Positions 1 through 64,000 of a stretch of 64,000 bases of DNA are shown piece by piece. The DNA lies in contig JAIXOU010000106.1 of assembly GCA_027486585.1 (NCBI GenBank), forward strand, positions 124,001 to 188,000. The letters run 5' to 3'. How positions within the stretch are numbered: the first letter of the stretch is position 1; each line of letters begins with the position of its first letter. The stretch is from Verrucomicrobiaceae bacterium. GTDB taxonomy: Bacteria; Verrucomicrobiota; Verrucomicrobiia; Verrucomicrobiales; Verrucomicrobiaceae. Made by a program: the position numbers and the translations under genes. The notes beneath the pieces were generated by a model that saw nothing but the letters and a program-made list of their open reading frames with translations, made no database searches and was not told the DNA's origin.

Positions 1-941
1 CCATCACGGGGTGCTCTGCCTTTGCTGGTTCTTTCCTTGCGTCCACTTGAGCGGCCTCGAACTTCTGGACGGACTTCAGGTTCTGGCACGTCTTCACGAG
101 ATGTGCGGAACTTGCCTGTCGGACGTTTTTTACCAAAACTACGCTCTGGACGTTCAACGGGCTTCGCCGGGCGGATCACCTCGTCATCCTCGCCGGAGTC
201 AGCACCGGCCACTTTCGGTTTGTCCAAACGTGGAGGACGACCAGTCGTTCCTTCCTTGGAGAAAAAGCGTTCGACTTCCGTGGAGGAGAGCTGCTTCCAG
301 CCGCCGCGTTGCAACCCTTTGAGCTCCAACCAGCCAATGCGGACACGGACCAGACGCACGACTTCAAAGCCGAGCTGATAAAACATGAGACGGATCTGAC
401 GCTTGAGGCCCTGCTTCAGGACGACATGGCAGCGGTATTCACTATCCATCCAGGCGCGCTCAGATTTGGCGTAACCTTCTTCAGTCAGCATGCCTTTCAC
501 CAGTCGGGCCATGACAGCCTGATCCAGCGGCTTATCGACGATCACTTCGTATTCTTTTTCAGCGCCCTTGCTGGGGTGAATCAGATGGTGAGATAGATCT
601 CCACGATTGGTCAGGAGTAGCAGGCCTTCACTATCCTTATCCAGACGGCCCACGTGATGCAGAGTTTGCAGTGGTTTGGGGAGCAGCGCATAGATCGTCA
701 TGCGATCTTTTTCGTCGCTACGGCTACAGATGTAGCCACGTGGCTTATTTAAAGCAATCACGATGCCTGTTTCAGGCCTGGCAGGCTTACCATCGACAGT
801 AACCTGATCTTCATCACCGACATTGGTGGCTAGATCCTTGATGAGCTTGCCATTGATGGCCACACGGCCCTCAAGAACGAGGAGCTCACTGCTACGGCGT
901 GAACCCAGGCCACATTGGCTAAGAAATCGGTTGAGTCGCAC
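1..941 (-). CDS. RsuA/RluB-type rRNA pseudouridine synthase (partial, 3' end outside window)
   Basis: The open frame starts at a GTG (941-939) and runs off the left edge without a stop, so the C-terminus is missing. The N-terminus (VRLNRFLSQCGLGSRR) is an S4-like RNA-binding domain. The catalytic block GRLDKDSEGLLLLTNRGD, with the conserved Asp, marks a RsuA/RluB/RluE/RluF-family synthase that isomerises uridine in rRNA. The last visible part is a low-complexity basic tail rich in Arg, Lys, Pro and Glu, common in RluB-like proteins. No in-frame ATG lies just upstream, so I chose GTG. It lies 41 bp downstream of the small basic protein gene and is probably cotranscribed with it. The exact target uridine cannot be told from sequence. 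Confidence 0.88.
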   Translation of the reverse strand, partial: MRLNRFLSQCGLGSRRSSELLVLEGRVAINGKLIKDLATNVGDEDQVTVDGKPARPETGIVIALNKPRGYICSRSDEKDRMTIYALLPKPLQTLHHVGRLDKDSEGLLLLTNRGDLSHHLIHPSKGAEKEYEVIVDKPLDQAVMARLVKGMLTEEGYAKSERAWMDSEYRCHVVLKQGLKRQIRLMFYQLGFEVVRLVRVRIGWLELKGLQRGGWKQLSSTEVERFFSKEGTTGRPPRLDKPKVAGADSGEDDEVIRPAKPVERPERSFGKKRPTGKFRTSREDVPEPEVRPEVRGRSSGRKERTSKGRAPRD

Positions 942-982
942 GGTCGGGGTTGAGCAGGATGGAGCCTGCTCAGTTTTTCAGG

Positions 983-1138
983 TTACTCGGGCTTAGTCTT
1001 TGGCAGATTAGTCGGCAGGCGACCCTCTTTCCAGAGACCACGGGACTTGAGAAGCTTCACGCGTTCGCCACGCTTGAGGACGCTACGCTTGGTGCCGACT
1101 GAACCGCCGGAAGATTTGAGGCTGCGATGTTGTGACAT
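983..1138 (-). CDS. Verrucomicrobia/Chlamydiae-type small basic protein
   Basis: This is a 51-residue, Lys/Arg-rich protein that begins MSQHRSLKSSGG and contains GTKRSVLKRGERVKLLKSRG and WKEGRLPTNLPKTKPE. The pattern (MSxHxSLK, GTKRxVLKRxER, WKxG, LPKTK) matches the small basic protein family that I recall as restricted to Verrucomicrobia and Chlamydiae; its role is unknown, possibly ribosome- or RNA-associated. The ATG is clear and the TAA lies 41 bp upstream of the pseudouridine synthase start, which fits a shared transcript and an RNA-related job. The ribosome link is inference from charge and neighbourhood. Confidence 0.8.
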   Translation of the reverse strand: MSQHRSLKSSGGSVGTKRSVLKRGERVKLLKSRGLWKEGRLPTNLPKTKPE

Positions 1139-1346
1139 AACTGAGTAAGGACTGAATTGCTAAAAATGGGGGGCGGAGACTAGCCGCAGCCCTCAGAAGC
1201 GCAACAAGTTTATTGGTTCTTAACGGCAGCAGACTCAAAGAAGCAGCTTATTTCGCCGCAAAGCCTCCTTTTTTCCAGATCTCTTCTTATAGAAATACAC
1301 GAAACTCTTGCACTTGGGGCTTCGTTAGGCTTTGGACAGAGACCGC

Positions 1347-2150
1347 ATGTGGGAGTTCCTATCAGATCATTGGCGCGATGGCGTGGAAATCATTATCCTC
1401 GCTGCGCTAGCCTATCATGGATATTTGTTCTTTAGGGCCACTCGCGGTGCGCGCATTTTGACAGGATTGCTGGTGCTGCTACTTAGCTTGGCCCTGATAT
1501 CCCAGCTTTTAGAGCTTGAGGTGATTAACTGGCTGCTGCAGCGCATCTCCGTTTTCCTGGCAGTGGCCCTGGTGGTTCTGTTCCAGCCAGAACTCCGCCG
1601 CGTGCTGGCAGAACTAGGCAGCCACCGAGTGTTTTCATTCAATCGCCCCGACCCAGAGTCTCTGGATGTGCTGATGGAAGCGATGCAGCAGCTCTCGGCC
1701 CGCCGCTGTGGTGCGTTGTTTGCTTTGAAGCGCGGGATTGATCTCCGGCAGTATGTGGAAACGGGTGTCGAGGTGGACGCGGCCATCAGTACCGAGTTAA
1801 TCACGACGATTTTTCATCCTAAAACCACCCTGCATGACGGCGGCGTGATCATGGATCAAGGGCGCATCATGGCGGCTGGCTGTGTCTTCCCCGTGAGTCA
1901 AAAAGAAGTACGAGATCGCGCCATCGGGCTACGCCACCGCGCCGGCATGGGCGTCACAGAGGAGACAGACGCCATCGCTCTCATTGTGAGTGAAGAAAGT
2001 GGGGCCTTATCCATCGCCTTCCGAGGAAAGTTAGAGCATGATCTTGAACCTGAAGAGTTACGCAACCGTCTGAACGAGTTGCTGACTTTTGGCACGCCTA
2101 AAAAAGAAACCAACCAGGAGGACACGACTCGTGAACTGGGGACAACTTAA
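1347..2150 (+). CDS. cdaA: Diadenylate cyclase, CdaA type (DisA_N domain)
   Basis: This protein of about 267 residues has an N-terminal membrane region (roughly residues 10-80, three hydrophobic segments) followed by a DisA_N cyclase domain that would make cyclic di-AMP from two ATP on the cytoplasmic side. The RHR motif is present (R196-R198, GLRHRAGMGVTEETDA), as is the LHDG motif (L162-G165). The usual DGA is DGG here (D164-G166), a small variant at a nucleotide-contact site. I chose the ATG at 1347; a TTG five codons upstream is possible. The stop overlaps the next gene, a YbbR-like stub, by 20 bp, matching the common cdaA-cdaR arrangement. Confidence 0.9.
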   Translation: MWEFLSDHWRDGVEIIILAALAYHGYLFFRATRGARILTGLLVLLLSLALISQLLELEVINWLLQRISVFLAVALVVLFQPELRRVLAELGSHRVFSFNRPDPESLDVLMEAMQQLSARRCGALFALKRGIDLRQYVETGVEVDAAISTELITTIFHPKTTLHDGGVIMDQGRIMAAGCVFPVSQKEVRDRAIGLRHRAGMGVTEETDAIALIVSEESGALSIAFRGKLEHDLEPEELRNRLNELLTFGTPKKETNQEDTTRELGTT

Positions 2151-2298
2151 AAACATCTTTTTCCGCAATTGGAAAGAAAAGCTGCTGGCGGTGGTGTTGG
2201 CATTTCTCTTTTGGTACATGATCAAGGCCCAGGCCGTCAGATCAGCGATGCCTTATGGCTATGGTCCAGATCGGGTGCCAAAGGCCACGCGGCTTTGA
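2131..2298 (+). CDS. Truncated YbbR/CdaR-like single-pass membrane protein
   Basis: The 55-residue frame starts at GTG 2131, preceded by AGGAGG about 10 bp upstream, and overlaps the cdaA end by 20 bp. It begins VNWGQLKNIFFRNWKEKLLA and continues into the hydrophobic VVLAFLFWYMIKAQ. That is the typical N-terminus of YbbR-domain proteins (CdaR), which sit beside and regulate CdaA. The extracytoplasmic YbbR repeats are absent. After the membrane segment only about 20 residues follow, and the last 40 bp overlap the convergent panE gene. It is either a functional minimal CdaA partner or a remnant of a longer cdaR; the strong ribosome-binding site favours translation. Confidence 0.65.
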   Translation: MNWGQLKNIFFRNWKEKLLAVVLAFLFWYMIKAQAVRSAMPYGYGPDRVPKATRL

Positions 2299-3206
2299 GT
2301 CAGGGATTTCAGTTGCTCATAGAGTGCGCTGACTTGTGGCATGACCAGCTGAGCCTCTGCGGCCTGACGGATGGGTTCTCCCCAAATGGGCTGCAGCTCG
2401 ACTTCGCGGCCTTCCTGGTAGTCGATGAGCGACGAGGGGCGATACTGAGCCATCGTTCGGGTGCGTTCGATCATGTCATCGATCAGTTCAAAAGGCACAC
2501 TGTGACCTAAGGCTTGCGCGGTAGAAATGATCTCGCGCATGAGACCGCGGACACGTTGTTCGATTCTGGCATTGGCCAAGATGGCGGCGGTGTCGATGCC
2601 GCCTTCCACGATGGAGAGGCCATTGAAGGGGATGTTCCAGACGAGCTTTTTCCAGCGTGCTGCGGCCAGGCTGGGCTCGATGACACAATCGACGCCTGCT
2701 TGCATCAGTACATTAGCAATAGCGTGCGTTCGCGGTCCAGGCGCTCCGCGATGCTCGCCGAGATTGATGCGGCCCTGGGCCATGTGATGGATGACGCCTG
2801 CTGCTAGGCGATTGATACAAACAAAGCAAAGTCCACCAAGCACGCGCTGAGCACCAAAGTGATGAGCAAGAAACTCTTCATTCCCCAGACCATTTTGCAG
2901 TGTCAGCAGCAAGGTGCCCTCATGCAGAAGTGGCGGGATGAGTTCGAGTAGCGCCTCATTGGAGGTGGCCTTCAGGGCGATGATCACCAAATCACAGGGG
3001 CCGATATCGGAGGCGCCCCTATAGGCATTCACTCGGAGATTCGCATCGCCCAGGGGACTGGTGATATGCAGACCGTCACGCATGACCGTCTCATAATCTG
3101 AGCGCATCAAAAAATGCACGTCTTGCCCGGACTGGGCCAGTCTACCGCCATAATAACAACCGACGGCACCCGCGCCGACAATGGCGATCTTGCCGACGGT
3201 ATCCAT
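2259..3206 (-). CDS. panE: 2-dehydropantoate 2-reductase (ketopantoate reductase)
   Basis: This 315-residue protein has an N-terminal Rossmann fold (KIAIVGAGAVGCYYGGRLAQ, residues 6-25) for NADPH and a C-terminal helical ketopantoate reductase domain containing the family motif WKKLVWNIPFNGLS. It would reduce 2-dehydropantoate to pantoate in pantothenate and CoA synthesis. Length fits the family (about 300). Its ATG directly abuts the hisS stop (cat|tta at 3204-3209), so the two genes are translationally linked. The 3' end overlaps the YbbR-like stub by 40 bp. Some relatives act on other 2-oxo acids, so the substrate is inferred from family. Confidence 0.87.
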   Translation of the reverse strand: MDTVGKIAIVGAGAVGCYYGGRLAQSGQDVHFLMRSDYETVMRDGLHITSPLGDANLRVNAYRGASDIGPCDLVIIALKATSNEALLELIPPLLHEGTLLLTLQNGLGNEEFLAHHFGAQRVLGGLCFVCINRLAAGVIHHMAQGRINLGEHRGAPGPRTHAIANVLMQAGVDCVIEPSLAAARWKKLVWNIPFNGLSIVEGGIDTAAILANARIEQRVRGLMREIISTAQALGHSVPFELIDDMIERTRTMAQYRPSSLIDYQEGREVELQPIWGEPIRQAAEAQLVMPQVSALYEQLKSLTQSRVAFGTRSGP

Positions 3207-4496
3207 TTAAGCGAGGAGTGGCCCGACTATTGGCTGTTTGAGGGCCTCGACCACGGCAGAAACCAAGGCATCAGCCGAGATGAGACTTTGCTCACGACTC
3301 ACGAGATTCTTGATCTGCACTTCAGGATATTCGGCTCCGAAGACAATGGCAAAACGCGCTTTTTGGTTTTCAGCGGCTTGGAATTGCTTACCGACTTTTT
3401 GCGGTGCCATGCTGTAGTCCAGGCGCACACCAGCCGCGCGCAAAGCCTGCACCGCAGCCAGTGCATATGGACGCTGGGCTTCATCGGCAACGACGACGTA
3501 GGCCTCCACGCCTTGCTGGGCATTGAGATATTCAGTGATGGCAAATTGCGCACTTGGCGTCTTGGAAAGCAAGATACCGAGCACGACATCTCCCATGGCA
3601 AAGCCTGCTGCGGCCATATCTACATTGCCATCACTCATGAGGGCGCAGAGCTTATCATAGCGTCCGCCACCAGCCACAGCGCGCAGGCCGTGTTTCAGGT
3701 CAAAGACCTCAAATACCGTGCCTGTGTAGTAGGCCAGTCCACGTACGATGCTGGCATCGATACGGACATATTTCCACAATCCACGCGCGATAAGGTCGGC
3801 GCGCAAAGCGGCAAAGGCAGGATGATTCTCATCAGCCGCCGCCATAAAGGCACGCACGTTTTCCAGCGTCAGCCCAATGGCACTGAGCTTGGTGGCAGTT
3901 TCTTCAGGCTTGGCCCGCTCTATCTTATCGACGATCTGCAAAAAGGTCGCGGTGTGTTCTACGGGAACTTTTTGGTCCTCTAAATACTGCGTCCAGAGTT
4001 GGCGATTGCTGAGTCGGATGGCAAAGTCTTCGCCTAGGATGCCAAAGGCCAGCATGACGTCGATGGATAGGGCGATGAGCTCCGCATCGGTGCCAGAGCT
4101 AGCGTCTCCGAGGATGTCAGCATTGAACTGAATGAACTCGCGTGTGCGGCCTTCCTGCGGCTCTTCATAGCGGAAGCAGGAACCGATTTGGAACCACTTC
4201 ATGGGCTTTTTGAAGTCGCGATGCCGCGTCGTGGCCATGCGGGCCAGTGAAGGCGTCACCTCGGGGCGGAGAGAGATTTCACGATCCGCTTTATCTTTGA
4301 AACAGAAGAGCTGGCTGGTGATTTCGTCGCCACTTTTTTTGCGGTAGAGATCGGTGGTCTCCACGACGGGAGCTTCGTATTCCACGAAGCCGTAGCGGCG
4401 CGCGATAGAGCGCCAAGTGTCGAAGATATAATTGCGCATCGCGCACTCCTCGGGGAAGAAGTCGCGAAAGCCTTTGACGGTACGGAGGGAGGCCAT
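3207..4496 (-). CDS. hisS: Histidine--tRNA ligase
   Basis: This 429-residue class II aminoacyl-tRNA synthetase charges tRNA-His. It starts MASLRTVKGFRDFFPEE, typical of HisRS. Motif 2 is WFQIGSCFRYEEPQEGRTRE (near residue 110) and the histidine-specific block appears as IVRGLAYYTGTVFEVFD. A C-terminal anticodon-binding domain occupies about residues 330-425 (VEAYVVVADEAQRPYALAA). Length fits the family. It is the first gene of a hisS-panE pair and is divergent from recF. Confidence 0.95.
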   Translation of the reverse strand: MASLRTVKGFRDFFPEECAMRNYIFDTWRSIARRYGFVEYEAPVVETTDLYRKKSGDEITSQLFCFKDKADREISLRPEVTPSLARMATTRHRDFKKPMKWFQIGSCFRYEEPQEGRTREFIQFNADILGDASSGTDAELIALSIDVMLAFGILGEDFAIRLSNRQLWTQYLEDQKVPVEHTATFLQIVDKIERAKPEETATKLSAIGLTLENVRAFMAAADENHPAFAALRADLIARGLWKYVRIDASIVRGLAYYTGTVFEVFDLKHGLRAVAGGGRYDKLCALMSDGNVDMAAAGFAMGDVVLGILLSKTPSAQFAITEYLNAQQGVEAYVVVADEAQRPYALAAVQALRAAGVRLDYSMAPQKVGKQFQAAENQKARFAIVFGAEYPEVQIKNLVSREQSLISADALVSAVVEALKQPIVGPLLA

Positions 4497-4510
4497 TAGA
4501 AGGACGACTC

Positions 4511-5641
4511 ATGCCGCCCAGGCATCTGAATTCAACTGAAAACAGACATCCAATGGCAGCATCTGGCCCCATGCTCACTGATTTGCTGCTTCGAGACTTC
4601 CGCTGCTTTCAGGAATGCCGCGTTTCGCTGCATCCTGAAACCACGCTTCTCATTGGCCGAAATGCCCAGGGAAAAACGTCTTTGATGGAGGCAGCTTGTG
4701 TGCTTTTGCGCCTGCAATCCCCGCGCACCTCGAACCGGGCAGAGATGATCCGGCTAGGTGGCAGCACTTTCATGATCGAAGGCAGTCTGGGAGAAAAACG
4801 CCTGCGCTGTGCCCAATCGGCCACAGCGCGCCGATTGGCCCTGGATGGCCGCGTTTGCACGCGCTCAGCAGAGTATCTAGGGTCCAGCGGCCTCGTCGTG
4901 TGGATGGATCATCGGGACATGAATCTACTCCGTGGCGGTGGCGAGCACCGCCGGCGTTATCTGGACTTTGCGGCCAGTCAGATGTTTCCTGATTATTTAA
5001 AAGCCCTGCGCGGCTATGAGCGAGCCGTGCGCGGACGCAATCATGTGCTGAAGCGGGATGCCGTGATCCAATGGCGACAAGCAGATGCCTTTGCCAAAGT
5101 GATGGACGATTTTGCTGAAGTTTTGAAAGCTCGTCGTTTTGAGTTAATCACAGCCTTGCAGCCTGAGGTCGCACGCGTTCATGCCGATCTTAGCGCAGCT
5201 GCCGAGACCCTTGTTTTAGCCTATGCACCAGGTTTTGATCAGGGCCATTTGTCGGATGCGTTGTTCAGTCTGCGTGAGGAGGAAGCCCGCACCCGTGTCA
5301 CCGGCGCAGGTCCTCACCGCGATGATCTAAGACTCACTCTCAATGGCCTGGATGCCATGACCTTTGCCTCAGAAGGCCAACAGCGCAGTGCCGCCCTATC
5401 ACTCAAAATCGCCCAAGCCTGTGCGCTTGAATCGGCCTTTGGCAGACCACCGCTCCTACTGCTGGATGACGTTTTCGGAGAGCTAGATTCCATGCGCCGC
5501 CGTGCGCTGCTGCGCCTACTACCTGCAGGCAGCCAAAAAATCATCACCACGACAACGCTAGACTGGGCGCGTGATGAGCCACAAGCTGGCCTCATCTATG
5601 AGGTGGAAGCAGCATCTGTCTCCCTGCGCTCATTCCAATGA
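4511..5641 (+). CDS. recF: DNA replication/repair protein RecF
   Basis: RecF is an SMC-like ATPase that loads RecA at gaps with RecO and RecR. The Walker A region is LLIGRNAQGKTSLMEA, the signature is ASEGQQRSAALSLKIAQ and Walker B is PLLLLDDVFGELD. The frame allows three starts. ATG 4511 has a good upstream AAGGA, whereas homologues usually begin near MLTDLLLRDFRCF (ATG 4571, giving 356 residues). I report 4511 because of the ribosome-binding site, but the conserved protein starts at 4571. It stands alone on this strand, away from dnaA/dnaN, and is followed directly by the tandem-repeat region. Confidence 0.92.
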   Translation: MPPRHLNSTENRHPMAASGPMLTDLLLRDFRCFQECRVSLHPETTLLIGRNAQGKTSLMEAACVLLRLQSPRTSNRAEMIRLGGSTFMIEGSLGEKRLRCAQSATARRLALDGRVCTRSAEYLGSSGLVVWMDHRDMNLLRGGGEHRRRYLDFAASQMFPDYLKALRGYERAVRGRNHVLKRDAVIQWRQADAFAKVMDDFAEVLKARRFELITALQPEVARVHADLSAAAETLVLAYAPGFDQGHLSDALFSLREEEARTRVTGAGPHRDDLRLTLNGLDAMTFASEGQQRSAALSLKIAQACALESAFGRPPLLLLDDVFGELDSMRRRALLRLLPAGSQKIITTTTLDWARDEPQAGLIYEVEAASVSLRSFQ

Positions 5642-5697
5642 GCTCTCATTGAAAGCAAAGCAGGACAAAAATAGCCATTTGCGCCAAGGCACTACGA

Positions 5698-6033
5698 GCT
5701 AGCTCACAGGCGTTATGTGCTAGCACGTAGACCTTATGCGCTAGCACGCAAACCTCATGCGCTAGCACGCAAACCTCATGCGCTAGCACGCAAACCTCAT
5801 GCGCTAGCTCGCAAACCTCATGCGCTAGCTCGCAAACCTCATGCGCTAGCACGCAAACCTCATGCGCTAGCTCGCAAACCTCATGCGCAAGCTCGCAAAC
5901 CTCATGCGCTTGCTCGCAGACCTCATGCGCTAGCTCGCAGACCTCATGCGCTAGCTCGCAGACGTTAGGCGCTGACACGCAGACCTCATGCGCTTGCTCG
6001 CAGACGTTAAGCGCTGGCTCGCAGACCCTATGT
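5698..6033. repeat. 21-bp tandem repeat array, 16 units
   Basis: Sixteen head-to-tail units of 21 bp with consensus GCTAGCACGCAAACCTCATGC run from 5698 to 6033. Units 3-5 (5740-5802) are identical. Variation increases toward both ends: position 7 alternates A/T, AAACC becomes AGACC, and units 13 and 15 end in GTTAGGC and GTTAAGC. There are no spacers between units. Since 21 is divisible by 3, one frame on each strand stays open throughout with a heptapeptide repeat (LARKPHA on plus, HEVCVLA on minus). I see no ribosome-binding site or non-repeat domain supporting translation. Most units contain the palindrome GCTAGC. Confidence 0.95.
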
Positions 6034-6360
6034 TGATCAACACAAGCCCTGTGATTCTCAACAATTAGCCTTCACGTCTCAATAAAGCCCTCCAGTCTCA
6101 TTATCCAAAACGCAGTCTCAGTAAGCAGCCCATGAGCGGTTTGAAAAGGCTTGTCGTCGAGCTGTTTTAGGGGCGGCTAGTGCGTTGGAATAGGCGCACA
6201 CCTTTTTTAGCCGTCCATTTGTATCCTGCTCAACATTTCAGCTGCTTGGAATCCAACTGAGCTTCATCATTGGCGTCAAGAATTCAAAACCCCGTCGTAA
6301 AGCAACAGCGTTGCACAGTAAGCAACAATCCTGTTAATGTCTCAACTCTTAGCTCAAAAA
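6034..6360. other. Intergenic stretch between repeat array and lipoprotein gene
   Basis: This stretch of about 330 bp has no convincing gene. It is less GC-rich than its surroundings and looks like decayed, non-repetitive sequence following the tandem array. A weak promoter for the lipoprotein gene at 6361 presumably lies here, but I cannot identify clear -35/-10 boxes. Confidence 0.5.
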
Positions 6361-6714
6361 ATGATCCGACTTGCCGCAATCCTCTTTGCAATCTTGTCCC
6401 TCGCGGGTTGCATGGACAACGATTGCGCCAACGAACGGAGCACAGAAGTAGTATCGCCAGATGGAACAAAGAAAGTCGTTCTGTTTTCCCGCAATTGCGG
6501 AGCGACAACTGGCTTCAACACGCAAGGAACTGTCTTGGAACGGACTGAAGCTTTGCCGGATAGCGCGGGGAGTGCTTTCATCATCGACCAAGGCACCGCA
6601 AAGGTTACTTGGACCGATAACACCAAGATTCTTGTGAACCTAGAAAGCAACGCCAGAGTGCTCAAGAAAGAGCTTTCCGATCACGGGGTCACCATCGAAT
6701 ATCAAACCAAATGA
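6361..6714 (+). CDS. Small secreted lipoprotein, function unknown
   Basis: This 117-residue protein starts MIRLAAILFAILSLAGC, a lipoprotein signal with lipobox LAGC. The mature part contains VVSPDGTKKVVLFSRNCGA, similar in style to small DUF5412-like proteins that begin with a 'SPDG' strand, but I cannot name a family with certainty. An upstream in-frame ATG at 6337 would add eight residues before the signal, so 6361 is preferred. The gene is followed four bases later by a candidate attC site and sits between repeats, as expected for a gene cassette. It may have been acquired by transfer. Confidence 0.6.
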   Translation: MIRLAAILFAILSLAGCMDNDCANERSTEVVSPDGTKKVVLFSRNCGATTGFNTQGTVLERTEALPDSAGSAFIIDQGTAKVTWTDNTKILVNLESNARVLKKELSDHGVTIEYQTK

Positions 6715-6717
6715 AGC

Positions 6718-6852
6718 ACCTAACGCATGTGGGATTGAATCCGGCATTACTGCTTCTAGCGGCATCACTGAGCGCAACCAACTAGTAGAGTCTGCGCGGC
6801 AGGATAACCCCAGCTTTCGCTTTAGGATTTTCTTATGCGTTTTGTGTTAGGC
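6718..6852 (+). other. Candidate integron attC recombination site
   Basis: An inverse core ACCTAAC (6718-6724, fits RYYYAAC) lies four bases after the lipoprotein stop, and a core GTTAGGC (6846-6852, fits GTTRRRY) lies 135 bp away. The flanks can pair: CCTAACGCAT on the left against ATGCG, a spacer, then GTTAGG on the right, with patchy complementarity between. Position after a gene stop, length (known attC sites are about 57-141 bp) and core sequences all fit. The paired L boxes are imperfect and no integrase gene is in the window, so this is a candidate lone cassette. Confidence 0.45.
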
Positions 6853-6920
6853 GCTTGAGGCTGAAGCACTCCGCAGCCTCGATTCGGTGCGGCATGACTT
6901 TGAAGGCCAAGGGTCTTCTG

Positions 6921-7187
6921 CATCATAGCGAGGGGTTGTCCGCGCAGCGGGCTACCCTGGTACGTACGCATGGCATACGTGGAAAACAGGAAGAACCCCA
7001 ACGTGGGTTCCGCATCGGCTGGCGCTGGAAGAGTGGCCGATGGACTTTTCAGGGCGCTACACCACCCAGCATCTGCTGCGGCCACCGCCGATACGGAACC
7101 CACGTTGGGGTTCACGGAGGAACAACTCGCCGATCCGTCAGTACCAGGGTAGCCTCGCCAAGGCTCGGCAACCCTTCGCTACGATGC
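6921..7187. repeat. Long imperfect palindromic element (MITE-like)
   Basis: Two nested inverted repeats share one centre near 7050. The inner arms 6993-7019 and 7087-7113 are 27 bp with one mismatch (GAACCCCAACGTGGGTTCCG shared). The outer arms 6921-6963 and 7141-7187 match over CATC-TAGCGA-GGGTTG and GGCTACCCTGGTAC, with small differences. Similarity extends weakly to about 6900 and 7215. Several short frames cross it (NPNVGS-type peptides) but they read through the inverted repeats and are not genes. It could form a large hairpin in DNA or RNA. I suspect a dispersed non-autonomous repeat family, which cannot be tested from one window. Confidence 0.85.
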
Positions 7188-7482
7188 GCAAGCCCGTTGG
7201 GCTTGTAAGACGTCGAAACCTTGAGCCAAGATAAGTAGAGTAGCGGCATCTGATATGGCTCCTTTGTTTGCAAACGCAGAAGCCGATAAAGCCGAAGGTT
7301 GAGCTGATGACAGCAGGTGCTCAGTGATGGCTCACCGTTTTCCACCGGAGTTCAATGAGCCGCGCTTGCATGAACAAGCCCCCCAACCTTGAAGAGGCAC
7401 CAAAGTCCATTCATGAGCATTCGTGCAATCCATGGTCAAAGCTTCAGAGGTGCTTAAACCGCTAATAGCAACCCAATGAACG
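7188..7482. other. Intergenic stretch downstream of palindromic element
   Basis: About 300 bp with no supported gene. Short frames here overlap the right edge of the palindrome and have no ribosome-binding site or recognisable domain. The gap also forms the 3' flank of the minus-strand apt-glnD-glycosyltransferase operon; I find no clear hairpin plus T-run terminator. Confidence 0.5.
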
Positions 7483-8586
7483 CTAATCTAAAGATTCATA
7501 GAAATCCTGAAGCTGAGTGCGGGCGACAGAGAAGCACATCTTGTCTTTGGCCAAAGCTAGCGCTTGATCCATTTGAGCTTGTCTGAAAGCCATATCGGTC
7601 AGCAGTCGCCGGGTAAGATCCATGATCTCTCCAGTGCTGCGGCCGTGGCCACAGAGATCGGGGAAAACCAGTCGCTCAGCTGTGCCATTGCCGCCGACGC
7701 AGGGGATGCGGCAGAGCAAGGCATCACCTGCTACCTGACCGGGGACTGCACTGGTATCGAGCTGAAAGACGAGCTTGTGCGTAGCCATCAGCTTCAGATA
7801 ATCCAAGGCAGGCAGTTGCTTGGCTACGATCTGCACATGCGGTGCCGTTTGACTGAACTGCTGATGCCAAGCATGGCTGAAATCGCGGGCTTTATTTAGC
7901 ACTCGCATCATGCCTGAAAGATTGCTGGCGCGGCCACTGATGACAGTGAGGGGTTCATTCAACTCGGCTGTGAGAGGCGCAATCAAACTGAGTGCCAGCG
8001 CATGATTGCGTGAGGTCACGAAGAGCTGACGCGTGCCGACAAAAACGCCTTTCCTTTCTTGTGTCACAAGGCGGGAAAGATCCCACTCAGATTCTTCCAC
8101 GGGATAGGGAGGCGGAATAAAAGCGGTGGGCAGTTGACGATTGGCCGACTGGTAGAGTGGTAGGGTATCGAAGGTGGTGGCCAGCGCACCATCGGCTTCG
8201 AGGCATAGTTGCCTGAAAGCAATCCAATGATCGAATGTTTGGAAATGACCACTGATTTGGGAAAGCCCTGTTTCCTTCAGGGTGATGACCACTGTGTGGC
8301 CGGCTTTTTTCAAGGCGCGCAAAGTGTGTAGCGCACGCTCCATTTTGCCTCCGATCAGTAGCAGCACATTCGATGGCTTTAAGCTGACACTTTGACTGCC
8401 TCCATACGTTCCGAACGTGCAGGCTGCATAGGCATGAAAGTTCACTGGCGGATGGCCTGCTGATTTCAAAGATCCTACGCCATCTGCAAAGGACTGCTGT
8501 TTATCCTTTCCTCCTGGCGAGATGACGGCCAGTTGGAACTTGGATTGAGAGAAAGTCATGAGGTGATTGGCTAATGAGTGAATCAC
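7483..8586 (-). CDS. GT-B-fold glycosyltransferase-like protein
   Basis: This 367-residue protein is compatible with a GT-B glycosyltransferase. The N-terminal half has alternating hydrophobic strands (KFQLAVISPGG; NVLLLIGGKMERALHTL), and the C-terminal half contains KGVFVGTRQL, LTVISGRASN, KLVFQLDTSAVPGQVAGDAL and IPCVGGNGTAERL, resembling the nucleotide-sugar-binding half of group 1 enzymes. The GTG start shares a 4-base overlap with the glnD stop; an ATG at 8559 (MTFSQSKFQLAV) is an equally good start. It is the last gene of the apt-glnD run. Donor and acceptor are unknown. Confidence 0.6.
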   Translation of the reverse strand: MIHSLANHLMTFSQSKFQLAVISPGGKDKQQSFADGVGSLKSAGHPPVNFHAYAACTFGTYGGSQSVSLKPSNVLLLIGGKMERALHTLRALKKAGHTVVITLKETGLSQISGHFQTFDHWIAFRQLCLEADGALATTFDTLPLYQSANRQLPTAFIPPPYPVEESEWDLSRLVTQERKGVFVGTRQLFVTSRNHALALSLIAPLTAELNEPLTVISGRASNLSGMMRVLNKARDFSHAWHQQFSQTAPHVQIVAKQLPALDYLKLMATHKLVFQLDTSAVPGQVAGDALLCRIPCVGGNGTAERLVFPDLCGHGRSTGEIMDLTRRLLTDMAFRQAQMDQALALAKDKMCFSVARTQLQDFYESLD

Positions 8587-11369
8587 GCCGACGCACCGCC
8601 AAAGACGGCCTGAGTCAAAGCTTCTTGAAGCGCCGAGAGGGCTTCTTTGTCGCGTATTTTCTGATCGTTTTGAGTCTGAATGTAGATCGAATCGATAGCG
8701 ACACCTTTTTCGGTGTTGATCCGGGCATGAGTGACATTCAGATTCAACTTCCCAATCGCCATAAAAATGTCATAGAGCAAACCCAGTCGATCCACCACTT
8801 GCAGCTCAGCAATGGTTTGATCAAGCGAGAGATCGTTGTTTAAAAAGACGCGCTGAGGAATCTCGGTCATAACTTCATCATAGCCAGGAATGGCTTTGCG
8901 AGTGGAAGCGATGTCAGGAGTGAAGTCGAAGGTCTGCTTCAAAAAGGCGATTTTTACTGCCTGCTCCACTCGAAGGCGTGCGCTTTTATTGGTAACTGCT
9001 GCAAAGTTGGTATTGCAGACGCGGAACATATCCAACACGAGATGATCCCCACGCTGATAGAGATCTGCACTGAGAATATTAATACCCTGCGCGGCAAGCG
9101 ATCCGGAGAGGCGTGCTAACAATAAATGCCGATCCCAACCTGTGACGGTGAGTTCGCTATAACCTTGCTCGACATGGTCTTCCCAAGTCATGACGGGCAG
9201 CAGGCCTGATTCAGCATCAGGCTGGGTGAGCTGAATGAAAAATTGCCGGAACTGGCGAATATGAGCGGCGATTTGTGCTGGCTCACGAAAGTTAAAATAA
9301 CTCCGCGGCATGTGCTGGAAGTGGGCGCTGATTTCAAGTTCATAACCATTACCGAGAACCTTGGTGACGGCTGTGCGCACATCATCCAACGGAACCGCAG
9401 CCCGGCGCATAAAGTCAGCCGGCGTATCAAGGTATTCCAGGGTATTGTAATACAACTGTCTAATAGAGGCTTCTTTATAACCTGACCAGCTTGCCTCACT
9501 TGTACCTTTTGAATCAGCATAAGTCATGACCAGAAGGGTATCCAGATATTCCTTGGATTTAATGACTGCCGCAAACTCGCCAATGACCTTGGGATCTTCA
9601 AGGTTGGTCGTCGTGGCTGTGCGATACATCAGCAGGTGATTGTCCACGAGGAAAAGCAGCATCTTACGCCGTTCACCTTTGATTTGAAGTCGACGACAAA
9701 CCGCATCTGCCATGACCGTGCTTTCTGCATCATGCGCCTTGGCATTGGCAGCGCGGCCCGCATCATGGAGAAGCAAAGCGAGATAAAGGATCGCAGGCTG
9801 ATGCAATTCGTGAAAAAGCTTCTGATACAGTGCCACGGAAGAACTAGGTGGACCGCTAAGTTCGTCCAGCTTATCCAGAGTACGCAGCGTGTGCTCATCG
9901 GCTGTGTAGCGATGGAAAAACTCGTGCTGCACTAGGCAAGTTAACGCGCCAAATTCAGGCATGTAACGGCCCAAAAAACCGACACGATGCATTTGCCGCA
10001 TAACACGGGCCACATCACCCTTTTGAGCCAGCAGACCCATAAATGTTTCACGAACACTCGTGTTGTAGCGGTAACTGACGTTGACGAGGCGGAAGCTTGA
10101 TTGAATCAGGATAAATAACTCGGGGCTCAACCGCAAGTGACGCTGTTGAGTATGCAAAAAAGTGCGCATGAGCCGCGCTGGATCTTCTTTAAAAAGTTCA
10201 TCATCTTCAGCGTAGAGGCGTTCGTTTTTTGAGATGAATCGGTCGAATTTATCCACGCGTTTTTGCGCCGTCTTTCTCCGCACCATGAAACTAAGAAGGC
10301 CTTTTCGGGTGCTTTCATCATCTAAAGATTGAAGGTGAAAGCGGTCCATGACCTCGCTGCTGCGCTGAAGAATGTCCCTTGTCGCAGTGTAGTAATCGCG
10401 CATGAAGGCCTCAATTCGGCGCAGAATACGCTTATGTCGATAACCCAAATTAGTCGCGACAAAGCCCTGGAGTCGCAGCGTGAGTACGTCGCTGGCGCGG
10501 CGCTCAGTGTAGTGCATCTCATTGCGAGTGCGCAGAATAAGATCGTAGGCTTCAGAGACCTCACGCCAGCCCGCCGCCGTCATGAAGCCTTTATCGACAA
10601 GGTGTTCAGGATTAAGCGTTCCGTGTTTGGCATAGGACATCCAGATGAGATTTTGATAGTCGCGCAGTCCCCCACAGCCGGTTTTCACATGCGGTTCCTG
10701 CACGCAGTGAGTGCCACCATGTTTGGCATGGCGTGAGGTGAGGTCAGCTTCCCGCAGTTTAAGAAACGCGTCCTCTTTGCCGATCATGCACTCCTTATCA
10801 AAGCGTGCACGAAACTCCTTGAAGGCCTGCTGTTCGCCACAAAGAAAACGGGCTTCCATGAGCGCTGTTTTCGTCTGCATGTCTTCATTGGCAAGCGAGA
10901 TGCATTCCGTCACAGAGCGTGTTCCTTGGCCGACTTTGAATTTCAAATCATAAAAGTAGAGAAGAAAATCACCGATGAAACGTGCCAACTCGGGTGAAAC
11001 CTCGGAACTTTTCACCGGCAGCATGAAGGTCAAATCAACATCACTACCAGGGCTCATGACTCGGCGGCCATAGCCACCATGGGCTATCACGCTGACATTG
11101 ATCTTGACGCGGATTTCAGGCTTCAGCGCTGCTAGGCTTTCCGCCCAAAGGATGCGTACGATGCAATCAATCACATCAGATCTCATGCGGCAGATTTCGA
11201 CACCGCCCATGCCCGCGCGGTGACGCTGTTTGATGCGTTGTTCTTTGAGCTTTAGGAAGCGTTTGCAGAGCTTCAGAGTCTCAGTGCGACCTCTCGGCAG
11301 TTCACTGTCGTCACCAAATACCTTTCGGGAAATGGATTGGAGATGTTTTTGATACTCACTTTCAGTCAT
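8583..11369 (-). CDS. glnD: [Protein-PII] uridylyltransferase / uridylyl-removing enzyme
   Basis: This 928-residue bifunctional nitrogen sensor uridylylates and deuridylylates PII proteins. It has a nucleotidyltransferase domain with GGYGR (98-102) and SDVDL (109-113), the GlnD-specific block VKTGCGGLRDYQNLIW (near 229-243), an HD domain with LLLHDAGRAANAKAHD (H535/D536), and two C-terminal ACT domains (about 725-770 and 850-915) expected to bind glutamine. The HD motif reads HDAGRA rather than the common HDIAKG, but the metal-binding His-Asp pair is kept. It lies 12 bp after apt. No glnB/glnK is in the window; an ammonium transporter lies 17 kb away. Confidence 0.92.
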   Translation of the reverse strand: MTESEYQKHLQSISRKVFGDDSELPRGRTETLKLCKRFLKLKEQRIKQRHRAGMGGVEICRMRSDVIDCIVRILWAESLAALKPEIRVKINVSVIAHGGYGRRVMSPGSDVDLTFMLPVKSSEVSPELARFIGDFLLYFYDLKFKVGQGTRSVTECISLANEDMQTKTALMEARFLCGEQQAFKEFRARFDKECMIGKEDAFLKLREADLTSRHAKHGGTHCVQEPHVKTGCGGLRDYQNLIWMSYAKHGTLNPEHLVDKGFMTAAGWREVSEAYDLILRTRNEMHYTERRASDVLTLRLQGFVATNLGYRHKRILRRIEAFMRDYYTATRDILQRSSEVMDRFHLQSLDDESTRKGLLSFMVRRKTAQKRVDKFDRFISKNERLYAEDDELFKEDPARLMRTFLHTQQRHLRLSPELFILIQSSFRLVNVSYRYNTSVRETFMGLLAQKGDVARVMRQMHRVGFLGRYMPEFGALTCLVQHEFFHRYTADEHTLRTLDKLDELSGPPSSSVALYQKLFHELHQPAILYLALLLHDAGRAANAKAHDAESTVMADAVCRRLQIKGERRKMLLFLVDNHLLMYRTATTTNLEDPKVIGEFAAVIKSKEYLDTLLVMTYADSKGTSEASWSGYKEASIRQLYYNTLEYLDTPADFMRRAAVPLDDVRTAVTKVLGNGYELEISAHFQHMPRSYFNFREPAQIAAHIRQFRQFFIQLTQPDAESGLLPVMTWEDHVEQGYSELTVTGWDRHLLLARLSGSLAAQGINILSADLYQRGDHLVLDMFRVCNTNFAAVTNKSARLRVEQAVKIAFLKQTFDFTPDIASTRKAIPGYDEVMTEIPQRVFLNNDLSLDQTIAELQVVDRLGLLYDIFMAIGKLNLNVTHARINTEKGVAIDSIYIQTQNDQKIRDKEALSALQEALTQAVFGGASA

Positions 11370-11381
11370 GCGCGCTCTAAA

Positions 11382-11915
11382 TCAAAAGGTGAGCAGCGAG
11401 TGGATCGGTCCCGCGTCGGCCAGCTTTTCACGTCCTTCAAGAAAACTCAGCTCAATGAAAAAGGCGGAGCCTAAGATGACGGCACCCGATTCCTGAATGA
11501 GCTGAATGGCGGCAGCCGCAGTTCCACCAGTGGCCAGTAAGTCATCCGCTAGGACAACTCGCTCACCTGGTGAGATGGCATCTAAGTGCATCTCGACGCT
11601 GTTGGTGCCATATTCCAGGCTGTAATCCACGCCGCGTGTCTTCCAGGGGAGCTTACCTTTTTTCCGCACTGGGATAAAGCCTGCACCGAGACGCTGAGCG
11701 ATCATAGCACCGAAGATAAAGCCTCGGGCATCAATGCCGACGACCTTGTCCACCTTTTGGTTGGCAAAGGCTTCGCTCATGCCTTCGATGGCGAGGTTTA
11801 GTAGCTTGGCATCTGCCAATACTGGCGTGATGTCTTTGAAAAGAATGCCCGGCTTCGGGAAGTCGGGAACGTCACGGATGGCGTTGCGGAGGAGATCGAG
11901 GGAGTCTGAAGACAT
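11382..11915 (-). CDS. apt: Adenine phosphoribosyltransferase
   Basis: This protein of about 177 residues converts adenine and PRPP to AMP in purine salvage. It starts MSSDSLDLLRNAIRDVPDFP and continues PKPGILFKDITPVLADA, the classic Apt N-terminus. The PRPP-binding loop is RVVLADDLLATGGTAAAA and the substrate region is GIDARGFIFGAMIAQRLGAG. The frame extends to 11951 with 12 extra residues, but 11915 matches the family start. It heads the run apt-glnD-glycosyltransferase. Confidence 0.94.
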   Translation of the reverse strand: MSSDSLDLLRNAIRDVPDFPKPGILFKDITPVLADAKLLNLAIEGMSEAFANQKVDKVVGIDARGFIFGAMIAQRLGAGFIPVRKKGKLPWKTRGVDYSLEYGTNSVEMHLDAISPGERVVLADDLLATGGTAAAAIQLIQESGAVILGSAFFIELSFLEGREKLADAGPIHSLLTF

Positions 11916-11978
11916 AACGCGGCAGTCTGGGGGACTGCCGCGCCGATGCAAGAGAGAGATAACTCGATTTTTAGACTT

Positions 11979-12314
11979 TTAGCGTCCGAAAGAGAAGGAC
12001 CAACTCACACCTCGATGACCGCTGCTGCTGTGATGGTGAGAACTGTGACCGTAGGAAGGCTGCGGGCAGTAGGGGCGCGGATTGCAGGTGCTGCAGCCGC
12101 AAGATTCACGCTGAGTGACCCAGCGACCGAGTGGATTCCCACAGCGATCATACCCGTAAATCTGATAGACTGCTAGGACTGGACGTCCGCAAGGCAGATA
12201 ACTGACGACTCGGGGCTGGAAGCCATGATTGCATTGGTCCCAAGCTTGGCTGACGGACGGTGCGGCGATGCCGAATGTGAAAGCTGCCGCGGCGAGGATG
12301 AGGATTTTTTTCAT
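11979..12314 (-). CDS. Small Cys/His/Ser-rich secreted protein, unknown
   Basis: This 111-residue protein has a clear signal peptide (MKKILILAAAAFTFGIAAP, cleavage near VSQA). The mature part has several cysteines, including an SCGCSTCNPRPYC cluster, then a His/Ser stretch (HSSHHHSSSGH) and an aromatic end SWSFSFGR. Such Cys/His content could bind metal or form disulfides in the periplasm, but I recognise no family. The ATG is well placed for the signal. It is divergent from the CxxCH protein at 12465 with about 150 bp between, and lies 63 bp upstream of apt on the same strand. Confidence 0.65.
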   Translation of the reverse strand: MKKILILAAAAFTFGIAAPSVSQAWDQCNHGFQPRVVSYLPCGRPVLAVYQIYGYDRCGNPLGRWVTQRESCGCSTCNPRPYCPQPSYGHSSHHHSSSGHRGVSWSFSFGR

Positions 12315-12464
12315 TGTGTTGAACTTGCTGTTCAGGATCTTTCGACGAGGGCCTGCGGAAGCTATTCAAAGCTATTGAAACTTTTTTTGCGCAAGCCACG
12401 AGATCTCTGCCGCAATCGAGGTGCAAAGGTTTGGCTACATCACTGCGTTGCTTCTTCTCTCCTC

Positions 12465-13745
12465 ATGCCCCATTACCGATTGTTTCTTTTTCTCGTTTGG
12501 ATGCCCTTTTTCTTGGAGGCTGAAGACGAGTATGAACGTGCTCCTATTTGCTATTCGGAAACACAGCCCAAAGACGCTGCTTATGATCTGGAAAAACAGT
12601 GGAAGCGTGGTCAGGGCCAGATAGATCGTAGCAGTGCTTGGACGATATTGAAGGGACTCATGAAGCAGTTCGATATACCGGAAGAGTCACAGGTCATGGT
12701 CTTCTCGAAAACCAGTAAACAGAATGATCGCATCAATCCGCAGACGCCGCGCGTGGTCTATTTTGGAGATGATGCTTATGTGGGTTATGCTCTTGGAGGG
12801 GCGATTGAGGTATCGACCATTGATCCATTGTTAGGCCCTATCTTTTATGTGCTTGATCCTGCAGAGGTTGAATCAAAGCCGCTGCACTTCGTGCGTGATC
12901 AAAGTTGTTTGAGCTGTCACGGTGGCCCTTTTTCTCCAGAGGTTCCTGGGCTCATTGTGCGTTCTGTTTTTCCCAGTGCAGAGGGGCATCCGATCATGAG
13001 TCAGGGCAGTACGGTGGTGGATACGACCACACCTTTTAGTGATCGCTGGGGTGGCTGGTATGTGACAGGAAAGCATGGGGCACTGCTGCATCGCGGCAAT
13101 GTCACGGCCACAGAAAAACCGGACAACACCCTAAACATGCCCATTCAAAAAGGAGCCAATGTGACAGATCTAAGCGCTCTTTTTGATACGACGCCTTACC
13201 CCAGAAAGAAGAGCGACATCGTCGCACTCATGGTGCTGGAGCACCAGACCTCGATGCAAAATGTGCTGACGAAAGCCAATCACACCTCCTTGCGCGCCAT
13301 GCACATGCAGACCAGTCTTCAAAAAGAGTTGGGTGAACCCGTCATTGAAGAACCTGTTGGAACTGCGCGGCGGATGATTGATCACTCCGCTGAGAATGTC
13401 TTAGAAGCACTCTTCTTCAAAGATGAGGCCGCTTTGCCCGAAGGTGGAATCGAGGGAGATGAGGCCTTCCCTTTAGCCTTTGCTGCCCGAGCTCCTCGTT
13501 CAGCAGATGGGCGTTCTTTGAAAGACCTCCAATTATTCACTCGACTCTTCAAACACCGCTGCAGCTACATGGTGTATTCCCTCACCTTTAAAAACCTGAC
13601 TCCGCCTTTGAAAAAGACGGTGCTTTCTCGAATGCAGCAGGTCTTAGCAGGCAAGGATGGAAGCGGACAGTTTGAGTATCTCAGTGCGAGCGAACGTGCT
13701 CACATCACGCTGATCCTCAGGCAAACCGGTGTCTTCATGGACTGA
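12465..13745 (+). CDS. Secreted protein with single CxxCH haem-like motif
   Basis: I chose ATG 12465, giving 426 residues beginning MPHYRLFLFLVWMPFFLEAE, a signal peptide; the frame is open 80 codons further upstream but that part has no signal and overlaps the divergent gene's leader. One CxxCH motif is present (C148, C151, H152 in DQSCLSCHGGP), so one covalent c-type haem is likely in the periplasm. Other conserved-looking blocks are FGDDAYVGYALGGAIEVSTI and VSTIDPLLGPIFYVLDP. I cannot assign a family. It is followed 51 bp later by the TPR protease gene and probably forms a pair with it. Confidence 0.72.
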   Translation: MPHYRLFLFLVWMPFFLEAEDEYERAPICYSETQPKDAAYDLEKQWKRGQGQIDRSSAWTILKGLMKQFDIPEESQVMVFSKTSKQNDRINPQTPRVVYFGDDAYVGYALGGAIEVSTIDPLLGPIFYVLDPAEVESKPLHFVRDQSCLSCHGGPFSPEVPGLIVRSVFPSAEGHPIMSQGSTVVDTTTPFSDRWGGWYVTGKHGALLHRGNVTATEKPDNTLNMPIQKGANVTDLSALFDTTPYPRKKSDIVALMVLEHQTSMQNVLTKANHTSLRAMHMQTSLQKELGEPVIEEPVGTARRMIDHSAENVLEALFFKDEAALPEGGIEGDEAFPLAFAARAPRSADGRSLKDLQLFTRLFKHRCSYMVYSLTFKNLTPPLKKTVLSRMQQVLAGKDGSGQFEYLSASERAHITLILRQTGVFMD

Positions 13746-13796
13746 AAGTTCAGTGTTCTTGAGAAATGGGCCTGGGATGTGCGTTCTTTGAGTCAC

Positions 13797-16334
13797 ATGA
13801 ACCGCGTTCTTCTGCTTTTTATTCTTTGGGGACTGTCTCCGCTCAAAGGGCAGGATTTGGATTTGGATCGTTTGTTTGAGGATCGTAATCTTGGGCCTGT
13901 GACGGAGTTACTCAAAAAAGGTGACTATGATCTGGTGGCCCGAATTTGTGAAGCGGCCATTCAGCGAGGGATGAAGGCGCCTGAATGGCGTTTGCTGCGC
14001 TTGCGGGCACTGCATCTTATGGGACGGGAGATAGATGTTCGTGATGAGGTGCAGTTGGCGGTGAAGATTTTTCCAGATCATCTGGGGCTGCTCATGCTTC
14101 AGCATGGTAATGCGTGTCGTCTTGGCCGTGATGACCTCGCTGAGGCGGCTTTGAAGGCTGTCAATGCGGCGGCAAAGGTGAAGCTTGCGAAGGATCGTTC
14201 GGCAGCGGATTGGGTTTGGTTAGGAGAAGCAGCTTTGGCTCTGGGGGCTGATGCCAAAAAGGTGATTCAGCAGTATTTCCAGGTGGCACAAAAGAAAGAT
14301 CCCATATTAGAAGAGGCCTACCTTGCTGAGGGGCGCCTAGCTTTGGCAAAGGATGATGCGGCTCGTGCGGCGGATGTCTTCCGGGCTGGTTTAAAAGCGC
14401 ATGGAGAGACGGCGGATTTACGGGCCGGACTTGCTTTAGCGTATGCGAATGGGGATCGTGAAAAACAGCAGGAAAATTGGACCCGCGCACTGGAGCTGAA
14501 TCCCCTTCATGCAGAAGCCTTGCTGAATCAGGCAGAGGCGCTCATTGGTGCGGAGAAGTTTTTGGAGGCAGAGGCAGCGATTCAAAAAGTGATCGAGACC
14601 TGTGAGACGCATCCAGAAGCCTGGGCGTTGCGTGCCGCAGTGGCACAACTTAGCTCGGCGGACGCAGAGAAGGTGAAGTCAGCTCGGGCCAATGGCCTGA
14701 AAATGTGGGAACAGAACCCTGTGGTGGATCACACACTGGGGCGAGTTTTGTCGCGTGCTTATCGCTTCGCCGAAGGTGCAGCCTGCCAGCGCCAGGCCTT
14801 AGCGCTGGATAAGGATTATTTGCCAGCCAGGGTGCAACTCTGCCACGACCTGCTGCGTCTTGGTGAAGAGTCAGAGGCCTGGAAGCTCGCCGCCAGTATT
14901 CGGGAGAAAGATGGCTACAATGTGCAGGCTCATAACATCGGACTTCTGGAGCAGGAGATGAATGGTTACACGACCCAGAGCTTTGAAGATTTTATTCTGA
15001 AAATGCCCAAGCGCGATTGGCCCATTTATGGTGAGCGCGCTTTGGCCTTGTTGCGCGAGGCAAAGATGATGCTGACAGCGAAGTATGGGCTTAATCTGAA
15101 GCGGCCCGTGATGGTTGAGTTCTTTGGTGCACAGCAGGACTTTGCGATCCGCACCTTTGGCAGTTTGGGTGGACAGGGATTGCTGGGCGTTTGTTTCGGC
15201 ACGGTTATCACCATGAATAGTCCAGGCGGATTGGCGCATAGCGGCAGTAATTGGGAAGCCACACTCTGGCATGAGTTTTGTCACGTCGTCACTCTCACGC
15301 TGACGAAGAACCAAATGCCGCGATGGCTCAGTGAGGGAATTAGCGTTTATGAGGAGAGTCAGCGCAATCCAATCTGGGGGATGGCGATGAAAGCCGATTT
15401 CCGACGCATGATTTTGGAAGAAAATGCCACCACGCCCGTGGGTCAACTCAGCAGTGCTTTCTTGAATGCCAAGGACCACGAGCACACCATGTTCGCTTAC
15501 TATCAGTCCAGCCAGGTCGTCAGTTACCTAATGGAGACTTTTGGCCTGGAGCGCGTTCAGGGTATTTTGCGTGATTTAGCCGCAGGTAAACGCATCAATG
15601 AGGCGTTGCAGGCGAACACGGTGGCTTTGGGCACTTTGGAAAAAGACTTTGAGAGGTATCTGAAAGCCAAGGCAGAAGCCTATGGTCAAAAAGCGGATTG
15701 GGATGAGCCCAAACCGGAGGATCTAAACCCGCTGGAACCTGATGCTTTGACCGCCTACCATCAAAAGCATCCGCGTAATCTCTGGGTCATTCATCAGTTG
15801 ATCGAGTCTTTGAGGCAGCAGGAAGACTGGCCCGCCGTGCTGTCACTGGCAGAGAAACTCATTCAGTTGGTGCCAGAGGATCTGAGTGAGGCAGGTGGAT
15901 ATCACATCAAAACCACGGTCCTGCGTAGGCTCAAACGAATTGAAGATGAAACTGTGATCCTGCGTTACCTGGCTGACCGTGGTTCTAGCGCGATGTCCAC
16001 CTACCTTCGGTTGATCGAGCTTGATCTGGCAGCAAAGGACTGGCCAAGGGTGCAAATCAATGCCCAGAGGGCGATGGCTTTAAATCCATTTTTACTATCC
16101 CCTCAGAAAGCCCATGCCGAGTCGGCCGAGGCTCTGGGGCAGCGGGAAGAAGCCATTGCGGCCTATCAGCGAGTTTTGATCCTAGATCCCGTCGGCGCAG
16201 CCACGACTCATTTCAGGCTGGCGCAGCTCTTAAAGTCCTCTGATGCCGTGACTGCCAAGCAGCATCTACTGGATTCCTTAGCCTTGGCTCCACGGTTCAG
16301 GGAAGCACATCGACTGCTTCAACAATGGCCTTAG
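13797..16334 (+). CDS. Secreted TPR-repeat gluzincin metalloprotease (peptidase MA-like)
   Basis: This protein of about 845 residues begins MNRVLLLFILWGLSPLKG, a signal peptide (the frame also opens at GTG 13779, six codons earlier). Residues about 40-400 are TPR-like helices (ALELNPLHAEALLNQAEAL). A zinc protease block follows: WHEFCHVVTLTLTKNQMP (HExxH near residues 491-495) with the downstream Glu in RWLSEGISVYEES, as in peptidase MA-like gluzincins. More TPRs occupy the C-terminal 250 residues. Substrate unknown. It sits 51 bp behind the CxxCH protein. Confidence 0.82.
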   Translation: MNRVLLLFILWGLSPLKGQDLDLDRLFEDRNLGPVTELLKKGDYDLVARICEAAIQRGMKAPEWRLLRLRALHLMGREIDVRDEVQLAVKIFPDHLGLLMLQHGNACRLGRDDLAEAALKAVNAAAKVKLAKDRSAADWVWLGEAALALGADAKKVIQQYFQVAQKKDPILEEAYLAEGRLALAKDDAARAADVFRAGLKAHGETADLRAGLALAYANGDREKQQENWTRALELNPLHAEALLNQAEALIGAEKFLEAEAAIQKVIETCETHPEAWALRAAVAQLSSADAEKVKSARANGLKMWEQNPVVDHTLGRVLSRAYRFAEGAACQRQALALDKDYLPARVQLCHDLLRLGEESEAWKLAASIREKDGYNVQAHNIGLLEQEMNGYTTQSFEDFILKMPKRDWPIYGERALALLREAKMMLTAKYGLNLKRPVMVEFFGAQQDFAIRTFGSLGGQGLLGVCFGTVITMNSPGGLAHSGSNWEATLWHEFCHVVTLTLTKNQMPRWLSEGISVYEESQRNPIWGMAMKADFRRMILEENATTPVGQLSSAFLNAKDHEHTMFAYYQSSQVVSYLMETFGLERVQGILRDLAAGKRINEALQANTVALGTLEKDFERYLKAKAEAYGQKADWDEPKPEDLNPLEPDALTAYHQKHPRNLWVIHQLIESLRQQEDWPAVLSLAEKLIQLVPEDLSEAGGYHIKTTVLRRLKRIEDETVILRYLADRGSSAMSTYLRLIELDLAAKDWPRVQINAQRAMALNPFLLSPQKAHAESAEALGQREEAIAAYQRVLILDPVGAATTHFRLAQLLKSSDAVTAKQHLLDSLALAPRFREAHRLLQQWP

Positions 16335-16428
16335 CAACCATTAGCTGAAAGCACCTCACTCTTCTGCAACTAATACGCCGGGATGCTTTAGAACCGATCC
16401 TTTACGCGGTTGTGATGTGCGATCACGC

Positions 16429-16593
16429 TCAAACAGGCGTTTCTTCGGCTGCCTCAGATGCCGGCACTTCCTCGTTTTCTGCGACGTCGGTCGTTGTGGG
16501 CTTGGTATCCTTGCGCAGGCGCTTGGCTTCCTTTGCTGCCTTCTTGGCGAGTTCGCGTTTCCGTTTTTCGAAACTGTAATTGGGTGTCGGCAT
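16429..16593 (-). CDS. Small highly charged protein, conserved type, unknown
   Basis: This 54-residue protein begins MPTPNYSFEKRKRELAKKAA, then KEAKRLRKD, with an acidic tail VAENEEVPASEAAEETPV. The 'PNYSFEKRxRELAKKxKxEEK' start is a pattern I know from many short, uncharacterised bacterial proteins. It is probably cytoplasmic and mostly helical; function unknown. It lies 50 bp downstream of the PQQ-like propeller gene on the same strand. Confidence 0.72.
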   Translation of the reverse strand: MPTPNYSFEKRKRELAKKAAKEAKRLRKDTKPTTTDVAENEEVPASEAAEETPV

Positions 16594-16643
16594 TGAATGC
16601 CATAACATTCTTTAGCGGCAATGATACGGAAAGTTTTGAAACA

Positions 16644-17927
16644 TCACTGGCCGATACAATACAGCGCTTTGTCGCTGCGGAGGTAGAGCCGGTTGGCATC
16701 TACGGCTGGTGTGCCATTCATCTGAGAGCTATCACTGGCAAAAGTGTTTTTGGCGATCTGTTGGTAAATCGGTTTAGCGGCAATGACAAAGACACCGTTT
16801 TTACGACTAGGCGCATATAGATTGCCACCGACGAGTACGGGTGAAGCATAAAAAGGCTTACCACCACCACGACGACCGCCGCCGCCGCCGGAGTTGCTGT
16901 TTTCCATGACGCGTTCACGATAAATTTCTTTGCCCGTTTTTGCCTCGATGCACATGGCAAAACCAGCATCGTTAATCACATAGAGGTGGCCTTCATGATA
17001 GATCGGTGTGGGAATGTAAGAGGCGCTGTTGATGCTCCAAAGCGTGCCAGTGGCAGTGAGATCACCTTTGCCTCCCAGCTTAATGGCGGCAGTGCCAGCC
17101 GTAGGATAGCCGCCTGTGACAAAGAGCGTACCATCCGCCACGGTGACGCCTGGGGATACGTTACCACCCATGCTATAAGTCGCATACCAGCGGAGTTTGC
17201 CACTGTCAGGGTTGAGTCCCCAGACTTCGCTGGCCACGGGAAGAATGAGATCTTCACCTGAGATGAGAGGGGTGCTGTAAACCGTGTTCAATCCCTCTGA
17301 GGGAGCACGCCAGACCTGAGCACCAGTCTTTTTGTCCAAAGCTACCATGGCACCGCCCTCATCATAGGCAGTGACAATGAGGGTATCTTTATACAGGATG
17401 GGACTGGAGGCACTGCCCCAACCTTTACGGTTGGAATGAGTGCCGACCGATGTTTGCCAGAGCTGTTTGCCCTGCATGTCAAAGGCGAGTGCGCCGGTTT
17501 TGCCAAAGAAAACGAAGACGCTAGTGCCATCACTGACTGGGGTGCTACTGGCATAGCCATGCTCCATGAGCATGCCATTGGCGAAGTCTTCCGGCTGAAC
17601 GGCTGGCACGATTTTATCCCAGAGGATCTTGCCGTCGATCTTGCTGATGCAGATGAGATGGCGGACCATTTTGCTCATGTCGTCGCTGGTGCCGTCTGCA
17701 TAGCCAGACCAACAGGTGATAAAAACTTTGTCTCCAACAATGATGGGGCTTGAGGAGCCTGGACCGGGAAGAGAGGCCTTCCATTGCAGATTTTCGGTGT
17801 CGCTCCACGTTGTGGGAAGGCTGCCTTCGGCCTTCGCGTCACCCATGGCTCCGCGGAGTCTAGGCCAATCGGCATGGACGTTAACGGCAATCGTGATGCA
17901 GGCAGAGAGGAAAGTGAGCGTTCTCAT
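16644..17927 (-). CDS. Secreted PQQ-like beta-propeller protein
   Basis: This protein of about 427 residues has a signal peptide (MRTLTFLSACITIAVNVHA; the frame opens six codons earlier at 17945). It begins DWPRLRGAMGDAKAEG and has repeated propeller strands such as ALDKKTGAQVWRAPSEGL, WGLNPDSGKLRWYATYS and CIEAKTGKEIYRERV, typical of PQQ_2-type eight-bladed propellers. A Gly/Arg-rich loop (SGGGGGRRGGGK) interrupts one blade. These planctomycete/verrucomicrobial proteins often lack true PQQ ligands, so I do not call it a dehydrogenase. It has a paralogue at 42124. Confidence 0.82.
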   Translation of the reverse strand: MRTLTFLSACITIAVNVHADWPRLRGAMGDAKAEGSLPTTWSDTENLQWKASLPGPGSSSPIIVGDKVFITCWSGYADGTSDDMSKMVRHLICISKIDGKILWDKIVPAVQPEDFANGMLMEHGYASSTPVSDGTSVFVFFGKTGALAFDMQGKQLWQTSVGTHSNRKGWGSASSPILYKDTLIVTAYDEGGAMVALDKKTGAQVWRAPSEGLNTVYSTPLISGEDLILPVASEVWGLNPDSGKLRWYATYSMGGNVSPGVTVADGTLFVTGGYPTAGTAAIKLGGKGDLTATGTLWSINSASYIPTPIYHEGHLYVINDAGFAMCIEAKTGKEIYRERVMENSNSGGGGGRRGGGKPFYASPVLVGGNLYAPSRKNGVFVIAAKPIYQQIAKNTFASDSSQMNGTPAVDANRLYLRSDKALYCIGQ

Positions 17928-17973
17928 GAGATCGGAGAAACCCAAGCATGACGGCTTGGTTGTGAAGAAAGTT

Positions 17974-18750
17974 TTAGTAAGGCATTAAAGTCATGAAACT
18001 GGAGTCTTTCATGATTTGGCCAGGCGCAGTACGGGTCACTTGCTCGAACTGGACAGCCCATTCACGCATGGTGTAAACCGCGTGGCCGTAGGGCTGAAAA
18101 TCCCGAGTGCTGAGAAAGGTAAGACGGTCCGCCTCCTTATCTGCGAACTGAAAAAAGGCGCGACCCGAATGCGGCTCGATCACTTTTCCCTCAATGGCCA
18201 TCGTGCCTTTAGTGAAAAAGCTGGCCAAACCTGCTACGGGGCTGACCGCAAGCTTCATCATCGTCATAACGGCATTGCCTTTTGGACTGGTGGGATTCAG
18301 CTCGATGAGAGCCAACTGAAGAATCAGCGTGTCTGGAGCCGGTTTGCTAGCGAGCTGATACAGGGGGCTGGGAGAGCGTTGAAAGGCCAGGATAAATTCC
18401 TGCTGCAAGCGTCTGGCCACGTCTGCCTCCTGCCGGTGTACGCCTCCGTTCGTTATCTCCAGATTGGCGAGCTTTTTATCTACAGGGCGCAGGAAATGAA
18501 GCGTCACTGGCGCGATGTAGAGCTTCTTTTTGGACTTTCCCTCGGCTAAAACGGCGGGATCTGGAGTGATCCAGACTTTTTGAAAGGGCAGATGTCTGCT
18601 GGCATCCTGGGCTAGTCTAGGCTGCTCAAAAAAAGGCGACGGAGCAGCAGGTCGTGCTTTAAGCATGCGATTGCCAGAACTGCACGATGACAATATCACC
18701 AGCAGAGCCAGTGGCCAAAATCGCGTAAGGCTGACAGATCGAGATCGCAT
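17974..18750 (-). CDS. DUF3313-like lipoprotein
   Basis: I chose the ATG at 18750 because it gives a lipoprotein signal (MRSRSVSLTRFWPLALLVIL then lipobox LSSC). The frame is open to 18843 but those 31 residues have no signal. The mature protein has strands KKLYIAPVTLHFLRP and DTLILQLALIELNPTSPKGN, then TMAIEGKVIEPHSGRAFFQF, the layout of DUF3313 proteins, an outer-membrane-associated family of unknown role. It lies 46 bp upstream of the propeller gene on the same strand. Confidence 0.65.
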   Translation of the reverse strand: MRSRSVSLTRFWPLALLVILSSCSSGNRMLKARPAAPSPFFEQPRLAQDASRHLPFQKVWITPDPAVLAEGKSKKKLYIAPVTLHFLRPVDKKLANLEITNGGVHRQEADVARRLQQEFILAFQRSPSPLYQLASKPAPDTLILQLALIELNPTSPKGNAVMTMMKLAVSPVAGLASFFTKGTMAIEGKVIEPHSGRAFFQFADKEADRLTFLSTRDFQPYGHAVYTMREWAVQFEQVTRTAPGQIMKDSSFMTLMPY

Positions 18751-18836
18751 GACCAAAGATACTGAATAAAGACGGATGCTTATTCCTGCATCATGCACGA
18801 AAGCGCTGTGGAACCACAAGTCCGCAGATACTAGTA

Positions 18837-18865
18837 TTGACAATTAAGTGGCAGTTTCTACTGTC
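18837..18865 (+). promoter_or_regulatory. Candidate sigma70 promoter for the PUR-domain gene
   Basis: A perfect -35 TTGACA (18837-18842) is followed after 16-17 bp by a weak -10 (TACTGT), about 45 bp upstream of the ATG at 18910. The -10 match is poor, so this is tentative. Confidence 0.35.
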
Positions 18866-18909
18866 GCAAAAGTTTTTCACAATCTACAGCCACGGGAACA
18901 AGGAGCACT

Positions 18910-19155
18910 ATGCCAATGAGGAATGATGAAATGGAAGAGCCAAAGCGCGGCAACCCGCCGTTGCATTCGGAAAAGATCATGACGGATCGGAAGATCTTCT
19001 TCTTGGATTTGAAGGAGAATGATCGCGGACGCGTGATCAAGATCACAGAAGATGTGCGTGGTCGCAGAGATACGATCATGGTGCCCCTGGAGGCAGCTGA
19101 AGAATTTCTGGATGCTCTTCAGCGCATCTTAGAGGCCGAACGCGACATGCAGTAG
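18910..19155 (+). CDS. PUR-domain single-strand nucleic-acid-binding protein (DUF3276-like)
   Basis: This 81-residue protein contains KIFFLDLKENDRGRVIKITE and DVRGRRDTIMVPLEAAEEFL, the PUR repeat found in eukaryotic Pur-alpha and small bacterial proteins (BpuR-like in Borrelia). Such proteins bind single-stranded DNA or RNA as dimers and can regulate translation. An alternative ATG two codons in is possible. It is monocistronic or leads into the L,D-transpeptidase gene 98 bp later. Targets unknown. Confidence 0.85.
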   Translation: MPMRNDEMEEPKRGNPPLHSEKIMTDRKIFFLDLKENDRGRVIKITEDVRGRRDTIMVPLEAAEEFLDALQRILEAERDMQ

Positions 19156-19253
19156 CCGTGCAACGTCGAGGAACCATTGGACAGCGCGGGCTGATTGCGG
19201 CATTCTTTGGGCGGTTTTCCTGGAAACATTCCCCCCGTTTTTTTTAGCGCCTC

Positions 19254-19859
19254 ATGCCTGCACTCCTCCTCCGTTTTTCTGTCCTCGTACTGATTGCTCT
19301 TCTGGTGTCCTGCAATACGACCTCATCAAATCGTGGGACGACTCAGTATCTGGAGGCCTTCTCGCCCGATGCTGTGCCACATTCCGCTCTTTATAATCAG
19401 GACATGGATTCCTATTGGGATGGTGATGGCGCCACAGGCTCTCCCAGTGTGTTGATAGATCTCAGTGATCAGAAAGCCTATTTCTACAAAGGCGGCACCT
19501 TGGTGGGTGTTTCAGCACTTTCGACAGGGGATCAAAAGCACCCGACCAAAACTGGGAATTTCAAAGTGATCCAAAAAGACCAGTGGCATAAATCCAACCT
19601 CTACGGCGACTTTGTGGATGCTTCGGGTAATGTGGTCGTGACCAATATCGACATCACCAAGGACAAGCCACCCGCTGGCACCCGCTTCGAGGGGTCTAAA
19701 ATGCATCATTTCATGCGTTTCACAGGTGGTATCGGTATGCATGAAGGCTTCCTTCCAGGTTATCCCGCCAGCCATGGCTGTGTGCGTATGCCACCCCATA
19801 TGGCTGCGATTTTCTTTAACAATGTGTCTGTAAACACACCCGTTACTGTCCGCCCGTAA
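19254..19859 (+). CDS. L,D-transpeptidase (YkuD) lipoprotein
   Basis: This 201-residue protein has a lipoprotein signal (MPALLLRFSVLVLIALLVSC). The YkuD domain ends with SHGCVRMPPHMA, with catalytic Cys176; upstream HxxG-like elements include GIGMHEGFLPGYPASHG. Such enzymes form 3-3 peptidoglycan cross-links or attach lipoproteins to the wall in the periplasm. VLIDLSDQKAYFYKGGTLVG is the typical first strand pair of the domain. The rhodanese gene starts one base after its stop codon, suggesting coupling. Confidence 0.9.
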   Translation: MPALLLRFSVLVLIALLVSCNTTSSNRGTTQYLEAFSPDAVPHSALYNQDMDSYWDGDGATGSPSVLIDLSDQKAYFYKGGTLVGVSALSTGDQKHPTKTGNFKVIQKDQWHKSNLYGDFVDASGNVVVTNIDITKDKPPAGTRFEGSKMHHFMRFTGGIGMHEGFLPGYPASHGCVRMPPHMAAIFFNNVSVNTPVTVRP

Positions 19860-19860
19860 A

Positions 19861-20202
19861 ATGATGAACGAAATTCCTTTAGAAGTCAGCGTAGATGACG
19901 TCTGTTATCTTCAGGGCAGACCCGGAGATAAACCGCGTCTCGTGGATTGCCGGGAAGAAGATGAGTGGCAGATCTGTAAAATTGAAGGGGCAGAGCTTGT
20001 GCCTTTATCACAATTCGGCGTGCTAGCGCCTCAGCGCTTTTCAGACACGACTCAGCATATCATTGTTTATTGTCATCACGGCATGAGAAGTCAGCGTGCC
20101 GCCCTTTGGCTGCGTCAACATGGGTTCACTCACGTGCAGTCGATGCGCGGCGGGATTGATGCCTGGGCCGATATTGTGGAGCCTGAGATGACTCGCTATT
20201 GA
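19861..20202 (+). CDS. Rhodanese-domain protein
   Basis: This 113-residue cytoplasmic protein is a single rhodanese domain with LVDCREEDEWQICKIEGAEL and the active loop YCHHGMRSQRAALWL (catalytic Cys71). It probably transfers sulfane sulfur. Its ATG follows the L,D-transpeptidase stop by one base, so the two are cotranscribed, though I see no functional link. The DUF1802 gene follows after 20 bp. Confidence 0.9.
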   Translation: MMNEIPLEVSVDDVCYLQGRPGDKPRLVDCREEDEWQICKIEGAELVPLSQFGVLAPQRFSDTTQHIIVYCHHGMRSQRAALWLRQHGFTHVQSMRGGIDAWADIVEPEMTRY

Positions 20203-20222
20203 GTTGATGTTTTTTGTAACGC

Positions 20223-20804
20223 ATGTCCCTGCCCTTACCTTCTAGTTCTGTCGGATTTAAAGAGTGGTCCTTTGTCTGTGATTCTCTAGCTCAAGGAGTA
20301 CAGACGCTGATCCTTCGCAAAGGTGGCATTCATGAGGGGCGCGGTGGTTTTGAATGGAAGCACCAGAGCTTCTTTCTTTTCCCCACCTGGTTTCATACTC
20401 AGGGTGAAAAACTCCGCTGGGTGCCAGAGAATGCAGAGAACTCGTTCCCACCAGAAGAAGAGCGCACCCGTGTCGATATCACAGGTTACGCCACTTTAGA
20501 GCACGTCTGGAAAGTCACTGACTGGGCAAAGATGGAAGCAATAGCGTCTCTGCACCTATGGAATGAGGACGTCGTGCGTGAACGCTTTGCTTATGATGAA
20601 GAGAGCTGTCTGCACATCGCTCTCGTGCGTGCCTACAAGCTGCCTAATTGCTGGAGCTTCCCCTACACCAAGAGCTACGGAGGTTGTCGATCCTGGGTCA
20701 ACTTACCTGAAGATGGACTTAGTCTACTAGCGAACGCAACTCCTGCGCTAACAGACGAAGCTTGGAACGAAACGGCGCAGAAACTGAGAGAGATTTTAGA
20801 TTAA
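20223..20804 (+). CDS. DUF1802 family protein
   Basis: This 193-residue protein begins with GFKEWSFVCDSLAQGVQTLI and LRKGGIHEGRGGFEWKHQSF followed by FLFPTWFHTQ, the signature of DUF1802 proteins in cyanobacteria and other phyla. The function is unknown; no signal peptide or membrane segment is visible. Its stop overlaps the convergent phospholipase D-like gene by 4 bp. Confidence 0.8.
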   Translation: MSLPLPSSSVGFKEWSFVCDSLAQGVQTLILRKGGIHEGRGGFEWKHQSFFLFPTWFHTQGEKLRWVPENAENSFPPEEERTRVDITGYATLEHVWKVTDWAKMEAIASLHLWNEDVVRERFAYDEESCLHIALVRAYKLPNCWSFPYTKSYGGCRSWVNLPEDGLSLLANATPALTDEAWNETAQKLREILD

Positions 20805-21334
20805 AGAATCGGGTCAGGACAGACATCTCGACGCTGACATTTCAGGCAATGATCACCGAGAAAATAGGCGTCTAAATACTCCATGAGGGGAGCTATGATC
20901 TGGCGATCACGTGTGACGATTCCCGCTTCAAAATTACGTCGATGGTCACTCTTAGCACCCAGGCCAGCACCTGTGAGATTGGCTGAGCCAATGTAGGCAA
21001 AGCGACCATCGGCAATGACGCACTTCATGTGCATTCGCGGGCAAAGGATACGGCTAAAAAGATCACTGCCGATCAGTTCTGGAAAACGGTCGAAGTCTTT
21101 GCGGAATCGCGGACCTGGTTCTTTGGCATGAACGAGCCTCACTTCGACTCCTTCACGTATTTTCCCAGCCAGCACGTCGAGAAAGGGAACGAAACGTTTT
21201 CCCTGTGAGACGTGTAAGTCCTTTAAGTCGGCTGTGACAAGCCAGAGAATCTGCTTGGCTGATGGCACAATCTCATGGACGACGGCCTGATAGGTCTCCT
21301 GGCTGATGACGAGTCTGGTCAGCGGCTCGCTCAT
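20801..21334 (-). CDS. Phospholipase D-like (single HKD motif) protein
   Basis: This protein of about 177 residues starts MSEPLTRLVISQETYQAVVH at an ATG overlapping the preceding stop by 4 bp. It has one HKD motif (MHMKCVIADGRFAYIGSANLTGAG), so an active site would need a dimer, as in small PLD-family nucleases. The C-terminus has four cysteines (CLKCQRRDVCPD plus an upstream CP), perhaps a small metal site. No signal peptide is seen. Nuclease or phosphodiesterase activity is inferred from the family. It is the last gene of the lpxK operon. Confidence 0.78.
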   Translation of the reverse strand: MSEPLTRLVISQETYQAVVHEIVPSAKQILWLVTADLKDLHVSQGKRFVPFLDVLAGKIREGVEVRLVHAKEPGPRFRKDFDRFPELIGSDLFSRILCPRMHMKCVIADGRFAYIGSANLTGAGLGAKSDHRRNFEAGIVTRDRQIIAPLMEYLDAYFLGDHCLKCQRRDVCPDPIL

Positions 21335-22005
21335 GGACCTGGCTTCCATCCCTTTCGATTAGCACCGATCTCCAGGTGCTCTTCAGGCACGTCATTCATG
21401 CGTATAGAATCGACGATCTCTGTGGGAATGAAATAGGATTGAAAGGTTTGCCGCTTTTCCCGATCGCAGATGAAGGTAGCTGTACCTTTTGAAACTTTCC
21501 CGTCTGCTGCTTTAATGACCACATCCGCAGTGACAGTGATCTGCCCATGCGTTTTGAAGTTTAAGTCTAACAAAGGTGGCAGAATAAAAGTGGCCTGACT
21601 AAGCTGGCGCTGACGCGTGGACATGAAGTATTCTTCCCGCTGAAGATAGTTGCTAGGTACATCCCATAAGCGGCCATTTGGAGTGACCATTTGGAGGCGG
21701 GTAACGGTTAAGTGAGTGAACTGGCTGCGGCCTCCTACCGCGTAGATAGCGATTCGATAAGGACCGCGGCTCCGAGATTCTGCCGCAGCGACGACCATGG
21801 CAGAGATGGCAATGCTGGACTCACTCTCAGATGGCACAAATTCCAAACCAATGCTGGCACCGCCAATACTTGCCGTTTGCGTTGCGGTGTAAATTTCTGC
21901 TCGATCATAAATTCCGGCACAATTAGCTAGACTGAGACAGAACCCAAGAAGAGCTACGAAGCCTGTAAGTCGTTGAATCGGCTGCATGACAAGATCAGAT
22001 TTCAC
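21331..22005 (-). CDS. Lipoprotein of unknown function, lpxK-linked
   Basis: This protein of up to 224 residues starts at GTG 22005, which shares a 4-bp overlap with the lpxK stop; ATG 21987 (MQPIQRLTGFVALLGFC) is an alternative. A lipobox is present (SLANC). The mature protein is beta-rich with SIGLEFVPSESESSIAISAM, RIAIYAVGGRSQFTHLTV and GQITVTADVVIKAADGKVSK. I do not recognise the family. Location between lpxK and the PLD-like gene suggests an envelope role. Confidence 0.68.
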   Translation of the reverse strand: MKSDLVMQPIQRLTGFVALLGFCLSLANCAGIYDRAEIYTATQTASIGGASIGLEFVPSESESSIAISAMVVAAAESRSRGPYRIAIYAVGGRSQFTHLTVTRLQMVTPNGRLWDVPSNYLQREEYFMSTRQRQLSQATFILPPLLDLNFKTHGQITVTADVVIKAADGKVSKGTATFICDREKRQTFQSYFIPTEIVDSIRMNDVPEEHLEIGANRKGWKPGP

Positions 22006-23225
22006 TCAGTGGTCTCGACTAACTCGGAACTGACCATCCCCTGTGTGACATGACGTGGCTCGGCAATGATACTAACCAGCCTATCAAAGATGTCTTTGCC
22101 TCGAATGATTTCGATCTCGACCCGAAGGAAGTAGATAGGGATCTCGCCAGGCTCTAACTTTGGAAAGCGGACGTAGTCTTTCTCTGTGGTGAGGATGGCA
22201 TGAGCATCCGCTTTGACACAGCGCTCGATGAATTTGGTAACATCTTTTTCCTGGAAGCGGTGGTGATCACTGAATCTGGCTGTCCACTGGACTTTGGCTC
22301 CTAGCTTGCGGGCACCTTTTTCAAAGCTTTCGGGAACAGCAATGCCTGACAAAGCACCGACATACTTTCCTTTGAAGGCATCTAAAGGTAAGCGCTCACC
22401 GGTATGGATGTTTTGAAAATGCACAGGGCGATGCCGACACTCGATGATCTCGGCGACTGGATTGTAGCGGCGAATTTGAGCAATGACTTCCTCGCTATCT
22501 CCATCTGATTTGGTGAGGAAGATGTAGCTGGCCCGTCGGAGACTTTTGGGAGGTTCACGCAAAGTGCCGCGCGGCAGCATATAACCAGTGCCAAAGGGTG
22601 CCGTTTTATCTACAAGCACGATATCATGGCGATGCTTCAATTTGAGATACTGCAGGCCATCATCCAAGATCAGCACGTCTGCCCCAAATTTACGAATAGC
22701 ATGGGCACCGGCCTTCACACGATTCCGATCCACAACGACGGGCACGCCCGGGCAATTATGGGCGAGCATGAAGGGCTCATCTCCAGCGATATGAGAATCC
22801 AGCAGCACATTGACACCATCGGAGACGACGCGGGCTGGCAGTTCTTTGGGCTTTCTGGCCATGCCGAGCTTAGCGGCGATCCGCCAGCTGAGCGGTGGTT
22901 TACGCTGGCGCTTGCTCTTGTAACCACGGCTGAGGATGGCCACACGGCGCCCTTTATCTCTCAGAGCCTTGGCCAAAAGCTCCACAACGGGTGTCTTTCC
23001 AGTACCGCCAACGGTAATGTTGCCTACACTGATGACTGGCACCCCCAGATGATGGTCGTGAATGTAGCGCTCGCGATAGAGAAAGAGTCGCAGTTTAATG
23101 GCTCCCTTATAAATGCCCGACAAGAACCAAAAAACAGCGCGCAACAGCGATGCCCTCAATCCACGTCGATTGTGGATGATGACATCCATCATGTATTGCT
23201 CCAGATCTTCGAGGGTATCCTTCAT
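22002..23225 (-). CDS. lpxK: Tetraacyldisaccharide 4'-kinase
   Basis: This 407-residue enzyme phosphorylates the lipid A precursor at the 4' position. An N-terminal membrane-associated segment ([20 protein letters not shown]) precedes Walker [20 protein letters not shown]; later blocks are [38 protein letters not shown] and DHHRFQEKD. Length is slightly above the typical 330-400. It shows the organism makes lipid A. It heads an overlapping operon with a lipoprotein and a PLD-like protein. Confidence 0.92.
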
Positions 23226-23313
23226 GCACTGGTACCAGCCTGCCGCTGTGCGGGAAAGTGCACAAGCGGCATGAGTTTAAATGATGCCGCCTTGGTAGGC
23301 CTGCATTCCCTCA

Positions 23314-23832
23314 TTACGGGATTTTGAGTGTCTGGCCTGGGCGGATCAGATCTGACTTCAGACCATTGGCGGCCTTAAGCTTGGCGACGGTTGTTTTACG
23401 CTTGAGGGCGATGGCGTAAAGTGAATCACCTGAAACAACCTTATGGCTACCGCCAGATTTCTTGGCTGTGCTTTTTGATTTGGATGAACTGGTGCGCGGC
23501 TTGCTGGAGCTGGCGACGACTTTTTTCGGCGTAGAGCTCGAGCTACTGGTGCTTGTCTTCGGGTTAGCACTTGGTGCATTGAAGGCGTAGGGATCAGCTT
23601 CGACAGGGGCTACTGGGGCCTCATAAGTTGGGGCAGCAGGGCCACCGCCGGCAATCGTCCCTGGCTGACCTGGATAAGGATTGTAGCCACCATCATTGGA
23701 GTAATTCGCCACGTAAGGATCGGCACCTCCAGAGCTGGATTTAGTAAAGGGGTTCTGGCCATTCTCACAGGAGGCCAATCCCAGAGAGAGACAAACCAAA
23801 GTTAGAAGACGGGCGAAAGAGATCAGATGCAT
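23314..23832 (-). CDS. LysM-domain lipoprotein
   Basis: This 172-residue protein has a lipoprotein signal (MHLISFARLLTLVCLSLGLA, lipobox LASC), a Pro/Gly-rich region, a Ser/Lys-rich linker (TSTSSSSSTPKKV onward) and a C-terminal LysM (about 129-172: SHKVVSGDSLYAIALKRK, LIRPGQTLKIP) that binds peptidoglycan glycans. It probably tethers the outer membrane to the wall. It lies 88 bp upstream of lpxK on the same strand. Confidence 0.88.
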   Translation of the reverse strand: MHLISFARLLTLVCLSLGLASCENGQNPFTKSSSGGADPYVANYSNDGGYNPYPGQPGTIAGGGPAAPTYEAPVAPVEADPYAFNAPSANPKTSTSSSSSTPKKVVASSSKPRTSSSKSKSTAKKSGGSHKVVSGDSLYAIALKRKTTVAKLKAANGLKSDLIRPGQTLKIP

Positions 23833-23918
23833 GGAAATAGAAAGGGGGTGAAGACGAATAAAGAGGCTATCATTATGGTTTTCCGAATGAACTTGTTCAA
23901 CCTTAAATACAAGCAGGC

Positions 23919-24455
23919 TTATTCACGCCAAAAATGCTTTTTGCCTGGGTCACGGAATGCGTTCTCCAGACTCTCAAAGAGTGAATTCAAGCGTGCCTCT
24001 TCTTTGAGCACATACTCAATGGTATGGGTATGAGTGGTCACTGGGTAATTTTTCACCACCTTAGGCTCAGTAAGTGTTGGCGAGACCCTAGCCGCAGCGT
24101 CCTGCACCAAGGCGCGTGCTTTGTCGATAGCCTGTTGGCCAACAGCGACAGCCCCAGTGCCCTCCAGCCTCACTGGCTCAAGGAAATAAAAACGCACATG
24201 CGAATTCGTGTTCAACGTCAAATTCACCTCCACCACTCGCGCCACGCCATCGGCCACATATTCATGCTTGGAGAGCGCGATGATTTGCCCCGCCTTCACC
24301 ATGTAGCGACCACCCTTGAGAGAGCCCGTCCAAACACCATCTTGGAGCATTTCCTCTGGTGGCGGCTTGGTAGGTGTCGGCCCTGTAGTCTGGGCGAGAC
24401 TGAGACCATTGAGAAAAAGGCTAACCAAGGCGCCCAGGAAGAATGATTTTTTCAT
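23919..24455 (-). CDS. Secreted protein, serpin-linked, unknown
   Basis: I chose ATG 24455 (MKKSFFLGALVSLFLNGLSL), which gives a signal peptide; the frame opens 27 codons earlier without one. The mature protein of about 157 residues has a Pro-rich start (TTGPTPTKPPPEEMLQDGVW), a beta-rich middle (GGRYMVKAGQIIALSKHEYV) and a charged helical end (EEARLNSLFESLENAFRDPG). No family recognised. It follows the serpin gene by 67 bp on the same strand. Confidence 0.62.
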   Translation of the reverse strand: MKKSFFLGALVSLFLNGLSLAQTTGPTPTKPPPEEMLQDGVWTGSLKGGRYMVKAGQIIALSKHEYVADGVARVVEVNLTLNTNSHVRFYFLEPVRLEGTGAVAVGQQAIDKARALVQDAAARVSPTLTEPKVVKNYPVTTHTHTIEYVLKEEARLNSLFESLENAFRDPGKKHFWRE

Positions 24456-24522
24456 AACCCTGCCAGACTGACAGAAAGGCACGCTCTTGTAAATCGGAAG
24501 GTCACAGCTTGCCTTACCCATA

Positions 24523-25722
24523 TCATGCACCTGCAAAGCGCCCCATGAACAGGATTAATCCTGTCGGTCGATGTCTGATAACCCACAGGAAAGGATGATT
24601 GGCGACGAAGATGGCACTGCGGCGCTTAGGTTTATCTTCTGGTTTACCAAACGGCTCTGCGGCAGTTGTCGTAGCCGTGGCCTCTGCACCCAATTCATTC
24701 ACTTCGATGGTGGCCTCATGCTGTACTTGATCCACCCAGCACGGTTTCTGTCGGATCATTCCCCCTAAATCGGCCGCATTTTCTTCAAACACATCTTTGG
24801 CACCAAGCGCCTGCCACATGCCTTGCAAGTTAAGCTGTGCGCTGAAGGCAAAACGCGGGAGCATGACGCTCACATCCGCATCTCTCAGTCCACCGATCAT
24901 CTTGGCCCATCCCTCAGGGTTCAAGCAAAGCTCCACCGACTCACGATCTGCTTCCGTTCTAGGCAAAAGAAATGTCATGACAAAGTCGCCTCCGCCGAAG
25001 GGCATCTCAACGCTTTGCCAAGTAGGAGCGTCAGCAAAGAGAAAAGCATTTGTCTGGGCCATCAGAGGCAACATCGACTGGGCTCCATCGGCTTTCGTAA
25101 ACACTCGCGGCTTAGTCGCCTTGGGATCAAATCGCTTGGCCCAAGCAGATTTGAGATAAACTGAGTTCACCAGCAAAAGTGCTATTCCTGGCTGCTGAAA
25201 TTGATTCGGTCCGACGAGGTCAGTGATCCGACCACGCGTCTTTTCACGAATCCATTGATTCACCTTCTTGGCCGAACCCACAGCATCCGATCCAGGCAGC
25301 GTTTGAATCATGGCTCCATAGTGTTTTTCAATCCATGAACCATAATCCGGCTCAAGCATGGCCTGTGGCGGAACCCAGATCGAATTGGCCACCTCTAGGA
25401 GAATCCCATGACTAGCAGCGCTTGAAGCAAGAGCTTGGCGAATGGTTTCAGCGTCCTTGGCGCGCTTGTCTTGATTCGCAGAAAGATGCGCCATATTCAA
25501 AAGCTGGCGTTGAGTCTCTCCTCGCGCACCCTCGGCCAACATGGAAACAAGCCGATGACCACTGAAGGGCGAAAAACAAAAGTTTCCTTGTGTCATTTGC
25601 CTGAAGAGCTGGAACATCTCCCACGCGTGAGCATTTGGCCCATCCCCTGCGCGAAATTCAGATGATTGCGCCATGATCGAAAAGCTGCACGCCAGCCAGA
25701 GACTCAATATTCGCAAAATCAT
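24523..25722 (-). CDS. Secreted serpin-family protease inhibitor
   Basis: About 399 residues from ATG 25722 (MILRILSLWLACSFSIMAQS, signal peptide); the frame is open to 25833 but that part overlaps the divergent dehydratase promoter region. Serpin landmarks are NFCFSPFSGHRLVSMLAEGA, VNSVYLKSAWAKRFD, the hinge EVNELGAEATATTTAAE and the C-terminal signature FVANHPFLWVIRHRPTGLIL. The hinge has the small residues expected of an inhibitory serpin. It would trap a serine or cysteine protease outside the cytoplasm; the target is unknown. Confidence 0.9.
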   Translation of the reverse strand: MILRILSLWLACSFSIMAQSSEFRAGDGPNAHAWEMFQLFRQMTQGNFCFSPFSGHRLVSMLAEGARGETQRQLLNMAHLSANQDKRAKDAETIRQALASSAASHGILLEVANSIWVPPQAMLEPDYGSWIEKHYGAMIQTLPGSDAVGSAKKVNQWIREKTRGRITDLVGPNQFQQPGIALLLVNSVYLKSAWAKRFDPKATKPRVFTKADGAQSMLPLMAQTNAFLFADAPTWQSVEMPFGGGDFVMTFLLPRTEADRESVELCLNPEGWAKMIGGLRDADVSVMLPRFAFSAQLNLQGMWQALGAKDVFEENAADLGGMIRQKPCWVDQVQHEATIEVNELGAEATATTTAAEPFGKPEDKPKRRSAIFVANHPFLWVIRHRPTGLILFMGRFAGA

Positions 25723-25831
25723 GGGGCCATTAAATCCAATCCGAAGCTTCCTGACAATCACTAAACAGACATCACTTTTCAATGATTCTCCTCTGGCAAC
25801 TTCGCCACATCTGCTGACAATACCGACCCTC

Positions 25832-27556
25832 ATGACACGTAAAACCCCTGAAGAACTCCGCTCTTGGCGCTGGTATGGCCGCGATGAACTCCGATCCTTT
25901 GGCCATCGCTCCCGGGCGAAACAGGCTGGCTGGGGTGCTGAGGATTATGTGGGAAAACCAGTCATCGGCATTCTGAACACTTGGTCAGAACAAAACTCCT
26001 GCCACATGCATCTGAAGCTCACGGCAGACGCTGTGCGCCGTGGCATTCTGCAAGCAGGCGGTCATCCGATGGAAATTCCGGTGCTCTCAGCTGGCGAGAT
26101 GCTGACCAAGCCCACAGCAATGTTTCACCGCAACCTGCTGGCCATGGAGACTGAAGAAGTGCTGCGGGCCAATCCTCTCGATGGCGCGGTTCTGCTGGGT
26201 GGTTGTGACAAATCTACCCCTGGCCTGTTGATGGGTGCCTTCAGCATGGACATCCCCGTCATTTACATGCCTTGCGGGCCGATGATGAAAGGCAACTGGC
26301 GCGGCGAGACCCTAGGTAGTGGCAGCGACGTCTGGAAATATTGGGATGAAAAACGCGCAGGCAACCTGACCTGGGACCAATGGTGCGAAATCGAAGACGG
26401 CATCGCCCGTGGCCCTGGCCATTGCATGACCATGGGCACTGCGTCCACATTAACGGCGCTGGCAGAAACGCTTGGCCTTTGCATGCCTGGTGCCTCATCC
26501 ATCCCAGCCGTGGACAGCGCTCATCTGCGTGCAGCATCAGCTGCGGGCCGACAAATCATTGAAAATGTCTGGCTGGATTTAAAGCCCTCTAAGATCGTCA
26601 CCGAAAGCTCCTTTGATAACGCTATAGCCGTCGATATGGCTCTCGGCGGCAGCACCAATGCGATCGTTCATCTAGTGGCCATGGCAGGCCGACTCGGCAT
26701 CAAACTGCCCTTGGAAAAATTTGATGAAATCAGCCGTCGCGTTCCTTTACTGGCTAATCTGCGACCTGCTGGCAAGTATCTCATGGAAGAGTTCTACTTG
26801 GCTGGTGGTATCAAAGCTCTGCTCCATGGCATGAGTTCCCTGCTAGACATGCAAGCACTCACCATCACAGGCAAGACCTTGGCAGAAAATGTAGCCGGCT
26901 GTGAGACCTACAATCAGGATGTCATTCGCTCCCCAGAAAACGCCATCCAACCGGACGGCGGCACCGCCATTCTTCGCGGCAATCTGTGTCCCGATGGAGC
27001 CGTGATCAAGCACGCAGCAGCCACCCCAGAACTCTGTCAGCATACAGGCCCAGCGCTCGTCTTTGACAGCTACCCCGAGATGAAGGCTAAGATCGATGAC
27101 CTAGAGTTGGATGTCACCAAGGATACCGTCCTCATCCTCCGCAACGCAGGTCCGGTCGGCGCACCCGGCATGCCTGAGTGGGGCCAGCTGCCCATTCCGA
27201 AAAAGCTCATCCTGCAAGGCATCCGCGACATGGTGCGTCTAAGTGACTGCCGCATGAGCGGCACCAGCTATGGAGCCTGCGCCCTGCACATTGCCCCAGA
27301 ATCAGCCGTCGGCGGCCCACTGGCTTTTGTGCAAAACGGCGACCTCATTGAACTGGATGTGCCTAACCGTAAACTGCACCTGCATGTCAGCGAAGAGGAG
27401 TTAGCCAAGCGCCGCGCCGCCTGGAAGCCAGCCCCGCCCCGCTACCACCGAGGTTACGCCAAGCTCTTCGTCGATCACGTTACCCAAGCCAATGAAGGGG
27501 CTGACTTTGACTTCTTGCAGCATGGTCCAAGCGTACCCGAGCCTGAGATCTTTTAA
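25832..27556 (+). CDS. IlvD/Edd-family sugar-acid dehydratase (L-arabonate dehydratase-like)
   Basis: I chose ATG 25832 (MTRKTPEELRSWRWYGRDEL), giving 574 residues; a longer frame from 25673 overlaps the serpin start. Family motifs are VIGILNTWSEQNSCHMH, GAVLLGGCDKSTPGLLMGAF and ARGPGHCMTMGTASTLTAL, carrying the three Fe-S cluster cysteines. The N-terminus (WRWYGRDELRSFGHRSRAKQ) and the EMLTKPTAMFHRNLLAMETE block resemble arabonate/xylonate dehydratases more than the branched-chain enzyme IlvD. It would dehydrate an aldonic acid to a 2-keto-3-deoxy acid. The DHDPS-family gene at 31640 is a plausible downstream partner but not adjacent. Confidence 0.82.
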   Translation: MTRKTPEELRSWRWYGRDELRSFGHRSRAKQAGWGAEDYVGKPVIGILNTWSEQNSCHMHLKLTADAVRRGILQAGGHPMEIPVLSAGEMLTKPTAMFHRNLLAMETEEVLRANPLDGAVLLGGCDKSTPGLLMGAFSMDIPVIYMPCGPMMKGNWRGETLGSGSDVWKYWDEKRAGNLTWDQWCEIEDGIARGPGHCMTMGTASTLTALAETLGLCMPGASSIPAVDSAHLRAASAAGRQIIENVWLDLKPSKIVTESSFDNAIAVDMALGGSTNAIVHLVAMAGRLGIKLPLEKFDEISRRVPLLANLRPAGKYLMEEFYLAGGIKALLHGMSSLLDMQALTITGKTLAENVAGCETYNQDVIRSPENAIQPDGGTAILRGNLCPDGAVIKHAAATPELCQHTGPALVFDSYPEMKAKIDDLELDVTKDTVLILRNAGPVGAPGMPEWGQLPIPKKLILQGIRDMVRLSDCRMSGTSYGACALHIAPESAVGGPLAFVQNGDLIELDVPNRKLHLHVSEEELAKRRAAWKPAPPRYHRGYAKLFVDHVTQANEGADFDFLQHGPSVPEPEIF

Positions 27557-27601
27557 AGCCTTCAAGGCTGGGATCAAAACAGCAGTCCAGAAAGTTAGCA
27601 A

Positions 27602-27635
27602 AAGAGCGCCGATTGAGGGTTCAATCGGCGTTCTT
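27602..27635. terminator. Bidirectional intrinsic terminator
   Basis: A perfect 10-bp stem CGCCGATTGA (27607-27616) pairs with TCAATCGGCG (27621-27630) around a GGGT loop, extended by about five more pairs. On the minus strand the stem is followed by a short T-rich stretch (CTCTTTT). It sits between two convergent genes, the dehydratase (ending 27556) and the OmpA-like gene (ending 27678), and probably serves both. Confidence 0.8.
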
Positions 27636-27677
27636 CAATGAATTAATCTGAACTGTTTGTGGAAGTCAGCATCTCAA

Positions 27678-28658
27678 TCACTTAACGATGAGCACCTCCA
27701 CCTTACGCATCTCTGCTGCTTTTTCAGGAGCTAAATCAGCCGCAGCTTGAAACGACCCCATGGACAATAAGCTGATCCGACCATTTGCGATACCTGCTCG
27801 GCGAAAGACATCCTGAACAGCTGTGGCTCGGGATTTTGAGAGACTTAAATTATAATTGGAGTCACCCGATTTGTCAGCAAACCCACGGATTTCGATTCGA
27901 GCAGAACTGTCATTTTTGACAGCTTCGATAACAGAGACAAGCTTGGAAGCTTCAGATTCTCCGAGAACCGAAGAATCTCTACCAAATAGCAACACAGTGG
28001 AGCCTGGCAGTGGTGCTTGAGCCGATGCAATGCTGCTAGAGTTACTGGTTGGCGGAGCAGAAACTTGGACTGGCATAGCAGACGCTTTTTGTTGCTTAGC
28101 ATCGAGTGCTGACAACATTTTAGCGGTTTCCTGCTGCGCCTGCTGAAGCTGCCGAAGACTTTCGATCACGGCTGCGTCGGTGGCAGAAGAAGCTGCGGGT
28201 GCTGTAGTCATTTTGGCTTCAGCAAGCTTGGCCGCTGCGAGTGCGGCGACCTTTGATTCCATAGCCACCTTGGCAGCTTCATCTTCGCGTTTACGTGCTG
28301 CGTTAATGCTAGCAGACAGACTTTGCACCTTATCTTCCGGAAGACTGGCCTTGATGATGTCTAGGTAAGCCGCAGCTTTGGCATGATCACCATTAGCCAT
28401 AGCCTCAATGAAAGGCGTGAGGTCCGGAGCAGAAGCCTCAACGACAGGTGGCGTCTCCATGACTAAGGGGACTGGCATTGGCTCAAGAACCTGCTCTTGG
28501 GTCGGTGGGCGCTCAGTGACTACATCCTTGGACATAGCATCTGCCAAAGGCGTAAACCCTTCTGTCTGCTGGACCACTTTAGGCAAATAGTAGGCTAGCG
28601 CGGAGAGGACGCACAGGATGATAAGAGGAAAGATTGCTCGTTTCATAACTGGATTCAA
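27678..28658 (-). CDS. OmpA-family peptidoglycan-associated protein
   Basis: This 326-residue protein has a single N-terminal membrane segment (AIFPLIILCVLSALAYYLP), a long Ala/Lys-rich helical region (about 100-200) and a C-terminal OmpA domain (about 215-326: STVLLFGRDSSVLGESEAS, ARIEIRGFADKSGDSNYNLS, SRATAVQDVFRRAGI) that binds peptidoglycan. It appears inner-membrane anchored rather than a barrel. It lies 24 bp after the ammonium transporter gene and is the last gene of that run. Confidence 0.85.
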   Translation of the reverse strand: MNPVMKRAIFPLIILCVLSALAYYLPKVVQQTEGFTPLADAMSKDVVTERPPTQEQVLEPMPVPLVMETPPVVEASAPDLTPFIEAMANGDHAKAAAYLDIIKASLPEDKVQSLSASINAARKREDEAAKVAMESKVAALAAAKLAEAKMTTAPAASSATDAAVIESLRQLQQAQQETAKMLSALDAKQQKASAMPVQVSAPPTSNSSSIASAQAPLPGSTVLLFGRDSSVLGESEASKLVSVIEAVKNDSSARIEIRGFADKSGDSNYNLSLSKSRATAVQDVFRRAGIANGRISLLSMGSFQAAADLAPEKAAEMRKVEVLIVK

Positions 28659-28682
28659 TTTTGGAGTGAAAGAGTCGCGAAA

Positions 28683-30227
28683 TTAACGGTCCGCAGTTTT
28701 GAAATCGGGATAAGCATTGGTCGCATGCTCAGAAAAATCGAGCCCCATCTCCTGCTCCTCATCACTAGCACGTAAGCCGATTGTGACGTCGATGACGCGG
28801 AAAACAAAATAGGCAACCACAAATGAACCAGCAATGATGATGATGGCACCAAAGGTCTGAACACCCAATCGGGCGGCCTTAAAGCCCTCTTCATGGAAGA
28901 TTGCCACAGCAAGGCAACCGAAAAGACCATTCGCAAGATGAACGGGAACAGCCCCGACTGGATCGTCGAGACGCCACTTGTCCATCATGACTGTTACGAC
29001 GGAGCAAAGAACTCCGCCAATAGCCCCTACAAACATGGCGCTAAAAGGTGTGAAAATATCCGAACCCGCCGTAACCGCGACACAGCCTGCCAAAAGACCG
29101 TTCATCGTTGAAGCCGCATCAGGCACGCCCCGCAGCTTCCAGATTAGCAAAAGACCAAAGAGTCCACCGGCTGAACCGGCGATACATGTATTGACAGCGA
29201 TACGTCCGATTTCAGCCTTACCCGTTAGCGTGGAACCAGCGTTGAAAGCAAACCAAGCCATGAAGAGAATGAACGTGCCAAGGAACATTAGCGGAACGTT
29301 ATGACCAGGCATACTGCGCGGCGTGCCGTCCTCTGCATATTTACCGAGTCGTGGGCCTACCACCATAATACCAGCTAATGCAGAAGCACCGCCGATACCG
29401 TGCACCACTGCAGAGCCCGCGAAGTCATGAAAGCCGAGCGCCTCCAACCAACCACGACCACCGCCAAAGTTTGGCTCAAAACCCGTGCTCAGACTACCCC
29501 AAGCCCAGTGACCAAAGATCGGGTAAACGATCCCTGAAAATAGAGCCGTGTAGGCCATGTAACCAATAAACTTGGTGCGTTCAGCCATAGCACCCGAAGC
29601 GATGGTGCAGGCTGCTCCTGCAAAAACGACCTGGAAGAACCAAAAGGTCCACAAAGGACTGTCGGCAGTGAAGTTGGATAACCAAAAACTATGCCCACCA
29701 ATAAAGCCTCCTGAGGAAGGGCCATACATGAGAGTGAATCCGAAAAGCAGATAACAGATGGCTGCGGAACAGAAATCCAGGAGCCCCTTCATCGCGCAAT
29801 TGATGGAGTTTTTAGCACGCACCGCGCCCATTTCCAAAAGGGCAAATCCAGCCTGCATGAAGAAAACCATGATCCCAGCCACAAGCGTCCAAACGTGGTC
29901 AATGTTCTTCTGCATTGCAGGGCGCTCATGCTTCACTTCGTTAATCGGTTTTTCATAGTTGCGGAGCTTTGTTTCCAATTCGTAAACTTTGTTCTGCAAA
30001 AATTGCGGATTGCCAGGCTTTGCGGCTTGCTGCGTGGCGATTTTCTTTTGCATCTGCAACAGCTCTTCTTGCTGCTTCGTCTGAAGAGCTCGGAGCTCTG
30101 CTTCAAGAGCGTTTTGAGCTGGGATACCACTGGTGGTTAGGAAGATTGCTCCAACCACGCAAGCCATGGCAAGAAGTCTGCGGGAGAAGTACCCTTTATG
30201 AGTGAAAGATGAGCGGAGTTGATTCAT
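28683..30227 (-). CDS. amt: Ammonium transporter (Amt) with N-terminal coiled-coil extension
   Basis: From ATG 30227 the protein has about 514 residues. It starts with a signal-like segment (LLAMACVVGAIFLTTSGIPA), then a charged coiled coil (about residues 35-95: LEAELRALQTKQQEELLQMQ), then the Amt core with 11 membrane helices. Amt marks are VWTLVAGIMVFFMQAGFALL, the first pore His in FHDFAGSAVVHGIGG and the second in DPVGAVPVHLANGLFG. The periplasmic coiled coil is not part of ordinary AmtB (about 400-430 residues). No glnK is adjacent; two unknown genes precede it in the same run. Confidence 0.92.
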   Translation of the reverse strand: MNQLRSSFTHKGYFSRRLLAMACVVGAIFLTTSGIPAQNALEAELRALQTKQQEELLQMQKKIATQQAAKPGNPQFLQNKVYELETKLRNYEKPINEVKHERPAMQKNIDHVWTLVAGIMVFFMQAGFALLEMGAVRAKNSINCAMKGLLDFCSAAICYLLFGFTLMYGPSSGGFIGGHSFWLSNFTADSPLWTFWFFQVVFAGAACTIASGAMAERTKFIGYMAYTALFSGIVYPIFGHWAWGSLSTGFEPNFGGGRGWLEALGFHDFAGSAVVHGIGGASALAGIMVVGPRLGKYAEDGTPRSMPGHNVPLMFLGTFILFMAWFAFNAGSTLTGKAEIGRIAVNTCIAGSAGGLFGLLLIWKLRGVPDAASTMNGLLAGCVAVTAGSDIFTPFSAMFVGAIGGVLCSVVTVMMDKWRLDDPVGAVPVHLANGLFGCLAVAIFHEEGFKAARLGVQTFGAIIIIAGSFVVAYFVFRVIDVTIGLRASDEEQEMGLDFSEHATNAYPDFKTADR

Positions 30228-30274
30228 GGGAGATGTCGGTTGAGTGAAACCAGATTGTTTTGATTGTGATTGGA

Positions 30275-30991
30275 TTAACCGATTTTGGCGCAAAACTCGG
30301 CTACTTCCTTTTCCAAGGTGGCACGGATGGGCCGACTTGGGATTTTGGCGGTGATTTCCGCACCGATTTCGGCAAAGCTTGGCGCATCACAGGGTCGGGT
30401 TGTATCGATCCCCTTGCGCTGGATCGCTGCGCCAATAAGACGTGCGGCCTGCGCTTGCGAAAGCACCTTTGTCATGATGTTTTCTAAGCCTTGACTGGCT
30501 TCATTCCAGGTCATGTTTGAATTTGATTGGGCTGGTGGTTGGTGGTTGGTCAGATTGGCAGTTGGGAGCCTATCAGGGACAGTGTTTTCGGGAAGCTTAG
30601 CAGCCATGCTCAATGCCATCACGACTGGGTTATCCTGCTTCAATGAGCCACGGATATGGGCCGTAGAGATCACTTTCTTCGCAGCAATCTCTAACTCCCC
30701 TAATCGAGCATCCGGTTTACTGAGAAGAACCAATTGGCTCTGACGTGAAAAAAGCACCAGGAGCTGAGCTTTTTCGAACCGCAAAAAGAACACTTTCGGT
30801 GGCAATCGCGCACTCGTCTCATAATGCGCAGCCATCAGCAGCAGCGTCTGCATCAATTGACTTCGATTACTCGGAGATAGCGGCAGACTATCAGCTTCCA
30901 CCTCGCCATTGACTAGGAGGCAGGCTCCTAAAATCCCAAAAGACTCGCTCACATTTACAGAATCACGATTGTGCTGGCGGCGTTTACTCAT
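30275..30991 (-). CDS. Cytoplasmic protein, unknown, amt-linked
   Basis: This 238-residue protein has no signal. The first half has alternating strands and helices (SFGILGACLLVNGEVEADSL, KVFFLRFEKAQLLVLFSRQS) that might be a roadblock/longin-like fold; that is a guess from pattern only. A low-complexity linker rich in Asn/Gln/Pro (about 150-165) leads to a helical C-terminus. Its start overlaps the preceding gene by 8 bp and it ends 47 bp before amt, so it is probably in the same operon. Confidence 0.55.
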   Translation of the reverse strand: MSKRRQHNRDSVNVSESFGILGACLLVNGEVEADSLPLSPSNRSQLMQTLLLMAAHYETSARLPPKVFFLRFEKAQLLVLFSRQSQLVLLSKPDARLGELEIAAKKVISTAHIRGSLKQDNPVVMALSMAAKLPENTVPDRLPTANLTNHQPPAQSNSNMTWNEASQGLENIMTKVLSQAQAARLIGAAIQRKGIDTTRPCDAPSFAEIGAEITAKIPSRPIRATLEKEVAEFCAKIG

Positions 30992-31337
30992 CAGGCGCTT
31001 CCTCCAGCAATTTAATCGTCATCGTCACAGTCAATTCTTCAGGAGAGATCAAGGCACGTTGAGGTTTGTGTTCGTTGTCGTAAAGGACCGCTCCGCAAAA
31101 AGCTGAGCCTTGGACCAGCCCAGCCTGCAGTGAACCAGCGTTGAGACAGATGTTTAAGTTGACTGACGCCTGACCCAAAAAATCTAGCAAGTCATCAGTC
31201 GTTTCACGCAGTGATTCACCAAATCCCTGTAACTCTAGATTCAACGGGATCAAAATAGTCTGATCCACAAATGCGTGTATATTTGTATTCAATAGGATTA
31301 ACTCAAAGTTAAGGCTTCGTTCCGATAAACGAAACAC
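30984..31337 (-). CDS. Small protein, unknown, first gene of amt run
   Basis: This 117-residue protein begins MFRLSERSLNFELILLNTNI and contains two strand-rich halves ending EELTVTMTIKLLEEAPDE. No signal or membrane segment. No family recognised. It overlaps the next gene by 8 bp, suggesting translational coupling. The exact start is uncertain. Confidence 0.5.
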   Translation of the reverse strand: MFRLSERSLNFELILLNTNIHAFVDQTILIPLNLELQGFGESLRETTDDLLDFLGQASVNLNICLNAGSLQAGLVQGSAFCGAVLYDNEHKPQRALISPEELTVTMTIKLLEEAPDE

Positions 31338-31639
31338 GGAATTGACTGTGTAAAAGGTAATAAAATGGCAAAGCGCTGCTCTGATGCCATCAATTAATTA
31401 CAATTCAACCTTATCAAGCCGCACAGTGTCAATCTTTTGTGAAGACATTGTCACTTATCAGTTAGCTATTTACATCTGCCAAGCACGAAATACCAAGCCA
31501 AAGCATTCATAGGCTAGTTCAGAAAGATTGTGTTAAAGGCGTAAAAAAATAATTTATAAATTTTACACCTGTTGAGAAAATTAATTTAATTCCTAAGCTA
31601 AATTATCTTTAGCGGCCACTTTCAACCAAGGCCGAAAAT
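31338..31639. other. AT-rich intergenic region
   Basis: About 300 bp, distinctly AT-rich (for example the stretch near 31545-31600). No gene. It must hold the promoter of the minus-strand amt run starting at 31337. I cannot single out promoter boxes with confidence. Confidence 0.5.
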
Positions 31640-32548
31640 TCAGCGAGCTAGTAGCTCCTTCGCAGCTTTTTCGATGCCAGGCATGAGGTGGGCCGGCAAC
31701 TCGCTAAGAAGCGGGAGCACCGGCCCCGTATTGGCGATGCCAGCTAGAGTAACGGCATGATGCAGAACCAAAATGGGGCTATGGGCGTTCCGCTGATCTT
31801 CCAGAGGCAGGAAGATCTGCCGGATCTCTTCGGCTTTGGCATAGTCTTTGGCCTGGATGGCGTGCAGCATGTCCGTGCTGAGCTGAGGCTTGATACAAAC
31901 GCAGCCAGCCGTGAAACCCGTAATGCCAAAGTCGCGCAGATGAATGATGGCAGGCTGCTCACCAATACCGCTGACGATCAAGTCGGTATTCACCAGAGTG
32001 ATCAGCTTGCTCAGGTAGGCATCCTGAGCAGGGTCTTCCTTCACCACAGCATACTTGATCCAGGAAATAAGGCCATCATTGACCAGCTCGGCAGCCAATT
32101 CAGGAGTGATGTAACCTTCATCTTTGATGTAGAGCACAGCTTTCAAACCTGAGCGCTCGACAAAATGGCGAATCGCTGTGGCCACACCCGCAGGCTTGGA
32201 GGGAAACAGCGTCGGCAACAGCATTGCCGTCGGGAATTCATGGTCCTTCAAAATGGCCGCTTGATCCATCGCCGTGCCATACATAGGCCCCACGCTAGGA
32301 ACCATCCACATGTCCGCGGGGGCCAACTCACGCAGCATGGTGAGTAACTCTGCGTATTCGGAAACTGCGATGTTGTAGAGATTCGCATTTCCCCCGTAGA
32401 GCAAGGTGCGGATACCGCCAGCATACATGTGCTGGATAAGCTTCCCATTCTCCTCACGGCTCAAACTCAAATCGGCATTCCGGCAAAGTGGCGGGACGGC
32501 GATGACGGAACTGGATAGGTCGGCGGTAGTAACGGGTGTGGTCTTCAT
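31640..32548 (-). CDS. DHDPS/NAL-family lyase-like protein
   Basis: ATG 32548 (MKTTPVTTADLSSSVIAVPP) gives 302 residues, the usual length; the open frame to 32734 runs into the amidase gene. The protein is a TIM barrel of the dihydrodipicolinate synthase/N-acetylneuraminate lyase superfamily: GGIRTLLYGGNANLYNIAVS, a Tyr/Lys region AVLYIKDEGYITPELAAEL and the likely Schiff-base Lys in LISWIKYAVVKED. It probably cleaves or forms a 2-keto acid (for example 2-keto-3-deoxy sugar acids), which would fit the dehydratase at 25832. Substrate inferred only loosely. Confidence 0.75.
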   Translation of the reverse strand: MKTTPVTTADLSSSVIAVPPLCRNADLSLSREENGKLIQHMYAGGIRTLLYGGNANLYNIAVSEYAELLTMLRELAPADMWMVPSVGPMYGTAMDQAAILKDHEFPTAMLLPTLFPSKPAGVATAIRHFVERSGLKAVLYIKDEGYITPELAAELVNDGLISWIKYAVVKEDPAQDAYLSKLITLVNTDLIVSGIGEQPAIIHLRDFGITGFTAGCVCIKPQLSTDMLHAIQAKDYAKAEEIRQIFLPLEDQRNAHSPILVLHHAVTLAGIANTGPVLPLLSELPAHLMPGIEKAAKELLAR

Positions 32549-32616
32549 GCGAATCAGCAGTGAAGGGAGTTCAGACGATTCGGCAAATGGAAAGCTCACT
32601 AGAGTGAGACTTCCCG

Positions 32617-34053
32617 CTACCGACGATTCGCATTCGTGTTCGCGCCTTTGATGGCTAAGCGATAGTTCGAAATGGCATCCGCAATGGCCATGGAAACAGA
32701 TTGACGATAAGTATCTGAGGCAATCAAGCGGCACTCATTGCCATTCGTAACAAAGCCACCTTCAAACAAAACACCCGGACGTTTACAACCTGTCAGCACA
32801 CTCCATTGGGCACGTTTGATGCCGCGATCCACAAACTTGAAGCGACTGATGACCATCGCGTGAACAGCTGTAGCAAGGGCGATATTGGCCGAATCATGCG
32901 AGTTCCCAGTGGTGCCGTTGTAGTTAAAACCACCGCCACGTTCCAGACTTGCGGAGCTTCCTTGGGGAGTCAGCGCAAAAGTTTCGATGCCTGAGGCAGC
33001 GCTACCACCTGAATTGAAATGTAAACTCACAAAGATGCTTTTCGGCGTCGCATTGGCAACAGCGACCCGTCCGCCGAGTGTGATGAAGGTGTCTGTGCTG
33101 CGAGTGAGGATGACTTTGAAGCCCTTCCTTTGCAGCGCCTCTTTCACCGAACCAGCCATTTTAAGAGCGAAGTCTTTTTCGTATCCATAAATGCCGCGTG
33201 CACCAGCATCATGACCTCCGTGACCAGGATCAAGCACGACCGTGTCAAAGTACTCACCATCTGAAATATAGGTCGGCCTCAAAACAGGGTCGATGAGCTT
33301 GCAAAGGTCGAGGCGAGAAAATAAGGCCTGGCCTCCTGACTCCAAAACTGGAAAGCTAAGAATGAATTTAATGCTGTTAATAAGCATTTCCTGACTACCT
33401 ATCTGTGCTTTCAAAATGATCTGTCCCGGCGAGGTCAACCATACATGCGTTCCATTCATTTTGTATGATCCAAAACGATAAAATTTATGAATGCTCTCTG
33501 CCGTCACATAATCACGCCCATTCACCTTCACCACTTTCCAACCACCGGATTGTGAAGATGGTAGCGGAGAACTTGGCGTGACTTGCTGAGGTTTTACTTC
33601 AGCCGTTTGTTTATCATCGTCATCTGCGCCGAACTCACCATCACCGCGTTTTGTATCTGTGACATCGGTGGTTGTTTTCTCTGGTGCAGTCTTTTCAGGC
33701 TCTGCTTTTTTAGCCGCCGGTGCTTCGGTCTTTTTTTCCGTCTTCACCACCGCTGGTGCCGACTTTTTAGTCGTTGATGAGCTGGATTTAGTGGAACCCC
33801 CAGACTTGGGTTTGATAGTTGTCAGTTTAGGCTTAGGACCTGGTGTGCTGGGCTTGGCTTTCGGGGCCTCCTTCACTTCTGTTGGAGTTGGCGTCTGCTT
33901 TTCTCCAGCACCAAAGAGGCGCTTCATGAACCCAGGTTTGTTCTCAGGATTCACAACATCCGCCTGAACTTCTGAAAACGCGAGTGCAGCCAAAGCCAAC
34001 GTCAGCAGGCTGGCAGCTCGGGAGGTGCTAAGGTAGGCAAATCTCATCTTCAC
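32617..34053 (-). CDS. N-acetylmuramoyl-L-alanine amidase (Amidase_3)
   Basis: This 478-residue periplasmic enzyme cleaves the amide between muramic acid and the stem peptide. It has a signal peptide (YLSTSRAASLLTLALAALAF), a long Pro/Lys/Thr-rich linker (about 50-160) and an Amidase_3 catalytic domain (about 255-470) with zinc ligands in VVLDPGHGGHDAGARG, GYEKDFAL and SIFVSLHFNSGG. Start is GTG 34053 or ATG 34047. A hairpin plus U-run lies directly upstream of the start. The linker suggests envelope-spanning tethering. Confidence 0.9.
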   Translation of the reverse strand: MKMRFAYLSTSRAASLLTLALAALAFSEVQADVVNPENKPGFMKRLFGAGEKQTPTPTEVKEAPKAKPSTPGPKPKLTTIKPKSGGSTKSSSSTTKKSAPAVVKTEKKTEAPAAKKAEPEKTAPEKTTTDVTDTKRGDGEFGADDDDKQTAEVKPQQVTPSSPLPSSQSGGWKVVKVNGRDYVTAESIHKFYRFGSYKMNGTHVWLTSPGQIILKAQIGSQEMLINSIKFILSFPVLESGGQALFSRLDLCKLIDPVLRPTYISDGEYFDTVVLDPGHGGHDAGARGIYGYEKDFALKMAGSVKEALQRKGFKVILTRSTDTFITLGGRVAVANATPKSIFVSLHFNSGGSAASGIETFALTPQGSSASLERGGGFNYNGTTGNSHDSANIALATAVHAMVISRFKFVDRGIKRAQWSVLTGCKRPGVLFEGGFVTNGNECRLIASDTYRQSVSMAIADAISNYRLAIKGANTNANRR

Positions 34054-34059
34054 GGGTCC

Positions 34060-34084
34060 AAAAAATTGGCGGTGACTCCGCCAA
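34060..34084 (-). terminator. Hairpin plus U-run in the amidase leader (possible attenuator)
   Basis: Read on the minus strand: stem TTGGCGG, loop AGTCA, stem CCGCCAA, then six T. This is a good intrinsic-terminator shape, yet no minus-strand gene ends here; it lies seven bases before the amidase start codon. It could attenuate the amidase transcript or occlude its ribosome-binding site. Confidence 0.6.
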
Positions 34085-34178
34085 GGAGATTCATCCTAGT
34101 TCACTTCCGACTTTTGGCAAACTCGGAGATGCCACCCCTTCATTGACAGAGTTCTCACTTAGGATCTGTTTTAGGACA

Positions 34179-36830
34179 ATGCGTTTTGTTTTATTGGCTT
34201 TTTTACTCTTCTTTTCTCTGTCTGTCTCCGCCCAAGAGGCCAAAAAGAAGCCCCAGCCAGCTGCGCCCCCTTCCTCCGTCCCATCTGGAGATTGGGGGGA
34301 TTTCATCGAAAAAGATTTCCCCTTTTTTAGCAGCGTGCTCGACTGCCGTGACGTGGGCGCTGGTTTCCCGAAGGACAATCTGACTCCACGCGGCCTGATC
34401 CTGAACCTGGGTCATAATCTTTGGGCCTGTTTTGACACCGATCTCCTCCGCATCGCCTGCATCTGGGAGAGCGAGCCTGGAAAACCACCCGTCACGGCAG
34501 CTGCCCTAGCTCCCGGCTCCTATCACATCGCCGGACAGAAGACGAAAGATGGGCAAGACTTTCTGCCGAAGCCGATTGGGAAAGTGTGGCTGGCCAATGG
34601 CATCTACCCCGGTTGGCAAGTGGGAGACAAGCCAAGCTTCACCGATCCCAGGGAGCCGGGGCCGAGCAAAGAAGAGGTGGGAAGAGGGCCTATTCTTCAA
34701 GAGGGGCTACACTTTCTTTCTGCCGGTGCGCACCAGGGTCGCCCAGCGCTTCGCTATGAAATGGATGGCGTCAAAATTACGGAAACTTTCCGTTCTGCTC
34801 CAAACTCCATCACTCGCCATTTTGAGATTGGTGCGGTAAGCCGGACTATTTCAATGATTTTGGGAGTCGCCTCCAAAAAGACATCTATTACCCACAATAA
34901 CTTAGGTGTCAGAATTGAACAATCAGCAGGCTTTGAGATCATGGTGATCGAGCCTAGAGACATGGGGCGTCATTTCTCGATTCACTCTTCGCCTCTAGCT
35001 TCTTGGAGTTTTTTATCAGATCGTCCACTGAACTCTTCAGGATGGCTTCAACCCACCCTTTCTGCTGAAATCATAACCACCCATGCCGTCCTCTCCACCA
35101 AACCCGACGCCTATGTCATCGACGAAATCCCACTGCCCGTTCCGAATCCCTGGAAGCGGAATGTGCGGCTGGCAGACATTGCTTTCCTGAATGATCAAGG
35201 TGATGCGGCAGGCGTGACTTTTGATGGCGATGTATGGCTCATCTCGGGGCTGAAAGGCGACCTCAAGGATGTAACGTGGAGTCGCTTTGCCAGTGGTCTG
35301 CATGAACCCATGAGCATCGTCGCGAGGAAGGATGAGTTGTTCGTCTTCGATCGCACTGGCATTTGGAAACTCCTCGATACCGACAAAGATGGCACCTGCG
35401 ACCGCTATGAGATGTTCTGCAATCTCTTCTCCCAGACGGCAGAGACACGGGAGTTCCCGAACTCGATGAAACTGGGTCCCGATGGCGCACTCTACATTTC
35501 CAAAGGCGGACAGCAGGGCACAACCTATGGCAAGCACAGCGGCACAGTCATCAAAGTCGCGCCCGACGGGAAATCGTTCGAGGTCATCGGCCACGGATTG
35601 CGTCAGCCATTTATCGGAGTCCACCCAAAGACAGGACTTGTCACCGCTAGCGATCAGCAGGGCCATTACGTGCCATCGACACCGATCCACATCATCGAAA
35701 AAAACCAGTTTTATGGTCATCTCCCCACCATTGCACCCAAGGAAGTCTATGCCGAACCCATCGCTGAGCCACTCACCTGGGTGCCGCATCCGGTGAACTC
35801 CAGCGGCGTGACACAGGTCTGGCTGACAGACGCCAAAATGGGCCCCCTCAATGATGAAATGATCCACATCGGATACAATCGCCCTGAGCTTTTTCGAGTG
35901 ATGATGAACACGAGGTTCAAGCGCCCGCAGGCCGCCATCATGAGCTTTGAGCGTGATCTGGATTTCCCTCCACTCAATGGCCACGTCAATCCGGCGGATG
36001 GACAACTCTACATCGTCGGTTTCCAAGTCTGGGGCACCACCGCCAAAAAACTGAGTGGGCTGGCCCGCATCCGCTACACGGATAAACCACGCGTTTTGTT
36101 AAAGGAAGTGACACCCACAGATAAAGGCCTGTTGTTACGCTTCAATGCCAAGCTGGATGAAAAGCTGGCTACTGATCCTGCGAGCTACAGCGCCGAGCGC
36201 TGGAACTACAGACGAACCTTTGAATATGGATCCCCGCATTTAAAGTTAGACGGCAGCACCGGCCAGGAATGGATGACCGCCAGCAGTGCTTATCTCAGCA
36301 AAGATGGCATGAGTGTCCTGGTTGGCATCCCCGACATGAAAGCTGGCGTGCATCAGATGCGCATTGGCTGGGGACTCAAAAGCGCCGATGGATTAAAGGC
36401 CGAAAATACAGCCTACTTTAGTCCCTGGGACCTGCTGACTTTTGATGCCATCAAAGAAGGCTTTGGTGACATCCAGATCAATCTCACTCCACGCGCAGCT
36501 TCGGTCGTAACGCTTGCCAAGCCGACCCCAGAAGAAGGCCTGCGACTTTACCAAATGATCGGCTGCATGGCATGCCATAGCACAGACGGCAGTACCATTG
36601 GCAAAGTAGGCCCAAGCTGGAAAGGCCTCTTTGGCACCAAGCGCGAGCTTGGCAAAGGCGGCAAATCAGCCTTAGCGGATGAAGCCTACATCCGCGAGTC
36701 GATCACCAATCCCAGCGCCAAGGTGGTCAAAGGTTTTGAGAAGTTTGATACCGGCATGCCGATCTACGCCGGCATCCTCAATGAGAGCCAAATCGAAAGC
36801 CTTGTGCTGTATATCAAGAGCCTGAAGTAG
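34179..36830 (+). CDS. Secreted propeller protein with C-terminal cytochrome c domain
   Basis: From ATG 34179 (MRFVLLAFLLFFSLSVSAQE) this is 883 residues. The N-terminal third resembles the DUF6797-type region of PVC proteins (VLDCRDVGAGFPKDNLTPRG); the middle is a propeller-like part with RTGIWKLLDTDKDGTCDRYE and KLGPDGALYISKGG; the C-terminus (about 780-880) is a cytochrome c domain with IGCMACHSTDGSTIGKVGPS. It probably moves electrons in the periplasm, maybe in sugar oxidation as in other PVC propeller-cytochromes. Alone on its strand, convergent with the PilZ-like gene (5-bp gap). Confidence 0.82.
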   Translation: MRFVLLAFLLFFSLSVSAQEAKKKPQPAAPPSSVPSGDWGDFIEKDFPFFSSVLDCRDVGAGFPKDNLTPRGLILNLGHNLWACFDTDLLRIACIWESEPGKPPVTAAALAPGSYHIAGQKTKDGQDFLPKPIGKVWLANGIYPGWQVGDKPSFTDPREPGPSKEEVGRGPILQEGLHFLSAGAHQGRPALRYEMDGVKITETFRSAPNSITRHFEIGAVSRTISMILGVASKKTSITHNNLGVRIEQSAGFEIMVIEPRDMGRHFSIHSSPLASWSFLSDRPLNSSGWLQPTLSAEIITTHAVLSTKPDAYVIDEIPLPVPNPWKRNVRLADIAFLNDQGDAAGVTFDGDVWLISGLKGDLKDVTWSRFASGLHEPMSIVARKDELFVFDRTGIWKLLDTDKDGTCDRYEMFCNLFSQTAETREFPNSMKLGPDGALYISKGGQQGTTYGKHSGTVIKVAPDGKSFEVIGHGLRQPFIGVHPKTGLVTASDQQGHYVPSTPIHIIEKNQFYGHLPTIAPKEVYAEPIAEPLTWVPHPVNSSGVTQVWLTDAKMGPLNDEMIHIGYNRPELFRVMMNTRFKRPQAAIMSFERDLDFPPLNGHVNPADGQLYIVGFQVWGTTAKKLSGLARIRYTDKPRVLLKEVTPTDKGLLLRFNAKLDEKLATDPASYSAERWNYRRTFEYGSPHLKLDGSTGQEWMTASSAYLSKDGMSVLVGIPDMKAGVHQMRIGWGLKSADGLKAENTAYFSPWDLLTFDAIKEGFGDIQINLTPRAASVVTLAKPTPEEGLRLYQMIGCMACHSTDGSTIGKVGPSWKGLFGTKRELGKGGKSALADEAYIRESITNPSAKVVKGFEKFDTGMPIYAGILNESQIESLVLYIKSLK

Positions 36831-36835
36831 CAGAC

Positions 36836-37222
36836 TCAATTCAACCCTAAGCGCTTCAGCCCTGGGATACGGATCTTCTGATATCGAAGAGGCAGGCCTT
36901 TCGGCGATGCCTTTACTGGCTGCAAAAGGACAGAATCAAAAAGCAGCGTGATGCAGAAGCCTTGTGAGCCATCACTGTGACGAACGGGTTTAAAATCAAT
37001 GACGAAACCACAGACATTCACCCATTCCTCCTCAGTTTTAAGCTGAGCCGTCAGCGCATCCCGATGCAGGCGGATTTGCAGCTCTGAACCGATGTCAAAA
37101 CGGTGCCGTGACCAGAAAGTAAGTCCTGCAGAACTGACCTCACGTAATTCGACGACGGTCTGAACCCCTCCGCTGCGATGACTCGCGGAGGTTTCCTGTG
37201 AATGCTGGCTTTGTTTTGCCAT
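36836..37222 (-). CDS. PilZ-like domain protein
   Basis: ATG 37222 (MAKQSQHSQETSASHRSGGV) gives 128 residues; the longer frame to 37606 covers the divergent gene's start and is not likely coding. The protein has VVELREVSSAGLTFWSRHRF, then FDIGSELQIRLHRD and WVNVCGFVIDFKPVRHSDG, a beta-barrel pattern of PilZ domains. The canonical RxxxR c-di-GMP motif is not seen, so ligand binding is doubtful. Confidence 0.6.
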   Translation of the reverse strand: MAKQSQHSQETSASHRSGGVQTVVELREVSSAGLTFWSRHRFDIGSELQIRLHRDALTAQLKTEEEWVNVCGFVIDFKPVRHSDGSQGFCITLLFDSVLLQPVKASPKGLPLRYQKIRIPGLKRLGLN

Positions 37223-37496
37223 GGGACCAGGAATGAATTGTTTGCACCAGCAGCAGGCGCTGCAATGCTTGAAAGAAGGAACAAGCAGGCCAATTGTCAA
37301 TCCGCAGACTTCGAAACAGAAGTATCTCTGAATTCTGAGAATGGGATGGCAACCCTGGAATCCTTTAAGGCGCTGGCTCATTTTATGCCTGACAAATGCA
37401 TTGCCTTCTTTTGGCAGTGATGCCGAAAACGCATAAGGGCCATAGCCAAATTGAATGCGTTTCATCTCCGTTACAGACGTTATGTGTATTGAAAAC

Positions 37497-38753
37497 ATGA
37501 TCACTTCACACGATGTCCTTATCATTGGCGGTGGCCCAGCTGGGGCTAGCACGGCGACTATTTTGGCTGAGCACGGCCATAAAGTACTAATCATTGAGAA
37601 AGCCAAGTTTCCGCGTTATCACGTGGGTGAATCCCTGATTCCATTTACTTTTGGCCCTCTGGAGCGCCTTGGGATGATCCCTAAAATGAGAGGTTCTCAC
37701 TTCGTGAAAAAATACAGTGTCAGCTTTGTGCAGCCAGACGGACGCCGCTCTCAGCCATTTTACTTCCACACTCGCTACGATAAAGAAACCGTGGCCCAAA
37801 CTTGGCAGGTCATGCGCTCGGAGTTTGATCAGATGCTTCTGGACAATGCACGCGAAAAAGGTGCTGAAGTGATGGAGGAGACGACCGTCATCCAACTCCT
37901 CAAAAACGACAGCGGTCGCGTCATCGGAGTCGAGGTCAAAACCAAAGACGGCCAAGTGAAGCATCTCCATGCAGCACTCGTCGTCGATGCCTCAGGCAAA
38001 GAGGCCTTTGCCTCAAATCGCCAGGGCTGGAGGGTCGGTGACCCCTACCTGAATAAGGTGGCCATTTGGACCTACTACAAAGGCAGTAAGCGTGCTGAAG
38101 GAGTGGATGAGGGCGGCACGACGATTGCCTTTGTGCCTGAAAAAGGCTGGTTCTGGCATATCCCCATGCATGATGACATGGTCAGTGTTGGCGTGGTAGC
38201 CGAAGGCAAATACCTGACTCGCGGCGGAGTGAAGGATATGAAGGAGATGTTTTATCGCGAGATCGGCGAGAACCAATGGATCAAGGAGCACCTCTCCACC
38301 GGCGCCTGCACAGGTGAGTTTTGGATCACCAGTGAGTATTCACGCCACTCCAAGTATGGTGCTTCTCCGGGCCTGCTGCTCGTGGGAGATGCCTTTGCTT
38401 TCCTCGATCCCGTCTTTAGCAGCGGAGTCATGCTGGCCATCAAAAGTGGTGTACTAGCAGCGGATGCCATCCACGAGGCTTTCATGGCTAAGGACATGTC
38501 ACCAGAACGCTTCGCTGCCTATGGTCAAAATATCCGTCAGGGCGTGGAAAACATGCGGAAGCTGATCTATGCCTTTTACGATCCGAACTTCTCCTTCAAA
38601 GACGTGGTGATGCAGTATCCAGAAACCGGACCTGAGATCACCGACTGTCTATCAGGCGACATCAACAAAGATTACAGCAACCTTTGGAACCGTATTTCGG
38701 AGTTCGTGAAGCTGCCAGATGACCTGCCGTATGGGGTACCCCTGGCGGCGTGA
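37497..38753 (+). CDS. FAD-dependent oxidoreductase, halogenase/geranylgeranyl-reductase-like
   Basis: From ATG 37497 (MITSHDVLIIGGGPAGASTA) this is 418 residues. It has the N-terminal dinucleotide fold GGGPAG, the PRYHVGESLIP block of the halogenase-like branch, LVVDASGKEAFASNRQ and the second flavin motif LLLVGDAFAFLDPVFSSGV. The tryptophan-halogenase WxWxIP motif is only partly present (GWFWHIPMHDD). It may oxidise, reduce or halogenate a lipid or aromatic substrate. It stands alone, about 9 kb from the polyketide cluster, so a link there is speculative. Confidence 0.8.
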   Translation: MITSHDVLIIGGGPAGASTATILAEHGHKVLIIEKAKFPRYHVGESLIPFTFGPLERLGMIPKMRGSHFVKKYSVSFVQPDGRRSQPFYFHTRYDKETVAQTWQVMRSEFDQMLLDNAREKGAEVMEETTVIQLLKNDSGRVIGVEVKTKDGQVKHLHAALVVDASGKEAFASNRQGWRVGDPYLNKVAIWTYYKGSKRAEGVDEGGTTIAFVPEKGWFWHIPMHDDMVSVGVVAEGKYLTRGGVKDMKEMFYREIGENQWIKEHLSTGACTGEFWITSEYSRHSKYGASPGLLLVGDAFAFLDPVFSSGVMLAIKSGVLAADAIHEAFMAKDMSPERFAAYGQNIRQGVENMRKLIYAFYDPNFSFKDVVMQYPETGPEITDCLSGDINKDYSNLWNRISEFVKLPDDLPYGVPLAA

Positions 38754-38757
38754 GTAG

Positions 38758-39729
38758 CTACAGCAGCCTCATCCGCGTGAGATCCTGCGTATCCACCATG
38801 CCCACGGGATGACCGCTTTCATCAAGCACAACGAGATCGTCGATCCTTGCCTTTTCCAAAGTGGCTAAAACTTCTGCGGCCAGTTTATCGGCTTGAATGC
38901 TGATCGGCTGACGGGTCATGAAGCCTGAAACGGGCAACTCAGAAATAGCGTGATCGTTTTGGAAAGCCCGCACAAAATCTCCATGCGTAAACACACCTGC
39001 CAGGGTGCCATCTACGTGAACAACGACAGCGGCTCCACTGCGTGCCTTCGTCATCGCCTGCAAAGCCGCACTGACGGTGCTTTCAGGTGAGATGAGTGCG
39101 AGTTGATCCCCAGAACGCATAACATCAGAAACGCGAGTGAGCAGAGCTCTACCAAGCGAACCACCTGGGTGCAATTTGGCGAAGTCTTCGGCCTGAAAAC
39201 CGCGCGCTTCCAGCAGGACCATGGCTAGAGCATCGCATAGAACGAGCATCGATGTGGTGCTGGAGGTCGGCGCTAAATTCAACGGGCAGGCCTCTTGAGA
39301 GACCTGCACATCCAGCACACAGTCAGCCTGCTTAGCTAACGTGGACTCCAGTCCACCGGTGATGGCGACTATGGGCAGGCTGAGGCGTTTTAAATGCGGC
39401 AGCAGATCCACCAACTCGGAAGTTTCACCACTATAACTAAGTAAGATAGCCAGATCACCGGGATCGATCACACCAAGGTCACCATGCAAGGCATCTCCGA
39501 CATTCAAGCAGACTGTGGTAGCTCCCGTGCTGTTCAGGGTAGCTGCCAGCTTACGGCCAATATTCCCGCTCTTGCCGACACCACAAACAATGAGTTTCCC
39601 ACGACCACGAAGACAAGCCAGCAACAGTTCAATCGCTTCAGCAAAGCCCTCTCCCACGCGGGTATGCAACCGCTCCAACTCATCGATTTCGAGGCGGATC
39701 ACGCGGCGGGCTTGGTCAGGGTAATTCAT
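38758..39729 (-). CDS. kdsD: Arabinose-5-phosphate isomerase, KdsD/KpsF type
   Basis: This 323-residue enzyme makes arabinose 5-phosphate for KDO in lipopolysaccharide. The N-terminal SIS domain has LIVCGVGKSGNIGRKLAATL and AILLSYSGETSELVDLLPHL, with the LAPTSSTTSMLVLCDALAM block; the C-terminus carries two CBS domains (about 205-320). Length fits the family. Together with lpxK it indicates LPS synthesis. Single gene, convergent with the FAD oxidoreductase (4 bp apart). Confidence 0.92.
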   Translation of the reverse strand: MNYPDQARRVIRLEIDELERLHTRVGEGFAEAIELLLACLRGRGKLIVCGVGKSGNIGRKLAATLNSTGATTVCLNVGDALHGDLGVIDPGDLAILLSYSGETSELVDLLPHLKRLSLPIVAITGGLESTLAKQADCVLDVQVSQEACPLNLAPTSSTTSMLVLCDALAMVLLEARGFQAEDFAKLHPGGSLGRALLTRVSDVMRSGDQLALISPESTVSAALQAMTKARSGAAVVVHVDGTLAGVFTHGDFVRAFQNDHAISELPVSGFMTRQPISIQADKLAAEVLATLEKARIDDLVVLDESGHPVGMVDTQDLTRMRLL

Positions 39730-39797
39730 TCTTTCGGGGCACTTATCCTAGCGAGTGAATCCCCATCTTGCAATCTCAGGAAGCATCTCTCAACCAC

Positions 39798-42005
39798 TCA
39801 GAGCCGATAATCCAGACTGATAAAATCCCGCAACTTCATCAACAGAATACGCCAAACAGGCAATACATCGCCATGCAATCGTGCGTTGCCAGTCATTCCC
39901 GGGCGCAAGACATGGTCCGCATTAGCGATGGAAACCAGTACTCCATAAGTCGTCTCCAGCGGTAGGAGTCGGCCCTGAGCATCTGCTTGAGCCGCCAAAT
40001 CTCCGCCAAGCGTGGCCACGAGATTCGGTGGAAGATCGCGAGCAGGCGATGTTTTAGAATCTTCCATCACCTGCCCTTCAAACGTCCGATCTGGGTGCGC
40101 CGGCATGCGCAGTTCGACCTTCTGACCCGCACGGATATGGCGAGCTTGACGTTCATTGAGCGGAATGAAAATCTGAATGGGATCAAGCTGGGCAATCTCG
40201 CACAAAGCATCTCCAGCGCGCAGGCTAACATTCATCAGACGATCCAGATCCGGTGTGATGACGACACCTGATTTTGCTGCCTTTAGAATCAATCGAGAAG
40301 CCAATCGCGCAGCCTCCAGCGCCTTACCTTTAGCCTGCTCCAGCTGATTTTGAGCCTGACGATAAGCCGCAGGGTCACTGGCTCCGACGGTCATATCCAG
40401 AGCACGACGTGCACGCTCTTCCAGCAAGGTTGCCGCCCGCGCATCGGCCGTGATTCGCGGCTGAGCAAGCAGCGCCAGAACCTCACCAGGATGCACTTCC
40501 TGACCGCTCTGGACACGCATTTCAGTGATGCTCCCAGCCAGCTCCGCGCGGACAAAATCGGACTGCAAGGGCTGAAGGACCGTGGGACGCTCCAACTTAA
40601 TTCGCCAAGGCAAAAGCATGACCAATAAAAACATCAAAACAACCACACTGAGCATGACCCAAGGTCGCCAGTGACTGCGAACAGTCGCTGGCACTGAAAG
40701 TTGTTTTTTGAAAAAGGTGATCACAGGAAAAATCAACATGGAGAAAAAGGCTCCCACGCCCAGCCAATCCCCCAACCATGCAAGGCCATAAGGCTTGAGC
40801 AAGTGATGGAACAGCATCGCAATCCCCAAGGTAATTTGAAGCATGTAAAGCTGCGCTGCCACGCTGTAGATCACAAACCAACCACGATGACGCTGCGGCA
40901 GCAAGTCCACACGCCCGACTGCGCCACCTGCTGCACCACAGATCAAACGGCGCGCCATATCACTCACGCACATCTGCGCTTTGCTCCGTAAATTCGGCAC
41001 ATCCAGCAAATCTGTCAGCATGTAATAGCCATCGAACTTCATCAATGGATTGGCATTAAAGAGAACCGTCCAGACACTGGTGATCAGCATCAGATTAAAG
41101 AGCAACTGCTGTGTCGGGCCAGGCTGGGAGATGGCCCAAAGAAGAGTGGCGACCGCCGCGATCACCAGTTCGATGTAGATGCCTGCGGCGGCCACGAGGA
41201 TACGATGTCGTTTGTTTGGAAAGACATAACTGTCCGTCACATCCGCATACAAAAAGGGAGAAAAAATCATCATCATGAGTCCCATCTCATGCACCTCACC
41301 GCCATAGTGTTTGCAAGTCAGCCCATGACCAAACTCATGAATGATCTTCACCACAATGGTCAGCACCCAGATCAAGGCCAGATTCGGCAGCGATAAAAAA
41401 TCATTCAGTGATGGCTGAATCCTCGGCCAGTTAAAGACAAAGACCATCAGCCCAGCGAAGAAGATCCCGAGACTGATAAAAAAACCTGTCCATGACCAAA
41501 TCCAACGAACACGTCTTTCCAAGCGAATCAATAGTGCGTCAGGATCCCAAAGCGGAATCTTCAAAGTCAGCATCTGCATGAACCAAGCCCAAGGCGTGGT
41601 CGTCTGTGTCGATCGCCTCTGATGGTCACGCTGCAATAAGTGCCGAGTCGCAGCGGCGGTGGTTTCCAAAAAACCAGCCAAGAGTAGCTCTTGAGCAAAG
41701 CTCTGGATGCGCTCGGTGATCTGCTGCTGTGACTGACTCAGTGCCACCTGAGGCTGGGCCGACATGAAAGCAGATCGGATCATCGCCACGGTCCGTTTAC
41801 CATCCAAGAGAGCCGCCAAAGCAAAGTCCTCCGCAGGCAGGCGGAAGTATTTCAGCGACAGAGGATCTTTGATGATCACAAAAGAGCGCCCCTCAAAGAG
41901 CTGATGACTGATGCGCAAATCCGCTCGCATGGCTGAAGGCACCGCAGCATCTCCCTCCACCACAGGAAGGGTGGAGAGATCAGGTGAAGGAAGTGCCGAT
42001 TCCAT
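39798..42005 (-). CDS. Membrane M50-type metalloprotease fused to HlyD-like domain
   Basis: From ATG 42005 (MESALPSPDLSTLPVVEGDA), 735 residues; the frame opens 53 codons earlier but that overlaps the divergent promoter. The N-terminus (1-130) is cytoplasmic. Several membrane helices surround HEFGH (223-227, then GLTCKHYGGEVHEMG), the M50 zinc motif. The C-terminal part after the last helix is HlyD-like (about 520-730: QSGQEVHPGEVLALLAQPRI, RAGQKVELRMPAHPD). This layout is like the YydH/'peptide zinc metalloprotease' exporters. No ABC transporter or substrate peptide gene lies next to it. Confidence 0.85.
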   Translation of the reverse strand: MESALPSPDLSTLPVVEGDAAVPSAMRADLRISHQLFEGRSFVIIKDPLSLKYFRLPAEDFALAALLDGKRTVAMIRSAFMSAQPQVALSQSQQQITERIQSFAQELLLAGFLETTAAATRHLLQRDHQRRSTQTTTPWAWFMQMLTLKIPLWDPDALLIRLERRVRWIWSWTGFFISLGIFFAGLMVFVFNWPRIQPSLNDFLSLPNLALIWVLTIVVKIIHEFGHGLTCKHYGGEVHEMGLMMMIFSPFLYADVTDSYVFPNKRHRILVAAAGIYIELVIAAVATLLWAISQPGPTQQLLFNLMLITSVWTVLFNANPLMKFDGYYMLTDLLDVPNLRSKAQMCVSDMARRLICGAAGGAVGRVDLLPQRHRGWFVIYSVAAQLYMLQITLGIAMLFHHLLKPYGLAWLGDWLGVGAFFSMLIFPVITFFKKQLSVPATVRSHWRPWVMLSVVVLMFLLVMLLPWRIKLERPTVLQPLQSDFVRAELAGSITEMRVQSGQEVHPGEVLALLAQPRITADARAATLLEERARRALDMTVGASDPAAYRQAQNQLEQAKGKALEAARLASRLILKAAKSGVVITPDLDRLMNVSLRAGDALCEIAQLDPIQIFIPLNERQARHIRAGQKVELRMPAHPDRTFEGQVMEDSKTSPARDLPPNLVATLGGDLAAQADAQGRLLPLETTYGVLVSIANADHVLRPGMTGNARLHGDVLPVWRILLMKLRDFISLDYRL

Positions 42006-42123
42006 GATGCCACTCAAAGTGGCTGTATGATCTCTGGCTGCAAGCTCTCGAAGAGTCTGTGTTGCACATTGCCTGAGATTTTTCGAATCAATCCGGCTAA
42101 CATCACCGTTTAGGCTTCTTCTC

Positions 42124-43374
42124 ATGCGCATCCTAGCTCTTCTTTTCATCCCTGTCCTTGCCATCGCCGAAGATTGGCCTGAGTTCCGCGGACCTTCTCG
42201 TCAAGGTCAATCCAGCGCCATTGGCCTGCCCACAGAGTGGAATGCCAGCTTTAACAAAAACGTCATCTGGAAAGCCGCTCTACCTGGCATCGGCTGGTCA
42301 TCCCCTGTCGCTGTAGGTGATAAAATTTACCTCACCTCCGCTGTCACTATCGGTGGAGAAGAAAAGCCCGTCGCAGACCGCAGCCTGCGCGCATTGTGTG
42401 TTTCTGCCACCGATGGGAAAGTGGTTTGGGATAAAGAAGTGTTCCCGCAAATCGCTGCCACGGCACCAAACATCCATAAGAAAAACAGTCACGCCAGCCC
42501 GACAGCCATCTTTGAGAATGATCGCCTCTACGTTCACTTCGGGCACCAAGGCACAGCCTGCTTGAATGCTCTTGATGGTGCCATTGTCTGGAGCACACGA
42601 GAGTTTGCCTACAAGCCAGTACATGGCAATGGCGGCAGCCCAGTGATTGAAGGTGACCTGCTCATCTATAATGCCGATGCTGAGGCTGACCCAGCCGTGA
42701 TAGCCCTGGATAAAACGACTGGAAAACAGCGCTGGAAGTTTGCGCGCGTCAGCGATGCCAAGCGCAAGTTTTCCTTCAGCACGCCACTCATGATCGACGT
42801 CAATGGCAAGCGTCAGCTCATCACCGCGGGTAGCGGCGTCGTCAACGCTCTGGACCCAGTCACTTGCAGCGAAATCTGGAAGGTGCGTTACGATCAGGGC
42901 TACTCTGTGGTGCCACGTCCCGTCTATGCGCACGGCATGGTTTTCATCGCCACAGGCTATGATAAACCGACCGTGCTCGCCATCCGTGTGGATGGCAGCG
43001 GCGATGTGACTGACAGCCATGTCGCCTGGAAACTTGAAAAATATGCCCCGCACAATCCTAGCATGGTGGTCGTGGGAGATGAGCTCTATCTTGTGGCCGA
43101 TAACGGTCTGCTTTCCTGCCTAGACGCCAAAACAGGAACCGCCCATTATCAAGAGCGCTGCACAGGCCCGATCAGCGCCTCCATTCTCTATGCCGATGGC
43201 AAATTGTATCTCCAAGATGAAAAAGGTCTCGGTGTTATCGTCAAGCCGGGCAAGACCTTCACCGTGCTCGGTAAAAATGATCTCGCCGAGCGCTCGCTCG
43301 CCTCGTATGGCGTCATTGGAGATGACCTGCTCATCCGCACCGAGCAAAATCTCTGGCGCGTCGGCAGCAAATAA
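42124..43374 (+). CDS. Secreted PQQ-like beta-propeller protein (second copy)
   Basis: This 416-residue protein has a signal peptide (MRILALLFIPVLAIAEDWPE) and the family start DWPEFRGPSRQGQSSAIGLP. Propeller strands include CVSATDGKVVWDKEVF, ALDKTTGKQRWKFARV and CLDAKTGTAHYQERCTG. It is related in layout to the protein at 16644. These are probably periplasmic and may not bind PQQ. It is divergent from the M50-HlyD gene with 118 bp between starts. Confidence 0.82.
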   Translation: MRILALLFIPVLAIAEDWPEFRGPSRQGQSSAIGLPTEWNASFNKNVIWKAALPGIGWSSPVAVGDKIYLTSAVTIGGEEKPVADRSLRALCVSATDGKVVWDKEVFPQIAATAPNIHKKNSHASPTAIFENDRLYVHFGHQGTACLNALDGAIVWSTREFAYKPVHGNGGSPVIEGDLLIYNADAEADPAVIALDKTTGKQRWKFARVSDAKRKFSFSTPLMIDVNGKRQLITAGSGVVNALDPVTCSEIWKVRYDQGYSVVPRPVYAHGMVFIATGYDKPTVLAIRVDGSGDVTDSHVAWKLEKYAPHNPSMVVVGDELYLVADNGLLSCLDAKTGTAHYQERCTGPISASILYADGKLYLQDEKGLGVIVKPGKTFTVLGKNDLAERSLASYGVIGDDLLIRTEQNLWRVGSK

Positions 43375-43579
43375 GCGGTGCCTTTTCTTCTATTGTCGTC
43401 ATATCACTTGCCTGTGATCAGCACAATTTATGGGGCACTGCCGGTAGGCGGACATGGTTGCCAACTTTGAAACCACCAACGCTTCCGCTGCTTCCTTCTA
43501 GGGTCCTTAAAGAACTTCATTCATGGCACGCACCGAACTGCCACGCCCGATCGGTGTGGCGGTAATCCCAATAATCATG

Positions 43580-44254
43580 TCAGCCTACAAGACGAGAGCC
43601 ACGGACGCGCTTCACGATCTCTGAAGCCTCTCGTGCATTGGCAGTAATGGCGGACCAATCTTGTTTGACTATCAACTCGCGGGGTGCCAGCCAGGAACCA
43701 CCAAGTGCTTGCACACAAGATTCCCTCAAATACTGCTCGGCATTGCCAGCGCTAACACCCCCGAGTGGGATGTATTTCACGCCGAGATGAGCGAAAGGCG
43801 CTGAAATCGTGCGTAGATAAGCCAATCCACCACAGGGTTCAGATGGAAAAAACTTCATCATTCGGCACCCCTGTTCTACGGCTAACTCAATATCTGTAGG
43901 CGTACAGACACCAGGTGCAAACGGCAGTCCGATCCGCGCGGCCTCAGCCACAACTCGTGGATTCATTCCTGGTGAGACCCCAAAAGAAGCTCCAGCTTCC
44001 TTAACCTCATGGACCTGCTGCAACGTCAGGATGGTTCCCACACCTACCGTCATTTCCGGCAGCTCGGCACGAATGTGCCGCATTGCTTCCATGGCCACAC
44101 TCGTGCGTAAAGTCAGCTCAATACCGTCCACACCACCAGCCAATAAAGCACGGGCTACAGGCACGGCATCAGCAGCGTCATCAATCATCAATACAGCAAT
44201 CACACCGCTATGATAAAGTTGCGCCGAGAGTTCGTCAGGGAAAAGGCCAGTCAT
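43580..44254 (-). CDS. 2-dehydro-3-deoxy-phosphogluconate aldolase-family protein
   Basis: This 224-residue class I aldolase of the KDPG/KHG family has GVDGIELTLRTSVAMEAM (Glu46), TVGVGTILTLQQVHEVKEAG and the Schiff-base Lys134 in RMMKFFPSEPCGG. It splits KDPG or KHG to pyruvate and an aldehyde. No edd gene is beside it; the dehydratase at 25832 is in the same superfamily as Edd but belongs to another branch. It lies 37 bp downstream of the methyltransferase gene on the same strand, probably by chance. Confidence 0.9.
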   Translation of the reverse strand: MTGLFPDELSAQLYHSGVIAVLMIDDAADAVPVARALLAGGVDGIELTLRTSVAMEAMRHIRAELPEMTVGVGTILTLQQVHEVKEAGASFGVSPGMNPRVVAEAARIGLPFAPGVCTPTDIELAVEQGCRMMKFFPSEPCGGLAYLRTISAPFAHLGVKYIPLGGVSAGNAEQYLRESCVQALGGSWLAPRELIVKQDWSAITANAREASEIVKRVRGSRLVG

Positions 44255-44291
44255 GCAGATGACATGGCGCTTGATCGTATAAAATCAATCC

Positions 44292-44951
44292 TCAGACTTG
44301 CTGTCCACGCTCGGCCATGAAGCGATAAGCTCCCAGCGGATGCATTTGAACATGCATCTGCCACTCATCCCCAAGGCCAAGAGCCCGGCCCAATTCCTTT
44401 CCGCGAAATCCAGCTCGAATGCTCAACTGCATGTCGTGATTCTGCACATCATTGAGTTCCGCGACTTCACAAAGCAGACGACCCAAAAAACGATGAATCC
44501 ATAAGCGGGCAGGTTCAGCCGCCACGATGAGTCGCGTAGCGGGAGAAATCTTCGAGCCGATGCTGTGAAGCTCATGATTCGTGAAGTGATGAAGAAATAA
44601 GTTTGCGATAACGACTTCAGAATGCGGCAAGGCTGCCGCGATCACATCGCCAGTGAACCAGCCAGCAGCTACAGGCCAATTTAAAGGACGTGAGACCAGA
44701 TCTACGGCCTGCATCTCCTCTTCTCGGCACAATCCTGAATTCAGTAACCGCAAAGAGAGCGCTCCATCACCTGCACCTAGTTCTGTAATCTTCCAGCCCT
44801 TTTGGCCATGGCTGCGCACCATCCTTTCAATCCAACGATGATTGCCCATGATTCCATTGACGATGCACATCTCTTCCCTTGCTCGAATAGCACGAGGATC
44901 ATTCTGAGGTAGTAAATCGAGTAACTCAGGCTGGATATCTCTTCGTCTCAT
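44292..44951 (-). CDS. SAM-dependent methyltransferase near polyketide cluster
   Basis: From ATG 44951 (MRRRDIQPELLDLLPQNDPR), 219 residues; a TTG at 44996 is less likely. Class I methyltransferase motif I is ITELGAGDGALSLRLL; the next strand is EMQAVDLVSRPLNW, and EVVIANLFLHHFTNHELHSI is the post-motif region. This pattern resembles methyltransferases found beside type III polyketide synthases. It is divergent from the RND transporter (87 bp between), so a shared promoter region is likely. Substrate inferred to be the cluster's phenolic product. Confidence 0.78.
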   Translation of the reverse strand: MRRRDIQPELLDLLPQNDPRAIRAREEMCIVNGIMGNHRWIERMVRSHGQKGWKITELGAGDGALSLRLLNSGLCREEEMQAVDLVSRPLNWPVAAGWFTGDVIAAALPHSEVVIANLFLHHFTNHELHSIGSKISPATRLIVAAEPARLWIHRFLGRLLCEVAELNDVQNHDMQLSIRAGFRGKELGRALGLGDEWQMHVQMHPLGAYRFMAERGQQV

Positions 44952-45038
44952 TGTTTCGCTTCCCTGTAACCGCTGTGTGATGAACCACAAATCCAATCAA
45001 GTGCTATTACTTGCGGGCAAAATGGATGTCTCTTATGA

Positions 45039-47579
45039 ATGCGCATGGTCATTCAGCGCTCACCTTCCGCATCCAAAGGCGGCATCGCACAATTCTTTGT
45101 CGAACACCGCTGTTTTGGCTGGCTAGCTATGGCAGCAGTTCTCGTGAGTGGATGTCTTGCCTTTCTACGTTTGCCACAACAGGAAGACCCGACTTTTCCA
45201 ACTCATGATGCGGTTCTCATTACTGTCTATCCAGGTGCTAGCGCCGAGGAAGTTGAAGCAGTTACCATCAAGCTGGAAGAAGCGCTCAGCCGACTACCCA
45301 CGCTTGAGAAATTGCAGTCGCAATCGCGAAAAAACATCTCCACGATAGTCATTACGCTAAAAACTGATCGCAAAGAAGTAATCGCCCAACATTGGGAGAA
45401 GGCGCGCGCGCTGTTGCAGGGCATCAAATTGCCTGAAGACTGTGAAGAACCACACCTTGAAACTGATTACCAGCTTCCAGCCACGTTACTTTTTTCAGTG
45501 CTTGGCGAGGATGCGGAGGCAACTGCCGATCAAGTGGAGGAAGCTTTGAAGAGCGTACCCAGCACTGGCCGCATCCGACAGTTTGGTCATGCGCCTGGGG
45601 AAATTTTGTCATTCAAAGACATGGCGGCAGCCGACTACAAGGTAAGCACTCTTCATCGTCAGAATGACGGTCCCCTGATGCCAGCCAGCAGCGTACTGAT
45701 TGCCGTCGAGATGAAGGCAGGAAATATCATTCGTGACTTCAAATTAGCGGTCCTTGCCAAGATCGATTCGATGAAGCTCCCAGCCGGGGCAAGCATCATC
45801 ACCGTATCCGATCAACCTGCTGCTACAGCCCATCGTATTGGTGAGTTCTTACGCTGCTTTATTGAAGCCGTCTTTGTTGTCGTGCTGGTAGCTTTACTGC
45901 TCATGGACTGGCGCACAGCACTAGTCGTCGCAGTCGCCATTCCACTGACCATAGCCATGACTCTTGCTGGCATGGCGGCGCTTGGGGTCCCCTTGCAGCA
46001 GATCTCTATCGCTGCGCTGATCATCTCTCTTGGTATGTTAGTCGATGACCCCGTCGTTGCCTCAGACGGTATCAATCGTGAACTCGCAGACGGCCAACCG
46101 CGGGGCATCGCCGCATGGCTAGGCCCATTCAAATTGCGCCGGGCCATTTTCTTCGGCACACTAATCAACATCGTCGCCTTCCTTCCTCTGGCCTTACTTC
46201 CAGGGGACATGGGTGCATTCATCATCTCCTTACCCATTGTTATCACACTGGCTCTAGTCTCGTCTCGCATCGTCTCGATGACCTTCATTCCACTGCTTGG
46301 ATCTTATCTTTTAAAAGGTCAAAAAGGCTTCGATTCCGCTACTGGCAGACATCCGATTTATCGGCTCGTTCCATTTTACAAGTCAGCTCTACAGCTAGCT
46401 CTCAGGAACCCTCTAAAAACGGTCGTAGCCGCTTTCGTTCTTCTTGTTGCGAGCACCGCGCTCATACCCTACTTCGGCAAGCAGTTCTTTCCCGCAGCTG
46501 AACGCAATCAACTTCTCGTGGATATCCAATTACCCGAAGGCAGTACGATTGAAAAAACGACAGCCACCACCCAGCGTGTGAGTGAACTTCTCCGAAAAGA
46601 GGCATCCATACAAAGCGCCATCATCGTGTGTGGAGGTGGAACGCCCATGTTTTACTACAACGTCCTACCTCGACAGCCCACAGCAAACACAGCCCAAGTG
46701 CTGATTAACACTCGTCATGCTGAAGAAGTCCCCAAGTTGATCATGCGATTGCGTGAAACGTTTGATCGCGAGATCAAAGAGGCACTCTGCCTTGTTAAAC
46801 AAATCGAACAAGGCCCTGCACTCGAAACGCCGATTCAGATCGAAATCAGCGGAGACGATTTAAAAACAAAACTTCTGCAAGTCACAACCGCACTGCATGA
46901 TGCTGGGGCCTACAAAGTTCATGATGATTTTGACGTCATTTCTCGAATCAATCAGCAAAGGACCGTTACCGTAAAAGCCCTTGCCCCCTTCGGTGAACTT
47001 GCCTCACGTATTTTAGAAAAGGCTCGACACTCATTTCCAACTTCGGGCATACAATTCGGTGGAGAGGAACGTGAACTCCATAACAGTCAGCGTGAAATGG
47101 GCCGTGTTCTGTCGATCTCGCTAGCCTTGATCGCACTCGCAATGGTTTTCCAATTCAGATCACTGATGAAGTCGCTGATCGTGATGCTTACCGTGCCGCT
47201 GGGGCTTATTGGAGCTTTCGTTGGCCTAGCCTCGACCCATGCTTCCTTCGGTTTTATGGCCTTGATTGGCATTGTCAGTCTCGCTGGCGTTATCGTCAGC
47301 CATATCATCGTCCTTTCCGATTTCATCGAAGAAGAACGCGCTGCTGGGGTCGATCTCGAAGAAGCCTTGATGCGTGCTGCTCTGGTTCGCCTGCGAGCGA
47401 TTCTTGCCACTGTCCTAGCAACAGTCTGCGGATTGCTTCCGCTAGCCATCAGTGGTGGAGACTTATGGCAACCCCTGACTGCCGTTCATATCTTTGGTTT
47501 ACTTTTTGGCACCGTGCTAACACTCCTCGTGCTACCTGTGCTTTATCGTTTGTTTGCTCAGTGGAAGTGGATCAAATAG
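45039..47579 (+). CDS. Shortened RND-family efflux permease
   Basis: This 846-residue protein has about 12 membrane helices and the RND proton-relay motif in TM4 (SLGMLVDDPVVASDGIN; Asp-Asp). The usual length is about 1020-1050; both large periplasmic loops are shorter here (about 230 and 200 residues), so parts of the porter or docking subdomains are missing. Related to hydrophobe efflux pumps of the AcrB/acriflavine-resistance type. No membrane-fusion protein or outer-membrane channel gene is adjacent. It converges on the ketosynthase gene with an 8-bp overlap and may export the polyketide product. Confidence 0.85.
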   Translation: MRMVIQRSPSASKGGIAQFFVEHRCFGWLAMAAVLVSGCLAFLRLPQQEDPTFPTHDAVLITVYPGASAEEVEAVTIKLEEALSRLPTLEKLQSQSRKNISTIVITLKTDRKEVIAQHWEKARALLQGIKLPEDCEEPHLETDYQLPATLLFSVLGEDAEATADQVEEALKSVPSTGRIRQFGHAPGEILSFKDMAAADYKVSTLHRQNDGPLMPASSVLIAVEMKAGNIIRDFKLAVLAKIDSMKLPAGASIITVSDQPAATAHRIGEFLRCFIEAVFVVVLVALLLMDWRTALVVAVAIPLTIAMTLAGMAALGVPLQQISIAALIISLGMLVDDPVVASDGINRELADGQPRGIAAWLGPFKLRRAIFFGTLINIVAFLPLALLPGDMGAFIISLPIVITLALVSSRIVSMTFIPLLGSYLLKGQKGFDSATGRHPIYRLVPFYKSALQLALRNPLKTVVAAFVLLVASTALIPYFGKQFFPAAERNQLLVDIQLPEGSTIEKTTATTQRVSELLRKEASIQSAIIVCGGGTPMFYYNVLPRQPTANTAQVLINTRHAEEVPKLIMRLRETFDREIKEALCLVKQIEQGPALETPIQIEISGDDLKTKLLQVTTALHDAGAYKVHDDFDVISRINQQRTVTVKALAPFGELASRILEKARHSFPTSGIQFGGEERELHNSQREMGRVLSISLALIALAMVFQFRSLMKSLIVMLTVPLGLIGAFVGLASTHASFGFMALIGIVSLAGVIVSHIIVLSDFIEEERAAGVDLEEALMRAALVRLRAILATVLATVCGLLPLAISGGDLWQPLTAVHIFGLLFGTVLTLLVLPVLYRLFAQWKWIK

Positions 47580-48828
47580 CCTCGAAAATCAGAGCCACGT
47601 TTGCCCCGCCGAATCCGCTGGAATGACTCATGGCGACCCTTGGCGCCTCATCGGATCTGACCGTGAGGATCGATACACCTTCACAGGCAGGATCAAGTTG
47701 ATCGACCTTCCCATTGGCAGGCATGAAACCTTCCTTCAAAGCCAGACAACAGATACCGGCTTCTAGAGCGCCCGCCAAACTCAAACCATGTCCGGTAAGA
47801 GCCTTCGTGCTACTCACTTTAGGTTGGGCGTTGCCATTAAAAACCGCCTTTAACGCATTCAATTCAGCAAGGTCCCCTGCACTAGTGGCAGTTGCATGAG
47901 CATTGATATAATCGATGTCCGAGGCGCTAAGATGACTATCTTTGAAGGCATGGTTCATCGCACGCACCAATCCGTTACCTGTCGGATCTGGTGCCACCAC
48001 ATCATAACCATCCGAAGCTTGCCCCCAGCCTTTGACTTCGGCGTAAATAGAGGCTCCACGCGCTGCGGCATGATCAGCCTCTTCGAGCACCAGCACAGCA
48101 CTTCCACCAGTGATGACAAAACCATCTCGGCTCACATCAAAGGGTCGCGGAGCCAAAGCAGGATCGCTCTGTGAGCTAAGGGCCCGCAGTGAGGCAAAGG
48201 GTAAAATATTATAGGGATGACAATCCTCAGCTCCCACAACAAACATGATCTTTTGACGACCCAGTCGGATCAAATCACAGGCGCTGCCTAAAGCATGCGA
48301 TGAAGAAGCACAGGCGCTATTAAAAGCCACGGATGCTCCTTTGATGGCGAATCGTGCCGTGAGATTCAGATGCAGCGAATTCGGCATTCCAGTCACAACG
48401 GTAGGAGCAGAAGTGCGCGCAGGTCCACGAGTCAGGACAGATTCAATCGCCAGATGGGTCAACCACGCTGAACCTGCTGAAGCGCAGTAGAGTCCAGTTT
48501 CAGGCGATGAAACAAGCGTCGGATCTAGCTGAGCATCGCTGATGGCCTCCTCCATCGCTGCCACGGAATAGACCGCGTTCGGAATCATCGTGCGCAGCTG
48601 AGTACGGCTAAACTCTAAATTGTTTGGAAATGACCAGTCCAATGGATCAGAGGTAGGAAAGTGAAAACCCTTCACTGTTCCAGCTAGCTTCACGCGATCA
48701 TTCATCGCTGCCAACTCCGGCATAAATTCAATACCGCTACGCCCCTCCCTTAAGCTGTCTAAGACGGCTGTACGGTTATTCCCAATACTTGAGATAAAGC
48801 CTAGTCCGGTGACAACGACACGGTTCAT
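47572..48828 (-). CDS. Beta-ketoacyl-ACP synthase, FabF-like
   Basis: This 418-residue condensing enzyme has the full Cys-His-His triad: C173 in FNSACASSSHALGSA, H311 in YINAHATATSAGDL and H347 in TKALTGHGLSLAGALEAG. The third-motif and HATAT variants differ a little from FabF (HGTGT), as in many secondary-metabolism ketosynthases. It shares a 4-bp overlap with the upstream acyl carrier protein gene, so the pair is a dedicated condensing unit rather than the housekeeping fatty-acid synthase. Likely role: making or extending the acyl starter for the type III synthase. Confidence 0.9.
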   Translation of the reverse strand: MNRVVVTGLGFISSIGNNRTAVLDSLREGRSGIEFMPELAAMNDRVKLAGTVKGFHFPTSDPLDWSFPNNLEFSRTQLRTMIPNAVYSVAAMEEAISDAQLDPTLVSSPETGLYCASAGSAWLTHLAIESVLTRGPARTSAPTVVTGMPNSLHLNLTARFAIKGASVAFNSACASSSHALGSACDLIRLGRQKIMFVVGAEDCHPYNILPFASLRALSSQSDPALAPRPFDVSRDGFVITGGSAVLVLEEADHAAARGASIYAEVKGWGQASDGYDVVAPDPTGNGLVRAMNHAFKDSHLSASDIDYINAHATATSAGDLAELNALKAVFNGNAQPKVSSTKALTGHGLSLAGALEAGICCLALKEGFMPANGKVDQLDPACEGVSILTVRSDEAPRVAMSHSSGFGGANVALIFEAI

Positions 48829-49178
48829 GCGGCCAGCTTGGTGCGTAAAAAAGCTTTTAACTGTCCGAGTGTCCGAATGTCATTCATCTCTTGATTGGCT
48901 ACCGTGATGCCCAACACTTCCTCGGCCGTCATGACCACTTCAATCATGCCAAAAGAGTCCATACCGATGTCCTCCATGAGTCGGCAATCGTCTGTGGCAG
49001 CCGCCACACCTTCCGGCTTTGGATTAGCCGCATCTCGTGCCAAAACTCCCAATATAATCGCTGGCAGTTCAGCAAGATCTCGGGACTCCTCAAAGCGCAG
49101 GGCCGCCTCTAAAGTCTCGGCACTGCATCGTTTCAGTGATTTAGCGATCTCCTGTTTTCGTTCTTCGGTGATTGGCAT
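48825..49178 (-). CDS. Acyl carrier protein (extended)
   Basis: This 117-residue protein has the phosphopantetheine site GMDSFGMIE (Ser75) and helices typical of ACP (MIEVVMTAEEVLGITVANQE). It is longer than AcpP (about 78 residues) with an extra N-terminal helical part (KQEIAKSLKRCSAETLEAAL). Overlaps the ketosynthase by 4 bp. It probably carries the growing or starter acyl chain for this pathway. Confidence 0.88.
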   Translation of the reverse strand: MPITEERKQEIAKSLKRCSAETLEAALRFEESRDLAELPAIILGVLARDAANPKPEGVAAATDDCRLMEDIGMDSFGMIEVVMTAEEVLGITVANQEMNDIRTLGQLKAFLRTKLAA

Positions 49179-49207
49179 GACTGTGTGTAATCAACTTTGC
49201 AGTTAGT

Positions 49208-50056
49208 TCAAACCTTCTCGGCACTGAAAACCCCGTAGCGCTGAATGCCTAGTTCATAGGCCAACCAGATGCGGAAAAGAGTAAGAGCAAAGATACGATT
49301 TGGATTTTTTGAGCTGAATAAAAAACGCCGGTAGTGTGACTTGGTGAGAATGCCTTTCACAGCACGCATCGCACACAGCGGCCAGGTGCGCTTCACTTGC
49401 GGAGCGTAATCCCTGAATTGATAATTCGTGAAACCAGCGGCTTCAGTAGCAGCACGGAATTCGCTCTCAGGTCTGACGCCCGCAATTTCTGTCTCACGTG
49501 TGATGGTGTCAATGAAGTATCGTTTAGCAAATGGATCCGGGTTTTCACATGACATCCAGGCCGCTGCTACCAGTCGGCCTCCAGGTTTCATGACACGGTA
49601 ACACTCGCGAAAAAAAGTTGGCAGATCGGGCATGTGTTCCAAACTTTCAACGGTCTGAACGACATCAAAACGATTATCAGGCAGTTGGTTCTCATACCAG
49701 TCACGCAGCATGAAATGGGTCTTTCCTGAAACGCTGTTATGCTTCTGTGCATAGGCCAGTTGAACGGCAGAAATGGTCATGCCTGTTACATTGGCACCAT
49801 ATCTCTCGGCTAGGATCTTTGCCGTAGCACCATAACCGCAACCAATGTCGCAGACATCCGTGTCCACACCAGTCTGGCCAAGCTCGGCGACCATCTTCAC
49901 GAGATTCTCTGCCGCTTCAGTATCGGATTCTTTGCCTGTGTACCAAACACCATGATGAACATGTTCTCCCCAGATCTCGCGGTAAAACTGATCTAGGTCG
50001 TCGTAATGGGAGGCTGCGCCATCAATGGTAGGTATGTAGTCTTTCGTGGAAGTCAT
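49208..50056 (-). CDS. SAM-dependent methyltransferase (CFA/Erg6-like)
   Basis: This 282-residue class I methyltransferase has motif I DVCDIGCGYGATAKILAERY and begins with IPTIDGAASHYDDLDQFYRE and the HHGVWYTG segment found in cyclopropane-synthase- and sterol/tocopherol-type methyltransferases. It also has MLRDWYENQLPDNRFDVVQT and SLEHMPDLPTFFRECYRVMK. It probably methylates a carbon or oxygen of a lipid-like aromatic substrate. It lies 29 bp upstream of the acyl carrier protein gene and 3 bp after the monooxygenase. Confidence 0.86.
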   Translation of the reverse strand: MTSTKDYIPTIDGAASHYDDLDQFYREIWGEHVHHGVWYTGKESDTEAAENLVKMVAELGQTGVDTDVCDIGCGYGATAKILAERYGANVTGMTISAVQLAYAQKHNSVSGKTHFMLRDWYENQLPDNRFDVVQTVESLEHMPDLPTFFRECYRVMKPGGRLVAAAWMSCENPDPFAKRYFIDTITRETEIAGVRPESEFRAATEAAGFTNYQFRDYAPQVKRTWPLCAMRAVKGILTKSHYRRFLFSSKNPNRIFALTLFRIWLAYELGIQRYGVFSAEKV

Positions 50057-50059
50057 GAA

Positions 50060-51229
50060 TCAAAGAGTTTGCGGTTTCAAGCTAGCCTGGGGAACACGAT
50101 CCAGGGTATTGAAGGGAATCGTCAGCATGGCATAAAATGAACCCATGTGTCTGCTAATGAAACCTTGGCTTAGCAAGAATCGAAGCATGAGATCTCTCAA
50201 TATCGACAACGATTTCCCGCGCCATGTGCCAAGCCACATGCCCCATTCTGCACGGAAGATGGCTGTGGCGGCTGCTTTACGTCGAAACCGATTGTAGGCC
50301 GGCAGGAGACCCAAGGCATCAGGCTGCCCTAGGATTTCGGCCAGAAACTCAGCATCCGCGAAACCTGTATTCATGCCCTGACCACCGATCGGGCTCATGC
50401 CATGAGCTGCATCCCCGCAGAGGATGATGCGGCCATCGTAGTAACGGTCGCAATTGAACCGGCGCGGAGAAAACACACTCTCATTCACCTGATCCTCAAC
50501 GGGTAGCTCTACGCCTGCTCTCTGACGCGTCAGTTCACTAACCAAACCCGCTGGAGGATGATCCAGCCGGCTGTCTGTTTGCACGACCCAACGTCTTTTC
50601 CCGCCAGGTAGCGGGAAGGATTCCACCGAACCTGTCGCTGTGAAAAAGAGATGGGCTTCATCGCCGAATGACGTCCGATCGATAAAATCGCCCATGACAA
50701 AATGTAAGTCATAACTGTGACCCGGTGCTTTCATCCCAATCCAATCGCGCACAGGGCTACGCCAGCCATCACAAGCCACGACATAACGAGCCGTCCATTC
50801 ACGGTCTTGAGCGCGCACTCTACAGTGATCGGCAGCTTGGTTGACTTCCGTCACCTCACAGCCTGATTCAATCCACTCAGCACCGAGATGCTTCTGCAAA
50901 AGAGCAAGGGTCATCACTTGAGGCAGAGCCAGGACAAAACGATGGGGATCAGGAATCTCACGAAACGTCATGCAACCGAGTTTGCCACTCTGGCCATGTA
51001 CAAAACAGTCGCGCACCTTTAATCCAGCGGCGATAAACGCCTCCGTTAAACCAAGCTTATTCAAGATCTTCAGCGATGGAGGTGTGATTCCAATCGCCGC
51101 AGAGTGGGGAATGGGCTGTGTGCGCTTTTCCAAGACACGAAAGGTCATGCCCTTGTTCTTGAGCAAGCAAGCCAGCAACAGCCCCACTGGGCCGCCACCA
51201 ACAATGAGCACATCAAAATCTGGCTTCAT
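50060..51229 (-). CDS. FAD-dependent aromatic monooxygenase
   Basis: From ATG 51229 (MKPDFDVLIVGGGPVGLLLA) this is 389 residues; the ATG overlaps the polyketide synthase stop by 4 bp. Group A flavin hydroxylase motifs are GGGPVG, VVACDGWRSPVRDWIG (DG motif) and GDAAHGMSPIGGQGMNTGFA (GD motif). It is the class that hydroxylates phenols, as in ubiquinone synthesis or SrsC-like conversion of alkylresorcinols to hydroquinones. Position next to the type III synthase supports such tailoring. Confidence 0.88.
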   Translation of the reverse strand: MKPDFDVLIVGGGPVGLLLACLLKNKGMTFRVLEKRTQPIPHSAAIGITPPSLKILNKLGLTEAFIAAGLKVRDCFVHGQSGKLGCMTFREIPDPHRFVLALPQVMTLALLQKHLGAEWIESGCEVTEVNQAADHCRVRAQDREWTARYVVACDGWRSPVRDWIGMKAPGHSYDLHFVMGDFIDRTSFGDEAHLFFTATGSVESFPLPGGKRRWVVQTDSRLDHPPAGLVSELTRQRAGVELPVEDQVNESVFSPRRFNCDRYYDGRIILCGDAAHGMSPIGGQGMNTGFADAEFLAEILGQPDALGLLPAYNRFRRKAAATAIFRAEWGMWLGTWRGKSLSILRDLMLRFLLSQGFISRHMGSFYAMLTIPFNTLDRVPQASLKPQTL

Positions 51230-52380
51230 GCAGTTAGCTGTGCTTTCGATTTCTTTGGAACAGTCATCGTTACTCCACAGCGTTCGAAGACGGCTGTCTC
51301 TACCGTGAGCCCAGGACCAAAGGCAATGGCACAAGTCATGGCGTGATCTGTTTCCGCCTCCTCAAGCATGCCTTTAAGCACGAACATCACTGTCGGACTG
51401 CTCATGTTCCCATAATCACGCAAAACACCGCGAGAGATCTCCAAAGCCTCAGGCGGCAAAGACAGGTGCTGCTCCACCTGATCGAGAATGGCGCGCCCAC
51501 CTGGATGAATCGCCCATTCGTCGATATCGCTGAGCTGCATCTCACGCTTCGCGAGAATACCGCCGAGCATCTCACGAATATTGCTACCGATGAGATCGGG
51601 CACATAGGCAGACAGCACCATATTGAATCCATGATCTCCGATGTCCCAAGCCATGTGAGCCTCACTGGACGGAACTAGCGCAGAGTGAAAACCCTGCACT
51701 CTGTAAAAAGGCCGATCGCCCGCAGGTTCACGCGCACTCATGATTGCTGCGGCTGCACCATCTGCGAAGAGGGCATTGGCCACGATACTCTCTGGCTTGT
51801 CACTGACTTGAAGATGCAGGGTGCAAAGTTCTAGACACATCACCAGCACCACAGCCTTTGGATTGGCCTCACAAAATTGTGCCGCCATACGCATGGCGGG
51901 AAAAGCCGCATAACAGCCCATGAAACCTATGGTGTAACGCTCAACATTTTCATTCAAACCCAGATCACGGATGATGTGATAATCAGGCCCTGGATTAGCA
52001 AAGCCCGTGCAAGAAGCAAAAACGACATGCGTGATCTCCTCTTTAGCAAATTGCGGACACTCGGCGAGCGTCTTCCGCGCAAGCTTCACCGCAAGTTCGC
52101 GTGAGGCTTTGGCATAAAGGGCGTTGCGCTGGCCTGTGGTGGGCGAATTGATCGTGCCATCTGGCAGGGTGCGAAATAGATCTCCGTCCTCTTTGGTGAA
52201 ATCATCAATCACGCTGTACCGAGTCTCAATCCCCGTCCGCTCATAAATCATCTCGACCATGCGTTTAGCGCGAGCCTCCGTAACCCAGCCCTTCATGCGT
52301 TCACATGAAAACTCGTTGCTATAAATAAACGGTGGCGTGTCCGTGGAAATGTGGTGGATGTAAGCCGGCATGAAGATCAA
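51226..52380 (-). CDS. Type III polyketide synthase (chalcone/stilbene synthase family)
   Basis: This 384-residue homodimer-type enzyme condenses acyl starters with malonyl-CoA. The Cys-His-Asn triad is intact: C156 in IGFMGCYAAFPAMRMA, H292 in WAIHPGGRAILDQVE and N325 in DYGNMSSPTVMFVL. It is a bacterial branch, likely alkylresorcinol- or alkylpyrone-forming when given long-chain starters; the exact product is not predictable from sequence. Overlaps of 4 bp with both the upstream YceI gene and the downstream monooxygenase show one operon. Confidence 0.93.
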   Translation of the reverse strand: MIFMPAYIHHISTDTPPFIYSNEFSCERMKGWVTEARAKRMVEMIYERTGIETRYSVIDDFTKEDGDLFRTLPDGTINSPTTGQRNALYAKASRELAVKLARKTLAECPQFAKEEITHVVFASCTGFANPGPDYHIIRDLGLNENVERYTIGFMGCYAAFPAMRMAAQFCEANPKAVVLVMCLELCTLHLQVSDKPESIVANALFADGAAAAIMSAREPAGDRPFYRVQGFHSALVPSSEAHMAWDIGDHGFNMVLSAYVPDLIGSNIREMLGGILAKREMQLSDIDEWAIHPGGRAILDQVEQHLSLPPEALEISRGVLRDYGNMSSPTVMFVLKGMLEEAETDHAMTCAIAFGPGLTVETAVFERCGVTMTVPKKSKAQLTA

Positions 52381-52943
52381 TTCTGGGTCAATGTAACCGA
52401 GGCATGAACTTTGATGCTATCCCCTACTTTGATGAATAATAGCACCGTGGGGACGCTAATGCCGCTAGCCTTCATCGAGACGGGGAAGTCGAGATCAAAG
52501 GTGGCTTTACCACCAGTCAGCTTCCAATTGGTGATGTTTGCTAAAACCTGTTGGGGTTTGCCAAGCAGCGTTAGCGTCATCGGCAACTTGGCAGGCGTTT
52601 TGCCATCCGCCGCTATTTTATCCGCAGCGGCATCAATACTGGCACGGATCAAAGGATAATCCGTGACCTTCATGGCCTTGCGCATGTTTTCATCACGTTT
52701 GGCCTCATCGGTATCCATCTTCACCGCCTCAACGGTCACGTCAGCCTTGATCCGTACAGGCTTGCCAGCGTCATCAAGAGTGACTTCAGTGGCATAAGGT
52801 TTGGCGGAGACTTTACCGCCCCATGCATGAAGCGTCGAAGTGCCGTCAAAGGTAATGTCAGCCTCTCCTGACCAACCTTGCGTGGTTTCAGCAAAAGCGG
52901 AACAGGCTAGACCCAAGAGAACCAAGAGGGAGAGTTTCATCAT
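52377..52943 (-). CDS. YceI-family lipid-binding periplasmic protein
   Basis: From ATG 52943 (MMKLSLLVLLGLACSAFAET) this is about 188 residues with a signal peptide. YceI lipocalin-like features: ITFDGTSTLHAWGGKVSAKP, VTVEAVKMDTDEAKRDENMR, MKVTDYPLIRASIDAA and PMTLTLLGKPQQVLANITNW. YceI-fold proteins bind polyisoprenoid or ubiquinone-like tails. Being overlapped (4 bp) with a type III polyketide synthase suggests it carries the hydrophobic product in the periplasm. It starts 28 bp after the giant Ig protein gene. Confidence 0.88.
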   Translation of the reverse strand: MMKLSLLVLLGLACSAFAETTQGWSGEADITFDGTSTLHAWGGKVSAKPYATEVTLDDAGKPVRIKADVTVEAVKMDTDEAKRDENMRKAMKVTDYPLIRASIDAAADKIAADGKTPAKLPMTLTLLGKPQQVLANITNWKLTGGKATFDLDFPVSMKASGISVPTVLLFIKVGDSIKVHASVTLTQN

Positions 52944-52971
52944 GCAAGTAAGGCGAGGAGATGCCGTGTGA

Positions 52972-55900
52972 CTACTGAAGATTGAAGCCGCCAGAAAGAA
53001 TCGCGGTCGCCGTAGCAGCCTGTCCCTGAGCCGGAATTTGCGGTAACATAAAGTAACCCACGGCTTTATGACTCCCATTGCTCAATCGCACGACTTGACC
53101 TTGGAAAGCCACCTTGGACCGAACCAAAGGCGGTGTGGTGGGTTCTGTCAGATTGAAGCTACCCGCCACCCCACCAGTTGCTGTATTTAGAGTGATAGCG
53201 ACTTTGCCTGGATTGATTGCATTCTTGAGGTCGATCGTGTTACTGTCAGTGAAAATGAAGCTCATGTCAGGATCTATGGCTGAACTGGCAAGTCCGCCAT
53301 CCGTGAACCTCAAGTTAACGTTCCCAGGATCAGGCAATCCCAGCACAATGCTGCCTTTATTAGCCGGAGCTAGATAACCGCCCGCTGCCCTCAGCTTGAT
53401 AGGCCCGAAGTTAGTCGCGTAAGCACGACCACTGATCTTTGGCTTATTCCAAGTAAGCTCTCCACTGACAAAATTATTGGCAAAAAGCCCTCCCGTATCC
53501 TCAGCAAGCTTCAGCCCCTCTTGAATGCTCTGATTGCTCTGACTGCTCTGATAGCTCAGAATACTACCCCCATTTTTATAGAGCGGACTATACGCCCAGA
53601 AATCGCCGGCATTGCTCAGAAAGCTCGCGCTGGTGAAAGTCTCGCCATCAGCCGTCCTACCGACTGTGGTAATCACACCTGCAAGGCTGATATTGAAAGT
53701 GGCAAAGCCGCTGCCTTGAGGAATGGAGACTAGGCCTTTATCAGCCTGATCAACCAGATCCAAAGCCATGCTATAGTATCCAACCAGTGCATCGGCTGGA
53801 TTGTTCAGAGCATTCCAGCCTGTGCGCCATCCCTTAACTTTATCTAAGAACGGAGCAATTTTGGATGTCATTTCGCCTGTGACGGGGTCCAGGGTCAAAC
53901 TCAATGACTGACCTCCGATAGTCCCTGAAATCTGGGGAGCCACTGCCGCTAAATTTCCAGTCATCGAGTAAGCAGTCGATGCCCCCTTAACGGCGCTATT
54001 AGCAAACGCCCCGACAAGTTTGACCGTGTAGCTTCCGAGTGATGTTGTTGTCACCACCAGTGAACCACCTAAACCTCCATTGAGCGTAGCATCACGTGCG
54101 ACGGTTCCGCTAAAAGTGCCGACTAGATTTTTATCCAAGGCACGCACAATCAATCGCGTTGTGATAGCCGCACTGGCACCGCCTGTATTGAGCGCACGCA
54201 CTTGCACATTGTAGAGTCCAGATACCAGTGGGCGACCACTGATGACTCCTGTTGCAGGAGCAAACGTCAACCCAAGTGGCAGGCCCGTCATCACAAAGGT
54301 CCTTGGATAATTCAAGGCTGTCACCGTGTAGCTGAAATTAGCGCCAATGGTTAGGGTAGGGAATACAATTGGCTGAATAACAGGTGCCAGGAAAATGGGC
54401 GATACGGGAAGAGTGAACTGCTTCGTCACGACAAAACCCGTATTGTCTGTCAGTCGGACGGTGAATGTGGAAGCATTAGCTGTGAGTGTTGGAGTGCCAG
54501 AAAGTACACCTAAGCTGCTGAGACTTAAACCCGGAGGTAATGCACCAGCACTCAAGGCCCAGGTGTAAGGCGCCGTTCCGCCTTGCCCAACTAGCGTTTG
54601 GTTAAAAGCCACATTTCTGACCGAAGTCAGAAGACTTGATGTGGCAATGCTGAGATCACTCATGCGGACGCTAAATGCCCTGGTATCAGTGAATCCAAGG
54701 GCATCCTGAAGTCTCAATGTGAAGTTACTTGTAGTTACGCTTGTTGGAATACCAGAGAGAACGCCAGCCTCACTGAGGGTGACACCTTCTGGGAGCGCAC
54801 CTGAATTCAAAGCCCAAGTGTAAGGTGCCGTACCAGCACTGGCCGCTAAAGCTGTGCTATAGCTGCTCCCCACATTGCCTGGTGCCAAGACAGAAGCTGT
54901 GGAGATAACCGGAGCGCTGCCAGTGGCGAGGGTAAAGACCTTTGTAGCCGTTAAAATATTCGCATCACTCAGCTGCACGGTAAATTGGCTCGTGCCCGCA
55001 GAGGTCGGGGTACCGCTGAGCGCTCCTCCAGTGCTAAGTGCCAGTCCTGAAGGCAAAGCACCAGCGCTGACCACAAACCGATAAGGTGCTGTGCCACCCT
55101 GGGCGGCCAGTTGCTGAAGAAAGCTGCTACCGATCAGTCGCGAAGCCAGTATGGATGTAGTGATTGTAGGCGGTGTCGCAGCCACTGAATCAGGAAGAAA
55201 AGCGGTGGTGCTGAAGTGGGTATCCACCGTTACTTTGTCAAAGCCGAAGTTCGCCTGATTCGCAGGCCCCGTGATCGTGATCGCATAATTTGCCTGATTG
55301 CCGGGCAGATCCCATTTGGCCCAGAGCTGCCCGTCACCCGCGCTGTTCACTGCCTGAACCACCGTCGGGGCCACTCCATTGAGGCTATTGAGCGATATCG
55401 TTGCAGGAAAGGAACCGGCCCCAGGAATAGCAGCGATTTGCATCACGATGGTCGTGAATCCCTCCGTGCCAACTGTACCACTTGTCGGCACAGTGACTTG
55501 CTCAGCCAAAGTGCCGCTAGCGAAAGACAGATCACCATTATCGATGACATGATCTTCCGCATTGGTCGTCTGGAAGTTTGCTCCGACGGTAGCGCTCCCA
55601 ATGTCGGGTGAGCTATCGTTGATCGGCACTGCGCGATCTGAGGCATCATTAAATGTTTCCCATCCAAAATAAGTGCTTGCAGCAGTTCCCCGCTCAGTGA
55701 CGGCAAACAGCCCTGCACTTTGACTCATTGCGTGAGCATACGCTGGAGTGACCAGTAAAACAGTGACCGTGGCAGCAGCAGAGTTGACCCCTGTTGGATT
55801 GACCTCATTGGAGACCTTGACCCAATAGCTTTTAGTTAGTGTTGATGCCGGTGTCGTGAAAGAATTAGAGTTCGTTCCCACTGGAGTCGTCGTCACACCG

Positions 55901-57057
55901 CTATCGCCTTCATACCATTGATAAGAAAGTGCGCCATCTCCACTCGCAGACACCGAGAGTGTCGTGGAGTTACCATAATTGACTGAGGTCGAAGCGGGAG
56001 ATGCTGTGATAGTTGGAGGCTGCAACACGGTGACTCTCGCTACCGTCGAGTCTGCACCCCCAGGATTGGCCAAGTTAGAAACTCGGACCCAATAATCGGT
56101 GTTCTCCAAGAGAACCGGGGTTGTAAATGAAGCACTGTTGGTTCCACTAAGCGGATTAGCCGTGATGCCGCTAGCTCCTCGGAACCACTGATAAATCAAC
56201 GGTGCATCGCCAGTCGCAACGACAGAGATAGTCGTCGTTTGTCCGCGGTTAATTGTCGCCGATACTGGATGCGTTGTGATCGCCGCAGGCTGACGAACCG
56301 TCACTGTAGCTGTATTGGAATTAGCTCCCGTAGTATTCACGGAATTAGTAACTTTCACCCAATAACTCGTTGTATCCGCCAGTACCGGCGTAACGAAAGT
56401 AGCGGAGTCAGTTCCGACAGGAGTCGTCGTCGTGCCGCTGGCGCCTTGATACCATTGATAAGTTGGGGGAGGCACTCCAGTGGCAATGACCGTCAGCGTG
56501 GTGCTACCACCACTGTTGATGGACGTCGAGGACGGATGCGTCGTGATAACTGGGTTCGGGGCGACACTAATGGTGATGGCCTTTGATACCCATTCTCCCG
56601 AGAAACCAGCGTACCGGTATGCCCTGATTGTGACGTTTCTGTCGCCGACTTGCGTGGTTGTGCCCGTCAAGGTTGCAGTTGCACCCGTGGATTTCGTCAG
56701 CGTCAGGCCAGTAGGCAGTGTGCCACTGAAGACCTGCCACGATTGTGGCTGGCTTGGACTTCCTAAGACTTGGAAAAGGCCATTTAAAGCCACCCCTGAT
56801 GTCACTGGAACGGTCGCTGAACCTGCTGAAGGTGCCACCTGGGAGAGTGTCGTCGCGCCAGCCACACTGTCATAAGCGCCAAGTCCCACGACCGTTGCAA
56901 TCGCAATCTTTGTCGCATCCATCACAGCGAATGAACTCAGTAGATTCACCTCAGGCATGATGATCTGTGCAGCGGGCGTGCGCTGAAAGAGCAGGAGGAA
57001 CGTGCTGCTGCGTTTGCAAAGCCTTTTGAGCTTCTGAAGGATTGGCTGATTTTTCAT
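52972..57057 (-). CDS. Giant secreted Ig-repeat protein
   Basis: This 1361-residue protein has an unusual N-terminus (basic start, then RTPAAQIIMPEVNLLSSFAV and MDATKIAIATVVGLGAYDSV, likely a transport signal). Next are a putative-Ig (He_PIG-like) unit (about 85-165), three near-identical Ig-like units of about 88 residues (about 168-435; shared SYWVKVxN and TYQWY), a domain with FGWETFNDASDRAVP, four more He_PIG-like repeats (about 645-985; GTAPYxW...LPxGLxLS...LSGTP) and a beta-rich C-terminal region. It is probably surface-exposed. It lies 41 bp after the DUF4266-like gene and 28 bp before YceI. Confidence 0.82.
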   Translation of the reverse strand: MKNQPILQKLKRLCKRSSTFLLLFQRTPAAQIIMPEVNLLSSFAVMDATKIAIATVVGLGAYDSVAGATTLSQVAPSAGSATVPVTSGVALNGLFQVLGSPSQPQSWQVFSGTLPTGLTLTKSTGATATLTGTTTQVGDRNVTIRAYRYAGFSGEWVSKAITISVAPNPVITTHPSSTSINSGGSTTLTVIATGVPPPTYQWYQGASGTTTTPVGTDSATFVTPVLADTTSYWVKVTNSVNTTGANSNTATVTVRQPAAITTHPVSATINRGQTTTISVVATGDAPLIYQWFRGASGITANPLSGTNSASFTTPVLLENTDYWVRVSNLANPGGADSTVARVTVLQPPTITASPASTSVNYGNSTTLSVSASGDGALSYQWYEGDSGVTTTPVGTNSNSFTTPASTLTKSYWVKVSNEVNPTGVNSAAATVTVLLVTPAYAHAMSQSAGLFAVTERGTAASTYFGWETFNDASDRAVPINDSSPDIGSATVGANFQTTNAEDHVIDNGDLSFASGTLAEQVTVPTSGTVGTEGFTTIVMQIAAIPGAGSFPATISLNSLNGVAPTVVQAVNSAGDGQLWAKWDLPGNQANYAITITGPANQANFGFDKVTVDTHFSTTAFLPDSVAATPPTITTSILASRLIGSSFLQQLAAQGGTAPYRFVVSAGALPSGLALSTGGALSGTPTSAGTSQFTVQLSDANILTATKVFTLATGSAPVISTASVLAPGNVGSSYSTALAASAGTAPYTWALNSGALPEGVTLSEAGVLSGIPTSVTTSNFTLRLQDALGFTDTRAFSVRMSDLSIATSSLLTSVRNVAFNQTLVGQGGTAPYTWALSAGALPPGLSLSSLGVLSGTPTLTANASTFTVRLTDNTGFVVTKQFTLPVSPIFLAPVIQPIVFPTLTIGANFSYTVTALNYPRTFVMTGLPLGLTFAPATGVISGRPLVSGLYNVQVRALNTGGASAAITTRLIVRALDKNLVGTFSGTVARDATLNGGLGGSLVVTTTSLGSYTVKLVGAFANSAVKGASTAYSMTGNLAAVAPQISGTIGGQSLSLTLDPVTGEMTSKIAPFLDKVKGWRTGWNALNNPADALVGYYSMALDLVDQADKGLVSIPQGSGFATFNISLAGVITTVGRTADGETFTSASFLSNAGDFWAYSPLYKNGGSILSYQSSQSNQSIQEGLKLAEDTGGLFANNFVSGELTWNKPKISGRAYATNFGPIKLRAAGGYLAPANKGSIVLGLPDPGNVNLRFTDGGLASSAIDPDMSFIFTDSNTIDLKNAINPGKVAITLNTATGGVAGSFNLTEPTTPPLVRSKVAFQGQVVRLSNGSHKAVGYFMLPQIPAQGQAATATAILSGGFNLQ

Positions 57058-57098
57058 CGTATTAGTTAGGCTGGTTGTTTTGAAAATGAATGTGATTG

Positions 57099-57326
57099 TT
57101 AATTACAGCCGCAGCCGCCACCGCCCACACCACCGCCACCAAAGCTGGCTTCGCGCGAAAAGTAGGCGTGCTGAGTCATCGCCAGCAGCAGAGAGTCACG
57201 ACCTGCGTCCATAAGCGGGTTCGCCAGATTACCGCGCTGGTAGGGCTTCACGCGCACGAGATGCTGGGAGCAACTACTGAGCAGCATCACAGCCATGGCG
57301 GCAGTAGTGAGGATCATTGTTTTCAT
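57099..57326 (-). CDS. DUF4266-like lipoprotein with Gly/Cys tail
   Basis: This 75-residue protein has a lipoprotein signal (MKTMILTTAAMAVMLLSSC, Cys19) and a mature part VKPYQRGNLANPLMDAGRDS, then HAYFSREASF and a terminal GGGGVGGGGCGCN. I recognise this as the DUF4266 pattern, whose members occur beside ApbE and DUF3570 genes. The C-terminal CGCN could bind a metal or take a cofactor. It lies 21 bp after the thioredoxin gene. Confidence 0.82.
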   Translation of the reverse strand: MKTMILTTAAMAVMLLSSCSQHLVRVKPYQRGNLANPLMDAGRDSLLLAMTQHAYFSREASFGGGGVGGGGCGCN

Positions 57327-57347
57327 CGTTAAATAAGTGGGGTGATT

Positions 57348-57833
57348 TTATTCAGTCAGCAGCGCTTCGATCTCGGCGGTGTATTCGGCTTCGGTCTTGG
57401 CACCTTTAAAGCCTTTGTGGATATGGCGAATCACACCTTTGCGATCCACGAGGTAGCTGCTAGGCATTGTCGGCGGATTAAAGAAGTCTGCTGCCTTATG
57501 CTGTGAATCATGCACCAGAGTGAAGGCGACTTTGTTCTTAGCCAGGAAGCCTTGATATGCCGACGCTTCATCATCGACCCCGATGCCTATGGTCACCAAT
57601 CCCCTCGCGGCATACTTCTGATGCAGCCGTGCCATGGTGACAAATGAGGCTTTACATGGCGCACACCATGAAGCCCAGAAATCAACGAGGACGACTTTTC
57701 CCATGGTCTTTGGCAGTGAAGAACCGGGTAGCAGAGCACTTAGAGCAGGAAGGGCCGTTCCGACTTTGGGTTCTGCTGCTGTTGCAACAGATAAGCTGAG
57801 ACAGATGAAGGCGAGGATTAAGTTTGTTTTCAT
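57348..57833 (-). CDS. TlpA/ResA-like periplasmic thioredoxin
   Basis: This 161-residue protein has a signal peptide (MKTNLILAFICLSLSVATAA) and a thioredoxin fold with the active site FWASWCAPCKASF. ALLPGSSLPKTMGKVVLVDF is the typical first strand. It would reduce or handle disulfides in the periplasm, perhaps acting on the Cys of the DUF4266-like protein. Gaps are 27 bp to apbE and 21 bp to the DUF4266 gene, so the genes are cotranscribed. Confidence 0.9.
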   Translation of the reverse strand: MKTNLILAFICLSLSVATAAEPKVGTALPALSALLPGSSLPKTMGKVVLVDFWASWCAPCKASFVTMARLHQKYAARGLVTIGIGVDDEASAYQGFLAKNKVAFTLVHDSQHKAADFFNPPTMPSSYLVDRKGVIRHIHKGFKGAKTEAEYTAEIEALLTE

Positions 57834-57860
57834 GGTATTTGAATTTTTGGAAGAATCAGA

Positions 57861-58832
57861 TCAGGCTGCTTGAACTTGGAATTTGCGGAACTCTCGGGTA
57901 ACATGCGGGCCATGCTCATCCTGCACGCAGGCTTCAACACCGGGAGCGCGGTCGGCAAATAACAGCCCCTCCCGCAAGCCTAGAATGAAGACACAAGTAG
58001 AATAGATACCCGCCAATAAACAACTCGGCGCAATGACTGTAACAGCGCGCAAACCGTGTCGCACTGGCCACCCAGTGCGGCGATCCAGAATGTGACCGTA
58101 GCGGACACCGTTGTGTTCAAAGCGCCGAGCGTAATCACCCGATGCACAGACAGCATAACCGGACACGGCTAGACCACCTATGCATTGCTCGGTTTTGATA
58201 CCATCCTGAATCCCCACATGCCAAAAGGGATGCAGGCCATTGCCCCCGAAGGCGAAGATATCGCGACCGAGATCGACAAGTGCGTCTTGGATACCATACC
58301 TCTTGGCAATAGCGATGAGTTGATCCACGGCGAATTCTTTGCCAAAGCCTCCGAAGTCTAGCCCCATGCCCTCACGAGCAAGAAAGACTTTCCCTGGCTT
58401 GCGGTGCAAGTCCTTCCAATTTGAGAGAGCTAGTGCCGTGGCGATCTCATCATGACTGGGCAACCGTTCATGCACGATCTTCCAATCCCATACTTTAGTC
58501 AGTGGCAGTGTAGCCGCATCAAGAACACCATCCGTCAGGCGATGCATAACGTCTGCTAAATCAAGCATCTTCTCCATTTCATGATCTACCGACACCCATT
58601 CCTTGCCCGCAGCCTGATTGATTTTTGATAACATCGAGTCCGGTTTAAATCGGGAAAACTTTGCCTCAAAAGCACTCAACCAACCAAGTGCATCAGCCAC
58701 GAATAGTAGAGCCGTCTTTTTGTCTTCACAACGAAACTGGATGGCACAGTCAGTTCCCAACGCACGAAAGGCCACACGCCGCACGCCGCGTGCATCAGGC
58801 TCGATGGGGATTGGAGGGACTGCCTTAGACAT
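57861..58832 (-). CDS. apbE: FAD:protein FMN transferase (ApbE)
   Basis: This 323-residue enzyme attaches FMN to Thr/Ser of target proteins, usually outside the cytoplasm. ApbE features are FRALGTDCAIQFRCEDKKTA, FSRFKPDSMLSKINQAAG, GLDFGGFGKEFAVDQLI and HILDRRTGWPVRHGLRAV. I see no clear signal peptide, so its location is uncertain. It sits between the DUF3570-like and thioredoxin genes (9- and 27-bp gaps). No obvious flavin acceptor motif ([S/T]GA[S/T]) protein is adjacent, so its substrate here is open. Confidence 0.92.
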   Translation of the reverse strand: MSKAVPPIPIEPDARGVRRVAFRALGTDCAIQFRCEDKKTALLFVADALGWLSAFEAKFSRFKPDSMLSKINQAAGKEWVSVDHEMEKMLDLADVMHRLTDGVLDAATLPLTKVWDWKIVHERLPSHDEIATALALSNWKDLHRKPGKVFLAREGMGLDFGGFGKEFAVDQLIAIAKRYGIQDALVDLGRDIFAFGGNGLHPFWHVGIQDGIKTEQCIGGLAVSGYAVCASGDYARRFEHNGVRYGHILDRRTGWPVRHGLRAVTVIAPSCLLAGIYSTCVFILGLREGLLFADRAPGVEACVQDEHGPHVTREFRKFQVQAA

Positions 58833-58841
58833 GAAGTTGAA

Positions 58842-59996
58842 TCAGAATTGAAAGTTAAGGCCAAAGGTACACATGCTGGCAGTGGCATAGGAAGCTGCAG
58901 GTGCCTGATCACTCCCAATGCCGGACATGTCGTAATGCTCGTAAGTGACGGAAGCCGCTATATTTTCAGTGAACCGGTAGCGGGCCTTTAAACCGAGGCT
59001 CATCGTCGCCATTGAAGAGAGGCGATAATCCGCAGAGTAGTTCGGCCCGCTGCCGTCAGGATAAATCTGCGGCGTGGCGATATTCACCTCGTTGAGAGAG
59101 TTGTGGAAGAAGTCCGCCGCACTCTGCTGGTAGTAGCGGAAGAAGGGAGTAATCTCCCATTTTCCAAACAAACTCTGCCTCCACTCCAGTTGCAGGCTCT
59201 GGGAGAAGACGCCGTAGTCGTCCTGCGCAAGGCGAACGACGGCATCCAGCGCCGATTTCGTTTTTTCGAAGTAGTGTGTCCCCTGGAACTGCAACACGCC
59301 TCGTAGCCGACTAGATGGGCGGTTTTCTCGATAGGAGCTAGTAACTGGAAAAACACCAACAAGTTCATCGCGTTGAATGCTCTTGTATTGATCATTCAGG
59401 TAGCCTTCCGCATACCCCAAAGTCAGATTGGCAGACAGAACGGTGTTTTTGTCCAAAAGCTGGGATAAACCGAAGAAGAGATCGTAGCTTCTTTTGTTCT
59501 GATCATCGATTCCTCTCACGACGATGGTGTCATTAAGATAGTTGAGCCCGAATGACACCGTCGTATTCTTCTGATTCAGTTCCCACTTATCACTCAGGGA
59601 GATGCCCTGAGAAAGGTAGTCGCTTTCACGGCTGTTTGACAGCTCCAGTTCCACACGATGATCACCGATCTGCTGGGAAAGTGCTGCCAGCACGCCTTGA
59701 CGCACGTCGTCAATGGGCGTCAGGAATGGCTGTTTAGCGCCAGGCAGGGCTTTCTGCTGATTCTCGGGTAGAACTCCGTTGGGCGTAGACCCACTGATTG
59801 CGTCCCTCAGAAACTGAAAACGGAAGCTCGTTTCTTCGGATAAAAAGATCTCGCCACGATAATAGTAGGACTCGACGAACATGCGACCGCCGGACTCATC
59901 ATAAGTCTGATAACTTGTATCAAACTTAAAGGCCTCCGCACCTGCCAGGGGCACAACAGGCATCAGGAGTGGCGCTAAGGCGATTTTTTTTTTCAT
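58842..59996 (-). CDS. DUF3570-like outer-membrane beta-barrel protein
   Basis: From ATG 59996 (MKKKIALAPLLMPVVPLAGA) this is 384 residues with a signal peptide. It has alternating aromatic beta strands (SFRFQFLRDAISGSTPNG, SVTYEHYDMSGIGSD) and ends in Phe (CTFGLNFQF), typical of a barrel. The start RMFVESYYYRGEIFLSEETS and the RDAISGATP-like block match the DUF3570 family, found with apbE, TlpA and DUF4266 genes. It heads the tight part of the run. Confidence 0.82.
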   Translation of the reverse strand: MKKKIALAPLLMPVVPLAGAEAFKFDTSYQTYDESGGRMFVESYYYRGEIFLSEETSFRFQFLRDAISGSTPNGVLPENQQKALPGAKQPFLTPIDDVRQGVLAALSQQIGDHRVELELSNSRESDYLSQGISLSDKWELNQKNTTVSFGLNYLNDTIVVRGIDDQNKRSYDLFFGLSQLLDKNTVLSANLTLGYAEGYLNDQYKSIQRDELVGVFPVTSSYRENRPSSRLRGVLQFQGTHYFEKTKSALDAVVRLAQDDYGVFSQSLQLEWRQSLFGKWEITPFFRYYQQSAADFFHNSLNEVNIATPQIYPDGSGPNYSADYRLSSMATMSLGLKARYRFTENIAASVTYEHYDMSGIGSDQAPAASYATASMCTFGLNFQF

Positions 59997-60344
59997 GAGA
60001 GACAACTTTAAAATACTAGGATCAATGTTTTTGCTCAAGATCTAAGAGGCCACGTTTGCAGCCTTAATTTCTTGAATCGTAGCGCAATTCATAATGGTCC
60101 AGCTGTTAAGCAGAGGCAAAAGGAATAGGGTGAGAAACCAGTCACCTGTACTGGCTCATTCGCACAGGGCCGGGAACGGAAATAGATTTCAAACAAGTGA
60201 GGGAAAATCTGCCTGTAAGGCAGTGCACAGAGGTGCGGGATGGGCAACGGAGCAGAGAGCTTTGGCGTGATTGATCACGGCCCGTCTGCATTAATGATGT
60301 CATAAAACAGGTCTTCAGACCCAATTACGACGTTCTCTAATGCC
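59997..60344. other. Long leader/intergenic region upstream of DUF3570 gene
   Basis: This 348-bp gap lies between two minus-strand genes. It contains at least two small hairpins (GGTC-TGAA-GACC at about 60316-60327 read on minus, and CCAGT/ACTGG at about 60140-60160). I see no gene. It probably holds the promoter and possibly a structured leader for the downstream run; no known riboswitch pattern could be assembled. Confidence 0.45.
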
Positions 60345-60830
60345 TCAAATCAAAAGCTGAACACCCGTCATGGTTGGCCGCCAATCGCTTTCCTTCTGCT
60401 CTTGATCTCTTGTCATCTGATGGCGAAACATGTCGCGCACCTGCTGCTCAAAAGAATGCCTTAACATCTGAGTTGCCTCAAAGTTAATGCTGACAGGCTG
60501 AAGTACCTCCTCGGCCACAAGATGACGCTCAGAGGAAGCGACACTGGTTAAGTGGACTGAGGAAAAGTGATGATCGCCATTCTGGTCTTCACGACAAAAA
60601 CAGACCAATACACGAAGACTGGCATTGACGTGATCGGCAACCTCCGGCGTTTCAGCACCTACGCGATGATGCAAAACGATCTGAGTGATTTGATCCGATT
60701 CTAGAACGATCATCTCGTGACTCCCATCCAAGTCAGCCAACATCGCGGCTGAGGCCGTCATCACCGAGGTCCCTGTGATGGCGTAAGCCAGCAAGAGGAG
60801 CAGCGCGGTGAAACGATTGAGGGGACTCAT
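60345..60830 (-). CDS. Secreted or membrane-anchored protein, unknown
   Basis: This 161-residue protein has an N-terminal hydrophobic signal (MSPLNRFTALLLLLAYAITG). The mature part contains a LRVLVCFCREDQNGDHHFSS segment and a charged helical C-terminus (LRHSFEQQVRDMFRHQMTRD). No family recognised. It is upstream of the DUF3570 gene across a 348-bp gap on the same strand, so cotranscription is uncertain. Confidence 0.55.
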   Translation of the reverse strand: MSPLNRFTALLLLLAYAITGTSVMTASAAMLADLDGSHEMIVLESDQITQIVLHHRVGAETPEVADHVNASLRVLVCFCREDQNGDHHFSSVHLTSVASSERHLVAEEVLQPVSINFEATQMLRHSFEQQVRDMFRHQMTRDQEQKESDWRPTMTGVQLLI

Positions 60831-61024
60831 AAACTAAGTTTTTTAAGCAAACTGTAAAACAAACAAACGCAATGACTGAAGATCACATTACCAAATGATA
60901 ATCCATGAACCCTAATGGAGTTGAGTCACAAGAAGCTGAATAAATTTTGCGTTTCCTCACACTTTTATTGTCCGGTTTCCGCCCTCTGTGCGGTATATCT
61001 CCCCCCGCCAGTTCATTTTTAACC

Positions 61025-64000
61025 ATGAAGCACACCCTCCTCACCCTTGCCCTCCTCGGCTCATTCGCGATTGCCCAGGCTCAGGATTACCTCGAAATCG
61101 CCGCCAATCCCGTCGGTGTAGGAAAGGGTAAAACCATTGTGCTCGTGGCAGGTGATGAGGAATATCGCACGGAGGAGACGATGCCGATGCTGGCCAAGAT
61201 CCTGGCAAAAACGCATGGCTTCAATTGCGTGGTGCTCTTTTCCACCGACGAAAAGGAAGGCTTCATCGATCCCAACAATCAAAAGAATATTCGTGGCACC
61301 GAGACGCTGGACAATGCGGATCTCATGATTATCGGCACGCGTTTCCGCCAGCTGCCAGAGGCGCAGTTAGCACCGTTCATGCGCTTCTTGAATGCGGGCA
61401 AGCCGGTCATTGGCTTCCGCACGGCCACTCATGCCTTCTCTGGCAAGGCTCAGACCGGCGACTTCAAATGGGCGGAGTTCGGCCTCAAGATTTTGGGTGA
61501 AAGATGGGTGGCTCACCACGGGGCTCATAAGAAAGAAGGCACACGCAGTGTCTTTGAGCAGGCAAACTTGAAGCACCCTATCTTAAAGGGCGTGGAGGAG
61601 ATCTTTGGCACCAGCGATGTTTATACGGTCAAGAACCTGGATCTGACCAAAGCGACTGTCCTTTTGCGCGGTGCTGTGACGGAGACGCTGAACGATCGAT
61701 CCTATCCGGTGAAGGGTCCTAAAAACGAACCGATGCAGGCGCTGGCTTGGCTCTTTGAATACAAGACACCAGATGGCAAGAGCACTGGCAAATCCTTCTG
61801 CACCACCATGGGAGCCTCCGTCGATTTTGCCGATGAAGATCTCCGCCGACTCATCGTCAATGCCACGCTGCACCTGCTGGGTAGCGAAGTGCCAGCCAAG
61901 GCAAACGTGGACGTCATTGATCCCTTTAAACCAACGATGTATTCCGCGCTGAATAGTGACTATTACAAGCAAATCAAATTGAAGCCCGGCGACTTCGCCA
62001 CGGGTAAAAGCCCTTCGACTGGCCTGCCTGGTGAAAAGAAACCCGAAGCTAAAGCTGCTGCCGAACAGCCGCCTCATGCACCAAATGCTGAGCCAGCCGC
62101 TGCTACCAGCGCCCGCTCTCAAACAGTGTCACCTCCAACCAAAGGCGAGCGCATCGTTTTGATCGGCAATGGTCTGGCCGAGCGTGATGTGTATTACAGC
62201 CGTATCGAGACGGAACTGCATCTGCGTTACCCCGATCAGAATCTGTTCTTCCGTAACATGGGGCATGTCGGAGACACTCCCGGCTTCCGCCCGCATCCGG
62301 CTCGTGTTTCCCAATGGGCGTTCCCAGGCGCTGAGAAGTTCCATCCCGACAAGCAGGTGCATCACGGCAAAGGTTTCTTCTCCACGCCTGATCAGTGGCT
62401 CACTCATCTTCAGGCAGACACCATCGTGGCCTTCTTTGGTTACAATGAATCCTTTGATGGCCCGAGCAAAGTCAGCAACTTCGAAGCCGAGCTAGACGCC
62501 TGGGTGCAGCATACGCTCAGCAAGGCCTACAATGGCAAAACCGCTCCACGCGTGGTGTTAGTTTCACCAGTGGCCTTTGAAAATCAATCCGCTAAGCGTG
62601 ACCTCCCCAATGGCGACAAAGAGAATGCCAATCTCATCCTCTATTCCGCTGCCGTAGAAACCGTGGCCAAAAAGCGTGGCCTGACATTCATCGACCTTTT
62701 CTCGCCCACCAAAGCACTTTACGCCAAAGCCCAACAACCGCTCACAACGGGCGGATTTGTGCCGAATGAAGAAGGCTACAAGCAAGTCGCCGAAATTCTC
62801 AGCACTGGCATTTACGGCCATCAATCACGCGTCTCCAAAGCCGACCCGGAACTTGTTAATGCAGCAGTCAAAGCCAAAGACTATTTCTGGAACAGCGACT
62901 ACAACCTCGTCAATGGCGTTCACTCGCACGGCCAACGCTACAATCCGTATGGACCACAGAACTATCCCGATGAGGTCAAAAAGACCCGCGAAATGGCCGC
63001 TCTGCGTGACACCCTTGTCCACGAAGTCGCCACCTCCAAAAAGACCGATCTCACCGTCGATGATAGCAAGACACACAAGCTAGCCGAGGTGCCAACCAAC
63101 TATGTGCCAAGTGTCAAAAACGGCAGCACCAAGTATCTCTATGGCGACGAAGCGGTGCAATCCCTGACCGTGCCCGAAGGCTACAAAGTTGAGATGTTTG
63201 CGAGCGAAAAGGAGTTCCCAAATCTGGCGAATCCGATGCAGATGTCCTTTGACAACAAAGGCCGTCTTTGGGTGGCCACCATGCCAGCTTATCCTCACTA
63301 TCGTCCTGGTGATAAACTACCCAATGACATGCTCCTGATCTATGAGGACACCAATGGCGACGGTAAAGCTGACAAAGAAACTGTCTTTGCTGACAAGCTG
63401 CATTTGCCCATCGGATTCGAGTTTGCTCCAGAAGGCGTGTACCTTTCTCAAGAGCCAAACCTGGTGCTGCTCAGCGATACCAATGGCGACGACAAAGCTG
63501 ACAAGACCGAGATCATCCTAGGCGGCTTCGACACGCATGACACTCACCACGCCATCAGTGCCTACGCGGCTGATCCCAGCGGTGCCTTTATGATGTGCGA
63601 AGGCGTCTTCCTCCACTCCAATGTCGAAACTTCCTACGGCCCAGTGCGCTGCGTCGATGGTGGATTCTTCCGCTACAGCCCGCAGCGCGGCATGTTAGAG
63701 CGCACCATCCAGATGAGCATCCCCAATCCCTGGGGCTTCATCTTTGACCAATGGGGACAGGACTTCTTCCTTCACACCTCTGGCACCAGCATGAACTGGG
63801 GCCTGCCGGTCTCGGTGAAGCCGACCTTCGGCAGCAAGACGCCTTCCACACCGGACCTCATTCCTTCGGATCAAAAAGTGCGTCCGACATCTGGATTAGA
63901 GATCGTTTCATCACGCCATTTCCCCGATGAAGTTCAGGGCGACATCATGCTCTGCAATGCCATCGGTTTCCTCGGCATCAAGCAGCACAAAATCGTCGAT
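61025..64000 (+). CDS. Secreted ThuA-SGNH-propeller fusion protein (partial, 3' end outside window)
   Basis: ATG 61025 opens a frame of 992 codons to the window end. A signal peptide (MKHTLLTLALLGSFAIAQAQ) is followed by a ThuA-like domain (about 35-290: KTIVLVAGDEEYRTEETMPM, LMIIGTRFRQLPEAQL), a Pro/Ala linker, an SGNH/GDSL hydrolase-like domain (about 370-600: ERIVLIGNGLAERDVYYSRI, FFGYNESFDGPSKVSNFE) and then the Pirellula/Verrucomicrobium-type propeller (from about 714: VPEGYKVEMFASEKEFPNL, DTNGDGKADKETVFADKL). Such proteins often end in a cytochrome c domain, which would lie beyond the window. Likely periplasmic sugar or polysaccharide metabolism. Confidence 0.88.
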   Translation, partial: MKHTLLTLALLGSFAIAQAQDYLEIAANPVGVGKGKTIVLVAGDEEYRTEETMPMLAKILAKTHGFNCVVLFSTDEKEGFIDPNNQKNIRGTETLDNADLMIIGTRFRQLPEAQLAPFMRFLNAGKPVIGFRTATHAFSGKAQTGDFKWAEFGLKILGERWVAHHGAHKKEGTRSVFEQANLKHPILKGVEEIFGTSDVYTVKNLDLTKATVLLRGAVTETLNDRSYPVKGPKNEPMQALAWLFEYKTPDGKSTGKSFCTTMGASVDFADEDLRRLIVNATLHLLGSEVPAKANVDVIDPFKPTMYSALNSDYYKQIKLKPGDFATGKSPSTGLPGEKKPEAKAAAEQPPHAPNAEPAAATSARSQTVSPPTKGERIVLIGNGLAERDVYYSRIETELHLRYPDQNLFFRNMGHVGDTPGFRPHPARVSQWAFPGAEKFHPDKQVHHGKGFFSTPDQWLTHLQADTIVAFFGYNESFDGPSKVSNFEAELDAWVQHTLSKAYNGKTAPRVVLVSPVAFENQSAKRDLPNGDKENANLILYSAAVETVAKKRGLTFIDLFSPTKALYAKAQQPLTTGGFVPNEEGYKQVAEILSTGIYGHQSRVSKADPELVNAAVKAKDYFWNSDYNLVNGVHSHGQRYNPYGPQNYPDEVKKTREMAALRDTLVHEVATSKKTDLTVDDSKTHKLAEVPTNYVPSVKNGSTKYLYGDEAVQSLTVPEGYKVEMFASEKEFPNLANPMQMSFDNKGRLWVATMPAYPHYRPGDKLPNDMLLIYEDTNGDGKADKETVFADKLHLPIGFEFAPEGVYLSQEPNLVLLSDTNGDDKADKTEIILGGFDTHDTHHAISAYAADPSGAFMMCEGVFLHSNVETSYGPVRCVDGGFFRYSPQRGMLERTIQMSIPNPWGFIFDQWGQDFFLHTSGTSMNWGLPVSVKPTFGSKTPSTPDLIPSDQKVRPTSGLEIVSSRHFPDEVQGDIMLCNAIGFLGIKQHKIVD

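Follow-up and report, generated by a model that had tools for sequence, protein, structure and literature searches.

Organization of the gene run

Eleven co-directional genes, all with open frames by ORF and coordinate analysis, extend along the minus strand from position 59996 to 47572 of the window, that is, the whole 64,000-nucleotide stretch of verrucomicrobial DNA analysed here (Table 1). A flavinylation module (DUF3570 protein, ApbE, TlpA-like thioredoxin and DUF4266 protein) comes first, followed by a large Ig-repeat protein, a YceI-family lipocalin and a type III polyketide synthase (PKS) pathway. On the module side, the gaps are 9 bp between DUF3570 and ApbE, 27 bp between ApbE and TlpA, 21 bp between TlpA and DUF4266, and 41 bp between DUF4266 and the Ig gene; on the PKS side they are 28 bp (Ig-YceI), 3 bp (FADox-MT1) and 29 bp (MT1-ACP), with 4-bp overlaps at T3PKS/FADox and ACP/KS. 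Re-measurement thus reproduced the tight eleven-gene run and the gaps given in an earlier note on this DNA, except that the 4-bp overlap claimed for the YceI/T3PKS join depends on a TTG start at 52380; the likelier ATG at 52371 leaves a 5-bp gap. Since each ORF was called as its longest frame, the N-termini were judged by eye, and with them the signal peptides.

Table 1. Predicted genes of the run and its flanks (window positions)
Feature	Position	Strand	Assignment and remarks
DUF3570 protein, 384 aa	58842..59996	-	PF12094 E 1.2e-65; signal-like N-terminus (by eye); C-terminal Phe
ApbE-type FAD:protein FMN transferase, 323 aa	57861..58832	-	PF02424 E 1.8e-67
TlpA/ResA-like thioredoxin, 161 aa	57348..57833	-	PF08534/PF00578, ResA-like; WCAPC; signal-like N-terminus (by eye)
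DUF4266 small lipoprotein-like protein, 75 aa	57099..57326	-	PF14086 E 1e-19; signal-like (by eye)
Large Ig/He_PIG-repeat protein, 1361 aa	52972..57057	-	Ig/He_PIG repeats; Ig homologue behind DUF4266 in joined family modules
YceI-family lipocalin, 188 aa	52377..52943	-	PF04264 E 7.9e-11; signal-like N-terminus (by eye)
Type III polyketide synthase (T3PKS), 381 aa	51226..52371	-	PF02797/PF00195
FAD-dependent aromatic-hydroxylase-like protein (FADox), 389 aa	50060..51229	-	PF01494 E 3.8e-45 (scored from 51226)
SAM methyltransferase (MT1), 282 aa	49208..50056	-	PF08241 E 1.9e-23
Acyl carrier protein (ACP), N-terminal extension, 117 aa	48825..49178	-	PF00550 E 4.9e-06
FabF-like ketosynthase (KS), 418 aa	47572..48828	-	PF00109/PF02801
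S161, unclassified secreted-looking 161-aa protein	60345..60830	-	no Pfam/NCBIfam match
Short RND transporter, 846 aa	45039..47579	+	PF00873, SecD_SecF, MMPL matches
Methyltransferase-like protein MT2 (by eye), 219 aa	44292..44951	-	no Pfam match; recurrent PKS neighbour in relatives

Beyond the claimed ends, S161 is a twelfth co-directional gene 348 bp before DUF3570; its relatives in the fetched loci precede DUF3570, CzcC or yceI, and it is possibly the leader gene of the run. At the other end the convergent RND transporter gene overlaps the KS gene by 8 bp, and among 24 KS-bearing loci of relatives RND and MT1 genes are both present in 13, both missing in 10, and MT1 stands alone in 1. Consensus scans were uninformative: they gave 8 promoter-like and 11 terminator-like sites, compared with 10.4 and 12.5 in shuffles, and the same scans found neither kind of site in the 28-bp Ig-yceI gap. 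We regard the gene order kept in relatives as better evidence against a chance arrangement than such scans.

Comparison with known pathways and flavinylation clusters

The T3PKS has a Cys153-His289-Asn322 triad that is invariant in 24 aligned rows, and its nearest PDB match is PKS18 (E 9.7e-52); FADox shows UbiH-family matches below the cut-off. Together with YceI, the type III PKS, flavin hydroxylase and methyltransferase probably constitute a pathway of the phenolic-lipid or polyketide-quinone type. Type III PKS products have been published as respiratory quinones, and excerpts of the same source describe the pkqABC polyketide quinone operon of Mycobacterium and Streptomyces, whose product is an alternate electron carrier (PMC9927152, from Anand 2015). 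Like pkqABC, the run unites a type III PKS with a Cys-His-Asn triad, a methyltransferase and a flavin oxidoreductase; unlike it, the run adds an ACP, a ketosynthase and YceI and belongs to a Gram-negative host, and the likeness is one of gene kinds, not of pkqB/pkqC sequences. The hid-type alkylresorcinol operons of planctomycetes and cyanobacteria, as excerpted from PMC10896814, also combine a type III PKS, an FAD oxidoreductase and a methyltransferase, in the order methyltransferase-oxidoreductase-PKS rather than the PKS-oxidoreductase-methyltransferase seen here. The hid-type operon of Saltatorellus ferox likewise includes a lipid/isoprenoid-binding protein, perhaps YceI, whereas a flavinylation module, present in the window run, is not noted for hid-type operons in those excerpts (PMC10896814).

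The claim that YceI binds quinone-like lipids is upheld by published work, at least as excerpted, in which YceI proteins bind ubiquinone-8 (PMC9113575). There, protection from lipid peroxyl radicals comes from the YceI-family protein BcnA together with the cytochrome b561 LcoA, and alpha-tocopherol is among the ligands of BcnA. The window run resembles BcnA-LcoA in placing a YceI lipocalin, with a quinone as likely ligand, beside an envelope redox partner; it differs in that the gene upstream of YceI encodes the Ig protein instead of a cytochrome b561, and in its dedicated lipid pathway, of which the excerpts note no counterpart for BcnA-LcoA (PMC9113575). Other PKS loci contain quinone or lipid cues of their own, namely a UbiE-type methyltransferase (L078 and L141; L and G numbers denote our loci and genomes), MlaE/MlaD (L078) and MMPL (L149 and L190).

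DUF3570, DUF4266, thioredoxin-like and ApbE genes make up published flavinylation clusters (Meheust et al. 2021, PMC8238504); the excerpted text reports one DUF3570 protein shown to be flavinylated by its own ApbE, and 316 published clusters lack a nearby DsbD. The window module has the same four genes side by side, in an order shared by most class-level loci fetched, and as in the published clusters its DUF4266 protein ends in CXC (57105-57113, within the C-terminal GGGGCGCN); the eight C-terminal residues are identical in 27/27 surveyed rows. The published clusters have two [S/T]GA[S/T] motifs in DUF3570, whereas the window protein has a single altered one, SGST at 59784-59795 (read directly; the near-identical relative L002 was surveyed). 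Six of the 13 joined modules fit [S/T]GA[S/T], six including the window have Ser at the third motif position, and G015, in whose module no TlpA is labelled, reads AGAT. Aligned to two PDB chains, the ApbE of the window shows Gly where the 'DALST' motif normally has Asp, and no signal peptide is visible by eye at its N-terminus, which makes it doubtful that this ApbE, as had been assumed, attaches FMN outside the cytoplasm. One class-level ApbE (L105) has a signal-like N-terminus by eye. In G019 a 709-aa fusion resembling ApbE precedes yceI; it was rejected as an apparent relic in which the expected motifs are missing. An AlphaFold model of DUF3570 from three alignment rows (mean pLDDT 42.8), whose long strands hint at a beta-rich protein, was set aside.

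Unlike the published clusters, the window module adjoins an Ig protein, YceI and a type III PKS pathway, and the word 'polyketide' is absent from the main text on DUF3570 flavinylation clusters (PMC8238504). Each half of the run is known, and no description of the union of a flavinylation module with a type III PKS pathway was found in the literature searched, in agreement with the earlier view that the combination lacks a described precedent.

Distribution and histories of the two blocks

Among 68 genomes of the host's family, 58 have a PKS match and 24 have DUF4266; both blocks are present in 19/68, and they are together in 13 of these, 12 on one contig. The count of 13 includes G058, with about 10 kb from Ig to yceI, G032, where three ORFs intervene, and G029, where an additional Ig gene and one small ORF do so. 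It also includes G016, whose Ig gene is interrupted by a contig break, so that its join is inferred. An adjoining module is absent in 45 of the 58 PKS-match genomes, and DUF4266 lies away from the PKS in 11/24, five of which have no PKS match. Conserved adjacency, the check named in the earlier note, holds for most family genomes with both blocks and fails for most PKS genomes. The yceI gene precedes the PKS in 46/58 fetched family loci as listed (one, L028, a short piece) and in 43/58 by a stricter gap test, the other three being overlong PKS frames that overlap yceI. These 58 PKS-centred loci cover 54 genomes, and with the window 55 of the 58 PKS-match genomes; outside them are the PKS matches of G002 (DUF4266 on another contig) and of G007 and G062 (both without DUF4266), and some weak second matches.

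A class-level survey of 384 genomes for further joins gave 70 DUF4266 places, 31 of them within 29 fetched regions, with 6 from family genomes already surveyed. Separate occurrence of the blocks in most relatives, which the earlier note had set against its own reading, was half borne out: 45 of the 58 PKS-match genomes of the family are without an adjoining module, and outside the family, among the matches listed, only G400 joins the blocks, by inference, versus 27 genomes with both. Most PKSs of these 27 are about 30% identical and are probably of other kinds; the PKS place of G266 lies outside the matches listed. In G400, of another family, one contig end has divergent CzcSR-like genes, YceI, an FAD-PKS fusion and DUF3570 (profile 5-350), and another contig starts with DUF3570 (356-397)-ApbE-TlpA-DUF4266-Ig, no other copy being present, so that the block order of G400 seems to be reversed, with a contig break in between. 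In G277 both blocks lie about 15 kb apart on one contig, which was not scored as a join. Among the best 80 of at least 585 named loci, many on short contigs, the module was found in L128 and L129 only, both of the family.

The PKS tree (63 rows, quick, long branches flagged) puts the 13 joined genomes in two separated starred groups, and the joined state needs 4 changes, at least 3 of them forced. The module tree (ApbE, DUF3570 and TlpA; 19 rows, excluding the joined G017 copy and the split G400 DUF3570 and including the second G017 copy) rejects the PKS groups, with AU p 2.8e-12 and 5e-4 for groups taken from the PKS tree after the loci were seen. This rejection makes repeated joining or in-place exchange of the blocks likely. 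Over the 13 joined genomes, the identities of ApbE and DUF3570 are correlated (Spearman 0.72; 0/2000 permutations as high), compared with 0.14 (180/2000) for PKS and ApbE and 0.28 (48/2000) for PKS and DUF3570. YceI identities correlate with both blocks and, with the PKS-DUF3570 value, indicate a partly shared block history.

Neighbours of the PKS cluster and a proposed role

CzcA-type exporters (TIGR00914) precede the PKS cluster in at least 13 of the 58 PKS-match genomes: in at least six (G022, G030, G033, G045, G051 and G052) no more than two small ORFs separate Czc from the yceI gene behind it, and in at least seven (G013, G014, G017, G029, G032, G036 and G058) Czc, module and yceI-PKS follow in series. 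G063, where yceI follows a TIGR00914 protein that belongs to another subtype, is outside this count. This metal-efflux link, missed by the earlier note, equals the module link in frequency (13 genomes each; Czc among the matches listed). The exporter carries the RND motif DFGLIIDGAVVMVEN, which we take to be of the divalent-metal type; we call it Czc-type for that reason, and a CusA (copper) label was dropped. The slot before yceI-PKS has a further occupant: in G023, G031 and G059 a run with an MtrC/MtrF-like multiheme cytochrome (Pfam on the L024 protein) takes the place of the module, which fits an electron-transfer role. This cytochrome is near the PKS in three of the eight family genomes with both, a 48% homologue follows a DUF3570 module in G368, and the host genome (G000) has no match at E<=1e-30.

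We propose, tentatively, that the run combines two modules, much like an operon, for a single cell-envelope task, in which a YceI-carried (hydro)quinone would work with interchangeable redox modules; the apparently repeated joining of the blocks in relatives suggests that in this Prosthecobacter-like host lipid and redox proteins cooperate outside the cytoplasm. An acyl starter would come from the KS and ACP, the type III PKS would build an alkylresorcinol-type ring, and the FAD hydroxylase and methyltransferase(s) would convert the ring to a methylated hydroquinone or benzoquinone lipid. The RND protein and YceI, the latter as a lipid carrier of the kind proposed for ubiquinone-8 in BcnA/GNA1030, may then move the lipid from the inner membrane to the periplasm and outer membrane, where it would exchange electrons with the DUF3570 flavoprotein (FMN from ApbE) and the TlpA/DUF4266 thiol pair. 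The redox partner may be interchangeable, since the MtrC-like run occupies the place of the module in relatives. The recurrence of the Czc-type exporter and of regulators resembling CzcRS suggests redox control in the envelope as the setting, probably under metal or oxidative stress, and the task could be either outward passage of electrons or keeping the lipid reduced as an antioxidant.

The Czc neighbours also allow a different reading, possible but leaning towards unlikely, in which exporter, flavin/thiol, cytochrome and phenolic-lipid genes are separate stress answers behind one metal-responsive promoter, with a lipid that makes the envelope stiffer or shields it and has no contact with the redox proteins. 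Besides the Czc genes before PKS clusters and the exporter motif, it is favoured by Czc genes next to DUF3570 modules in other genera (L063, L064, L065 and L070, whose fetched stretches show no labelled PKS) and about 70 bp from the MtrC-like cytochrome in G024. However, Czc genes are missing from the window's run, each family genome has 1-10 TIGR00914 matches (among the matches listed), so that some nearness to the PKS is expected, and YceI and the UbiE-type methyltransferases speak for a redox lipid that is mobile and not structural.

One branch of the proposed assembly, unlikely in our estimate, would make the lipid a chain-breaking agent that stops lipid peroxidation as tocopherol does; YceI would carry it, the flavin/thiol or heme module would reduce it again, and no electrons would pass outward. 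The metal-efflux context and, as excerpted, the lipid-peroxyl protection by BcnA-LcoA and the alpha-tocopherol bound by BcnA (PMC9113575) are in its favour, but domain searches found no b561-like gene in the run, and the MtrC-like cytochrome of relatives would be odd for a purely protective role. Quite improbable is passive synteny, an ancestral neighbourhood kept or swapped by recombination between like loci around a dispensable module with no functional tie: it would account for the many PKS clusters lacking the module, the confinement of joins to one family except for G400, the neighbourhoods shared by genus-mates (such as the NosR-like gene) and YceI identities that track both blocks, but not readily for the conflicting PKS and module trees, the apparent reversed block order in G400, the tight co-directional spacing, or a chance of random placement within 15 kb in 4-8.6 Mb genomes put below 1% by a hand estimate that ignores relatedness.

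Under the two-module proposal, the earlier idea that the polyketide is a redox carrier for the module gains from the joins, the conflicting trees, the MtrC-like slot and the published quinones and YceI ligand, and loses from the motif-variant ApbE and the fewness of the joins. In its boldest form, which we think unlikely to hold in full, a dedicated polyketide quinone on YceI would shuttle electrons from the inner membrane to interchangeable envelope terminals (DUF3570/DUF4266/TlpA or MtrC-like). If true, this would be a periplasm-crossing electron route in Gram-negative bacteria using neither the menaquinone pool alone nor a cytochrome bridge. The recurrent union, in which a cytochrome or exporter can replace or precede the module, offers a single testable hypothesis for the two blocks, namely a lipid electron carrier with its partners in the envelope under metal or oxidative stress; polyketide quinones, so far of Actinobacteria, would then reach Gram-negative envelopes as well.

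A NosR/NapH-like FMN protein, with a single match in 62/68 genomes, lies within 20 kb of the PKS in 15. Its gene is near-universal and often adjoins rhomboid-like and xerC-like genes (by eye), so we read its nearness as neighbourhood, not as proof of a functional partnership.

Adjacency of the redox module and the PKS block

Two known modules, the flavin/thiol genes DUF3570-ApbE-TlpA-DUF4266(-Ig) and a type III PKS block led by yceI (Table), are associated; the association is real and conserved, and it has probably been remade repeatedly. ORF reading of the window, which spans positions 124001-188000 of contig C1 in a 6.5-Mb draft genome (G000), confirmed the strand and gaps of the eleven-gene run described earlier, except at the PKS start, where an ATG at 52371 leaves a 5-bp gap after yceI. 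No Shine-Dalgarno-like sequence is evident by eye upstream of the starts in the window run.

Gene order was read in 58 PKS-centred loci and in 15 DUF4266-centred loci away from those. Across the 68 Verrucomicrobiaceae genomes, DUF4266 is present in 24, a PKS match (E<=1e-10) in 58 and both in 19; the blocks adjoin in 13 of these 19. They share a single contig in G000, G013, G014, G015, G017, G018, G029, G032, G036, G037, G040 and G058, and appear to adjoin across a contig break in G016, counted as joined because its Ig gene is cut by a contig end and continues from the beginning of the contig that carries yceI. They lie apart in G001, G002, G011, G019, G043 and G063. With 13 joined genomes, it follows that no module adjoins the PKS in 45 of the 58 genomes with a PKS match and that, of the 24 DUF4266 genomes, 11 carry DUF4266 at another site, five of these lacking a PKS match. 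In the gene-order listing, 46 of the 58 fetched loci have yceI ahead of the PKS. Before yceI, G019 has an ApbE-like fusion without the usual motifs that may be the remnant of a module since lost; a further module, in which no TlpA is labelled, is found about 92 kb away.

Table. Features with coordinates (window positions unless a locus is named)
Feature	Position	Strand	Remark
Twelfth gene, unclassified small secreted-looking protein	60345-60830	-	348 bp upstream of the eleven-gene run
Redox module	52972-59996	-	
ApbE, Gly-for-Asp variant	57861-58832	-	alignment to two PDB enzymes
PKS block	47572-52943	-	
Convergent RND gene	45039-47579	+	
ApbE-like fusion of G019	L029, 6678-8807	+	
FAD oxidoreductase-type III PKS fusion	L085, 8263-10632	+	one 789-aa frame

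Probable repeated assembly or exchange of the blocks

In a quick PKS tree of 63 rows, the 13 joined rows split over two separated starred groups, five in a group of 13 rows and eight in a group of 10; the joined state needs four changes, three of them forced by starred branches. A careful module tree (ApbE+DUF3570+TlpA, 19 rows) contains a starred group of eight (the window, G040 and G015 with G032, G058, G029, G019 and G044) and a second group of eight, support 83/95 (G037 and G016 with G036, G018, G013, G014, G043 and the second copy of G017), both of which combine rows from the two PKS groups. The AU test on the module tree rejected the PKS grouping (p 2.8e-12 with five rows, 5e-4 with four). 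Pairwise identities point the same way: the window shares 0.93 identity in the PKS and 0.76 in ApbE with G015, versus 0.61 and 0.81 with G032. PKS and ApbE identities correlate at 0.14 (180 of 2000 permutations as high), and PKS and DUF3570 identities at 0.28 (48 of 2000); the latter, together with the correlation of YceI identities with both blocks, indicates a partly shared history. These sequence comparisons suggest that on more than one occasion the blocks were joined or swapped in place; such a pattern would result from recombination between similar loci.

Class-wide (384 Verrucomicrobiia genomes), DUF4266 occurs in 62 and, among the matches listed, a PKS match (E<=1e-20) in 160. Comparison of the two tables gives at least 27 genomes outside the family with both; of those 27, among the matches listed, only G400, from another family, joins the blocks, and in G277 they lie about 15 kb apart. 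The PKSs of such genomes are mostly about 30% identical to that of the window, and most are probably of other kinds. In G400, contig C34 ends with divergent CzcS-CzcR-like genes, YceI, an FAD-oxidoreductase/PKS fusion (Pfam domains read; 36% identical) and the first part of DUF3570 (profile 5-350), and contig C113 starts with its last part (356-397), then ApbE, TlpA, DUF4266 and Ig. A search of G400 found neither a further DUF3570 copy nor an overlap between the two ends. With the profile split between two contig ends, the blocks would adjoin in reverse order if these ends are neighbours, as they appear to be. A second G400 PKS (42%) is on another contig. A fused FAD oxidoreductase and type III PKS was seen in locus L085.

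Among the best 80 of 585 named loci, the closest PKS relatives are from Prosthecobacter and other Verrucomicrobiaceae MAGs (near-identical records are possibly missing), others reach Desulfuromonadales, Balneolales, Gemmatimonadota and further lineages, the YceI-PKS pairing is kept in several Desulfuromonadales loci, and the module appears in L128 and L129 only.

A putative lipid redox carrier and its envelope partners

Published reports describe polyketide quinones serving as electron carriers (PMC9927152), planctomycete alkylresorcinols, one operon for which includes a lipid-binding gene (PMC10896814), a YceI lipocalin linked to ubiquinone-8 and paired with a redox partner (PMC9113575), and the flavinylation module (PMC8238504). 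Our literature search, which reached few subscription journals, listed no paper on the union of module and PKS pathway. The association most likely pairs a putative lipid redox carrier with partners in the envelope, in the context of metal or oxidative stress.

The PKS triad residues are present in the window and invariant in 24 relatives. In 20 of the 58 loci the hydroxylase bears an extra N-terminal membrane domain, ICMT-like by eye and without a match in a Pfam search. In other lineages the PKS is paired with UbiE-type methyltransferases (L078, L141), MlaE/MlaD (L078) or MMPL transporters (L149, L190). Within the PKS group of the window, the methyltransferase MT1 and the convergent RND gene co-vary (both in 13 of 24 loci, neither in 10, MT1 only in one). 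These features fit a lipid product that undergoes methylation, hydroxylation and transport across the envelope; it is putatively a quinone. In L078, genes for a type III PKS, a hydroxylase and a UbiE-type methyltransferase precede those for an MlaE permease, an ABC ATPase and MlaD, an arrangement that may pair the pathway with dedicated lipid transport.

DUF3570 and ApbE show features that weaken this reading. DUF3570 has a single flavin motif. Six of the 13 joined modules fit [S/T]GA[S/T], six, including the window, have Ser at the third position and G015 has AGAT; the final Thr/Ser, which we take to be the flavin acceptor, is retained. The DUF3570-linked ApbEs compared carry Gly at the position of Asp in two aligned PDB enzymes and in two unlinked ApbEs of the same set, and are a subtype with AG replacing AD in the FAD/Mg motif. 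No signal peptide is visible by eye in the window ApbE. Either it works in the cytoplasm, prior to export, or its activity is altered; G000 encodes three more ApbEs elsewhere.

Genes occupying the slot before yceI

In at least six genomes a Czc-type RND gene precedes yceI, separated from it by no more than two small ORFs, and the order Czc, module, yceI-PKS occurs in at least seven; Czc genes also adjoin four DUF3570 modules of other genera (L063, L064, L065, L070). The co-directional run ahead of yceI in G023, G031 and G059 includes a very large protein, an ECF-sigma-like gene (by eye) and a cytochrome whose CXXCH motifs number 7-9, the count of 7 coming from a frame truncated by the end of its contig. 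The L024 cytochrome is MtrC/MtrF-like (Pfam). A 48% identical cytochrome follows a DUF3570 module in G368, one gene between, and in G024 one follows a Czc gene at a distance of about 70 bp. This cytochrome occurs in 10 of the 68 family genomes; eight of these also have a PKS match, and in three of the eight the two lie close together. In G026 the distance is about 20 kb. In L006, L010 and L024 a very large repeat protein was seen beside the MtrC-like cytochrome and ECF-sigma-like gene, co-directional and upstream of yceI-PKS.

Pfam and NCBIfam searches gave no match for the twelfth-gene product. Its relatives precede DUF3570 in L002, L005, L033, L062 and L071, CzcC in L004, L011 and L042, and yceI in L018, L020, L021, L022 and L024. 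They lead several distinct metal or redox gene runs, and by eye have His/Cys/Asp-His positions in common.
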